Assembly: GCF_022539665.2 (NCBI RefSeq) | Contig: NC_081337.1 | Span: 5,928,679 to 5,992,678 of the forward strand | DNA: 64,000 bases | Source of the DNA: Daphnia carinata | Taxonomy: Eukaryota; Arthropoda; Branchiopoda; Diplostraca; Daphniidae | Direction of reading: 5' to 3' | In this document: one piece after another, positions 1-64,000 of the stretch | Position numbering within the stretch: the first letter of the stretch is position 1 | Layout of the letters: every line of letters begins with the position of its first letter | Translations under genes and position numbers: made by a program | Notes under the pieces: generated by a model | The model's database searches: none | What the model was told of the DNA's origin: nothing | Seen by the model: only the letters and a program-made list of their open reading frames with translations

Positions 1-658
1 ACATCAAAATGCAATCCGCGTACGATTCGAATTGATGGGGAAGACAGAGAAAGTGTATAGGCTTTCCACACCATATCCTCCCGATTTTTTATTTTTTATT
101 TTTTTCCAAAAATAATCAATGCAAAAATGGCTCCGTTCTCAACTGCCAACAGCTCTTCTATTGATGAAGTCGGAGAAACCAGTAACCACATGATTTATCA
201 AGTTCCGAAAATAAAAATGGGAGTGAATATATTAACGAGGGAGAAGAAATCCGTGGGAAACCGTGTTGAGAGGCGCCAAACGTGTCAGGTCCCCAACGGA
301 GAGCCCAAAAGACGTGAGACATCAGACAGGGGGGAGGCAAAAGCAAAAGCAAAAAAAAAAAAAAAAGGTGTGGATTTCTTTGCCGAGTATTTTTCATTCT
401 TTTTTTTCTACACGTCAATCAAAGTGACAAAGTTGAACAACTTTTGGTTATGTTTTGTTTTCACCCAATCTACATACGTGTGTACACACACGGAGACAAG
501 ACAACAAACACGCGGCTCCTCCCAACAACCCCAAGGTGAGCGCATGAATGAAAGGGGGTGGAGCGAGCAGGTAGACGACGAGCCAATTGTCAAACGTTGA
601 CTTGGGCGTGGAGACGCAGACGAAACAAACCTGTAATCAACGTCGGTACAACAATATG

Positions 659-694
<36 letters not shown>

Positions 695-3586
695 AAACTG
701 GCTCCGGGACCAAAAGTTATCCAATGACATTTGATATCAAGGTCTGATAATTGCAAAAATATTAAAAATAAATGAGGGGGATTAAAGATCCGTATACGAA
801 TCAAAAGCATCAGAAACCTGAAGTTTAACATTGGAGAGGAATTTAAGGCGATGCCAAAACCCAGAGGCTCTTGATTAGAAAATTGGGGAGCAAGAAAAAA
901 AGTATAACTTCAAACGTTCCCTGAATTATTCCCAAACGTTCCCTTGGACTGGTCTTTGATTTATCGAGACAGGTGACTGCTTTATGCAATTCAACACCTG
1001 CACTTAATGTCTTGTAAACATAAAATAGTGGAGCTACACCGGGGCACCAACAATCACCGCTCCACGCCCTACATATTTATATCTACACACGTCCTTTTTG
1101 CCTGCCTTCCGCGTGACCGCAGCGCACCATCATCGCGTCCGACAGGTTATTTCCGGTACGCGTTCAGAGGGGGGGAAAGCGCGACAATAACAACGCCGTC
1201 AAGAGCTGCAGAAAAGAAAAACAAGACCCACCAACAAAAAAAAAAGAAGAAAAACGAGTTCTTGCATCTAATTTGTTGTTTTGTTTCTCTGATTCTCTCG
1301 TTTTACCTGAACATAACAGTCGTATTTTATTTTTTTTCTTTTCTTTGGCGATGGGATTGCCCCTGTTTAATAGCCTCATGAAAGTCACTACATCAAAAAA
1401 TTGTAATTATTATCTCAACTCAGATAATAATACATTTTTTTTTTTTTTTTTTTGGTTCCGTAAAAGTCGCTGGGGAAATTTAGGGCGCTGACAACAAAGC
1501 GTCGTCAAAATGATTTAGTATATCCAACTCGCATAATTGCCCGATACACAAGTGGAGGACTAATAAACTCAAGCCAAACGAGCTGAACAGACCCGCCAAG
1601 AACGATCGCACTGGCATTTTTTTTTTCCAAAACGGACAAGTCTCTTTTCTCTTCCAGTTTGTTTTTTTGTTTTTTTTTTCAAACAAATTATTATGTTAGT
1701 CTTTGCAACTGAATTGATTTTCTTTTTTGGCGCAGCAGCAGGGGCATAATATTGACCTACGTGAGTTTGTTAGCGTTTTTTTTTTTTTTTTTTTTTTTGC
1801 GTTCTCAAGCGTTGCTGAAGTTTACATTCTTCTATTTGGGAGGATGGCGATCGAGTGTCCCGCTGGCTCAGCTAATTGGGCTGCCGTAGTGTGTGTTAAG
1901 TGGTGCCAACCCCCCGACGGTCGTGACCGATCATGTTTCCAATCATTCCCCCCCGTGTGCACCGCTGATGGGGCAGCAGATCGGCTAGCAAATACACACA
2001 ATGTGTATATACTATATCCTAGTGCCACAAAGAAAAAAAAAAAAAAAAAGTCTTCCTCGTGTTATGGCATAAACTGATGATTGCATCAAAGCGAGCTTCG
2101 GAAAAAACGGTGGGGGGAATTGAGAGGAGGCCTGTGGTCGGTTCGTCTCGAGTTTCAAACAGTCAACAAGTTCATCGCGCCGCTTCGTAGCAACAACAAC
2201 ACGAAGAGGGACAGACGGAAATTCTTGTTGTTCTTTTTGCTTCGCCTTTTTTTTTTTTTTTCCTCCCTTACATTGTGTTGTCAAGACTCGAATTGCAATT
2301 TCTCATGCCCTCGTTGCATGTGTGCATTGGTATCAAGTCGTGCGCGCCCCCCCAAAAATTAGTGTATCCATCTGTGCGTTTCTATTAGATAACTGAGTCT
2401 CTCTTCTATTTGTCTGCGCACAGAGAAAACTAAGCGGAAGGTAACTCAAGATCTGCCAACACAATCAAGGCTAAAAGAAAAAATAATAACTGCCTCTTTC
2501 TGGTGTGGTGGACGCTTTCTTCGAGATGCGTCTCATACCGACAGCCGCCCTTTTGTCAAGTTTTACGACCCTGGCATAAGGTCGACACGGAAGATGTGCT
2601 GCATGATGGCAATAGAAAAAATGGAGCATTCGGATGGCTAGTGGCGTCCACGATTGGAGGGGGAGAAAACGAGGATAACAATCGAACAGGAATTGATGGA
2701 GGTGAATCAAAAGGCCTATCATAGAAGTGTGTACACAATGTGTACAATGTAAAAATGAGTACGGATGGAAAATAGAAAAAAAAAAAAAAAAAAAAAAAAA
2801 TAAGATCCCTCATTTTCCGGCCATAGAGCATTCTGCCTGGCTACAATCATCTCGAGTTACATCGAGAATGAAACCTCCCCCGAAAAGAAAAAAAAAAAAA
2901 AAGTAGGCTTCTCAATCTACCAAACCTTGTGTGCAGTCCAATGCTTTTTTCAAAAAATAAGAATGTGAGCAAACATAAAGAGGCGTTCCCCGCCGTATGG
3001 CAACGAACATCATCGTGATGGGCGAGTTCTCTCTCTCTCCAGATGGAACATATCGGAGACTGTATACGTGGGAAAATAGACATTGCGTGTCTTTGATTGA
3101 ATCCGCGCCCTCCCACCGTCTCTTCTCCCCTCCTTTCGTCTGTTCCTCTCTCCCTCTCGCTATACATCCAATCTGAGCGTAGACCCTCCGCAATCAAAAG
3201 CGGGACGAAAAAAAAAAAAAAAATACAAGCGTCGCTCGTTGAAATCACTGCGCACACATTCGGTGTGGCCAATGAGACTGGAGCGTGGTGAAGTTTCAAT
3301 GTCGCCACTCGTTTCTATTCATCGCTTTGTCCCTTCTTTATCACTAACTGCCGCGTCATCCAAGGCACTGGATGAAAAAAAAAAAAAGCGCTTTCAAACT
3401 GATTGATCCAATAATACAAGCGAAATCATCGGTCACACAGGGAGCTAAAGAAAATCGGATAGTGTTACTTCTTTTGATCAATTTAAAAAGATTCTTTATG
3501 ATTATACGAAGCTGGAGGGAAGAAGAAAAAAAAAATAAATAAATAAATATCCACGATCATGTACGAGCACCGTTGCGAACGAGACG
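1..3586. other. Non-coding low-complexity segment
   Basis: No gene seen. Runs: A at 351-366, A33 at 659-691, T19 at 1435-1453, T23 at 1776-1798, A25 at 2776-2800, and an AAAT repeat at 3534-3549. A 12-base direct repeat CAAACGTTCCCT occurs at 911-922 and 933-944. Open frames here are interrupted by Lys/Phe homopolymers and show no domain signature. Confidence 0.8.
659..691. repeat. Poly(A) run, 33 bases
   Basis: Uninterrupted A33 on the plus strand. No retroposon body with target-site duplication could be recognised next to it. Confidence 0.95.
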
Positions 3587-3812
3587 GGCGCCGCTATGCA
3601 ATTCAAAAATTACGCCAGACCGTAATAGGAATATCGTTCTAACGCGTAATCAATTTTACTCCCGTGGCTTCACGACGCCTCGACTGTGCAGCTCTGTATC
3701 GCCGAGAACTGATGTATGCAGCGTTGACCGGTTCTATCGAATTGCAAACGTCGTCGCTAAATCACCGGCTCCACGCTTTTGTAAATCAAGGCCTTTTTTT
3801 TTCTTTTCTTAC

Positions 3813-3888
3813 CTAACGGGCCAGCCAAAAACTAAGTGCACCTCGATACGCGGCAAGTGTAACGGCAAATGGTAGGTGGATTACTTAC
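3813..3888 (-). other. Candidate RS-exon A (76 nt, non-coding)
   Basis: This segment lies between the ratchet junction and a second donor (TTAG|GTAAGA, GT at 3812-3811). It starts GTAAGTAATC and shares the short blocks CCATTTG, ACTTGCCG, GAGGTGC and TTAG with copy B. GTAAGTAA puts TAA in two frames, and the remaining frame is closed by TAG after ACTTAG's first triplet, so no frame is open. In described RS-exons the regenerated donor competes with the exon's own downstream donor, and the exon is normally skipped. If kept, this one would introduce a premature stop. No splice evidence is available from sequence alone. Confidence 0.6.
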
Positions 3889-3930
3889 CTATAAAAATAA
3901 AAAAAAAGAAAATAGAACAGAACATTAATA
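3883..3930 (-). promoter_or_regulatory. Ratchet point A: branch site, 3' splice site and zero-gap 5' splice site
   Basis: Minus-strand reading gives TATTAAT with the candidate branch adenosine at 3925, a tract dominated by T with one C, then ATAG at 3889, immediately followed by GTAAGT (3888-3883). The branch-to-AG distance is 36 nt, inside the usual metazoan range. GTAAGTAA is close to the perfect U1 complement. Juxtaposed 3' and 5' splice sites regenerate a donor after the first splicing step, which defines a recursive splice site. Seen: the motif and its conservation in copies B and C. Inferred: its use in RNA. Confidence 0.7.
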
Positions 3931-4983
3931 AACATGACGTGCATAGCTTTAAAAATAAGAACACAGAATATTATTGAAATTTGAGCGGCCCTCGCATTCG
4001 CTGAAGCGATCCGATTGAACTAAGCTAAAAAAAAACAATTGAGTGGCAATTTGTTTCTTAAGCGAAATGGCTTGTCGAATGAGTCATTCAGAAGTCGAAC
4101 ATCAACAACGGCGAAAACACAATCACAAAAGGCAAGAAAAAAAATGAGAAACCAAATAATAATAAAAAAAATAAACAAAAGAATTGAAGCGGCAATACGG
4201 CAAAAAAGTTTTTGAATAAATATCGTCTACACGCATTTTCGCCTACCGACCGATGGAACGGCTCAACGCCGGCAGCAGCAACAACATCAACGGCTCATGT
4301 TTTCTTTTTCGTTTTTTCTTTTCTTTTTCTATTGTCTGCGTTTTTATAGCTGGTTCAACACTTGTTTTTTGTCTTCCTTTATTTTGTTTTAGTGGTGTCA
4401 TAAAAATATATTCCAACCCAAAACAAAAAGGAGGGGAACGAACAGCGTAGTGGAAAGATTTTTTTTTTTTTTTTTTTTTTTTTGCTGCTGCCGGAAGAAT
4501 CGAACGGACCGCGCAAAGAAGGGGAAACAAACAAAAAAAAAAAAAAAAGCCAAGAGCGATGAAAAGGAGCGTGACAACCAAGCATCTCATCTGTGCGCGA
4601 TCAACTCGGTAGTTAAGTCTCGTGTCAGCGGGTATCGAGCCGGGCCATCAAACAGCTTGACGAAAGAGAGTGTGCGGCCTGGCTTGCACGTTCCTGCTTA
4701 CAACCATCGTACCACCACAACCTTTCCGTCCATCGAACCGACCCGGACACCAGAGCCCCTTGCTTATGCATCAACAAACCACCGCGATCATATTAACGCC
4801 GTTCCGATACGTAAAGACCATATCCATGCAGGCAAAAAAAATAAAATAAAATAAATAAAAAATGGGAAAAGATCCTGGAGACTGACTCGTGGCAATGGCA
4901 TTCCAGAGTCCAACGACACGGAATAAGCCACACACACAAGATAGTCTGAGCAACGTCCGGGAATACCAAAGTAATACATTATT

Positions 4984-4984
<1 letters not shown>

Positions 4985-5018
<34 letters not shown>
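4985..5018. repeat. Poly(A) run, 34 bases
   Basis: Uninterrupted A34 on the plus strand, about 180 bases before the GT/AT compound microsatellite. No retroposon signature was seen upstream. Confidence 0.95.
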
Positions 5019-5020
<2 letters not shown>

Positions 5021-5196
5021 ACGGTATATATAGCCTATAGTCGAAGGCGGATCGATTGTTTGGCTGTGGCGAGTCGGAGTGTTACGGTCCGGACGCCCGA
5101 TGGCGACCCACCACCAGGTGACCCCGGAGTGGCCAACTGCGAGAGGGGCATCCATGGGGGCCTTGTCTCGTAAAATTCACAGCTACGCACAGCCAA

Positions 5197-5197
<1 letters not shown>

Positions 5198-5240
<43 letters not shown>
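5198..5240. repeat. Compound (GT)n(AT)n microsatellite
   Basis: About six GT units pass directly into about fourteen AT units, followed by ACACAAA. The AT portion is self-complementary and could extrude as a hairpin. Confidence 0.95.
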
Positions 5241-5242
<2 letters not shown>

Positions 5243-8200
5243 AAATCTACATATACATATAGAATAGATCTATACAGATGAGCCAACCAGCAGAGCGAGA
5301 AAAAAAAAGAATTGTGTAAATTTTCTCGCTGGTGGTTTGCTATAGTCAGAAGTGGCGCTGTATAACAGGGGGGACTATGCGAAGGTGGTAGAAAGTCGGT
5401 AAGGGGGAAGATGATAACCGAAGGTGTCGGGACCTCTTTGGCCCCAACGCAGCTATTCACCCAAAACTGGCCAGACATTGATGGCTTCAGCATGCATGAA
5501 TTATCCCCTACTTTCTCACTCTACAACGATGGCCCCGTCTCGCTCGTTTTCTCTTCTCCTGCGGACTCAAACCCGGCGCGCGCAAAGGGGTGCTCGCTGG
5601 AGTTAAAAATGTGTTAGACTATGCCACATTACATGATATGTTAGGCAGATATCGGGATAAGTTTCCACGCTCTTTTCCATCCTTATTTCTCACGGTCGGA
5701 CTCTAGCGGGACAAACAATTTCCATGACAATTCAACGCACACGGATGGACCGGCCCATCTTTCCCCCCCCTCCCCTCTTCGAGTTGTTGTTGTTGTGGCT
5801 GGCGTTTATACGCCGATCGTGTAGTACCGTGTTATGAACACTTATATAACACAGAAAACGACGACAACAAGCGGCGGCGTGCCGTTAGCATTTAGATGGC
5901 TGATAAATATCTCAACTCTTTTTAAGTTTATAGTCAAGAGAGTTTCGAGAGAGTCCCAGTTACTGCGCTCCACTTAATTGGTCCAATGTTTTTTATACGT
6001 ACCAGTCCCGCACAAACATAACGCGCGCGAGCGCGCACAGCCACCATCAACCACATGCTGTGTAATTATTTCCCATCGCACAAAGAGAAAAATAAAAAAG
6101 GTAAAAAGAGAATATGAAAAAAAAACGGGGCGGTTTTTTTTTTTTTTTTTGTAGGTTGTTGAAATTTCTGATGTTTTTTTCGTTTAAATCTTGTATACAC
6201 ACGTAAAACAATAGAAGCTGAAGGCAACAATAGGAGAGAAAATGAAAGGATCGAGAGGGAAAAAAATACAAAGAGAAAAATAAAATAAGATGAAACCAAG
6301 GAAATTTATTTTTTTGAGGTGGGAGGAGGTATTGAAGGGAGGGGAACACAAGCAACATCGCTTCCAACTTCTAGTGGCTTTTTTGTTTTAAGTTTTTAGC
6401 TGCTTTACTGGCCTCCAACTCTTTGCAACTTTGCCGAGAGACAAGAAAAGAAAAAAAAAAAAAAGATGCTGGAACAGTTTTTTTTTTTTGAGGGGGGGGG
6501 GGGAGGAAGTTCTGCTGTTTGGGCCAGACAGGTGATGGGGCTTGTCTCAATATTTGAGAGGAGGGAGGTAGGACGGAGGTGGTGCCAGCAATTAACATTT
6601 CGTATTCCACTCAGTTTATTTTGGAACGCTTTGGCGCTTAGGTAGGAAAAAAAATTCAAGGAGAAAACGACGGCCAATCAATTTTTGTTTTCTATTTTTT
6701 TTTTTTAAACACAAAACTATTTTTTGATTCCTTATTTTTTTTTTTATTTAGAAAAAGAAAACGTTTCATCCTCCATCTTTTATTTTTGGACATCTTACAT
6801 GCACTCAAGGAAAAAAAAAAAAAAAAAAGAAAAAAAACCAAATCACTGTCTCCCGATTTCTGCCTGTCCCGCTCTATTGATGCCAACGCATTTTCTTCTC
6901 GTTCCAGGGAGATGTTATAAAACGTAAACGCCTCTCTCGGTGTAGGAGAAGAAAAAAAAAAAAAGAAGGGGGAATGAAAGACAGAGAGATAGCCTTTTAA
7001 GGGGCGCGTCGATAATTGCTTGTAGCTGGCTTTTATAGCGGAGAGTGAGTGAGTATGTGTATACGTACGTTGAGCGTGTGTCTGTGTGTATGTGTTTATA
7101 TGTAGTATATAGCCTTTGAACGAGGCCGAGCAAAAGAGCTTTTTTTTTCTACTTGGGTTATGGGGGAATAAAATAGGGGGGGGGGGGGAAACAAAATCAA
7201 CCAAACGGGGCCTAACCAACAATCACCCAATAACTATCGCAATCAAATCTTTTTGGGCCCCCTTTACATTCATCCTCATTCTTTTGGCGCTGTAGTTGTT
7301 CTTTGACCTACTATAGCATGCTACGACGACAACAACTCATATTTCCCCTTTTTAGAGTTTGATGAATAGATTTCGTGGATGGCCTACGCAAATATCAAAG
7401 TGGGGAGCGTTGCCTTTATGTCGACGCCCCTATGATCATATGTACCCGGATTTGTCTATTCCAACGCAAAAGCGCATCAACAGTAGAAAACAGTGAAAAA
7501 CATTCAATGAAGAAAAAAAAAAAAAAAAAAAAAAAAAGAAGATAACATTTTAAAATAAATGGTGGAAGGGCAAAACAAGAAAAAAAAAAATAAGAGTCTG
7601 ACGTGAGCATTCGACTGTAAACGCATAAAAGGACTTGAAAAATACCGGACAAAAGAAGACACGATGAAGAAGGAATAGAACGAGTTTTATTCAAGGTACG
7701 CACAAGCATACCGATGAGCAGGCCAATGTTGTTTCACAGCAAAACGTTTTCAACCTTGCCAAGACCATTTTTTTTTTTTTTTATACGCTTTTGACGTATT
7801 CAGAAAAAACGAGAGAAATAACTGACGGTCACAAAGAGAAAGAAAAATAAAAAGGGGTTTGGCATGGACCTATTTATATCTCGCCACTATTGTTATTTGG
7901 TGCCACAGTATTGTGTCGTGACGGGCCGGCTACATGTGTAAGTAACAGAAGGGGTCTGCCATTGATTCACATGTGCAGATTCTCTTGCCAAAAATCAAAA
8001 AATGGCTTTTAGGGAGGGTTGACCGGTTGGAACGCATTCCGTCCGCACATCTGCGTCCATCGCGAAACAGCACACCAGAATTCGAACACAAAGGCAACGA
8101 AACAAAAGAAACGTGCATTGCCGGCATAAGGTACACACAAGGAAATACGATCAGTTAGCATCGTCGACAAGAGTAATGATGACTAAGAGTTTATTCTGGA

Positions 8201-11200
8201 TGAGCCTGTAAATAATAGAACCTAAAACCCTATATTCCCCCCCCCCCTCCCTCCAATAATTGTAGGAATACCGTCTGTCGAGAGTCTTTTACACGCTATC
8301 CTTCGTTAATGCAAAGAAAGAAAGAGGTTATTTTCTAATTGCCACATTGGCCTATTTGCTCGACTTTGAGCGAACAAAAACAATTTTTTTTTTTTTTAAT
8401 TTTTTTTTTTTTTTTGCCGTGCCACCCAAACAAACAGATCATCAATCTGATGTTGGGTGTAATTTTTTGTGTTCCTTTTTTATTTTTTTTAATACCAACA
8501 TCCGGATACCTTTAATCCCCGCCCATTCCCTAACTAGAATCAACAGGTTAGATATATGTATTTATATTTTTCTCTTTCTCGCGCGCGGCATGTGTGTCTG
8601 CGTGTGTCCGTGTGCGTTTGTTATCGGCACCCGCCGACATCCGCGGGCAGCGGCAACATACTCTGCGCTCCTGCGACTCGCATTGCTTTTTTGTTTTAAA
8701 ACAAAACAAAAAAAAAAAAATGATTCGGTATTTCTTCACTATTTTTCAAGGAACAGTGATTCATAACGGCAGGACCAAATCTGGGCCGTCGCCTTGTTTG
8801 CCCGTCTCACGAAAGAAAGTCTTCAAAGAATATTTTGTTTTTTTTTTCCCCTTACGTGTGCGTACGGCGGCCCATCACCACAGAGGGTCAAGAAAAAAAA
8901 AAAAAACAGAGATACGATCCGACGTGCCTTGCTATAGGAAAATAGTTGTTTTCTCGCTCCCTGTGTGTAGCACATTTATACACCGTCGGAGGATGAGGAA
9001 GCCTCTTGTTAATTGCATTTCGAGGGCTACCGGGTAGCTTGTTCTTGTTTTGCTCCTACTGGTAGCGGCTGTCGTGCCGACGCGCAGAGGAGGACGCAAC
9101 AAAACCAACGGGCCCCTCCGAACCAATAGCAACGAGAATGGGGAGGGCAACTCCTTCGTCGGGACGTGAACAGAGTGTCTAGAATCCCGTGCGCTCTTAT
9201 CGCGGTGAACAAGTCGAGGTAGAAGAAGAAGAAAAAAGAAAAAAACCAGCAGCTACTACAGCTGCACTATTCATCATCATAATTCAACGGGTGCGAGTGC
9301 TGGAACAAGAAAAAGATGAGGTAAAAAAAAAAATAATAATGCGAGATAAGGCAAAAAAAAAAAAAAATGAAAACTGAAAACAAGAACAACGAAAAAAAAA
9401 AAACAACTCGAATTTGAAGATAATATACTGTCCAAAGAGAAAAAAAAAGAAGTTTGGGGTTCATTTCCCTATGTATTACTCAGTGCCAACCCTTTTGTTT
9501 ATCCACTCCCAAATGGCGGATGCCACATTTGTTTCAAAAAAAAAAAAAAAAAGGAAGGAAAGAATTTTTACCTATGGACATTTATTTTCCTGTTCCAAGC
9601 CTTGCTGTAAAAATTTTCTTTCTCTCCATTTTTCTTTTTTTTTTTGGGGGGGGGGAATACAAGTTCTATCAATATTTTTACGAAACACGCTGATGTTGCG
9701 TGAAACAACAAAAAGAACACGGCAATAAAGAGACGAAAAAAAAAAAAAAAACTCGTTTAATGGTTCTGTGGAATCATTAAAATTCATTAAAAATCATTCG
9801 AATGTCATGTTGCTTGAACAAGCGGCCGGGCAACTGGAATTTGACCACAAGAAAGGGGCAATTATCGAAAGACTGATAGAATCGCATCGACTGGCTAGAC
9901 AACTAGTCAATCAAAATTTTTCGAACCTTTATTTCTTCTTTTTTTTTTTTTTCCTGATTTCCCTCATTGATTATTCATCAATCAAAATCAATCACAAAAA
10001 AAAGGAAGTAGAAAGAAAACGATTCGAAGTGAGTTGTCTACGTCAACGAGTGGGAGGGCTGAACACTTTATTGGCAGCACTGATTGGCAGGTACATTCCT
10101 CCTCCCTGGCGAGAGTCTCTTTTCTTTTGTCACGTCTCGGCAATACACAATCGCTGGTGGTAGGGGCAGCATGTTTCTCGTGTGTGTGGAAACTCTCGAA
10201 TGACATGGACGAGATAAGAATCGGCCTTATCTGGTTAGTGCAGATACAACGGCACTCGGACTCTCACACCGTCGTGCCACAAAACTTAGACACGTCACGT
10301 CTCGGGACCCGGTGAGAAACGAGAAACTAATCGACCGCTGCTAAGAGAAAAGAGGTGCAGCTTGATGTAACCTTTTTTTTTTTTTTTTTTTTGGCTGGTT
10401 GAATTGAAAAAAAAAAACATGTTCCTTATGTCCTTTCATTTTTTTTTTTTTTATTAGTTTAAGTATTTTTTTTTTAAATGGATCAGCGTTTGTAATTTTT
10501 AGTTCGTCCCTTCGCCGTGTGTTTGCAACGAGAATAGACATTCCAAATAGGAGCGGACGCTTCTCGTAGTCGTTGAAGCGTTTGACTTGGACAAAACGAG
10601 AAAAAGGTAGACAGGAGGAGAGGAAAAAGAAAACAAGCGAAAAAAAAAAAAAAAAAAAAAAGTAACAGAGAGAAAGAAAAAAAAAAAGAAAAAGAAGAAG
10701 AAGAAGAGAAAAGGCATTTGTCAGGGCTTTGAGGTCGCTGGAACTTTCGGGGTCGACGGGTGGTCTTTTTTCCCCCTATATACCGAAAGCGACTTTGACT
10801 TACTACTCTTTCCATTTTGAAAGGCAATGGAGAACAGAGCGACTCGAATATTTCTCTCGTTTTACCCCTCCCTCGTTTCGAAACCACCTCCAGTCCTGCC
10901 TGACTCAAAAACTTTAGTCATCTCAAAACAAGAAAAATGAAAAAAAAAAAAAAAAAATAAAAAAAAATAGGAAAGGTAATACAAGAAAAACAACACGGAG
11001 GGAATATAGTTTTTTTTCGGATAGAACCGAGAAAGACGGGGGGTTGAAAAAGCAGCAACGCCCCGCGCGAGACGAACTCGCTCATAACAACAACCATTTG
11101 CCAAGTGTCCGAGGTAGGAAAGAGAAGCCATCCACACATAGACGGACTCTTCTCACACATCCATACAAGAAAATAGAAAATGAACAAGGAATAACAAGAA

Positions 11201-12113
11201 GAATAGAATGGAAAAACACATGCAACCAACAAACCGTCTAACAATACAGAGTGGCAACAAGAGGAAAGAACATAAAGAAAGAAAAAAAAAAAAAAAAATT
11301 TGGAAAGAATAGAAATAAAAACATTTCCTTCTTTTAAAAGAGGAGAGAGCCAAAAAAAAAAAACAAAAAAAACAAAACAAGTTGTGTTCAACAAGAAGAA
11401 GAGGAAAAACGATGACCACCGCGGAGCAAAAGAGCGGCGCGAGCGTGCCGTCTGGCCGCAATCTGCGCCAACCCATCGTTGTGGTTTGCTGACCCATCAA
11501 CTGGACGGGTGCTAAACATAGCCACAAAACGCAATAGCTGCAGGACAGGATCTTGAGCTGTTTTAAGAGTCGATAGGGCCTATTCAAAGCCAGCAACCCA
11601 ACGTGCAAACAGATTAGATAAGCTATTCATTTTTCTTCCCTTCTCCTGAACTTTTTTTTCCCCTTTTTCTTCTTTCCTTTAAAATAGAACCCCGATGGAA
11701 CAATAGCTGAGAGGAAAAAAAAAAAAAAAAAAGAATCTTTGGATGAGCGCAATAGTTTTGACTCTTTCCGTTTTGTGAGAAGCTGCAAACAAATCGGTTC
11801 GACTCGAAAATCAAAAGGGCCGGTCCTTTACCCTCCCTAAAAATCCGCCTCCTCTGTATGTTAGTAGGTGGGACAGCAATAGAACTAAGAGTCGTAAATC
11901 AAAGAGCCAACGATTCGATCCTTTTAATGCGAACAAACGAGTCGTACTTAAAAAAAAAAAAAAAAAAAAGTCTACTAGAAGCGCGAGTTGCGCGCTCCCT
12001 CAGCGAGACAGCACTGATAGGGGGTCAGCACAGACGGCCCAGGCATGCGGCCAGCATCAAACCCACGAAAGATCTTGCTGTTTTGCTGGCGTCAAACACA
12101 TAGTTAGCAGCTG

Positions 12114-12145
<32 letters not shown>

Positions 12146-12326
12146 TTTAAGTTTGTGGTAGCCCTACCAAGAACAAGGAAAGCGCTTTAAAAGTCCAAAA
12201 CGCTGATCGTGACAGATTAGAACCGAAAATAGACAACCAACCACTCGGCTATATTTATTGATCTTGCATGCAACAAGAGTCCCGACATCAAACCGGCCAT
12301 CTGCCCATAAGTTTGGACATTAAGTG

Positions 12327-12329
<3 letters not shown>

Positions 12330-12359
<30 letters not shown>
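12330..12359. repeat. Poly(A) run, 30 bases
   Basis: Uninterrupted A30 on the plus strand following TAAGTGAGC. One of several 30-base-class runs. Confidence 0.95.
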
Positions 12360-12364
<5 letters not shown>

Positions 12365-14854
12365 GAGGCGTCCGGGTCTTGTGTATTCGGCAAGCGCCGA
12401 GCAATTTATACAGACACATATTCAAGCTGGGGGGGCCAGAGGTTATCTACACTCGGAGGGGATTCTTGTGAGTCTTGTGTGAAGAAAAAGAGAACCCCCA
12501 ACCGGACAAGAGCAATTACATCTATCGGAATTCCTTTAATTTATTCATATCTTTGAAATGACTCGCGGGTCGTGGAGCGAACGGGCTATTTCGGGATTTA
12601 TTACTATTTTCTTTTCTCCCCTTTCTTTCTTTTCATTGCCTCCCACTCCCCCACCCTTTCTCGTACGACGCAGATCTCCGTTTTCCCATTTTTTTTTCTC
12701 TGTAAAAAAAAAAAAAAAAAAAAAAGAAGTACCAAGAGGCTAAGAGTCGCGCGCTCGGGATGCCCGGGTCAGCGGGATATCGACACGCCATGAAGGCGAC
12801 TCTTTCTTGCGAGTTTATGCAAACAAGAAACTATCTAAAAAAAAAAAAAAGAGACAGTCTAGTAAGAGAGACAAGAGACAACGTGGAATCGATATAAAAA
12901 GTCGTTTACACTGATGATGATGATGATGAAACATCTCTCACAACATCCTTCGTATGTACGCTAAAAAACAGAATTGTGTGTGTTTGTGTTGCGAGGGGAG
13001 AAAAAAAAAATGGAAAAAGAGGGCCAGTTTGACCCATCACCCTGTGCGACCATTTATCTTCCACCTCGTTCCGTCTGTGTACCACCAGCATCAGTTGGAC
13101 CGCGCGGGAAACGGACCCATTGCTATTTGAAAAAAATAGAGAGAGATAGGCGAAAGAGAGAAGGCCATTCGATAGAGCGATTGTCGGTCTGGAAGAGAAG
13201 AGAAAAAAAAAAAATATGCCGCGGCTTAACGAAAAATAAATTTGAAAAAAAAAAAAAATGCGTTTGTTCATATTCCGTCATCGTCGAAAATGCATTTGGT
13301 TTTTTATATTTTTGGGTGAAAAATACGCCTTTTTATTCGATTGAGACTTGCGCTTGGGTCGGTTCGACGTTCATCAACGAGCCGAGATGTTTATTTATTT
13401 TTATTTACACCACCTTTCTTTTTTTTTTTTTTTTTTTTCTTATTCCCTTCCAATAATCATTCCTGACACGACGGAATTCATTAAACTTGTGTTAAAAATC
13501 CCGGAGAGACCGGTTTTCTATCGGCAAAAACGCCGACTGGCTGCGCTGCCTGACTGACCAGTTTACAGCTAGTCACTGACCGCAGCCACCGCCTATTGCT
13601 CTCTCTCTTTTGCGAGCACGCGCCCGCCCGCAACATGAAAACGTTTCTCACTCTACACGTCTGTCGCAGTCAAGTTTAGCGTTCCCAATCAGATGAAAAT
13701 AAGAAATAAAAAAAAAAAGGGAGGGAGGAATTAAAGAGCTTCACTTTTTCAAAAGAAAAATCAACGTAGATGACGGGAACGTGTAAAGAAGATAAAAAGA
13801 AAAGAGGAGAAGAAGAATGAAAAGTAAGACGTAATCATCTGGCATCTCTTCCGAAGCTCGATTGCCTTCCGAAGAATACTGACGGAGGACGGCCATGCCC
13901 AACTCGTTGCAATACAACATCAGAAAACGACGGGGGAAGGTTTACACGAGACTAACATAAAAGACCTACACGCCGTATGCGCTATGGGTATGGGAACGAT
14001 CGAAACGAGAAAAAAAAAAAAAGGGCAAGTCTCTTTTCATTTCTCTATTGATAGGTGCAACTCCTCCCACTCGTCACATATAGAAAAGACGTAAATGGAG
14101 ACTGTGTAGACTCTCTCGGTGAAGGAATAAAAGAAAAATGAATAGGAAGATCAGAAAGACACAGAATTCAAAATGAAGACGTAACATCATCGAGGTAGAT
14201 GTTGCCGAGTCAGAGGTTTAAAAAAAAAAAAATCGGTAGACATCAACAAGCAAAAAAAAAAATGTTCACTTCTTGTTTTCTAAAAGTTACTTAGAAAGTA
14301 TTAATGAATTAAGAAAATAAGATACCGAAATTTTAAATGGAGGGACGAGATAAATGCCAAGAAGGGCTCCTTTCTTAAAAGACCATAGTCTTAGTCAAAT
14401 GAAGAAAGATGGAGGAACAAAAAAAAGCGATGTCGACAGACCAACTTTGATTGTGTTTTCGTCCTCAAGACGCTTTTCTCTTAATGGTTAACAAAGGTAG
14501 AAAACTTGAGTATAGTTTCGTCGTCATTTCCCACTTATCACAAATGGATGATATCCGCTAGCTGCTGTGTTGCGGCACCGTGGTTAGCGAGCTCTAGCAT
14601 TTTATTTTATTTTTTTTGTTTCTTATCGTGTCCGACACGCTTGTTAAGTGTTTGTTTAACTGTACGGGGCAAAGACTTTAAGTGTAGAACCTTGGCTTTT
14701 TTTTTTTTTTTTTTTTCTTTAGTGACCTTTTAAAGGTAGAACCGATGAATCAAAATAGAACTCCTCAGGGCAAAAGGTATGGCGTGTCACACACAGACAC
14801 ACACAAAGACTAGAAATAAAAGAAACAAGCGGAAAAAAAATGTCCAGTTCTTTT

Positions 14855-14875
14855 TGTTGTTGTTGTTGTTGTTGT
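14855..14875. repeat. (GTT)n microsatellite
   Basis: Seven GTT/TTG units, followed 20 bases later by a shorter TTGTTGTTG stretch near 14895. Confidence 0.9.
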
Positions 14876-17800
14876 CCGTCCATACCTCTAGATTTGTTGT
14901 TGTTCTTCTTCGTGGCAGCCGTTTTGATGGTGGGGGTCTGACGCTTCGATTTTTACATGACAATACCAACAATAAAGGTAGCCTTTGGCATATTGACGAG
15001 CGTCAAAGAAAAAGTGTGTGGTGGGGATCCCGCTGTTGTGCGTGTATGTAGAATTGAAGAATACGAATGAAGGGAAATAAAAGAAGAACGACCGAAAATC
15101 AACGGGGGGGACAAACGAAAAACGAGGATACAGCGTACCCGTTTTTAGTCCACAATATGTGACTGCGTAAAATGAGAAACTGTCCCTTCTCCCTAGCATT
15201 AACCGATTTTGTACATAACGCATTAATTTTGCTCTTAACGACACGCAGAGGAAGGGGAAAAAAAAAAAGAAAGTTTTGTCGCTCTGTCGAAGATGACAGA
15301 GTGACTGTCCCCTTAAACATCACGCTGGAAAAGGCTATCGCCAAACATTCGATGTCACCATACATTTTTATTTGCATGACGATAGTTAATCGCAGGTAAC
15401 AATCGTGTGGAAAAACACAACCTCAAAACAACAACACAAATAAAAAAGGAGACCCTAAAAAAAACAAAAGTTGAATGATTGAACCGGGATCGCCCAAAGT
15501 TGTTGGACGACATTGTTGGCGCTATTCAAATGACCGCCAGGTGCACTCGAATGAAAGGGAAAAAGAAGCGAAAAAAAAAAAAAGGAGAGAAAAAAAAAAA
15601 AAATAATAATAGCAACAGCAACGTCACCGGTAACCGTTGGGACAGAGGACGAAAGGGAAGCTACTGCGGCCCGCGTTAACACGAAACACACAACTACTCG
15701 ATGATTATGTTGTGTGTCTTTTGTCCATCAACCAGAAAACGGGGGAAAAGGTAATGGGGGGGGGGGGAGGTTGGTCCTCAAAAAGAGACGCATCCACTTG
15801 AACATGTCGACAACACGTCAACACTCATCCACTCTCTTTTTTCCTATATATTCGAAATGAAAAAAAAAAAAAAAAAGAAACATGCGTATAGGGGAGAACT
15901 GTACAGCGTGACCACACCTGTGTGACCAACTCTTTTATAAGTCAGTAAATGCACCTCCTATATCAGCCTCTTGGACGCTTCTGGAAAGGGGGGGGGGAAC
16001 AGAATGGAAACTAGATAAAATTCTCTTTTGAATCCACCTGCCCCGGTGAGAAAAAGGGGGGCCCACTCGCATCTCTCACTGGACCTTGACGTTTGACGTC
16101 AAAGAATTGGAAAAATGCATCAAACAGAGAAGTTGGGAGTACATAAAAAGAATAAACCCTTTTCATCGACTTCCTCTGAAAAAAAAAAAGAAAAAAGAAA
16201 GCTCGTCTTTTATTCTTTTTTCGTCTTGTTCGCCCTTCAAACGTCGGTGTGAAGAGGCTGGCATACGAAACGCTACTTCAGCAATACACACATAATTTTT
16301 TTTTTTTTTTTTTTTTTTATTTTCGTCCACCTCTGCTTAACTTGAAACACATCGAACAACTGCCGGATAAAAATATTCTTTAAATTCAATTTTAGAAATG
16401 AATGGGAAAATTTTTCATTTGAAATAACAAGGGATTTTTGGTCGTACAACAGTAGGGCCCGCACGGTAATGTCTATTTTACCTAACAGACATTGGCGTTC
16501 CAGATGCGAGGAAAGAAAACAAAAAAAAAAAAATAAAAAGGGACAACATTAAGAATGTTTGTCGATTGTAACGGATACGACAACAACACAAAAAAATGCT
16601 TCGCGTGAAAACTTTGCGATTGACGAACGAGAAAAAAAAAACACACGGAACGACGCGCGCGCTCCCATCCGAAAAATCTGCGCATAAATAAAAAAAACAA
16701 ACAAAAACTTGTCATGGTCATGCAGCGGAATGAGAAAAAGGAAAAACAAAACATTCCACGTTGAATAAAAAAAAAAAAAATGTGGCGGTTAGACAGGTTG
16801 TTGTTTTCTCTCAAACTGTTACACATTCCAAGCGCAATGCGGAGGAATGTTCAACTTGCGATGATTTCATGGCTGCCATACGGAGGAAGAGAGGTGGGAG
16901 TAGAACAAACGACCAACGCCAAAAGAAATGTCTGCTCAACCCACATCACCTTCTCAAATAAAATAAGGTAAATAAGAAAAAAAAAAAAAAAAAACAACAT
17001 TAAGATGGAAGAAGCTCCACTTTGATGATGGAGCGTTGGAAGAAAAAAAAAAAAAAAAAAATAGAAGACGCCCGTGCGCGCACGCGTTCCAGGGTGCGAG
17101 TTTTGCGATCACCGGGGGAGCTGTTTGGTCGTCACTCGGGCATGCGAGAGAACCTGTCTTTTCGTATTTTTTTTTTTTTTGGTACTGGCAAAAAGGAAAA
17201 GAAAAAGGAGGAGGACGAATGAATAAAATCCAAGACACGAGCCTTGAAGGTACGAAGGAAGAAGAAGAAAAAAAAAAAAAATCTTATTCACTCGGAGCGG
17301 ATGATGATTGGTGCCTATCAACAAAACCGCAGGTAAATAGCAAGGGGGAAATATTGCAGAGTATACGTGGATCCATCATGAGGTAGGAAAAAAAACAAAA
17401 CAACCCCCGCCGGAGGAGCCGTAAAAAAAAAAAAAGAAAAGAAAGGGAAATAAATGCGAAGGGGGGATCCCACGCCGTTTTGCTATGTGCTTTTTTCATT
17501 TATCTTTTCCCTCCATTTTGACTTTTAGCTAAAATAGATCTAGTCTACTATATATAATGTATGAAAAAAAAAAAACAAGAAAAATTGGAGTGGGGAAGGG
17601 AGGAAAGGTCCGCCTCCGCACCGCAGGATCCTCATATTTTCCCTTTTTGTTTTTTGTTCTAGTTTTTTTTTTTGATAGGGTTTGGATAATTATTTAGACG
17701 AACTTTGAAAGTTTGCGGTAGTTTTGTGTGTGGTGAACCTCAAGAGATTTCTTGTTGGAGGGTGGCCGTCGCCCTGACCAGCGTCCATCAAAAGCGGCGA

Positions 17801-18226
17801 ATCCTCCAAAGACGGAAATCAAAAAAGTTTTTTTTTTTTTTTTTTTTCATCTTTCTTTTCTATTTTCTTGGGCCAAAGTTTATTCCCCTTCCATTTCAAA
17901 TGGATTTTTACGAACGGCAATACGAAAAAGAAAACGATTCGGACTCGCTCACCTCGGCCAAGCATTCACTCTTCTCGTCGTTTGCCTCGGCTCTTAATGG
18001 AACGCAATGAAAATGACGAACAGTTCTTCATCGATGCAAATGAATAAAACAAAAAGGCAAACCTTTTCGTTTCTTTTTCCCTTTCCCACAAGACCATAGA
18101 GAGCGAGAGTCGCGCCCATAAACGCTGCGCTTTGTTATTTTTTAACAGGATCACATTTCTATTTAAATGAGAAACAATGCGGACTCGACATGTGTCTGTC
18201 TTTTCTATTTCTAACATGTCCATGTG

Positions 18227-18246
18227 AGTGTGTGTGTGTGTGTGTG
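18227..18246. repeat. (GT)n microsatellite
   Basis: About ten GT units following CATGTGA. Confidence 0.9.
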
Positions 18247-21200
18247 AAACCAAATGTTTATTTTTTTTTGTTTTTGTTTTTTTCATTTCGTTTTCGCCTC
18301 TCGTTCGAAAAGACGTTCACGTCCGAGTTGTCAAACACGTAAGATATGAGCGATCATAACCATTATACTGCCCGCTGCCAAAGAGTTATGCAAATCTCAG
18401 GCAGGTCGTAGCATATATACTACGCAGCCACGGCTGAACGACACATCAGCAGGGGGAACAAGAGAATAGGCAGTATGGATATACATCCACTTTTCTTCCC
18501 TCAGTCCCAAGAAAAAGATAATTATCATCACTTCAAAAAGAAAAAGAAAGAAAAAATAAATAAATAAATAAATCAAATCATTCAACGGTGAAGAAAAAAA
18601 AAAATTAGAAAATCATCCGCTTGTATAGAATCCAATTGGCCAGTGTTGGCTCACCTGATGAAAACGATAGCGTACGCTGCAGCGCGCGCACCAAAACGTA
18701 GAGAGATGGGTATATAACTGGCGAGACCGATGCATCAGACATTATACGATCCTAGTGCACACACGAGGAATTGTAGAGATATACGCGCGAAGGCAGCCGT
18801 TTTCAACAAAGGCCATTAAGACATGTCGGCGGGAGTTTAACAAGTTGAAGCAGCAGGGGACGGCCAAAAGGGAATCTTTCCCCAACAGTCTTGCCGGCCA
18901 AAGAGCGTGTTATTATTATCAGAGCTCGCTCATTCGTGAGATGAGCCTGAGCCAAGCCATAGAATAATATCAACTCATTCACATCGTATACTTGTAAAGT
19001 GCCTGTCTGTTACGTTCCAAAATTTTGTTTTAAAATCCCCCTGTTGTGACGCTGTTGACCAACCTATGGCAAGTCGTCATCATGAACTAACGAAGGGCGC
19101 GCGCGTGCTGCTGTTCTTTCTCGGGGATTTTTCAAATCATTCTCAAACGTTCTTTGTCACAAAGTCAGGAAGAGGAAAAGAAACAAAAGACGGTTAGTAA
19201 TGATGATGGCATTACGATTCAGTCGAGTAAATGGGGGGAAATAAGACGAAAACGAAACATCAACAATAAGAAAAAAGGGTGTGTCCGTCTTTTCCAGTCG
19301 ACGTTTTCCAGCTGTCAGAAACGATGGGGCCGATTCGTCAACGGCGATGAGTATTCAAACGAAAAAATGGAAATCCACTAAGAAAATTCTTCTCACCCTT
19401 CGAATGTTCTTCCCCCGTCCCATCCGCCTTCTTTTTTTTTTTCTAATGCTTTACTATACCCTTCCTTGTTTTAGTCCATGTTACCACTCTAAGGGCCCTG
19501 CCCAGCATCTCTGCGATGTGTTAAACGGACGCAGCGTGAAACAAGAAAAACAACCCCCGCCGATGTCTTCGACAGGTTCCAGCCGGCTCCCCCCCCCCCC
19601 TCCCTTCCCCCCCGAAAACAAAACATACACAATGCAAAGTACCCCAATTGATTTTTAGTGGCTTCAAAGAAAACATTATCGAAAGCTATTCATTAGTCAG
19701 GGTTTTTTTTTGTTTTTTTTTTTAATGAAAGCAACGAGATCTGGCAATTAAATCGCAATTAACGTCAAATTTCAGAAGGGGCATTGACGTTCGGGTTTCT
19801 TTTCCTATTTAAATTTCTGAGAAAATTGAGTGGACACCTGTTTGTAAGAGGCCGTCCGGACCGGAAAACTTGATGCTTCTTCGATACACAACGCAGACGG
19901 AAATGTTGTCTGTATTGTCCCTACCGATACGAACATGAACATCAAGAAATCCACTCGCCTAGCGGAAAAAGCAACAACAAAAGGAGGCGTCCAGTTCCAT
20001 CGACGGATGCAGACAATGGACGTTATGAGAGGGAAAAAGAAACAGACAGATGCAAAGAGAAATCAAAAAGTATGTGTTGACTGGGCGCAAAAGAAAAAAA
20101 AAAAAAGGAGGAAATGAGGCACTTGAAAAAGACAAAGTTGCTCTTTCTGAGGTGCAAGTAGTGATGAACTCTCGTGTTAAACTCGTCACATTTTGGCAGA
20201 AAGACGATGGGAAGCCCAAAAAAAAAAAAAAAAATAAAAAGGCCTTGTGTCCTCTTCAACGTCTTTTTAAAGTTGGAATTTGAACAACAGAGGGTGAGCC
20301 TCTTCGTTCTTCACCCGGAGCCCCAATGTGAAAAAAATGATCATTTAATATTTCTTTTTCTTCTTCTTTAGCTTCTCCTTCAGAATCGTCAAGTGCGTCG
20401 GACCATTCAAAATGCCAACAACAGAGCAGCAGTTGATGACGGGTGGGAGACGGGCGACAAGCGGAGTCACTCTTTCATTGCTCTCATCCAAAGAAAAAGA
20501 AAACTGTTGGAGGACAGACGAGGAGAAACTCGGAATAATAAAAAAAAAAAAAAAAAAAAAAAAACTAGAAGAGGGAACTGCCAACTTGTTCAAGAAAAAG
20601 CAGCGAAAATGACACTTTCAATGAGATTTGACCATCACACTCGTATAGAGATGTAGTGGCCGTCATCAAAAACATGTTTCCCGACCGCCGTATGTGGAAA
20701 GAGTGTCAGTCACACTCGGACGACGTAAACAATAACATTGAAGGGAGGAACGAAAAAACGCTGGCAACACGTTACGAAGAAAAAATTGAAGCAAAAAGAA
20801 TAACGAAAAAAAAAAAATAATAATAATAATAAATAAAAAGTTTATTTTTTTTTTTTTTTTTTTTTTTCAAAGTGCGGGATGAAATTTGGAAAACTTAAAA
20901 AGAAATAATCTAACGCTGACGTGGTGCTAGCGTTCAAATCACCAGAGGTGTATAGCAGATCGATTTTTATCGGCGATTGCCTTCAAGAGAAGTGAGGAAA
21001 ACACGTTGGAATAGTTAAAAGAAAACAAAAAATCGGCCGCCCCTTGATGATGAGAAAGGAAAAAAAAAAAAAAAAAAAGCTGAAATTCTTTGTATTAGGA
21101 ATAGATTTTATATTCAGGAGTGGCTGCCTGTATATAACCATTTTTTTTTTTGTTTTTTTGTTTTTAGCTGTGGGTAGATGCGTACGTGTATATATTATGA

Positions 21201-21854
21201 TGCAGGAAGCAACGCATTTCGGGAATGACTTTGTCAGCAGTTTTTTTTTTTTTTTTGCCCCTCTCCCAAAAAGAAATCGGGAAAAATAAAACAAGGCAGA
21301 GAGTGATCTTCCTTTTGCTCAATATATATTTTTTTTCTATCCCGTTTCTATCTTCCTCTGCCTTGCGTCCCAACGATGGGACGTGGTTCCAGGAAGCTTC
21401 CATGCTGCGGCCGAGGCGTGTCTCTCTCCACAGCTATAAAGCGCGCCCACTGTCGGCCATCAACTTCTTCATCCCACATCTCTCGCTCGATGTAATATTC
21501 ATAGCGCAACGAGTCAGCGAGAAGAGCGAAAAACAAAAACGAAAAATCTAATAACAATAAAAGACGAAAGAAACAAAGCAGCCCAGGTTTACACAAGACG
21601 GGGAGTAGCTGTGAGAATGTTAACGACGAAAAGATCACCGACAAAACATCGGGAGCAAAGAAACGTCATCATCCTAAAGCTTCTATTCACTTCCCTGGCC
21701 GTGTATGTCTGTGTAATGTTGTTATTATAATCCGGAAAAATGCGTGTTTTCAAATATCGGCGGGAAATGTAGTAAAAAGGAAAGCGATGGTAGTAGAAGT
21801 GTAATCAGAACAAAACTAAACGTGAAAACTGTTTAGAATGCGAGTCACATCGTG

Positions 21855-21886
<32 letters not shown>

Positions 21887-22380
21887 AATGCTCGTGCCCC
21901 CCCTGCATCCATCGGCCAACAGGTTGCCCACTCTGCATGCTAATACCACAGACAAGGAAGAGTCGGCGTTCCAACCGTCTGACGAAGCTTTTTGCTCCAC
22001 TACGGGCGAAAGAGACTGGCGGTGCTGACGGGACGACACAAACCGCTTCGTTGCGCGTTATCACAAGAGTTAAAGCTTTGCTTCTTCTTTTTTTTCCACG
22101 TCTCTCTATCTGAGCAGAGAAGGAATTCGACGAGAAGAAGAAACAAGGAGAAAACAGGATGACACGAACAAATTGATCTGGCTACCACCGACACCCTCAA
22201 CGGCAACAAAAACCTCTGCGTCTCTCCCCGCAGAAGGAAAAAAAAAAAAGAGATAGAAATAAAAAAAGAAAATAGCGAGTAATTTCCACTTCATTTCTTT
22301 AAACGTCATTTCGCCTTTCTCTCTTTAGCCCCCGTGTGTCTTGGCTGAGAGTCCTCCACCTTCTACGCATCTCTCTTCCC

Positions 22381-22402
22381 TCTCTCTCTCTCTCTCTCTC
22401 TC
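22381..22402. repeat. (CT)n microsatellite
   Basis: Eleven TC units, with additional imperfect CTCTC just upstream. A strand-asymmetric pyrimidine tract, with a GA tract of similar length about 310 bases downstream. Confidence 0.9.
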
Positions 22403-22709
22403 GAAAAAAGAGATGAATATGTATATAACAAATACGGACGCTGTTCAGAAGGGGAAAACAACAAGGATTGTAAAACATAAAAAGTATCGTCGTTATCAGG
22501 TCGGAAAAGCTGCTTCGTTTCTTTTTCGTTTGTTTTCCTGTTATACCTTATCTACGTCCGAGCCGTGTGTGTGTGTGTGCGAGAGAGCGCAGAAAGATAA
22601 ACGACCGACAACCGGATTGGACAACAACACACGCAAGTGTCTCGATTTCTTTTTAAATGCGAGTTTAGCGCTACCAGTTCAGCACGTCTAGAACTGACAC
22701 ATTCACAGG

Positions 22710-22737
22710 CAGAGAGAGAGAGAGAGAGAGAGAGAGC
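22710..22737. repeat. (GA)n microsatellite
   Basis: About fourteen AG units on the plus strand. Together with the CT tract at 22381-22402 it forms a potential long-range pairing of opposite-sense repeats within one transcript. Confidence 0.9.
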
Positions 22738-23029
22738 CAGGAAGAGAAAAATGGAGAGAAAGATATATATAATAAACGGCATTTTTTCGGCGAAAACAAT
22801 TTTTTTTTGGAACACCCACAAAGACACGACAGCCACACAGTGATGCATACATCTGCGTAGAAATGAGTAATAGAATCTCGAATGGTTACATATGTCAAAT
22901 CCCGTCTGTGTGTGTGTACGTGGCAAGAGAGAAACAGGACCGAAACGTGATGGTGAATAAATTGATCTTTAACTATGTTGCCAGGTTGCGATGCCCCCAT
23001 CCCACCCACAGCAATAACTGAGGAATAAT

Positions 23030-23035
23030 AAAAAA

Positions 23036-23062
<27 letters not shown>
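23030..23062. repeat. (AAAT)n microsatellite
   Basis: An A-run passes into about six AAAT units. Similar shorter AAAT tracts occur near 3534-3549 and 18555-18573. Confidence 0.85.
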
Positions 23063-23066
<4 letters not shown>

Positions 23067-24619
23067 ATGAAATGAAAAGGGCGAGTCTTTTCTGATGGTC
23101 ACTATCTCATTGCTCACGCGGCTGGATATGTATAACGAGTTAAGTTGAACGCCTACGTGTACGCGTACCAGGCAATCGACTCTTTTAAACGTGGAGGATA
23201 TCTCAGACGATGGACCGCGGGACTGCGGGAAAAAAAAAAAAAAGAAAAAGAGAAAGACATTTTCCATCTATCTATCCCCTTTGGGGCCCCCCCAACCGCT
23301 ACCGATGTAACACTGACAAATCGAAGATGTTTATTTTGGAACTGTTTTTTTTTTTTTTCTTTTTCTTTTTTTTTTTGCGTTGTTCCTAGTCGTACATCCG
23401 TTAACCATGTTTTGCTCATTTATTTATTTATTTTTTCTTGTTCCCGACATTGATGTTGATTTTGACATCAAGTTATTCTACAAACGACGTCGAAGCAATC
23501 CACCTTTTTTTTTTTTTTTTTTAAACTTGAAATTCAACTAAACAGGGAAGTACAAAACAAATCGCCAAGACAAGTCCATAAATTCGAGACATATGGTGGT
23601 GGTGGTGTCGTTCCAGCAAGAAACCGAAAAAGAAAAAAAAACAAAAAAAAAAAACTATTTCATCACGTTGCACCACACGAATAACCAGAGTGAGTTCATC
23701 GATTCGGAATTCTCATTCCAATTGCGGATTGCCAATGATATTTTTTCCAGCGTGCAAGTCTCGTTGCTGCCCTGTTTGCAGACATGACAAGGACAACCAG
23801 CGCCAAATATGCTGTTTTGGCTTCTTTAACAGCATATAAATAGTAGTCCTCCCCCCCTCCCCCCCCCCCCCCACCAAATAAAACAGTGGAAGCCATTGCT
23901 AGATTGGAAAGGAGAGAACATTGTCTTCCAGGCGAGAGTAATGGTTTCGATTTAGATGGCAGAAAACGATAGTTGCGAGCTACGAGCTGTTGCGGTCGCG
24001 GACTTATAGCTGCGCACACCCGCACACTTTCCCACTTGGAACGCTTCAAGGTCCCTTAAAAAAAAACAAAAAAAAACAAGAATGTGGATAAAGAAAAAAA
24101 AAAAAAAGGAATGAAGAGAGAAAGACAAACGATTTGATAGTGAGAAAGAGTAAATAAGAAAAAGAAAAAGCGAACGAGAAAAAAAAAAAAAAAAAATAGA
24201 AGAAGGTGGACGAGCGAAGTAAACGAAACAAGTTGAAGACTGTGAATAGACGCGAGCGCGTATCTCTTTATCACGGCTGCCATATCAATAATTTCGACGA
24301 AGTGTCCCCGCTGCTGTGCGTCCCTTAAACAATCGCCCCCGTCGCCTCCCTTTTTTTTTCTCGATCTCGAAGTTAAAAAACAAAAAAAAAAAAAAAAAAA
24401 AAAAAAAGCCGACTCTCCCCAAAAGAAAAAAGAAAAAAACGAACGGCGGCTATAAAAAGTTATCCTGCCCTAAAAAAAACAAAAAAAAAACGAAGCGTTC
24501 CTCCTTTTTTATTTCGTCAACTGATCGAAAAATAAATCGAGATCGAAATCTGTTCTTGAGCGTCTTCTTCTCGTCGGATAATAAGAGGTAAAAGGGTGTC
24601 GTAAATTCCGCCTTGGCCG

Positions 24620-24641
24620 CTCTCTCTCTCTCTCTCTCTCC
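24620..24641. repeat. (CT)n microsatellite
   Basis: About eleven CT units after GGCCG. It produces the Arg-Glu runs seen in the reverse open frames here. Confidence 0.9.
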
Positions 24642-27600
24642 CGTTTCTTTCTGGGCAAATGATTTTGTTTGCGTGATGAAACCGATGGCGCAACAACGCG
24701 TGTTTCGATCCGTTTCTTTTCCCCGTACAAGTCCCGAATCCACACGCTGTTGATGCCACCCTCGGACGGGCAGTTCGCAGAAACAAGAAAACGGGCCGAA
24801 CACGGCCGTGATTTAGAAAACGCACCGTGTCGGATAAAAAAAAAACAACAACAAGAGGGACGAGCCTCTGGACAGATCGCAATCCTCCCCCCTTCCATCC
24901 TCCACCACCTACCCCTGGGCTGTGTACAGTTGAGACTGCCATCATCGGGAGCGTTATTTTGCGCGGCAAATGGCGTCGTAAACGAATAAAAAGCAGAGCT
25001 CGTAAACGAAAAATAAAAATCAAACGCAATAAAATGCGAAGGTGCTTGATGATGAGCTTACACGACACACACAACACAACGCGTCGCTTCGGGATAAATA
25101 AATACGTCTCCCATTCCCCTCCGCCTTTATCTGTGTGTGCCTGAGCACCTACCGAACGCTGTATAACAGCGGAGAGCGGCACACCATCCAAGCATCTTTG
25201 TCATCTTTAATTTCTTCATGTCACAAAAAGTCACAAACCGTCGGCAATAAAACGTCGCCATCGTCATCACATCGCTCCTTTCTTTTTCTTTCCTCTTCTT
25301 TTATCGACAGACGACTGCGTCAGTCTCCATTCCAAACCGATGAATCAGACAGGCAAAGGAAAACACAGTACCCCAGCGGTATCTAACATGGTCAGGTGCG
25401 TGAATAGACAAGAAGACAAGCAAACGTGAGGCACATTCAGCAACGCGGAGAAAGACCCCCAATGTAAAAAAAAAACAAAAAAAAAACAGACTGTCTAATA
25501 CGAAGAAGATTTCAATCTACACGATTATTCCCCCCCCCCCCCCCCTCTGGAAATAAATTTGCTTGTTGCTATTCAAGAGGTTAAGAGGAGGAGATGAGTC
25601 TTTTCTTTTTCTTTGGCTCGTGAGCGATTGCTGTCCGATTTTTTTTTTTTTTTTTTTGCTTTAATTTCTGATTTTTGTTTCTGTACGCTCAACTCTCGGA
25701 CGAGTCGAGACAGGTGAAAGAGTTTTTACCTGAGTGAGATTTACAACCGTTTCCTATGTAATTGGGTAATGCTACGCTTTGTGCTTTTATCCTTTTTTTC
25801 CTTTTTTTTTCTTCTTCATTCTATTCGTGTTCTTTTTTCTAACCCCCTCTTTTCGCCCCTTCAAGAGCAATTCTTGTAGCAACACACACAGACATCCTCC
25901 CCCCCATTCCAACAAAAAAAAAAAAAAGAAGTTTTTTGATCTTTTTATTCTTCAAAAAATAAAAACATCTTTTGAGAAAAATCTGGTTTTCATTTCCCAG
26001 GGCAGAGAATCAAAATATTCCAACATTTTTTTGTTCCCCCTCTAGTTTTCGTAGGAGGATAAGAGATTTAATTGATGGCGTCTGAGCGATCATGGACTAT
26101 GATATCGCTAGAAATTCAAAAGAAAAGAATAACACAATGCAATCGACGGAAAAAAAAAATTAGAATTAAAAAAAAAAAATACGAAAATGAAAAGCCATTC
26201 CAGAAAAGAGTTGAAAATTCCTGCCAGGATTTGCCCGCCACAAGTCCATCTCTCTGCTTCTCCCTTTACACCTTGATTCTTCCATAGCGTACCGGGCCTA
26301 TGGGGCTCAGTCTGAGCGCTCGGACCATCACCAGCACAGATGAGGTCCACTTCAAGTCGCCTTCTATTAAAAAGTTAATCCCTTTGAGGCCATGTGTCAA
26401 GATAGATAGCGTTTTGGAGATGAGTGGTGAGAGAAATGAGAGGGAACTTTGCAGCTTATCGTCAATTTGAGGTCAAACGGCAAGAGGGGAAAAAAAAAAA
26501 AAGACCAAACAAAGACCAAGGGATTAAACCAGCCATCCGCACCGGAATTTACCTAAACACTACCATAAACGACAGTTTTCATCTCTTCCATTTTTTTGTT
26601 TCTCAAGAAAGGATTTTCCGGTGCAAGAGATTTACTAAGAAACAAAAAAAAAACTGAAAGAAGATGAATACCATTATTTTTTTTTCTTTCCTATTGTGGT
26701 CATTTCTCAGCCAAAACAAACAGAAAAAGGTCATCCGTCCATCCGTCCCAAAATTCGCCTTTTCTTAAAGTCGACGATCACAAACAGAAGAAACAACAGC
26801 AGCTAGACGAGTCGAGACTCGGAAGCTGAGTGCTACAGATAAAGCAAAAGTTAAGATGTCCTTCCCTCCAAGACAAATAAAAGAAAAAAGGAAACATAAG
26901 ATTGAAATCAACTAACGGGCTCCCCAATTCTTCCGGTTGCTCAAGACAAAGACATGTTGACGTGAGCGATCGATCCGCATTGTCTTTTTCTTGGCTTATG
27001 CTACGCTCTTTTGTTCCTTTTGTTTTCCCTTTAAAGCTAATAGAAAATCTGAATCAACATTTCTTTTTTTTTTTTTTTAAAGTTCGCTTTCAAGAGTTAT
27101 TAAGGTGCAATAATATTCAGAAGATAATATTTTCCCCCGGTGTTCTTTAAACGATCAAAAAAAAAATATGTAAGATGTGCGCGCGATTGCGGGTTATTTA
27201 TCTTTGTAAACGACTCGGGATATTAAACGATTCAAACGGGCCAACAAACAAATGAAATGAGAAAGGACGCGGATGTACGATCATAATATTACACAAGAAG
27301 AAGAAGAAGAAAAAAAAAAAGAACAAGAAATATTATCTCTTTCTTATTCTTTGTCAGGTGAAGTTTACCTATGTGATTGCAGCCTGTCCTTGTGTGCGGT
27401 GAATATCACTCATTGCTGTCTGAGAGGCACACACACTGACGGCCTCAAAAAAAAAAAAAAAAAAAAAAAGAAAGAATCTTTTCCCAACCGTTTGTATGAC
27501 ATTCATCTATCAGCGCTTCACGATGGGGCCCCTTCAGTGCAATTAGAAGAGAAAGAACAACATTTCCCCCCCCCCTTTCTTTTCTATCTCTTCGATGCGT

Positions 27601-27711
27601 TCTGCTCCGATAGCATCACACACACACACACACATACACAAACAGCGGGAATATGCATCATCAGTTTGCCTTATCTCTTTCGCGTCGCTTAGTCTGTCGA
27701 GTTTATGTTAT

Positions 27712-27714
27712 CCC

Positions 27715-27751
<37 letters not shown>
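27712..27751. repeat. C11-T29 homopolymer junction
   Basis: Eleven C followed directly by 29 T. Adjacent dissimilar homopolymers like this recur in the window (for example T14-G14 near 42265-42292). Confidence 0.93.
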
Positions 27752-29499
27752 GATTTCTTTTAATATCACTCTTCCGCCGTTGCGCAACACTATGTAATCA
27801 ACGAAAGGCTCGATCGTGGGGGCTACCGAGCGTAAAGATGCTGCGTATCATTTCAGAAAAAAAAAAAAAAAAAAAAAAAAAGTGGGTAGACGCTTCCTTA
27901 GAAAGACATGCCCCAAACGCATTGAACATTGTGATTTTTTATTCCTCTCATTATCAAAAAATTTGTAGGAACCCAGATGATCGTGGGAAGAAAATTCTAT
28001 GCAGAATGCTGCAACAGCCGTGCCGATAGAAAATGCCCGAAAGCGGTCGACGTATCCGCATTTGATTTTTTTTTTTTTTCCAAAGAGAAATTAAAAAAAA
28101 AAAAAAAAAAGAAAAAAAGGTGGGTCCGTACACGGGGACGATCAGTCAATGTGTGAGAGGGGACGTACTCTATACTAGCGGTTGAGGGATAGCAGAAGAG
28201 TTCCAAAACCAGCAATTAGCGGGATTTTCTGAATTTTTTTTTTTTCTCTCTTCTTATCCTACCCCATTCGTTTTTCCCGCATGCAATGTGTTCCCCTACC
28301 CATGTACGCGCATTCCTTTTTATTTTTTTTGTTTGGTTACACCGCAGTACAACAACAACAACAGCAACAATGCAGACAGCACAGAACAAAACTCGTGTCT
28401 AATTGCACCTGGCGATTTGTCTTCTGACGCTGAGGGGAAAGGAAGACGCACAACAAAATGAGCAGAGAGGGCAATAACAAAAAGAAAGAAAAAATCTCAC
28501 CCACTGCTATTCGGCCATGAGAAACATGAGAAGTGTTTAAAGACGAAGAATAGAGCAAAAGCGCAGATTAGTAGTAGTTGTGAATTGCTCTTATGTATTA
28601 TTAGAGGTGCGTAGGCAGGAGAGAGAAGTATGTAGCCTATGAGAAAGGGTGGTGGTAAAACGAAAACGTTTATCGTCCTTTTTAAGCTATTGAGTCAGAG
28701 CGACATCTGTTGGCCTTCTTTACTTTGGTAGAAAAAAAAAATAAGAAAAGAAAAACAACAACAAAAAACTCCCTCAGATTGAGCGATTACCGGACATGCC
28801 CGCCCCGGCGATTCGGTCCTGGCCGCATTCTTTTCTTCTTAGATGCGTGTAAACGTTTTGGGCTATTTGGGAAAATAAAAAAAAAAAAAAGAAAGAAAAC
28901 GGATGGAGGAGAAGAACAAGTCCAAGAAAGAGCCCCACATTCGAAACACACTATTTCTTAAACAAGGCTTTCTTTTGTTTTGTGTTTTTTGCTTAAAAAT
29001 TCGAATCTAACGGTGTGAGCCATCTGTCGACAGCAGTGCGCACTCCTTTTGTGCTGTGTGTGTGTGTTGATTCTTCCTATTTTTTTTTTCTCCTCATCGT
29101 GGTAGAATATATATAATACGTTATGAAACATGTTAAGACCTGTCTATAATACGAAACCGTATTAATAACAGCGCGCCTCGGCACATTGAAAAAGAGAGGC
29201 GCCACTATCCAATCAACAATTACGCCGCCCCAAATACGTAATAGGAGCATTGCGTTCTACAACAGTAATCAATTTCTTTTTTTTTTTTTTTGCTCCCGTG
29301 GCTTCATTACCAAACGTGGCAGGCCTTTTTTTTTTTTTTTTTTTAAATCGCTTCAGTACTGAGATTAACCGACTCCATTGAACCAATTTCACAACAACCC
29401 CCCCGCCCCCGCCCCCCCCCCCTCCTGTCTGTTGCTAACATTGCGCCGGCTCCCGTTTTGGATTTAAAAATAAAGAATGTCGGTTGCCTCGTTTCTTAC

Positions 29500-29582
29500 C
29501 TGTGGTGTCCCCCGCCCGATTCTAAACGCACCTCAATTCACGACACGGCAAGTAGAATGGAAAATGGTGTATGGTTACTTAC
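29500..29582 (-). other. Candidate RS-exon B (83 nt, non-coding)
   Basis: The segment begins GTAAGTAACC and ends CACCACAG before donor GTAAGA. CAG|GTAAGA is the best-scoring exon-end donor of the three by eye. Internal blocks shared with A are CCATTT, TACTTGCCG, TTGAGGTGC and TTTAG. Those shared with C are the GTCGTG/GTCGTC area and CCAC.AG at the 3' end. Two frames are closed by the TAAs of GTAAGTAA and the third by a TGA in TCGTGA. It is therefore not a coding exon, and any inclusion should trigger nonsense-mediated decay if it occurs within a coding transcript. Confidence 0.6.
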
Positions 29583-29619
29583 CTAGAAAAAAAGAAAAAA
29601 GAAAAACGTGACATTAGTA
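29577..29619 (-). promoter_or_regulatory. Ratchet point B
   Basis: Minus strand: TTTACTAATG with branch A at 29614, then about 25 nt of T/C, then CTAG at 29583 fused to GTAAGTAA (29582 downward). The branch-to-AG distance is 31 nt. This is the cleanest pyrimidine tract of the three copies (only C and T after the ACG near 29607). The sequence around the branch (CATGTTTACTAATGTC) is nearly the same as in copy A (CATGTTTATTAATGTT), so conservation extends to the upstream side of the acceptor. Confidence 0.73.
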
Positions 29620-32025
29620 AACATGAATTTTATAATTGAGATTAAACGAATAAATGATGCAAATACAAGATTAGAAAAAAAAAAAAAACAAAAAAATGTT
29701 TAGTCAATGATTTGAAAGTTAAAGGTAGTGCCAGTTTTTTTTTCTTTTTTTTCTTGCGGTTATTAGCCGAGTTCCAGAGATCCGGTCAGCTGGCCTTTTA
29801 AAAAAAAAATTTTGGTACAACATTCTTATCTTCCGTTTCTTTCTATTTTTGGGACTTTGGCCCCATTCGCGGTATATTGGAATTTCACGGCAAAGAAAAA
29901 AGAAAAAAAAAAGGTCAATTGTTATCAAATACATTGGTCTGCCTTTCTTCCATCGTGAGAGATCTATCCAGTTTAAACTCAATAGATGAAGCAAAAGAAG
30001 AAAAAAATGCGAGGATGAAAAGAAAGAAATAATAAAAAAAAAAGAAAAGAAAGGAAGAGAGAGAATACTATTGTGACGGTGATCTCTTTATGTTCTCGCT
30101 TATCGACTCCGCTCAAAGAGTCAATGAATGAACTGGCTCTCACTCGACTAGTCACTCGATAATGGTCGCGACGAAAATCAACCAGCCACGGAACCCTCGA
30201 CACTTTTTTGTATGTGTGTGTACGTTCCATTTTCTATCGCAACTCTCGGTACAAAAGTACAGCATACATTCAATAAAAGGAAATACACGCCCAGCTGTCT
30301 CAGCAAGTTAGACAGTCAATTCGATCGATATCTTTCTAGAAAAAAAAAAAAAAAAAAACGCTTTTTGAGTGCGTGTGACGAAAAGGCGCATTTTTTTTTT
30401 TTTATTCAGGGGGTAACTCCCTACCGCCATTTTCGTCGTGGACTTCATTGAATATCCTCCTTCTTTCTATAGATATAAGGCAAAAAAAAAAAAAAAAAAA
30501 AAAATTGTTCCCAGAATAGAAGCACCAAAAAAAGAATGAAGAAGCGAAAGGAAGACGCATTGTTGGGGCACCACCTGGTGATCAGACAGAATGGACCCGA
30601 GTTGCTATAAGGAGAGAGACCGAGACCGTCACGCGAATTTCAACCTCATGAATGAACTTGATTGAACTCGATCGACCGTTCCCAAGTTTCTTTTTTTTTT
30701 CCCGCTTTAGTCCAGCCTAACGTGTCTAGGATGTGCGTACGTCTGGTTAAAAAAATAAAATAAAATAAAACTAACGTTTTGGCAATGGAGGCCAATGAAT
30801 CTAATTGCCGCAAGTCTGCCTTTTTTCTTTGTTATTGCATCTTTCGTTTCATTTTCTCCAAATGGTTTCAGAGCAAACAAGCAGAGGTAAAGAGAAAAAT
30901 AAGAAATAAGGAGGAGGATCTGTGTTATAGGGGAGGACGAATGAGCGCATAAAAAAAAAAAAAAAAAAGAAAGAAAAACGAAGAAGATATAACTGGGAGA
31001 ATTTTACGACTGCGAACAGAGCGCTTAGGCCAGTCGGCCCATCCGAGTGTGCGACGACGGTTTCGGACACGGCTTCGAGGCATCAGAGAGTGAGTTCCTG
31101 TTCCCAAAAGGACGGCCATTAAACACAAAGAATAGGAAAAAGAAAAAAAAAAAAATGGAGGCTTGCACAAATGCAATAAAGGACTTGATTATTCAAACGA
31201 AGGTAACAAAAAAGAAGAACGAAAAGGGTTCAAACTTTAGCAACAAATAAATCTTATTTCGTTGAACAAAAAGACGAGGATCCCGATCCTTGTACACAAT
31301 CAACTTGCTAGAAAAAAAAAAAATAAAATAAACGAAAATGGGAAGTTTAATTTTTTTTTTCCCCGTCCTAATAACCATCTTAACAACAACAACAAAAATT
31401 ATTATCAACAGTTACGTAGTAGGGGAAAAAAAAAATTAAAATGGGTTGTCTGGCTTCTGGTGTTTATCGTCTATGCCTGTATCCCATTGGTTCGTTAAAG
31501 GAACATTTTCTTGAAATGCGGATCCAATGCGGAGCAACAATTATCCAGAAGTTCTTCATAGTCTGATCGTAAAAGCTAATCAAATCTTTGTGGTTTTTCT
31601 CTCTTCTGAGAAACTGGCCGAAAAAGAAAAAAAAAGTAAATAACAACAAAGTTTAGAAAAAAAAAAAAAAAAAAAAGAAGGAGAAGAAAGAGACGGGCAA
31701 AGTCGAACGGGTAATGGAACGGCGATGCGCCGTGCGGTAGATTAATCACAAATAATACACCGCCTTTAATCTGTTCGGCTGATCGAAAACGACGTAGTAG
31801 AAACCAGCCAAAATGGCTAAAAAAAAAAAAAAATAAAATAAATAAATAAATAAATGAAAAATATATTTAAAGAAAAAAATAGACGAAAGAATATTGAAGG
31901 TCGAAAATATCTGAAAGCATATGTACAACATTAGCATAGACCGTGCCGTGCAAGACTGCGGGTGATGCTGCTGGCATCGTTTGCAAGTGAATGAGGTGAA
32001 GCTACACACACATGTAGATATATAT

Positions 32026-32046
32026 ATATGTATACGGTATACATAT
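32026..32046. repeat. 21-base inverted repeat in AT-rich microsatellite
   Basis: ATATGTATAC, one central G, then GTATACATAT: a perfect 10-bp palindrome with a single-base centre, preceded by an AT tract and followed by AAT repeats (32051-32070). It would form a cruciform or hairpin and is probably a microsatellite by-product. Confidence 0.85.
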
Positions 32047-32212
32047 GTATATAATAATAATAATAATAATCAGCCGGAACCTTAAAGCCACATCTTTTGC
32101 TTAAATTCTTGATATTCATTTTTCGCCTCTAATATTAAATGGAATGTGAGACCAAACTCTCGGCATTTTTCGAAGCTCAGAAAGAAAGACGAAGAGGGAG
32201 AGAGATAAGTTG

Positions 32213-32236
32213 GTGTGTGTGTGTGTGTGTGTGTGT
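32213..32236. repeat. (GT)n microsatellite
   Basis: About twelve GT units before TACGTTC. Confidence 0.93.
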
Positions 32237-32374
32237 ACGTTCATAGGGAGACCCTGTGCAACCATTGTAAATTGTCGGTGCATTGACAGTTATAGCTGCA
32301 CTGGCACCTCTTCTTCTTCTCCTTTTCCTACCACCCTCTTTGATGTCTCCTCCACTCTGGCCAGTTTTCTTTTC

Positions 32375-32407
<33 letters not shown>

Positions 32408-32941
32408 GCCTATAACTCCTTTCTCATTCAACCTGCACGGCGTTATGTCCGGCTTGCGCTTGTGGTTCGAGCCCAGTCTCCTCCTCTTTTTTCTTTTCCT
32501 TATTTTCCCAGACTTTATACAAACGATGCTCGCATGGCTTTTTTTCTTTTCTTTTTTCTTCGATTAACTTCGGCACACAGAGCAATAGACGTGTATGGAA
32601 GACTCTTGGCAGCCAATGTCTGCCTGCTGCTGCTGTCAGCGGCATGGAATGTATCGGTTCTTTGAAGGTCCTACGTAGCAGACGGCGGTAGTTGGTCCCG
32701 ACCGTACACTACCATATATACACCGGGAGTTTTTTGTTTTTTTTCGGGCTCTAGTCACGGAGTGCTACGCAACAATAACAGCTATTACCGGACGTCAAAA
32801 GGCAAGAGAACAGCACGGCCCGAAGAAGTAGGAAAAAAAGAAAAACAAGAAGAGGAAAGGTGAAAATAATGAAATGAAAACGGGCGTGAAAACAGAGGTT
32901 GCCTTAACATCTCAGAAAAGAAAAAAAAAAAAAAAGCCCAA

Positions 32942-32964
32942 GTAATAATAATAATAATAATAAT
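32942..32964. repeat. (AAT)n microsatellite
   Basis: Seven or more TAA units after AAGCCCAAG, ending at TGATAAC. Confidence 0.9.
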
Positions 32965-33398
32965 GATAACAATAAAAGACGAGAAAAACCAAATAACAAT
33001 CAGAAACCGTCTAACGGATTCTGTTTCCGAGACGAAAAAGGAAACAGAAAAAAGAAAACCCGTGTGGAGATAATTAACGGGAAAATGAAAACGACATGCA
33101 TAACACGACAAGTAAAAAAAAAAAAAAAAAAAAAAAAAGGGGGGCTAGCAGCAAGGCAGCGTGTCGTGTAATCTCACGAGAAAAGAGTGCGTGAGATCAC
33201 GACCTGGATATAAACAAAACAACAAAAAAAAACAAAAAAAAAAAAAAACGCGCGTGTACGGAGCCTAACGCAGTGGCTCCAATCCAATCTTCTCGTAAAC
33301 GTAAGTACCGCTAACAAAAGACCGCTGACAAACTGACGCAACCGACCAATATCGTGCCGTTCGCTTTTTTTTTTTTTTAAGACACTGTCTGTCTTTAT

Positions 33399-33425
33399 GT
33401 GTGTGTGTGTGTGTGTGTGTGTGTG
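33399..33425. repeat. (GT)n microsatellite
   Basis: About thirteen GT units, about 90 bases downstream of an isolated donor-like AAC|GTAAGTACC at 33300 on the plus strand. Confidence 0.93.
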
Positions 33426-34077
33426 ATGGTCACAGGTAAATGCGCGGAGGGGAAAAAACTATGGCGCGGTACACTCATTTATCTCTCCAGATTTTTTTGT
33501 TTTGTTTTATTTTAGAAATAAAACGACCGGCACGGGCGCAACGTCGCCTGAAATTTTCCTTTTATTTTTTATTTTTTTTTCTTCTGAAAGAGATTAGCGT
33601 ACCGTCGTTTGTCTTTTGAAAAAGGGAAAATAACATTGGTGAATGATTCGTGTTTGACCTGGCGCCCTTTCAGCCTCTCATCGGGCACGTCATCGCCTCC
33701 ATTTTTGCCCTTGACAAACGCAGGCAAAGAACGAAAATAAAATAAAAAAAAATAAAATTCTTCTACAGAAAACAAAAAAGGAACCAAAAATTTGAATTAT
33801 TACGCGCCTTTGCTTCAATAACGATTATTGCGGTCCCAGGCTGGCAGAGAAGAACGAACATTGTTCTTTTTCCCATCGGTCGCATCGACATCGGACCAAG
33901 CGCTCGCTCATGGGGGAATCAAGTTAAATTTCAACGCGTACGCTACGATGAAGGAATAAAGAAATTCTTTCCTCTTTTTTTTTTTTTCTTCTTCTTTTGA
34001 TAGCAACAAAATAAGTGTCTGTGAGTCATAAAAAGTAAGCGAGGGGAAAACCATCGGTCGACCATCATCCATGTCGC

Positions 34078-34091
34078 CCGCGCGCGCGCGC
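34078..34091. repeat. (CG)n patch
   Basis: Seven uninterrupted CG dinucleotides. It is a strong alternating purine-pyrimidine (Z-DNA-type) tract and direct evidence that CpG is not strongly depleted here. Confidence 0.9.
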
Positions 34092-34483
34092 CATCCAATA
34101 CCCGTTCTTCTTCTTCTTCTTTTTTTGTTTAAAGAATGCAAGCTAGCACAGTCACTCTCAAAGCATTCGGTCGACGTGTAACGCTTGGGCGTAAGAATTA
34201 AAAATATTCCCCCCCCCCCCAAAAAAAAAAAAGAATATAATAAAAAAAAAAAAAATAGAAGAAATAAGAATTAAGAATCCCATCCCGTGTTTTGTAAGAG
34301 GAGAAAGAAAGGAAACGATAGATTATAGGAAAAACGTTCAATTTAAAATGATATCAGACTCTTTTTTTTTTTTTTCTTATCTAACATTTAAAAAAAAAAA
34401 AAAAGGCGAAGGAGGGGTATAAGGTGTCGATGAAGAATGTGCCCGGTAATGGCATCAGCAAAAGCTGCCGTTGCATACAGTCG

Positions 34484-34505
34484 GGTTGTCTCTCTCTCTT
34501 TTTCT

Positions 34506-34541
<36 letters not shown>

Positions 34542-34544
34542 ACC
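34484..34544. repeat. CT/GA fold-back with 16-bp perfect stem
   Basis: The left arm GGTTGTCTCTCTCTCT (34484-34499) is the exact reverse complement of the right arm at 34529-34544. The 29-base centre contains CTCTCAGAGAG, which can extend pairing in register. The unique GGTTGTC/GACAACC ends show the symmetry is not just the dinucleotide repeat. No known miRNA sequence is present. Confidence 0.88.
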
Positions 34545-34764
34545 ACTGTGTGCCGTACACAGCAGCATCCGGATACATTCTAAGAGGTGGATAAAAGAAA
34601 AAGAGAAAAGAACACGAAAGAGAATAAAGAAAAGGAAAAGAGGCGGCGGCGGAATCGTATTTCAAGAATCTTTCGTGCACTACACACTCGGTCCTGCGGC
34701 ATAATAATGTATAATCGAGATTCACGAAAAAGCACGAGAGACTCCCTCCCTACCTTTTCTTTCT

Positions 34765-34795
<31 letters not shown>

Positions 34796-35116
34796 CATGA
34801 AACGGGTCATGACGGGTTAACCGCCTTCACTTAACTCTCTTTTCTTTTCATTCTTTCTTCGGTCTCTGTTCTTTTTTTTTTTTTTTTTTTTCTTCTTTCT
34901 TTCTTTGTCCAGGGGAAAAACGGCGTTCCCACCCACTATCCATTTTTGTTTTTCTTCTTCTTCTTCTTGTTTTGTGCACACGGGCACGCCGCGTCTCGTT
35001 ACATGGCGATTTTCTCGCTCCGTTCCGCATTTCATGCATCCTACATTCTCCCCCGCCTTCTTTGCATATTTTCTCATTCGGCCGAGCGTCTAAAAAAAAA
35101 GTTTCATTTGCAATTG

Positions 35117-35117
<1 letters not shown>

Positions 35118-35172
<55 letters not shown>
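35118..35172. repeat. Long (CA)n microsatellite, about 55 bases
   Basis: About 27 uninterrupted CA units between TTGCAATTGAA and GAGGCG. The longest pure dinucleotide tract in the window apart from the CT tract at 40.75 kb. Confidence 0.97.
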
Positions 35173-35175
<3 letters not shown>

Positions 35176-37116
35176 GCGTACACACACGACAAAGAAACGA
35201 CAAGGATGGCGTCCGCAGCGACAACGCACGACGCTCCCCTCTCAACTTGCGTTCATAATTCTCCACATTTTTTTTTTGTTTTCTTTTTTCATGTTATATG
35301 GCGGACTCACTGACGTGCCCGTTTTCAAAAGGTAAAAATGCTAAAACAAGAAAAGAAAAAGAGAAAAGTTTCGTCCTTTTTTTTTTTCTTTTCCTTTCCG
35401 GGGCGTCACGCGCGCGAGATGCTTAAAAACGATCGGCGTTTCTCATTGCGTGATAATCGCGATGATATGTTTACGACCCGTGGATGCGAAGGCCCAGCCC
35501 AGCAGAAGAGCGGCCAAAAAGGGTCAGCGGTCCCTTCGATTGCAGGACAGGAATTCCCGTTGGAAGAAAAAAAAATAAAAATAAAAAAATGTCAACAGCA
35601 GAACAGACCCAGAGATGGCAGCACGGGATTGACGCGAATTTCAGACGGACCCCTCGTGTGCCGAGCACGACCAAACACACGAAACTCACGACCGATAACG
35701 AAAAAATTTATTTATAGGCACAGTACGTAAATTTGACCTCGGTTAAAAGTCTACGACAACAATCAATGGCATTCCCGACCTCTTCCATCTTCCAAATTTT
35801 GTGTTCCAGCGCAATCCACAGAAATTCCAGAAATAGTCTGAGAAAATCATGGGACATTTTTTTTTTTTTTTGTCCAACCAAATCAGGGTGGCTTTTTCTT
35901 TCTTTATCTTTATTTGATTTTTATTACGCATTCTTTTTTTCTTTTCTTAACCACGACGGGGGCATGGGAGCAAGGTGTGATGCAAAGGGACCAGAAGGGT
36001 CTCTTCGCTGTTTCTCTTAAGGCTCACTTCCCCCCCGCTTGAATGCGCTGTCTCGACCGATCGTCGATTTTTATCTCGGCCGAGGTGTGAACTCTGGGGG
36101 GGCGGAAAAAAGAAAAACGATAAAGGTCAACGAGATTCACGGACGGACTTGGGGGTCAAACTGGTTGTAAAAAGAAATGCGAGAAAACGAATCCACTGAG
36201 AAAGAAAAAAAAGGCCTTTCTACAATAAGATGCCAGGGGAATGGAATTCAGCCATCGACGTAACACCGGAACGGTTCGTCATCCTCATCGTCGCTCTTTT
36301 TTTTTTCTCTCAATTTCTCCGAGATTTTTTCATTAATCAAGTAAAATTTACTTCATTATTGATCATCAAAATGGAAATGCCTTTCGTTGCTTGGTCATCG
36401 TGTACCCCACAAAACAAAAACAAAAACAACAACAAGAAACAAGTCGAACTTGAAAAATAAGAATGTGACCATGAATATTTGACAGGCGGTCCCGTTGGCT
36501 CGTTTCGATTTGTCAGACGATTGTGTGCGTGCGATTCGCCCGGAGACAGGAGGAAAAAGGCGAAAGGAAAAGAGGATGGGGGGGGGGGGGGAACCAAGGT
36601 GGCCACCCACCAATCCTCCCTTTTGGAATTGCGTAGCGCTTCCTTGCAACCTCCCCATTAACCCACCCATTCGTTCACCGAAAAATCAAGAGACGAGAGA
36701 CAGACAGCGATGGAGATGGAGGAGAAAGAAAAAAAAAAAAAAGAAAATCTATATTCGTTTTCTTTTCTTTTTTTTTTTTTTTTCTTAGTGGGGGGAGGGC
36801 GACCCGCCCCGTTAAAGCCGTGAGCGTGACAAGTTCAATCGCATCTCTTCCTGACAGCATCACACATTCCTCCTCTTTCGTCGGTTGTGGCGCAACCAGA
36901 CGGAAGAAAAAAACAAAAAAAAAAACAAGAAACAAAACAAACTAAAACGCAGTCTACACCATAGTTGACTACCTGCTAATTAAAAATCTAGACAGAGCGG
37001 ATTATAACCGAAAGAGAAAGAAATGAAAACAAGCAACAAATAAAACAAATCTCCTTGAAAACAAAAACACACCCAAAACTAATTTTAAACGGCCTTTTTA
37101 CATTCATAGGCGGGGA

Positions 37117-37147
<31 letters not shown>

Positions 37148-38162
37148 ACAAAAAAAAAAGGGAAATGAAAATCGGCTGAACGGAGCCCATTCCACTCCAG
37201 CGGAGCGAAAGCAAGAAGAAATAAATAGAAAAGAAATGTGGAAACGCTATGAGGATCTCGAAAGTCAATCATCCGCCGTGTCAACTTCTTGTCTTCTTAT
37301 TTCATTGTGATATATTTTTTTTTTTTTCAAGTCAAATTGGTTTGATTAGCTGAGGGTAGGCGTGTGCATATGCAGGCTCATTTCCTTTTGGTTAAGGCTT
37401 TTCCTAAATCATCACTCCCTCTTTACTTTCGTCCTCCACTGACACATTAAATTTCGAAGTTTATGTGGCTTTAGTTTTTTTTTTTTTTTTTTTTTTTTTT
37501 TGGTGGGGAATAAAAACTGGGACCTTTAAAAATGATTTGGTTTTCCCTCCTATTCAATCGGTAATTCAAAGCCATTTTGGTACGAGGAACGCGGAATTCC
37601 CTATTGAGCTTTCTTTTTTTTTTTGCCATTTTTGCTCTTCCACAAAGAAAAAGATTTAGAAATAAGGAAAAGCCCAGACGATCAAAATCGTGTTGTAACT
37701 CTGCTGTTAACTGTTCTCATTTTCTTCCCGACGCAGCAGCCAGATCGTATTGTTACACAAGAGACAGGAATGCGGAGATGTAAATGAAACACTTCGAATG
37801 ATATGAACCCTCCCCACAGCTTCTTTTTTTTTTTAATTTTTTATTTATTTTAAAAATCATTTCCTTGAAATTTTTGTTGAATCACCAATTTCTCTTAAAC
37901 AAGAATGGCAATCTATTGCTCGCTTCGCACTCGAAATATCGGTGATGGCGAACAAGTACGTGCCATTTTTACGAAGTCCTTGTTAGTCAGATCGGGACGA
38001 CACGATCGCACACGCGAGATAAAAAAAAACCCAAAAAATTAAAATCAAATGAAAATGAAAAACCAGAAAACAGTCGAATGGCGCAGCTGACTGCGCTTCA
38101 ATTGATTGCGATCGCCAGTGCGCAGCGGTGCGTAGAGGATGGCAACAAGCGTGAATCAAATG

Positions 38163-38198
38163 GGAGTGAATGGCAAGACAGGAGTGAGTGGCAAGCAT
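38163..38198. repeat. Degenerate 18-base tandem duplication
   Basis: GGAGTGAATGGCAAGACA is followed directly by GGAGTGAGTGGCAAGCAT, with only a few mismatches. A small tandem duplication in a stretch otherwise without simple repeats. Confidence 0.85.
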
Positions 38199-39012
38199 CA
38201 AAACTGATCAAACGCAATCTCAGCATTTCATCTGCGACGATATTCTCCCTCTAACCATGTCCTACCTTTTCATGCTAACGTTGTTACACCACCTGCCAGT
38301 CTATCTGCAATCCATTGTTTTCTTTCGCCATTCCCCTCGATACTCGCTCTTCTTTTATTATTATTATTATTTTGCATATCCAAGTGCGTTCCCATTTTAG
38401 AATTAAAAAAAAAAAAAAAAGAGCCAAAGAGCGAAAAGAAACACGATGGTCCAAAAAGAACAAGAAGATTACGCCATGATGAACGATCTGGGAGGGAAAT
38501 GGCTAGAGACCATCGGGAGTTGGTAAAGTAAAAAACAAAAAAACAAAAACAAAGCGAAAGACAAAAAGGCCATCGACTTCATTTGCAAAGAGTTTTTTTC
38601 CGTGGAAATATTTCATCCCGTCCCGTTGGTTTTACGACTTTGCGTCTGTCGGGAGATGAAAAAAAAAAAAAAGAAGAAAGAACAAGCCCTTTAGTTAATC
38701 TTGCATCAAATAAAAAACTCCTTCAAGGCAAATGTGTCCTGGAACTCGGCAACGCTTCATCTTCCCTTTTTGAATCAAACCTTCTCACGCCATCTAGCGC
38801 TTTTGAAACAAACTACACTCTACTAACGTGTTCAAACGTTTTGAATTTTTTGGTGGGAAATAAAAACAAAACAAACATAGCTAGAAGTATCGCAATGATC
38901 TTACGCAACCAACAAATTACGTTCCCCCTTTTTTGTTTTCAAGGGACACACGCATCAGAGCATTGAAGGATTCAAAAAGATATTTCGTGCTCAAATGCTA
39001 ATCGAGTAAAGA

Positions 39013-39015
<3 letters not shown>

Positions 39016-39042
<27 letters not shown>
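39016..39042. repeat. (GT)n microsatellite
   Basis: About thirteen GT units after GATGTTT. Confidence 0.93.
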
Positions 39043-39043
<1 letters not shown>

Positions 39044-40751
39044 TCAAGTGACGTCTGTTTGAAAGGTCGACGAGCTGGAAGGGCGGAAGGAGTTAACACC
39101 TCGGGAGCCCAAACGACTCAAAAGAGTTACAAAAGACTATCGACAGTCCACGTTGGAGAGAGAGAGAAAAAGGGCTGTCTCTGCGTTACAAGTCAATTAG
39201 TTTTGCCCGTCTACACGCAGTTCGGGCAGGGGAAAAGCCGTGCGGCAAGAAACCTTTGCAATTTTCAACATTTTTTTTTTTTTTTTCACCCCTTTCTGCT
39301 TCCCATTGTTCACAGCCAAGCCGCGGCCTATCTCTTCCCCCCCCCCCCCCCCCTACGTTCGTGACCCATTCGATACTCAATCCAATTTCACGTCCGCCAG
39401 GCCGCCGGTGTACTCATATAGTCCATATCAATACATCCTCCCATTTACTCATCCTACACCTCCCACTGTCCCACTACTCCACTTGTAGTCTTTCGTTGCC
39501 ATCTTTCTCTCCTTATTTATTTTCTTTGACTGTCGCAACTTTTTCAAAGGGGACTCAAAGAGTTGCGAAGGATCCCCTTTCGTTTGGCGTAGGCCTTTTT
39601 TTTTCTTCCTTTCTTTCTTCAACGTCCCTCTTGTTCACGTAATTCGTAGCACGTCGATGCTTCCTTCGCCTTTCTTTTTTACTATTAGACACACGCACAA
39701 AAAAACATTTGGCACTCGTCTTTTTGTTGTTGCTGAGGCTGCCCTTGACTGAGGAACGCTGTGTTTTTTTCTTTGTTTTATAAGCTTCTTAGGCTCGCTC
39801 GTCCTCAGCCGCAGTTAGAAACAACAGGCCGAAATCGATACCAAACAAAAGAAGGTCCCAATTTTATTCAATGATTTTTTTTTTTTTCCCCGTTTGCGCT
39901 TGACATCTCCATCGCTTTTTATTCAAGGTTTTGCCCAAATGCGTTCGTTCACTGGCCATTCAATCAAGAAAGTCAGTGGCAGTCTGCGGCCAAAAAAAAA
40001 AAAAAAAGGGAACCTCGAATTTTTCAAATTTCCTAAATGTCAGTTCGTTATTTCCTATAACCCACGCACGGCCAAACAAAACACATTCCCTCTTATTATT
40101 TATTTTATTTTATTTTTTTTTCATTCAGACCGTAGCGTGACAGTCTCTTTTACGACAGATACAGCACCGAGTATATTGGATTGACTGTATAACAACAAAC
40201 AGTACTGTGATTTTCCCCATTTTTTTTTTTTTTTTCGTCTTGTTGTTGCCCCATCCCTGACGACCGTTCCATCAACTTACGTACAGACGCACCCAGTTTC
40301 CCATCACGCCCGAGATTCAATTGATTATAGATGTACCCACGACCACATTCACACAAGCCTTGCGCTTCCCCCATCTGTATTGGATCGCATCGTAAGCAAC
40401 AATGATCGTCCTCTGCTTTTATTTTTTTTTTTCTTACAAAAAAAAAAAAAAAAAATAAATAGAAATAAAAGGGGGGAAAAAAAAGCGGAAAGCAAAGCAA
40501 CAAAGTATAACAGTATCCGAGAGATCGTACGTCACAATGGTTCCCTCTACTGGCGTGTATATATGTACACAGTAGAACGCACACGCATATCAAGAAGAGT
40601 AGACACAGATAGAAAGGCAGCAAAGGCGCATTATATTATTAAAGATAGCCGCGGGAGTAGCTCAGTGCGTGGGTTCCAACTGGAACGGAGATGGAGGATG
40701 GAAAATCCCAAACAATAGGCTTCGGGGGACGGATCATTAGAGAAAACCGGT

Positions 40752-40752
<1 letters not shown>

Positions 40753-40838
<86 letters not shown>
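40753..40838. repeat. Very long (CT)n tract, 86 bases
   Basis: A near-pure CT dinucleotide array with one CTTTCTTTC interruption near 40791-40800, ending at ACAGGC. All-pyrimidine on plus and all-purine on minus with mirror symmetry, so capable of triplex (H-DNA). On the plus strand it ends in CTCTCAC|AG, which resembles an acceptor, but there is no exon beyond it. Confidence 0.97.
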
Positions 40839-40841
<3 letters not shown>

Positions 40842-41468
40842 GGCTAGAGCTAAAAGTGGCTTGGTCACCACTCCTTCTCCACCTTATTATGAACACCACA
40901 CCCTGCGTTAAGGGGGAGAGAGAGAGAGAGAGGGGGGGGCTCCTTGGCTCCACGGGCGCGCGTTATGTATAGTTGATTCTCCAATAATAATAAGACTTGT
41001 GTACACAATGGACCTATAACAAGGCTCTATTTAACAATCAAGAATGGGTCGTTCCCTAGCTACCCACTACTGCTACCCTATAAAGAATGGCGACGTCAAA
41101 GGTAAAAGGTGAATTAACATTACGTAGGCTCCCAGTTACGGAACTACTGTATCGACGTAGCGGCAGGTAGACATGTCAAACGTGGTAAAAAAAAAAAAAA
41201 AAAAAAAAAAAATGGCTGGCAAGTCACGAACGGTTCACGTCATTTAACAATCCCTTTTTAAAATTTCAAAATTCGCCCTCCCATTTTCCAATAAAAAAAA
41301 AAAACAAAAAACAAAAAGGACATTGGTTGTTGTATATTGCGTCTCATAAAAAAATTTGAATCAACGGCTGCTGTACCGCCTGTTTTTTTTTTCTTTCTTC
41401 TTTTCCTCGTTGCCAACTCTCTCACAACAGCACGTCCCCCTTATTTCCATACACAGACAAACGACCGA

Positions 41469-41476
<8 letters not shown>

Positions 41477-41499
<23 letters not shown>
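41477..41499. repeat. (GA)n microsatellite
   Basis: About eleven AG units following ACACACAC. Confidence 0.9.
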
Positions 41500-44263
41500 T
41501 GCTGCGTTTGATACTAACGTCCCGCTGCATCGTATCAAGTCATTGACATATCGACCGTTGTCCGGACGACGCCATGTGTGTAACCCCCACCCTCTTTATA
41601 TTATTACAGCCTTGCCTTTAGAGTGCCAGCAGCAAAGGCTGAACGCCCAGCAGCAGAGAATGAGAGATGAAACTAACGTTAGATGGTGGGGGGTGGGAGA
41701 ATAAATGGCACGGCATACCCAGGGCTCCCAACTGCAAACGTTCGTTGTTCTAGCTGACCGAATCTGTCGTGAATATTACCCATCATACCCCTCTAGTTTT
41801 TTTGTTTTTTTTTTTGTGTGTGTGTGTGTGTGTAAGTTACTTTTGATAGGAACGGCAGTCGACAACCTGCATCGAGCGGGGTAACCGCGTCGATTTTTGA
41901 AAGGAGAAAAAATAAAATAAAATCGACCGCTTTTAAAAATACGAAGGAAGTAGGAATGAAAAAAAAAAAAAAAAAAGGCTGATGCACTGCGCTTGTATGC
42001 AGCAGTGCTACTTTCATTCACATGATCCCTGAATCATTTCAAATGTCGTTATATATATATTTTTTTTTTAGCATTCTCCTTTTGCTGGTAGTGATCGATA
42101 TTTTATTTCTTAAAAAATAAAAAAAAAAAAACGAAAGAAGAAAAGAGTTTCCCTCTATAAGCCTTTATGTAAAAAATACATACGTAGTCCCGCGACGCCC
42201 CGAACATTCGTACCACCAAAATCGATGGTCGACAAAAAAAAAAAAAAAAGATAAACACAAGAATTTTTTTTTTTTTTGGGGGGGGGGGGGGGACGACGAG
42301 GAAAGGCCTCAACGCTAACAACGCCGCACGTTCCCGAGAGAAACCATTTGTGTGCTAGTAAAGAAAAAAAAAAAAAAAAAAAAAAAAAAATCGAACACGG
42401 GACACGAAAAAAAAAAAAAAAGGCTAGTAGGCCTAACACTAAGCATGAGAATCAACACACACAAAAAGAAATGCGGCGTCACGGTCGTCGAGCTTTGCGA
42501 CAATGGCACAGCCGCGACTCCCACAAGAGGCGAATAACAAAAAAAAAAAAAAAAATAAAAAAAAAAAATAAAAAATTGGCCGGCAGTTCGTTTTTCTTTT
42601 TGCAGCGGGAGCACTAGACACACACACTGTCTACTGTATACACACATATTCCGCTGTTGTTCCTCCCTCTCTCTATACACCGTGTCTTGTCGTCTATTTC
42701 CAACGTTCCCGTGGCACCCCCCCCCCCCACCCTTTTTTATCGACGGCTGACGAGGCCAATTATTTTCTACACGCAGGACGAGTATAGTGAAGACACGTGT
42801 TGGAATAATTTCCTCTCCGTTGAACTCTCGGCAGCCGAGAATTTTTGGTAGGGGGCTCCTGCGCTCGCTTTTGATGGCCTTTATGCATACACGTAGATAT
42901 GCGTGCGTTTCCGTCGCGCGTCCAATGTCGATGGATTCTTTTTTTTTTTTTTGTTGTATCATTGTTATTATTATTCCCTTCTTTTGTTGTTTGACAAGTC
43001 ACGTGTCCCTTTTTTTTTCTTCTTCTTCTTCCCTTTTGTGCGTGTGCGACAGCGAAAGTTAGGGAAGAATAAAAAAAACAAAATATTGGACCTAATCGTC
43101 GAGATGAACGATCGTGAAACGCGCAATTCAATTTCAAACGAGTGGGGAAAAAAAAAAAAGAAAAGAAAAAGAATGATTGGCTCTATAATTCAAGCGTGTA
43201 GGCAACGAAAGAAGCCAATAGGTTCGGAAACAACTGTGCAACTCTAAAATGAAAAAAAAAAAAAAAAAAAAAAAATGATCAAGAAAACCTCCCGATGTCA
43301 TCCCTGCTCTTACAAAACGTACATAATATTGATTCTATTAACATCCAGTGGGTCGAAGAGTCCCCCCCCCCTTTTTTTCAGCCTCTTCAATCAGGAAGCC
43401 CAGTCCTGATTATCACCGTCAAAGACAAAAAAAAAAAAAAGTGAAAAATAGAGAACCGAAGCAAAAGATCTTTGTTTTTTAGTTTTCAGCAAGACTTCCT
43501 CTTTTTTTTTTTTTTTTTTTTTTTTAAATCCTTCCTTTCTCCCATCTATCGAGATTTTTTTTCTAATTTTGCAATTCTCTCTGTCTTTCTTTTTAGCTCT
43601 GGAAAAAAGAAAAAAAAAAAAATTATAAACAAAAAGGGAGAGAGTCATTAAGAGTCATCTCTTTTTTTTTTTTTTTTGTTCCAGCAAACCCCTGTGTCTT
43701 TGGCTGGATGCTTCAGTAATTAAAACACGCCGGCTGATTGTCAAGTCATCAAGAATAGGGAGAAAGAGAGCGAGAGGGAAACAGACAGAAAAGAGGGTTG
43801 ATGTCCTTGTGTATCTGTGTGTGCACTCTGTGTGTTGTGTGCATATGTGTATAAACGCGATGCGTGCCGGTAGGAGTTGCACAGCTCTTGTTTAGTTCAT
43901 CGTGATGGCTTCCAAAACATCACAAAAGAATACGCGGAGAAAGAAGGGAGACAGCAAAAAAAAAAAAAAAAAAAAAAATAAAATATATATAGAAGTGCGT
44001 GTCCTTTCTACACGGAAGCCTTGCGGATGATCCCTCTGTGCTGACAATTCTTCATACACACAGATGGAGAGGCAACTCTTTGATCAGAGCTGCCCTTCCA
44101 TGCTGCCCCTGTGAGTCGAGATGCGTTCTACTCTCTCTCTTTCCTTTTTTTTTTTTTTTTTTCTCTCTCTTAGTTGGAGTTCTTCTCCTTTTGTTTCTAA
44201 GAGAAGAAAAAAGAGAGTGAATGATTACGCAGACAGAGAGTCTACCCGAATAAGAATAAAGCG

Positions 44264-44293
<30 letters not shown>
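44264..44293. repeat. (CA)n microsatellite
   Basis: About fourteen AC units followed by an A-run. Confidence 0.93.
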
Positions 44294-44297
<4 letters not shown>

Positions 44298-44428
44298 AAA
44301 AAATCAGTGCAAGAGAGAAACCAAAGCTATAAGTCGTCTTGACGTTGTGGATTTTCAAATGTTTCCACTCAAGTTGGCTTATATCTCTTCGGCAACATAT
44401 ATGTGCATGCCACCCCCCTTTTTTTCGC

Positions 44429-44479
44429 GTGTGTCTGTGTCTGTGTCTGTGTCTGTTTCTGTGGCTGTGTCTGTGTGTG
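44429..44479. repeat. (GTGTCT)n hexamer array
   Basis: Roughly eight GTGTCT-type units with substitutions (TTTCTG, GGCTG) toward the right end. It is the only clear hexamer microsatellite in the window and yields Val-Ser or Cys-Leu periodic peptides in the open frames across it. Confidence 0.9.
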
Positions 44480-45359
44480 GTGTCTTTCGATGTAAGCAAA
44501 CCGACCCTCACAAGCATTGGGGAGCTAAAGACACGCCAGAGTGGAGAACATATTCCGTCGCTTCCAATCAGATCTGCCATCATGTGTAACATCCTCGTGA
44601 CCCCGAGCGTTCACTCGCCTCGTACAGGACAAAAAAAAACAAAAAAAAAAAAAAAAACAAAAAAAAAAAAAAAGAAAGCTGGAATAGAAGGAGAATAATC
44701 GTAAGAAAAAAAAAAAAAAACGAAAAACAAATGAAAATGGAGCCGAGACGGTTGTTTGCATAGAGCCACGTCCGCTTTACGACGGCAGCTATTATCGAAG
44801 TCGATTAAGAGTCGAAACATTATGAGCATCTATACAAACAGAGTTTTAACGCGTACACGGGTGTTTAATAACAGAGCGACGTCAGTGTTAATTCGATCAT
44901 GTCCGTTGCGCTGGGACCGACTGAAAAGCAACTCGGTTGATGGTGCGACGATTATTCATTGTTTTCACGGGCTCAATTTTCAAAAATAGAAGCGCAACGC
45001 GCAACGAGATCCGTCAAAAACGGCCAGCTGGTTAAGTCATCTCGAAATGACACACAATCGAATAGAATTGCAGTGGCGTAAACCGGAAGTTTAATCAGAA
45101 AACAACATCGGGGAAAAAGAGAAAAGAGAAAAAAAAAAAAAAAAAGTTTGGCGTTCAGCGGAACAGGAGGGATGGAGCTGACGGCGGCGATCTACATAAT
45201 ACACCGGATCGCATTAAAATATCATTTCAATACGTTGAGCTTCTACTACAGCAGGGTCCCTTCTTTTTACGTGCGCCTATGTTTCTAGCTGATATATCTG
45301 TGCGTTTGTCAGCTGCTGCTCTGCATCTGTCAGGGCGGGGCTATAACTGATTTTGCCCT

Positions 45360-45388
45360 TGCATATAAGCAGTTGGTCTTTATATGCA
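45360..45388. repeat. Inverted repeat, 9-bp stem
   Basis: TGCATATAA (45360-45368) and TTATATGCA (45380-45388) are exact reverse complements around an 11-base loop. Each arm holds an ATGCATAT-like, POU/TATA-like sequence. It lies in unique sequence rather than a microsatellite. Function unknown. Confidence 0.85.
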
Positions 45389-46397
45389 TTGAAATAAAGA
45401 AGAAAAAAACAAAAAAAACAAATCAAATGGAATAATAAAAAAAAAAAAAAAAAGAAGAAGAAATCCCACTCTAGCCTTTCGCTGGTCTTCTTGATTTTGT
45501 TTTTTTGTTTTTTCCGGGTCGTTCCATAACTTTTGGGGTCTTTGTCGTCGCGCTATCTCCTCGCTTTTTTTTTTTTTGTTTTGTTTTGTTTCGTTTTTCT
45601 GCCTCAATCTATCAAGGGTATAAATATATAGGCCTATTTTATACGTCTGGCTGTAGGTTTATTATCAAATAGCTTCCAAGATCAGATTAGATCCAATCCC
45701 AAAAAAAAAAAAAAAAAAAAATGCCTCGACGTCCAAAAGGGTTTCCCTTAAACTCTAGCGGCGCCTTCGTCACGATTTATTGCCGACTCTTTGTTTTTGT
45801 TCTTTTTTTTTTGTTTTTTTTTTCCTTCTCGTTTGACTGGTCAACATTTTATTTGAACCTCTTAGCCCTGGGGTAAGAATAAAAGAATAAAATTTAAAAA
45901 AAAGAAAAGGGAAAAACAACAAAATAATCGGAAATTATACAAAAAAAAAAAAAAAAAAAAAAAAACAAAACAAAAAAAAAACAAGAAACGCTTTGCCGCA
46001 TTTTCCAGCTGTTTCGAACGTCCTTTTTTGTTCTGCTGGGCTATATATACGCGCATCTATTATTAACGGGCAATAAATGTATTTAAATAGAAACAAAAAC
46101 AAAACAAAACCAAAAAAAAAAAACGTGTTTTTTTCTTTTTTTTTTTTTTTTTTTTTTTTTTTGAAAAGTCTTCCTGATTTGCTCGGCATTGTTGTTGATT
46201 GGATAGCGATAGAAAATCGAGTATTAGAGAAGAGAAACCTGCAAGGTATGTAAACCCTTTTTAAAGGGGAACAGAGCCGGCTCCGACGCCTATAGGCAAC
46301 GAAGGTAGGCTATCCAATTCGAAGAAACGCCCTTGTATGTTATCAACCGATAATTCACGATTCCTTGAGGGATAACGAGAATATAGGCAAATAAAAG

Positions 46398-46417
46398 GAA
46401 GAAGAAGAAGAAGAAGA
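46398..46417. repeat. (GAA)n microsatellite
   Basis: Six or seven GAA units. Similar GAA tracts occur near 10690-10706 and 27296-27312. Confidence 0.88.
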
Positions 46418-46956
46418 AAAAAGAAGCACACCTTTTGTCGCAGTAAAAGCTAATCAAGAACCAGTAAACAAAATCAAAAATAGCCGCTGAAAGAAAGGAA
46501 AAAAATAAGGGAAATCAAGGTGAACACGCACAAATTCTACGACATTCATTGAAAGGGGCCAACAGTTCCAAACCTCGAGGGCATTTTTGATTTTTGATTG
46601 CGTTATTATTATCACCATCATTGCACAGGGTTGTTTTTGTTTTTAAAATTCAGGAGGGCTAGACAGCGTCTCCCTTGTATCATTACGGATAACAAGCCTA
46701 CAAGAAAACCATTTGGAACTCTTCGTTAGCATCACGATAGATGGCGTTGGAACGTTTAACGAATCATAAAAAAAAAACACAAAAATAGCTTTAAAAAAAA
46801 AAAAAAAGAGGGGGTTCTTCTCTTCGGTTAGAAGAGACTCTAAGAGTCCTTTCCATTCGTTAGCCAGAAAACGAAAAAGAAAAAAAAAAAAAAAAAAAAA
46901 AAAACACGCAACGTTCCATCAACAATCACGTCGAAGAGGTGTACATATATCCCAGT

Positions 46957-46965
<9 letters not shown>

Positions 46966-46987
<22 letters not shown>

Positions 46988-46989
46988 GG
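46966..46989. repeat. (GA)n microsatellite
   Basis: About twelve GA units with an imperfect AAAG interruption at the left end. Confidence 0.88.
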
Positions 46990-49900
46990 AGAGGTAGGAA
47001 AAAAAGAAAAAAAAGAATAGAACGATGAAGAGGAAAAAAAAAAAAAAAAAATGATAAAAATAACGAGAGAGGCACAAGAGGCTAGCTAAGGCTCGTTGAG
47101 AACGAAGGTTCCAATCAGCGGAGAGTCTAAGGGTGCGGCGCGGAAACCATCACGAAAAAAGAAGAGGAAGAGAAAAAAAAAAAAAAAAAAAAGTCCATAA
47201 AAAAGAATTGTTTTTTTTTTCCCTTCATTTTCAAAACTCTGTTTTTTATTATTATTATTCACTGTTCTCTTCGATATTAGTCTAACAAGGCGCCTCTCTT
47301 TCTCCCACAATAACCGCAGCACACACACGAACGCAGTCCGCCCGCTTACGAGTTCGTGAGGCGTTTCGAGCCACTTGCCAATATGAATATATTATCAACG
47401 GGTATTTTTTTCTTTCTTTTTTTCTCTTTCCCCTCCCTACACGCCCTCACACACAAATCCATTTTCTAGAGGGTTTGCTTCGATTGATAAACAAAGGGGT
47501 CGGGGCCGGCTGGGTGGCTTTTAATTGGTTTGCGCAAATGGGAAAAGACGTATTTTTATTTGATGAGTTCCGTCGCACAAGGCCAGCTGTCTGATGGCAC
47601 TCGTCCCGCGCGTCAATTTCCATTTCAATGAATCCAATCCCGCGTAACCATCCGCTTTACGATCACCCCCCCCACACACACACTTTTGCCTCCCTGTCCA
47701 TCTTCCAACTCTTTCAAGCGCCCCGTTCAAAAGGAGGCCCTCCCGATCATCATAGCGTCGCATCGAAAAAGAAACAGGCCAAAAAAAAAAAAAAAAAAAA
47801 AAAATGGAGAGGCCATATGCGTAAAAGACAAGCGTGAATACGCTTTGGTGCGGCGCTTGCAGGCCGGAGCGGCCAGCCATCCCCGTTCTTCTTGCGCCCC
47901 GAAAAACGCGTATGAAAGCCCGCAATCTGGCGTGAGTAATTTCAAAAGCGACTGGCCTCTGCTTGACTGATAATTGGCCGCATACTCAGCGCCGCTTTTA
48001 AAAGCCTATCACCATTCACGCCGACCGCCTCCGATATATACGAACAATTCCGCCCTCTCGTATACTTAGTTGCGTGAAAAGAGGCATGTGCTGTAATTTC
48101 GAGTCTACCATTCTCTCTCTCCCCCCCCCACCCTTCGCCTGTTTACAGCTCAATATTCAAGAGAAAATGTTGGCTGCGATTGAGAAAAAAGAAAAAAAAA
48201 AAAAAAGAAGGTTAAAAAAGATGGAGCTTTCAATCAAACTGAAAAAAACCTCGGTTAAAAAAAAAAAAAAAAAAAAAAACACATGACTTTAATATGCAAA
48301 ATAAAAAGATAAGTTGCAGTAGGAAGCAATTTTCAAAGGGCTCTACTTGGACCGTACGGCTTGCATTTCATAATTCAATTCAACGTCTTTTGATTTATAT
48401 GCCCGATTCGATTAAAAAAGCGAAACCAGCGTACAGAAGAAAAGGGATGGGGTTTACTACTTCCTTGTGTAAGAAAGGGTCCATCCATCTCCCCACCCCC
48501 CTCAACCATACGTCCTCTTTAGCGATCCTAATTAAACCGAGTCGGCAATAGCTGTGATGCAGCAGCAAGAATTGATCAAGACCGATGCTCAAAGTGCATA
48601 CGGGCACTCTCTCTCTCTCTCTCTGTCTGTCCTCGTGATTGAACATCTCCCTTTCCCGCCCCCTCTCCCCAACCCCCCTTTCAATTCTACACACTTTCGT
48701 TCATCGTCGAAAGAGACGACCGCATCGACAAGATGTTGCAAGTCACGTCTGCGTTCGACAGACGTAGACAACGTCAAAATATAGCGTTCCAGGTAACATC
48801 GAATGACGCACAGCATCATCTCGCTTGCGTCCCTCACGGCCTCGTCTACAAACAGGCACGAGACGCTCCTTAACTTGGCCTGCGCACGGTCTGCCGCCCT
48901 AACGATCGAGCTGCACAAAAAAAAAAAAATAAGCAGATGGATTGCGCGTCCAATGGAAATCATATCAGAAGAATATAGAAGAGAAATGGTTGAAAACAAA
49001 CACAAACACATCAAAATGATCAGAGATTTCTTCTTTTTGTGCGGAATAAGACTAAGTGTCATGCGATACGGGTCGAATAGCAAAAAAAAAAAGAAGATAA
49101 AAAAAAAAAAAACCACGGGGATAACAAAAAGAGAGGCCTTTCGTTTGCAGAGTAACATGAAACCGTGCGTCCCTCTCGTAGTATTTTCATACGCGCACAA
49201 ATCTATGTGCACAGCGAGAATAACGTGCCGACGTTTTTCCCTACACACATATGCGCGTCGATAAAAAGATGCGGAAAAGGAGACAGCCATTAAAGAGAAC
49301 AAAGCCTTCTGCCCCCCCCCCCCCCCTCCGCAGTGGATGTACTACAAACATCAACAAAAGAGAGCCAGATAGAAAAATATCTGTGCACTCTTCTCTTTTT
49401 TTGCCTACAGAGAGCGAGGAGAATGAAAACAAAACAAAACAAAACAAAAAAATAAAAAATAAAAAATAAAATAAAATATGAGAGGGTAGGAACTACGCAA
49501 ACGTGCCTTGTCAACACATCAATGAAGCTGCCAATCCGCATCGAGCATTTCCCGCTGAATCTTCCGTTTGCGGTGCTACGCGTATGTGCTCGGATGATTA
49601 TCGTTCACTTACAATTGCGACCAGACGGACTGTGCGGGGCCGAATGTCCAGAAAATAAAAGTAAGAAGAAACGACGTAGTTGTGCAGCGTGATAAGAAAG
49701 AATCGAAATAAATCGGGGCTTTTCATCTATGCCACTCGATTTTTTATATCGCCAGTCCTTGTCCAAGTAGTGCTGGGATATGTCAAGAGAAGATGGTTAC
49801 GACTCGAGGAAAAAAAAAAATTAAACGGTGGGCAGGGAAGGGGCACTTTGGGAAAAGTAAAAACAATTGCCGCTATGTCCAATCACGAAATACCGTTGAA

Positions 49901-50135
49901 TCCCCTCCCCACCACAAGAGGAGCATCGCGTTAATGTACCGCAGTAATCAATTCACTTCCGTGGTTCTTCGTTAACGCCTTCACTATCCAAACAATCGAG
50001 GTACGTAAAAGAGCTGACTCGGGTTGAGCCAATTGCGAGATTGGTCCCCCCCCCTCCTTCCTTTTTGTCGCTAAACGCATTGGCTTCTCCCCCCCCCCCC
50101 CCCCGTCTTCGTAGGAAATAACGTTTGCCTCTTAC

Positions 50136-50217
50136 CTTTAGTGGTCAGACCCCGGTGTAAACATCACATCAACGCGACGACACGTACAATAACAAATGGA
50201 GTAGTTTGATTACTTAC
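50136..50217 (-). other. Candidate RS-exon C (82 nt, non-coding)
   Basis: The segment starts GTAAGTAATCAAAC and ends CCACTAAAG before GTAAGAGG. It shares CCATTTGTTATT, GTACGTGTCGTCGCGTTGATGTG and GTTTAC-type blocks with B, with substitutions. Two frames are closed by GTAAGTAA and the third by TGA in GATGTGATG. Its length is within one base of copy B. Similar length plus loss of all open frames in three copies argues against a coding tandem-exon array. Confidence 0.58.
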
Positions 50218-50259
50218 CTAAAGAAAAAGAAACAAAGAAAAAAAAAAAAGCCGTTAGTA
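50212..50259 (-). promoter_or_regulatory. Ratchet point C
   Basis: Minus strand: TTTACTAACGG, an exact match to the strong branch-point consensus TACTAAC, with branch A at 50254. It is followed by a long T tract with a few C and G bases, then TTTAG at 50218 joined without a gap to GTAAGTAATC (50217 downward). The branch-to-AG distance is 36 nt, the same as in copy A. All the signals a spliceosome needs for the first ratchet step are visible. Confidence 0.73.
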
Positions 50260-51322
50260 AAAACATCAAGATCAAATTGACACGTTAAATTTAAAACATG
50301 AGTGGAACATTACAAGTTGAAAACACGTGATCGAACACGAAGAAGATTTTTCGTTTCGAAAAGAAAACGTTTGAATGCATTTCCGTTACATGTTTTGAGT
50401 TTGACGAGAACCAAACAAGTTGCTGTGACGACCCACTGAGCCCACGTTTGCATCTTAACATCCTTGTAGAACGTCTTAGCAACAAAGCGAATCCATTAGA
50501 AACCGGCGAGAATAATAATAATAAAAAAAAAAAGACAAAGACGAGAAAGAAAAATGGGAAATAAATAAACATAAACGCAAAGCTCGAAGAGACGCAACGT
50601 AGGCAACACAAGGATAGTTCCACATGTGCCAGTATGTTTATCGTAACACGTTCTGCAGTGATGCATGTGTATGAGTAGAGAGAGAGAGAGGGAGAGGACA
50701 CCCACACAACAAGTTCCCCGGGAGATCCCATTATTGGGCAAAGATTTTTCTTTTCATCTCGACGTGAAAAACAAAAAAAAAAAAAACAATCCGAAACAAA
50801 ATGTCACAACTAAAATTCGGGACGACGCGCAACTCAAGAAAAACAAGAGTAGACAACGTCCGAATGAAACGGAAACTGGGAGGACGAACGAAGCACTAAA
50901 AAAAAAAAAAAAAAAAAAAAAAGGAAATCAGAATAAACTCTACAACACCCACAGTTTGTGATGACGGTAAATGCGTTGTCAGGGATATCGTTCATCTCCT
51001 GGACAACCATGAAAAGATACGATATTAAAACAGCAGCCAAGGATAAAAGTAGGCAATAAACATATCAGCGCAATTGCCAAGACTTGAATAAAAAAAATTA
51101 AAAAAAAGAAATTATGTGAAAATTTCAAACTGCCCTTTTCATTTTTAAAGATGCGAAACAAACAAAATTAATGAGACAACGTTAAGATGCACTTAAGAGA
51201 TGCGTCGAACTCTGTTCATTGGTAGAAAAGTGGCCACAAAAAAGGACGCCCACTCCCGGAATTGTAACCATAGCAACGGCTAAATCAGCCATGAAAATAC
51301 CCTTTAAAAACGAAAATGTTAC

Positions 51323-51328
<6 letters not shown>

Positions 51329-51355
<27 letters not shown>
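51329..51355. repeat. (GA)n microsatellite
   Basis: About thirteen GA units, followed by a short CA tract (51358-51367). A second GA tract lies 80 bases on. Confidence 0.93.
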
Positions 51356-51434
51356 TAACACACACACAGTATGTACTTTCTTTAGTAAATACACCTATGG
51401 AAATAGATAGAAAAAAAACCAAGACTTATTCTTC

Positions 51435-51455
51435 GAGAGAGAGAGAGAGAGAGAG
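51435..51455. repeat. (GA)n microsatellite grading into G-rich tract
   Basis: About ten GA units followed by GGGCGGGGGGGGAGGGG (51454-51472 region), a plus-strand G-rich stretch with quadruplex potential. Confidence 0.9.
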
Positions 51456-52159
51456 GGCGGGGGGGGAGGGGGGAAAGGAAGGGCTCTTTACGGACTTGCG
51501 TGCGCTTGCAGCTGCTCTGATGCGTATATGATTTAATAGCAATGCATAGAATATATATATATATATTTATACATAAAAGAAGAACCTCCTGTAAATAACC
51601 TTTCCCTTTTGCGCTAGCTAGACGGTATTACATTCAGTAGGAGAGAAAAAAAAAAAAAAAAAAAGAAAGAGCGGGGTCGGGTAGGATCCATATTCTTTCT
51701 TTTTTTTTCGAATCTTATGTGCGCGCGCTCTTGTTCTGCGTAATACATCAACCAAAGAAAAACGAGGACTCAGTTCATGGAAACAGGAAAAAAAAAAAAA
51801 AAATTAATCTAAGTATAAATACAACGTGTATATGGAACGTACGGATGCAAAGTGCTCGGGGGTCTACGGTTGTTTTTTCCCTTTGGGTTTCTTTGTGCCC
51901 GTCGTCTCCGAGATTTATGGATTGGCACGGTAAGAAAAGAACGCACCTCGACGCTACTTACCGGCCGTCTATAGCCCTAAATTGCCCTCCACTCATCTAC
52001 ACCTATACGTAACACACTTTTTTTTTTTCTCTCTCTCTCTCTTTCTCTCTCCCACTATCCATCTCTTTCGGTTGCGTGCTGGTACTTTGAACGAGCTGCC
52101 GAAAGCGAAAGGAAAAAAAAAAAAAATAATAATAATAATAATACAAAGGAAATAATCTT

Positions 52160-52163
<4 letters not shown>

Positions 52164-52190
<27 letters not shown>
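52164..52190. repeat. (GT)n microsatellite
   Basis: About thirteen GT units after a T-run, close to AAT repeats near 52128-52143. Confidence 0.93.
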
Positions 52191-53038
52191 TCAAGTTGCA
52201 AAGTAAACTTGGCACCACTGGCCATTCAAACATCAAACGAGTGATACATTTTTTAAGTAAGAAAAATACACTCGAAAATGGGACCAAGGTGCTGGACATT
52301 GCGCGTTTGCAGGTAATTTTTACCGAAGAAAAAGAAGGGAAAGGGAACTCTTATTTCAACCAATATTCATCAACTAAAGCTTTCTGAATACGTTTTTTTT
52401 TTCCTGCGCGTGAAACTGGCCGAACGTGAACAAACAAAAAAAAAATGTTAAGTACTAGCGAAGAAAAAAAAAAAAAAAAAAAAAAAAAAAAGAAAAGGTG
52501 TTAATGGCTAAAGGCTTTGAAAGTCAGTAGTCACATATGGCATTCAAAGAGCTTCTCTCCAAACTCCACACCCCTTTCGTTTTCCTCCAATTTTTTTTTT
52601 TTTTTTTTTGCTTCTTTACTTTCACGCCATTCTTGACTAGCTCTGAGCTGCTTAACTTTTACGAGGACTCAGAACTGGTGAACGGACGATACAAGCAAAT
52701 CGAAATCAGCTCGGTTCGTTTCAAAGAACTCAACCTTTTAAAGCCTCCTTTTTTATTCAAAAATGTTCTAATTGCTTTTTTAAGTAGAAGAAAAAAACAA
52801 AACAAAAAAAAAACAAACAAACAAACAATTAGCTAATTATTCAAGAAAAGTCACTAATGTGCATTTGATGACGCTCCAAAAGAGACCTCGAGAGAATAGG
52901 TAACTGAAGAGGGTAATACTATCCAACGAACGGAGAGAAATTGCGATTGAAAATCCATTCTTACATTTCCTACAGCACACGCAGAGAGGGAGAGAAAGAA
53001 AGAGTAGCCATAGCTGCACTATACACATAGCTCAGAGG

Positions 53039-53060
53039 CTCTCTCTCTCTCTCTCTCTCT
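53039..53060. repeat. (CT)n microsatellite
   Basis: About eleven CT units ending CTATAG. On the plus strand this resembles a pyrimidine tract plus TAG acceptor, but no branch motif or exon follows. Confidence 0.9.
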
Positions 53061-53476
53061 ATAGCTCGGGCAATGAACGCTAGAAGATGATTGGAACCAT
53101 TGGAGCATCGGGCTCCGAGAGGGAGAGTACCTTCCTTTCCGCATCTAATGCAAAGGTTCTACTTGGATATAGTACATTTCCATGTGTGTAGTGGCAAGCA
53201 AAATCGAATCGCAATCAAGCACGCAAAACGTTCCCCTCTCTTTCGGTCCTCGCTCAAGAACAGAAAACAAAAACAAAAAGAAAAATGGGGAAAAATAGAA
53301 AATAGAAAATTGGTTGCGAGTACGTGGCAGATGGACGAGCCGGGGCGTGCACATCCCCTTTCTGCACGGCACGATATACGCTTTGTTAGAACAGTCAATT
53401 TGCGCCCTGTATTAACATAGCACTTGAGGGCATTCTGGCGTCCGTCCATCCCTTTCCTTTCACGGAATTGACGTCC

Positions 53477-53507
<31 letters not shown>

Positions 53508-54236
53508 CTTTTTTTTTCCTGCTCCTTTTTGTAGGTCCCCCCCCCCCCCCCCATGTTGTGTCAACGTGTTGGGTAAATCCTGAGCTTCAAAAAAAAAAAT
53601 AAATAAATAGGTGGCAAAGAAAAAATAAAAAATGAAAAGGTCACACAGTCACGGACTGAGAGCAATAAAGTAAAGTGCAAAAATGGAAGAATTTGCATAT
53701 CAATCGGTTAAACCAAAACGGGAATGAAATGAAGCGGTTCGTTTGTCCTCCTTCCCACGCATGCAAATAATATGCAGACGGTCAAGCCAAAAAAAAAAAA
53801 AAAAGAAACAAAAAATGAATAAGAAAAAGGCATACACGCATTCTCTCATAGCCGACTTCTTTTGTCGAGTAAAAGAAAAATGGATCCCCAATTTTCAATG
53901 CCGACAAGAAGAGGGGGAAAACTAATCGACTTAAAAGTTTTGCGCGGACAGAAATAAACTGATTGCAAAACTCTTCGTCAGTCGTTAGATATTCAAAAAA
54001 AAAAAAAAAAAAAAAAAAAAAACACCATTCGTTCATAATTAGCCAAAGTGGATGTGTCATGATGGTGGCAAGCAGGTCACTGAAATTCGCATCATCATTG
54101 TGGGCTCCCATCGTCATCATTTTCTGGTGACCCAAACTCTTTGGCTCCCCCCCCCCCCCCCCCCGCGCGCTCCCTTTCTTCAAACTGACGACAAGAGCAA
54201 TTCAGCAACTTTTCAATTAGGTTTCAGCACGCAGCG

Positions 54237-54256
54237 CACACACACACACACACACA
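54237..54256. repeat. (CA)n microsatellite
   Basis: About ten CA units before TGAAAATCGGG. Confidence 0.9.
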
Positions 54257-55096
54257 TGAAAATCGGGCCTCACGGTGAGTGATGCTGCACTGCCCAACGG
54301 CGGCCCACTCTCCTCGCTACAAGAGACCACTCGGCACCCGAAATCTTCTATTGGAGCGTTTGACATGATCAGCGCCACTCGAACGGTCAAGGAGAGAGGA
54401 ATGAATGATATCCGAGAAAAATAAAAAAAAAAAAAATATATATATATATTTGAAGCTCAATCTGACCAGCTCGTGTGATCGATCGATCCCCCCCCCCCCT
54501 CACTCTTTTTTCTTTTTCTCGGGAGTTTGTGCTAGTGACTCAATAGTATATAGACATCACTTCCAAAATATGAGTGAACGGCCAGAGGCGTGAAAATGGC
54601 GGCATATTGATGGTTAACATTTTTTCCATCTTTTTCTTTTTCTTTTTTTTTTTTTATTTTACGATTGTTCACCTAGAAAACATTGGACAAAAGACATTTC
54701 GACAGCTAGAAATAGATAACTCTTTTTGGGACAGAGAATAGAAAGCCAAGTTGACAAATCGATCGTCCCTCCTATTTCATCGATTATCACGTCTGTTTTT
54801 CTCTTACATCGACAGACTTGGGGATCAACACTATTCCTTTAAAAAACAAAACAAAACAAAAAACGTCCCTTATTACAATTTCCTGACGATTGTATTTCCT
54901 TTTTTTTTTTTTTGTTTCTATTTAAAACTTCATCGCTAGCTTTCAATTAAAGTAACACAATCTCTTTGATCCTGGTGGACCCTTTGACGATTGAAGAGAT
55001 CAAGACGCGAGCGAAACCAATTAAGAAAGAGCCAAACTATGACCGTAAGAGTAAACGTACATGTGCATACACACTTCTGTTTGAAAAAGTACACGT

Positions 55097-55114
55097 ACAC
55101 ACACACACACACAC
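55097..55114. repeat. (CA)n microsatellite
   Basis: About nine AC units following GTACACGT. Confidence 0.9.
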
Positions 55115-55419
55115 AGCCCCGAAAGAGTAAAAGAGAAAATGGGAGAGAGACGTCGGGCGTTTGTGCAAAGTCTATCTTTGAGCATCAAGTGTACAGTCCC
55201 GCGCCAATTGAGGTAATGTCGTACGTGCGCGGGGCTCATTGGGATGATGGCAATCGAACTGAGAGATGTCATGCAAGCTGGACATGTAAACAAACAACAC
55301 ACACACACAAAAAAAAAAAGGAAGCCTCGATATCCTTCCATGTCCTCGACTTACACATCGATGATGATGATGGACACAAAAACACGCTCTTTTCTATATA
55401 GCGACTCTCCTTCATTTCC

Positions 55420-55439
55420 TCTTTCTTTCTTTCTTTCTT

Positions 55440-55471
<32 letters not shown>
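55420..55471. repeat. (CTTT)n grading into T30
   Basis: About five CTTT units followed by an uninterrupted T30 (55442-55471), a typical path of homopolymer growth from a tetranucleotide repeat. Confidence 0.93.
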
Positions 55472-55659
55472 CTTTTCTATCCGATGGATCACGTACCGCC
55501 TTCTCTCTATCACACACATTGAAAGGGATAGCAGCCGTGCGAGAGGAACATCTCCCGTTCGTTGCCGGACTCGTCTATTCCGCCTTTTACTGGATAACGG
55601 CTCAGATTCAATCGCATTAAAACGTCTTTTAGCTGAACGCACGAAATGAGAAAGAACGA

Positions 55660-55691
<32 letters not shown>

Positions 55692-56920
55692 GGGGGCCAG
55701 AGACTGAAACTCATCGAGTTAAGAGGCATACAATCGAAAAAACACGCAGACGCCCTGACGTTTCATTTCTCATCGGCAACAGACCCAACGTGATTACAAA
55801 TGAAAGTCTCCCCTCTTTAACTTTATTTTGCCTGTAACCAAAAATAAAAAAAAATAAAATAAAAAATTTCTAACTTTGCTCTCAATGACAAAGAAACAGC
55901 TTTGATGTGGCCTGCTGCTTTATATTACGCAACGGGGCCACGATGGCTAACGGCTATTTTCGGCTCAATTTTGTTGTTGTTGTTGTTGTCTTGAACGAAA
56001 TAAATGGAGCCAATTTTCAATCAAGTACGGCCTTTCACTCTTATTTTTTTTTTTTTTTTTTTTTACTACAAGGCCCATATAAAATCGCCCCTTTAAAAGA
56101 AAAAAAAAAAAAAAAGTAGAAGGAGTGGGGGATGAATACGATCGTTGAGCCCGAAACTAGACTGTCATTACCTCAACTTGATTAATGGTTTCGACGACAA
56201 TCCCGCCAGCGACGAAAAAAAAAAAAATACAAATAGAATGAGATGTTTGTCTGCTTCCAAACTCCACATGTAAAAAAAAAAAAAAAAAAGGTTGGCCTCA
56301 ACACAAAAATCGCTTCCCCCCCCCCCTCCTCTTTAAGTAGGACGGAAATTGTCAGCTGCATCGGATCTGCTTTCTGCCGTGTCGTATATACGGTGCTGGC
56401 CCAAGGGTTACAGAACCATTCATCTCGCCGTTCTTTAACGCAGTAAATAAGTGCATCATCATCAATTACCACCCCCGTGTGCAGATAGACTCGACGAAGG
56501 AAAAAAAAAAAAAAAAAAATATTAAGTATCCAAGGGTTATCCATCGTCTGTATCTCTCGACGAAAAAACGAACGCCAGTTTGACGTGGAAAAAACACGAA
56601 CAAATCATGGAGCCATTCAAAGGACATTTGCAGGCTAGCGTTACACAAATTGCAACGCAAAATAAAAAATAAAAAGAAACTCTTTTTTTTTTCATTTTGA
56701 AAATACTCCAACCCCCTGCCTTTCTCCTCCACCTCAATCGGTGTAATCACGTTGATCAAACGAGCATAATGATGATATCTAAAGAGCGCGCGCACTATTT
56801 TTCCCCCAAGATTTTCTATGATGATGAATGCAATGAATCAGCTTTTCTTTTCACAGTCCATGTTTGTTTCGTTTCCTTTTTCTAGCACAAGGACACGCAC
56901 AAGCTCGCCCCTCCGAACAT

Positions 56921-56954
56921 TACACACACACACACACACACATACACACACACA
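56921..56954. repeat. (CA)n microsatellite, interrupted
   Basis: About eleven CA units, a TA interruption at 56943, then five more CA units running into an A-run. Confidence 0.93.
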
Positions 56955-57071
56955 AAAAAAAGTGCTTTAGTTACATAAATAAAATTAAGAGGAACCCTAA
57001 CAGTCTCCGGGTACTGTCTGACATCTCGAAATGTCACGCTGCAAAATACTATATGTGTACTCAAGCATACT

Positions 57072-57103
<32 letters not shown>

Positions 57104-57388
57104 ATTGGATTTGCCCATCTTCTCTTGTTTTTTGTGTCCCCTCCCCCCCCCCCCGCGTTTTTTTTGTAAATTATACAAACATTCGGGGAGGATACATGTG
57201 GGTGTACCTCAGCCGGGCGGAGAGGGAGAAAGAAACGAGATCTATGAGCTGGAACCGTTCGCAAGCGGCGTTGACTTGCGAGGGCCGCGCGCGGGGACGC
57301 GTGTTGTCTAACTGCTATCATCAATAAAGAAACTCGGCAAAAAGAAGAATGAAAAGAGAAAAAAAAAAAAAATGTACACAACAACGAA

Positions 57389-57422
<34 letters not shown>

Positions 57423-57609
57423 GCAAAGCTTAGAGGAGGGTAACGCAAAAAGAAAGGGAGGATGCCAAACGATGTGGTCCGGATCATCAATTCTCCCAGC
57501 ACTTCATCGACAGCCCTAGCTACATCATACAGCCATGGATGTAGCGAAGGCACACAGAAGCCCCCCCATTCCATACGGACGTCAGAAGGTTTTCATCGAC
57601 GTATCAAAA

Positions 57610-57610
<1 letters not shown>

Positions 57611-57641
<31 letters not shown>
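57611..57641. repeat. Poly(A) run, 31 bases
   Basis: Uninterrupted A31. Another A28 run lies at 57392-57419. Confidence 0.95.
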
Positions 57642-57643
<2 letters not shown>

Positions 57644-58786
57644 GAAAAGGGGAGAAAATTGTTAGAATAGTGCGGATGCCAATGATGAAAAGAAAAAAAA
57701 AATATATATGCTATACACATGGAGCTTCTCCTGAGAGGAACGGATATAGAAAAAGGGGATTAAAAGACTACGGTGCCCGTTAGCCTATGGAATCACGTAA
57801 AAAGAAAAAAAAGAAAAAAGAAAAAAAAAAAAAAAAAAAAATAGGAAATCCCCTCTATAATTCTATATTGGTATAATAACCCTACACTCGTTTGGTCCTA
57901 CGATTTCCCTCTCATTTATTCCCATCATTATATTACTATTCTCGAGCATGGAAAAGTATCACAACGTCCGGCAACGATGGCCATCCGATATGTGAAAAAC
58001 AGTCGGTTTATTCCCCTTTCCACGGACCCTAACAAAAAAAAAAAAAAAAAAAAAATCCCGTGCACAAAGAAATAAATGGGAAGGGGGGGAGTGAGCCCAA
58101 AGAGCAAAATGTACGAATAGAACAGATGGAAAAAAAAAAAAAAAAAAAGGGAGAAAATGATTGGATTCATAAGTGGAGAAAACAAAATGCGAAAAAAATA
58201 CTTTGAAAAAGAACACGACATTTTTGCTTTGATAATGGTGGAGTAGCAGCGAAAGGTGTTTGACGTTAGTACGTTAAACAAGAAACGTTCGGTAGAGTGA
58301 CGCAAACGAGGAAAGGCATTAACAAAGAACGTCCATAAAGGTACGCGCCGGTAATTGCTGAATTCATAACTCTGTACAGTTTGTAATATATCTATCTTAC
58401 GTTCACTAATGAACGATCCATTCTCTCTCACTGCTGCCTACCCCCTCCCCAGACTTTTTTTCATTCTGTCACTCACTTTCTCCTTGTTGTGTGCCACCCC
58501 TCACGTCTTCCATCTCTTCTCCCTCTTTTTTTTTTTTTTTTTTCTCTTTCTTTTCTCTGGAACGTCCTTGTTAGATCAGACCCAGAGGACCGACAAACAA
58601 CACCGAGTGTAGGGACGGCCAAACTACCTCCAATCATGGATTCCCCTTATACTTTCTCATCACACAACCTTTTTCCTCCTATTAGATGATATGTCGAAGC
58701 GCACGCAGCCCCTCAAAAACTTGTCCATCTGCTCGCGCTGCTACGTTGCCTTTGCGCTTTCTAACAAACGGAGCATTATTATATAA

Positions 58787-58804
58787 CACACACACACACA
58801 CACA
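58787..58804. repeat. (CA)n microsatellite
   Basis: About nine AC units after TTATTATATA. Confidence 0.9.
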
Positions 58805-59233
58805 AAATTGAGCTTTTACATCGGGAGAAAACGAGTCAACTTTAACTTGATCGTTATAACGCTAGTTAGTACCAAGTTGCAATACACCTTTGTCAAACAA
58901 AAGAACAGAGAAATCCTCTCTCTCAAAAAAAAAAAAGAAACTTTGATATCTGCTCTCGTACATTATCCACGTGAAGGATTTCTTCAAACTCTTCGTCAAA
59001 AATCCTCGCGTGATAAAGTTCGTTCATTTTTGTTCTCAGGACAGATGGTTCAAATTGCAATATTATATTAACACAATTTTTTTTTTTTGAGGGGGGGGGA
59101 GAATAAAATAAAAAAGAATCGGTTCCATCATCATCATCCCAATACAGCTGTAGGCACTCGGGTGCCGGAATCTTTAGAAAGAAAAAAGGAATATAATATT
59201 CCAGATGCGCGCGTGGAGTAGGCGGAGTAAATA

Positions 59234-59236
<3 letters not shown>

Positions 59237-59288
<52 letters not shown>
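59237..59288. repeat. Poly(A) run, 52 bases (longest in window)
   Basis: Uninterrupted A52, followed by GGAAAG and a second A-run. It is too long to be stable, so the true length is probably polymorphic and subject to sequencing error. No element body ends at it. Confidence 0.95.
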
Positions 59289-59290
<2 letters not shown>

Positions 59291-59424
59291 AAAGAAAAAA
59301 AAAAAAAAGAAGAGATATATACGCTTTCACGCTGTCAAACGCGATGGGGGTCGCAAAACTAACGATCCCTCGAGTCCCGACGAACAAAAAGACGCAAAGT
59401 CGTAAACTTCAACAGTAGAAAGAG

Positions 59425-59455
59425 AAAAAAAAAAAAAAAAAAATTTTTTTTTTTT
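59425..59455. repeat. A19-T12 fold-back
   Basis: Nineteen A followed directly by twelve T, forming a self-complementary block ending TTTGG. Confidence 0.93.
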
Positions 59456-60014
59456 GGTAAGGCAGAGATGAGAGTTTGAAAATGACGCCAGGAGTGAAAG
59501 AGGAAAAAAAAAAAGAATAGTCTATGGCGACGCTACCGAACGAGGTGGCATTTGACACAGACACCCAAAAATGCCCTACGTATTTTACGATATCCCCCCC
59601 CCCATTGCAATCGAAAGAAAGATTGGAATGGGGAAGGCAAAAAAAAAAAAAAAAAAAAAAATCTGAAGAGGACCGTCACCTTGTGGCGCGAATGGTGTAT
59701 AATAAGGGCGGAGCCGGGCACAACTGGAGACATTCGCCGCCGGTCTTTTCCGAGTGTACAAATTAGACACGGCCTGCCTCCCCCCCCCCCCATCCTTTCT
59801 TTTTTCTATAGATTTATTCGATGTTCGTGTATAAATATACACTTGGACGGTTGGCTTCAGCAAATGAGGAACGGACGTCGAATAGCCAAAAACCCGTAGG
59901 AAGAAGAAATAAAAAAATAATAATAAAAAGATGGTAGAGAGGAGGGGGGCGAAAAAAAAAAGTTTGAATCAATAAATCCCTGCTTGAATGGACAGAGGGG
60001 AGAACTGTTACAAT

Positions 60015-60086
60015 CTATATATATATATATATGCTACGTCTGTCTGTCTGTATGTATGTATGTATGTATATATATATAGATAGATA
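60015..60086. repeat. Compound microsatellite (AT)n-(GTCT)n-(GTAT)n-(AT)n-(GATA)n
   Basis: Successive units run AT (60016-60032), GTCT (about three, 60038-60049), GTAT (about four, 60050-60067), AT again, then GATA/TAGA. The stepwise motif changes are typical of an old microsatellite with point mutations that later expanded. Confidence 0.93.
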
Positions 60087-60984
60087 ATTTCATATGGTGG
60101 TAAATCATCGTTGCCCGTTGGCACGAGTTCCTATTCGTGGCCATATAATAACCCAACTTGAATATTATGTAGGCTACACACGTTACGCATACGCAAACAC
60201 CCATAAAATATAATAATAATACATCAACATTTCTAAATTGTGCATTTAAAATCTAAAAAAAAAAAAAAAATTCTTCTTTTCTATCGTCCATTTCTTTTTT
60301 TTTTTTTTTTTTTTTAAAGGGACCAGCAGAATACAAAGGGAAAAAAAATCGAGCTATCAAAAGCAAATTTGAATAGAACGGGCAATCCCATTGGGGACAA
60401 TTTGGGTACAAGGTGGGGTTGAATTTTATTGGGCACGAAAGGTCCCAACTTCAATATTACGAAACAAGTGAAACATAAAGGGACAAGAAAAAAAAAAAAA
60501 AAAAGGCAATTGTAAACGATCACCGTAAAGAAAGAAAGAAAAAGAAAATCCTTCAAGCAAAACCAGCCAATATGCTATCCATCCGGCACAAACTTCCCGT
60601 CCGCTCTTTACATCGCACGCAAAGGGCCGGATGAAAGAGAGGAACAATCAAAACTGTTATTATTTTTTTTTTTTTTTTTTTGCGACGTTACGTCATTGCA
60701 CGTCGTATTGTTTGCGGCCACATTTTTCGCGCATCGTCAACATTCCGGAAAACCAACAAAAAAAAAAAAAAATTTAGAATGTGAATACCAACGAGACAGT
60801 GCAAAACAAAAAAAAAAAAAAAAAAAAAAAAGAAAGAGACTATCAATCAGCCGTGAAAAGAAATGTCAACCATTCTCTCGATAAATCTCAATCGTAAACA
60901 GGGACGAGGTGATACGTTAACGAATATAATCAACTCTTTGGCCGGTCTTATCTTCTAGATTCGATTACTCGGCCGTTTTAACTG

Positions 60985-60985
60985 T

Positions 60986-61018
<33 letters not shown>

Positions 61019-61022
61019 GCAC
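60985..61022. repeat. (CA)n with (CG CA) end
   Basis: About fourteen CA units followed by CGCACGCACG. Confidence 0.93.
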
Positions 61023-64000
61023 GAGAATTGGGCATTGTTGAAATCGTTGCCACTGAACGCGGGAGGTCACCGGTTGAACAGTTGAAGCTCCAAATGATGT
61101 TTAAAAGAAAGAAAGAAAAAAAAAGGCAAACTCGTTATGCCCCGTGCCCTTCGAACGATGGGCAGCATGGCAAGAGGGAGAAGAAAAAAAAAAAAAAAAT
61201 ACACATTCACGCGATACGCAGAGTTAAAGCTTTGGATGACAGCGTCGCATTCCTAGCCGCTAAAACTCCTTGACGACCCCCCCCCCCCCCTCTTCCCCAT
61301 CGGCTGGGTTCGACATATCTTTTGGCGACAAGGCGACAAAGACCGTGCCAAACGGAGAGGAAAACGCGGTAACAGATGGGCAGACTCAAATGGATGAGCC
61401 AAAAAAAGATTCCACAAGACACAGACAAACGCTGGTACTCAGCACCATCATGTCTAGTATATCGGTTAAAAGCCAGTTTACTTCGACATCAAGAACCTCC
61501 CCTCGAAAAGAAAAAGAGATGAGAGACCCGAAACGACATGTATATAACTAGACACAGGCACTTACAGACAGTAGTGGGAACGCAGAAGCAAGGCATACTT
61601 CAAATCCTCCCCGTTTATTTTATTTTATTTTTTTATATTTATTTACTCAATAGAGAAGGAAAAGGAAAGGGATGACTAGCGAAACAGTTGCTCCACATTG
61701 CAACATCACCCCCCTTTCTATGTCTTTCACCAAAAGAAAGAAAGAAAGAAAAAAAAACGATTGTAAAAGACGCTGTTACAAAAGGAAATAAACTGACAGA
61801 GGGAAGAACAAGAGGGCCCTTCTTTTTTTTTTTTTTTTTTTTTTTTTTTGTTCACCGTGCATACATCTTTTAGGGAACGCAAAAGCGAGTAGTGCATGTA
61901 CAAGTTCGTTGCTACGGGCGACACAAAGCGCCACATTTCGCTTTCTTTCTTTTTTTTTTTTTTTTTTAATATTTGTTTTGTGTATTTATTTATTCCTGAT
62001 TTTTATTTTCCTGCACATGTTCCTTGTCACCGAGATCGACTTGTCTATCAGATGCAAGACAAGTTTTTTTTTTTTTCTTTTTTGAATTATTCTCTAAAGC
62101 TTATCATCCGTTAGAGCATCAACTTCAAACTGTCTAGCGCGTCTTGTATATATATATATAAGAAAAAAAAAAAAAAAAAAACACTCGGAGATATGTATCC
62201 GGATTTAACTGCAACAATAACACCCCAGCCAGAAAAAAACATGAATATATAAAAAAAAAAAAAAAAATATCGCATATGTTTTTTTGTTTTTTTTTAATAT
62301 ATATATTGAGCATACCGGTTGTACTGACTTGTACCACCCCGCGGGTTCTACGCGTTTCAAAGAAAGGGAGCGCCGTGTTTAACATACACGAACGACAAAA
62401 GGGCGATGCAACTTTCAAGCTCATCAAAAAAAAAAAAAAAAAAAGAAAAGAAAAAAAAACTATGACGACCGCAACGAGATGGGTGATGAGAAAATACTGA
62501 GAAATGCTCGATATAAGTTACCACGGGCAATATCAATCAATAGCGTCTCCCCATAAGGCCGGCAAAAGCTTTATTCCATCATTGATTGTTTTCTCTCTCG
62601 GACCGGAGATCGATCAAAGGTGGGTGGGGACAGCGGTATCAAAATGCCAAATAGAACACGGAATTTTAGACGTAAAAACGGAAAGCTTTTCGCATGGCAG
62701 ATTTAAAAAAAAAAATTTGATTTTCTGTTTTTTATTTTTCAAACATGAGAAAACAAACGAAAAATAAAGCTCACAGCTTTGGCTGGCATGACGCTCTTTT
62801 TTTTTTCTTTCACGACTCGTCAAATGGACCGTGAAGAGAAAATGGCAACAGAGCCAAGTGTTTCCCCTTGTCCGCGCTCTCCCATTGAAGAGGCTCCATA
62901 ACAGCCTGAAATACTTTGTGTGTCGTAGGGCAAAAACAAAAAAAAAAAAAAAAAAAAAACTAGCAGATAGGAAACATACTCGCATTCTTCTAGCTTGCTG
63001 TCCTCACGCTCTCTTCGATACAAACACATTGAAAAATGCATCAAAACTGCTGGACGGATAGAAAGAGACCTGTACAAGCGAAAGCATTTCATCTGCGTTA
63101 TCGTAACAGTTGGGGGGGGGGGGGGAGTCGCTTCGTAACGGTGTGTGGGGATAGATATTTTATTGATCGCTGTTTTGCCGCTGCGAACTGCCTCAATGTT
63201 CTAATAGACGTAACGCAGTAGACGTCTGTATACTTAGAGCCACTGTTTTCTATATTTGATGTAACGTATGCAATATTGAAAGGACATCGTGCAGCCGGCC
63301 GTGGGACGGTCGTCCATAGTGCGGCAAAACACGCGAATCGACCGTCAACCCACGACACACAGTCAAAACTGAATATACACTCAAAATAAATGTCAGAGGC
63401 AAGAAGAGAAAAAAAAAACAAAAAGTACGTGTAAAGAAAACGGGACTTTTGGCTGTGAGGTACATAACAAGCGTATACCGTTAGCGAAAAAGGGCGTTGT
63501 CGCCGTTGTACAATCATTAATCGGACGCACGTCAATTACCCCACTTGGTGACAATGTCTTTCAGCGTTGGCTGTTTCAACAACTGACCTTTCAATTCCTT
63601 TTGTTTTTTTATCCTTAAAAAAAAAAATAAGAACAAACAATGGCCTGGTTGTTTTTTTTTGTTTTTTTTCCAGTGCAAGATCAACCAATCGAAGAAAATG
63701 GCGAACCCGAAAAAAAAAAAAACTCATTAAGAACACGCGGACCTTGTACAATTTTTTCGGGAAACGGGTTCGGTCTATTGGGCACGTTCCCACCCACCTG
63801 TGTCTTTTGGAATTTTTCTTTCTATTTTCCTTTTTTTTTTTTTTTTTTTTTTTTACCCTATCCACACACTCCCTAAAGCGCGGTCATAGTCGTATAGAGA
63901 ATATGCATCATAGTTATTTCCTCGGGGCCCGTCTCCTTTTCTCTGGTTTACGACACACTCTCGTCAGCTCATCTCCTTTTCTGGCCAGCATCACGGAAGA

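Follow-up and report, generated by a model that had tools for sequence, protein, structure and literature searches.

Three Putative Recursive-Splicing Ratchet Points in the 119-kb Intron 1 of Daphnia carinata Ephrin Look Like Copies of One Module

Results

The host gene is Ephrin

The window, a 64,000-nucleotide stretch of Daphnia carinata contig NC_081337.1 (assembly GCF_022539665.2), is predicted to lie wholly within intron 1 of Ephrin, which is 119,461 bp long and on the minus strand, in the isoform that begins at the distal promoter. The intron bounds were predicted from the exons: the exon 1 donor, the exon 2 acceptor, and the Ephrin domain were located, and donor and acceptor have equal phase. 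The Ephrin domain exon scores E 1.6e-28 and is also matched by ephrin chains in PDB; both Ephrin-domain matches in the genome are in this locus, and a genome-wide search found none outside it. In a relative, protein P0004 (an open frame of 303 aa on a 2,068-nt contig) carries distal exon 1 precisely joined to exon 2. Distal exon 1 ends in ...AACCCAAT, also written ...CCAACCCAAT, its last bases being AAT.

A preliminary description had proposed that a giant intron on the minus strand is removed stepwise, with steps of roughly 21 and 26 kb, at three ratchet points, here RP1 to RP3. The Ephrin intron supports this proposal, with a donor upstream and an acceptor downstream of all three sites, which lie on its sense strand at distances of 20,635 nt (RP1-RP2) and 25,694 nt (RP2-RP3). 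They split the intron into 31.7, 20.6, 25.7, and 41.4 kb. The first and the largest of these steps lie partly outside the window and have no strong internal site. A candidate RP4 at C7:5914367, also outside the window, has CAG|GTAAGTTA and a tract and would divide the 41.4-kb step into 18.2 and 23.2 kb. It is a weaker candidate, and it was rejected as a fourth module because its vicinity has no GTRAG-type donor and no similarity to the exons described below. Csk had been considered as the host, an SH2 exon with Csk identity lying 60 kb downstream, and was dropped because Ephrin exons intervene before the window. Further small exons may lie inside the intron, since in a codon scan Ephrin exon 2 itself scores only 15.7, near window segments that reach 14.6. 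The long open reading frames within the window are low-complexity in appearance.

Table 1. Predicted features of the Ephrin intron; positions are those of the window unless prefixed C7
Feature	Position	Strand
Ephrin intron 1 (distal isoform)	C7:6010580 (window +81902) down to C7:5891120 (window -37558)	minus
Module 1 branch motif TACTAAC, branch A at 50254	50253..50259	minus
Module 1 pyrimidine tract ending in AG, 91% Y between branch A and AG	50218..50252	minus
Module 1 ratchet-point donor GTAAGTAA and cryptic RS-exon, 82 nt	50136..50217	minus
Module 1 RS-exon 5' splice site AAAG|GTAAGAGG	50128..50135	minus
Module 1 downstream island	49842..49993	minus
Module 2 branch motif TACTAAT, branch A at 29614	29613..29619	minus
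Module 2 pyrimidine tract ending in AG, 90% Y between branch A and AG	29583..29612	minus
Module 2 ratchet-point donor GTAAGTAA and cryptic RS-exon, 83 nt	29500..29582	minus
Module 2 RS-exon 5' splice site ACAG|GTAAGAAA	29492..29499	minus
Module 2 downstream island	29180..29315	minus
Module 3 branch motif TATTAAT, branch A at 3925	3924..3930	minus
Module 3 pyrimidine tract ending in AG, 85% Y between branch A and AG	3889..3923	minus
Module 3 ratchet-point donor GTAAGTAA and cryptic RS-exon, 76 nt	3813..3888	minus
Module 3 RS-exon 5' splice site TTAG|GTAAGAAA	3805..3812	minus
Module 3 downstream island	3547..3690	minus

Splice signals and their frequency

At all three sites an acceptor directly abuts a strong donor (AG|GTAAGT), behind a TAYTAAY branch motif and a tract that is 85-91% pyrimidine. 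The minus-strand combination of branch motif, tract-AG, and abutting donor that had been described is found to the base, with its junctions at 50218/50217, 29583/29582, and 3889/3888; the three branch motifs are those named, and the spacing, given as 31-36 nt, measures 36 nt (RP3), 31 nt (RP2), and 36 nt (RP1) when counted from branch A up to the last base of the AG.

The motif YYYYNYAGGTAAGTAA occurs three times in the window against 0.01 expected. Across both strands of the 108-Mb genome it has 11 places, three of them in the window, while a reversed control pattern has 14; the motif is therefore not enriched genome-wide but strongly clustered here. A full pattern, drawn up after the sites had been seen (branch motif, tract, AGGTAAGTAA, and AGGTAAG 55-90 nt further on), matches the sense strand of the intron three times and the antisense strand never. 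By itself AGGTAAG is not enriched in the window (6 against 5.0 expected, a count reached by 38 of 100 shuffles). What is unusual is its arrangement rather than its number: all six are on the minus strand, in three pairs, and the whole intron has seven in the sense direction and none in the antisense. Chance resemblance is easier to imagine where the minus strand of an intron is T-rich, as this one is along its length; even so, none of 100 shuffles yields three YYYYNYAGGTAAGTAA sites, and we find it scarcely credible that the sites are either chance resemblances or, as discussed below, copies of a transposable element.

In none of the eight other strict matches in the genome is there a TAYTAAY or another AGGTAAG. 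When the motifs are loosened, one of them (L024) shows YTRAY together with a GTRAG at +130, but its tract is only 50% pyrimidine. A relaxed pattern finds 28 places against 23 for its control, including RP1 and RP2 and not RP3. Five more of these were inspected together with the strict matches, C10:3193060 was left out, and none of the remaining 20, all inspected, has both YTRAY and a downstream GTRAG. The full arrangement is thus absent elsewhere among the genome-wide motif matches inspected, and with little or no excess of such sites, recursive splicing seems not to be common in this genome.

Cryptic exons and donor strength

The predicted ratchet points are not bare zero-length exons: each of the three is followed by a putative cryptic RS-exon with its own downstream donor, the exon ending in AG|GTAAGA. 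Included in the phase of the intron, the RS-exon would read ATG TAA, an immediate stop. All three have stops in every frame and lengths that are not multiples of 3, so that none is both frame-preserving and open, as a coding (expressed) RS-exon of the Ubx m1 type would be. The U1 pairing energies of the RS-exon donors (-9.5, -11.5, and -9.6) are weaker than those of the ratchet-point donors in their unspliced genomic context (-12.2 to -12.4). Once ligated to exon 1, however, the rebuilt donor has -7.0, weaker than the RS-exon donors, and competition of the fly kind alone would therefore not guarantee skipping.

Strong donors, the immediate in-frame stop, and lengths not divisible by 3 are also what one would see in ordinary alternative poison exons of 76-83 nt that switch off the distal isoform, with the GTAAGTAA at the 5' end incidental and no recursive step. 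We consider this improbable. Poison exons need no GTAAGTAA immediately after the AG, yet all three copies have one, and the distances of 20-30 kb and the giant first intron suit ratchet points. Moreover, in the sections of PMC8605326 that concern them, expressed and cryptic RS-exons of flies are the same kind of object, and the poison-exon explanation is to that extent partly a mode of recursive splicing.

Likeness among the three modules

The three sites look paralogous in sequence, as if copied from one module consisting of ratchet point, RS-exon, and downstream island. The RS-exon interiors and the islands 200-400 nt downstream align colinearly. For the RS-exon interiors, null placements were as good in 0 of 10000 trials for RP2-RP3 and 2 of 10000 for RP1-RP2, a resemblance that poison exons could share; RP1-RP3 similarity is weak by itself (213 of 10000, or 699 of 2000 with another scoring). 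For the islands, whose limits were set after the alignment had been seen, 0 of 4000 null placements were as good in each of the three pairs. RP2-RP3 is the top self-match of the entire intron. The columns shared by the three copies take in AG|GTAAGTAA, AG|GTAAGA, and the greater part of the branch motif.

The island, a second conserved part of the module, is separate from the splice signals and contains AATTGATTAC-like words, presumably of the kind bound by homeodomain factors. This would fit duplicated regulatory DNA, such as copies of an enhancer, with splice-like motifs that are a secondary or vestigial trait. It would fit, too, with the want of an RNA structure signal in the islands: z scores for the six island and RS-exon sequences run from -0.95 to +2.01 and give no support, while the fold of the island alignment has 23 pairs, three of which keep a change on either side, and its covariation term is unfavourable. 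No Rfam family matches the window at the gathering score, and two 701-base stretches, one around module 1 and one around module 3, likewise gave no match up to E = 1. Vestigial splice sites should nevertheless decay with the rest, and the columns kept in all three copies include the splice motifs; a purely regulatory origin is in our judgment very improbable.

If the modules belonged to a dispersed repeat, further copies should exist. The RS-exon core does match elsewhere, 89 times in all (6 exact, including the three modules, and 83 with one mismatch) against 45 for a reversed control, which would suit a transposable element. Against this, AGGTRAG is present in none of five fetched core matches, out of 86 outside the modules; RP2 as a DNA query of the genome finds only itself, in a search insensitive enough to miss RP1 and RP3 as well; and a gapped island pattern matches only modules 2 and 3. 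No further copies of the module were found by this genome-wide search, which consisted of the one insensitive DNA query and short patterns, with profile searches covering 264 kb.

Discussion

The host gene, the AG|GTAAGA donors downstream, and the mutual similarity of the sites go beyond the preliminary description. Recursive splicing is the best reading of the three sites, and we hold it very likely, judging from sequence, that Ephrin intron 1 contains three true ratchet points that are used from the distal first exon and are copies of one duplicated module. Each acceptor would first be recognised jointly with the donor 76-83 nt downstream, through exon definition of the cryptic RS-exon. Distal exon 1 would then be spliced to the RS-exon, rebuilding a donor AAT|GTAAGTAA, and the next step would use this rebuilt donor and not the RS-exon's own, so that the RS-exon would usually be skipped. 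Taken in this order, the intron would leave in the four pieces given above, or in five via RP4, the last step joining exon 1 to exon 2 so that the junction would read NPI|FRIDNTDH. We infer duplication as the origin of the similarity among the sites.

One may go further and suppose that the three paralogous modules act as a serial gate on the distal isoform, an idea that we put forward tentatively and think unlikely. With exon 1 ending in AAT, the rebuilt donor would be weaker than the RS-exon donor at every step, and each step would consequently be a choice between productive ephrin and an RS-exon with a stop. If this were so, the shared RS-exon interior and downstream island would set that choice three times running, and ratchet points would multiply by duplication during intron growth rather than arise one by one.

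The mechanism proposed is already known; here it would operate in a crustacean gene, and its architecture of duplicated modules is unusual. In the literature consulted, recursive splicing is documented mainly for fly, human, and mouse, along with motif surveys for a small number of other animals. With its complete set of sites, a crustacean intron would carry the process into another arthropod group, and if the sites are copies of one module, they bear on how new ratchet points arise as introns grow and on whether a cryptic RS-exon holds information in its interior. The sites have to be crossed by the distal-promoter isoform alone, and the proximal isoform of Ephrin is therefore a built-in control.

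Among known systems, the closest are the ratchet points of Drosophila kuz, Bx, and Ubx, for which the relevant sections of PMC8605326 describe a long intron and a ratchet point with a cryptic RS-exon of about 50 nt. The Ephrin sites share with them the abutting acceptor and donor, the long intron, and a short, generally out-of-frame cryptic exon with its own donor. They differ in that cryptic RS-exon content is poorly conserved in flies, according to the same sections, whereas the three Ephrin sites are alike, RS-exon interior and island included, and in that the rebuilt Ephrin donor is weaker by U1 pairing than the RS-exon donor. Ubx m1 and m2, as that source presents them, are likewise among several RS elements that share a single giant intron of about 73 kb and have donors at the exon 5' ends; m1 and m2, however, are 51 nt long and add peptides, while the Ephrin RS-exons of 76-83 nt would bring an immediate stop.

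As far as the portions of PMC6110457 bearing on the point go, recursive sites occur preferentially in first introns, which they divide into chunks, and Ten-m intron 1 (five sites) and a 55-kb Tet intron (three sites) resemble Ephrin intron 1 in this way. Fly recursive segments average 9.1 kb there, against 20-41 kb in Ephrin, and the terms "paralog" and "duplicat" do not occur in its main text. PMC2773006 reports enrichment of ratchet-point sites in large introns of insects and sea urchin; its species table has no crustacean, and "daphnia" and "crustacea" do not occur in its text. The large introns of flies in that survey have 2.2 ratchet points per 100 kb, and the Ephrin intron, counted on the sense strand only, has three in 119 kb.

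Host gene and predicted ratchet points

In a scan for coding segments over the window joined to 100 kb on each side, the host gene was recognized as Ephrin (see the table below). The domain in exon 2 also matches PDB chains (ephrin-B2 and others), and the two ephrin-domain matches found genome-wide, one strong and one weak (E 1.76), both lie at this locus. Two alternative first exons, designated distal and proximal, each code for a signal-peptide-like N-terminus and the first part of the ephrin domain; their donors are equal in phase and exon 2 begins CAG|ATTCCGG, so that both read NPI|FRIDNTDH. The window, which corresponds to C7:5928679-5992678, contains neither first exon nor exon 2, and small further exons may lie inside it. 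The minus strand also carries, downstream of Ephrin, the exons for SH2 and kinase domains of a Csk-like tyrosine kinase (C7:5870302-5872274).

Coordinates of Ephrin exons and module elements (C7, contig coordinates; positions without prefix, window coordinates)
Feature	Position	Strand	Description
Distal first exon	ATG C7:6010693, donor C7:6010580	minus	ends ...IYWNSTNP, AACCCAAT|GTAAGT
Ratchet point RP1	50218/50217	minus	
Ratchet point RP2	29583/29582	minus	
Ratchet point RP3	3889/3888	minus	
Island, module 1	49842-49993	minus	all three islands share AATTGATTAC, TCCT.TT, other short words
Island, module 2	29180-29315	minus	
Island, module 3	3547-3690	minus	
Proximal first exon	ATG C7:5909317, donor C7:5909060	minus	ends ...IHWNTTNP, AACCCCAT|GTAAGT
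Exon 2	C7:5891119-5890809	minus	ephrin receptor-binding domain (Pfam PF00812, E 1.6e-28)

The preliminary description had reported three ratchet points, at which an acceptor AG directly abuts a donor GT, and had read them as marking a giant intron cut out in steps. The observation is confirmed: at each site the AG is followed directly by GTAAGTAA, the branch motifs are TATTAAT (RP3), TACTAAT (RP2) and TACTAAC (RP1), the branch A lies 36, 31 and 36 nt, respectively, from the end of the AG, and pyrimidines make up 85-91% of the sequence between. The stepwise reading is likewise supported, with recursive splicing predicted from sequence at the three sites in Ephrin intron 1. The distal intron spans 119,461 bp, which the ratchet points divide into 31,685, 20,635, 25,694 and 41,447 nt. 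For the proximal intron (~18 kb), no AG|GT site was listed whose donor matches at 6/7 or 7/7.

The sequence YYYYNYAGGTAAGTAA occurs three times in the window against 0.01 expected, a count reached in 0/100 shuffles. AGGTAAG alone is not enriched there (6 vs 5.0 expected); all six occurrences are on the minus strand and form three pairs, each consisting of a ratchet point and an AG|GTAAGA donor 76-83 nt further on. The cryptic exon so bounded is designated the RS-exon. Across the 119.5-kb intron, AGGTAAG occurs seven times in sense and 0 times in antisense orientation, at the three ratchet points, the three RS-exon donors and a weaker candidate, RP4. RP4 (C7:5914367, minus; window -14311, outside it) shows CAG|GTAAGTTA with a pyrimidine tract, and its surroundings show no GTRAG-type RS-exon donor and no module similarity. 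With this candidate in use, the last step of 41.4 kb would become two, of 18.2 and 23.2 kb. At 18656-18647 (minus) a lone AG|GTGAGC follows a pyrimidine-rich stretch, and neither branch motif nor partner donor was seen in the adjoining sequence.

Between C7:5894679 and 6008679, every 6-kb bin is A-rich on the plus strand (sense T-rich), and 10/11 bins of the downstream flank have a skew near zero or negative (the exception, 5882679, being +0.094). This skew lends weak support, because it extends ~20 kb beyond the distal exon, reappearing further upstream among other minus-strand genes.

A repeated module

The new element is a repeated module with an RS-exon and, downstream of it, a second similar block, the island. 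RS-exon interiors were compared without GTAAGTAA and the final AG, against GC-matched placements in the region. Null placements reached the similarity of RP2-RP3 in 0/10000, RP1-RP2 in 2/10000 and RP1-RP3 in 213/10000 cases, and the three-way similarity in 1/3000. An earlier test, with other scoring and a null that included self-overlaps, gave 4/2000, 8/2000 and, for RP1-RP3, 699/2000; taken alone, the RP1-RP3 RS-exon similarity is weak. The islands, ~200-400 nt downstream of the junction, gave 0/4000 in each pair with limits set after a first look, and 0, 0 and 79/3000 in a cruder first cut. They keep the same order and orientation in all three.

Elsewhere in the module, similarity of the branch region is confined to RP2-RP3 (1/3000; other pairs 876 and 1447/3000), none of the pairs is similar over -200..-60 (629, 859 and 1570/3000), and similarity over the 100 nt past the RS-exon donor is modest (43, 477 and 70/3000). 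Profiles of the RS part and the island placed only these three places above the inclusion threshold in 264 kb. When the intron was compared with itself, RP2-RP3 was the top of 21 matches at E <=1e-4 (E 1.7e-10), and RP1-RP2 was among them; other matches in 8-kb comparisons around the sites were mostly T or A runs.

On this alignment evidence the three sites look like copies of one ~450-nt module whose functional-looking parts were kept while the spacer diverged. Duplication is the simplest reading of the similarity, and the retention of the functional-looking parts suggests constraint. The islands might be binding sites for DNA or RNA factors; neither they nor the RS-exons showed a stable RNA fold.

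Genome-wide searches

The searched genome comprises 108 Mb in 106 contigs, ten of them (C1-C10) of 7.9-14.4 Mb. A strict pattern matched 11 places, three in the window, against 14 for a reversed control. In the other eight, neither TAYTAAY nor a further AGGTAAG lies within 200 nt (0/8); four of these eight are copies of one repeat with TTCTTTCAGGTAAGTAA (L028-L031, on C22, C49, C82 and C98, outside the ten largest contigs). A relaxed pattern matched 28 places vs 23 in the reversed control; of 20 inspected, none combined a branch-like YTRAY with a downstream GTRAG donor. The RS-exon core pattern gave 89 matches vs 45 for its control, and none of the other 86, five of which were read, overlaps a strict- or relaxed-pattern place. 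The sole matches to a gapped island pattern were modules 2 and 3. A DNA query with RP2 returned its self-match alone, in a search too insensitive to recover RP1 or RP3. Other long introns may contain weaker ratchet points.

RS-exons and donor strength

The RS-exons measure 82, 83 and 76 nt, none (0/3) divisible by 3, and stop codons interrupt all three reading frames of each. When the frame of exon 1 is carried on into them (...CCA AT|G TAA GTA A), the result is an immediate Met-stop in every case. By U1 duplex energy, a simple energy estimate that differs from a splice-site score, the exon 1 donor stands at -5.4, the ratchet donors at -12.2 to -12.4 in unspliced context and -7.0 after joining exon 1, and the RS-exon donors at -9.5, -11.5 and -9.6. 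By this estimate each step strengthens the exon 1 donor, yet the rebuilt donor is weaker than the RS-exon donor; skipping therefore requires a factor beyond donor strength, or the RS-exon is occasionally included.

First exons in relatives

The encoded ephrin matches those of Daphnia magna and D. pulex best and is identical to neither, which suggests a Daphnia-like crustacean. Thirteen of 120 listed proteins were examined and eight aligned. P0004 (303 aa, longest contig 2,068 nt) begins MSPESLVYLFLLLID...LSDIYWNSTNPIFRIDNTDH, the distal exon plus exon 2 without insertion; most simply the contig is spliced RNA, probably so because the frame is uninterrupted on such a short contig. The proximal type occurs in P0001 (D. 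magna) and P0002 (D. pulex), while P0003 (D. magna) has MLIET immediately before FRIDNTDH and matches neither first exon. Two Artemia proteins under one name are distal-like (P0018, DIYWN) and proximal-like (P0017, VHWNTT); P0008 is distal-like and P0011 (termite) proximal-like. Since both types are present in relatives including Artemia, the two alternative first exons look old. Both candidates from a search with distal-form residues 1-44 matched (2/2): P0004 and P0121, a protein from a public contig that carries the distal first exon and has a stop directly after ...DIYWNSTNPM. The end of P0121 would fit either unspliced DNA or RNA, or a transcript that includes an RS-exon.

Comparison with known recursive splicing

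The titles and abstract openings listed from open-licence literature contained no report of recursive splicing in Daphnia, crustaceans or ephrin, or of duplicated ratchet points. In fly, according to PMC8605326, ratchet points require a cryptic RS-exon of ~50 nt that is then skipped, RS-exon content is poorly conserved, and ratchet-point donors are usually the stronger ones. PMC6110457 gives a high-confidence recursive site in 63% of introns >40 kb, an enrichment in first introns, and segments of 9.1 kb on average. Enrichment of ratchet-point sites in the large introns of fly, mosquito, bee, beetle and sea urchin is stated in PMC2773006.
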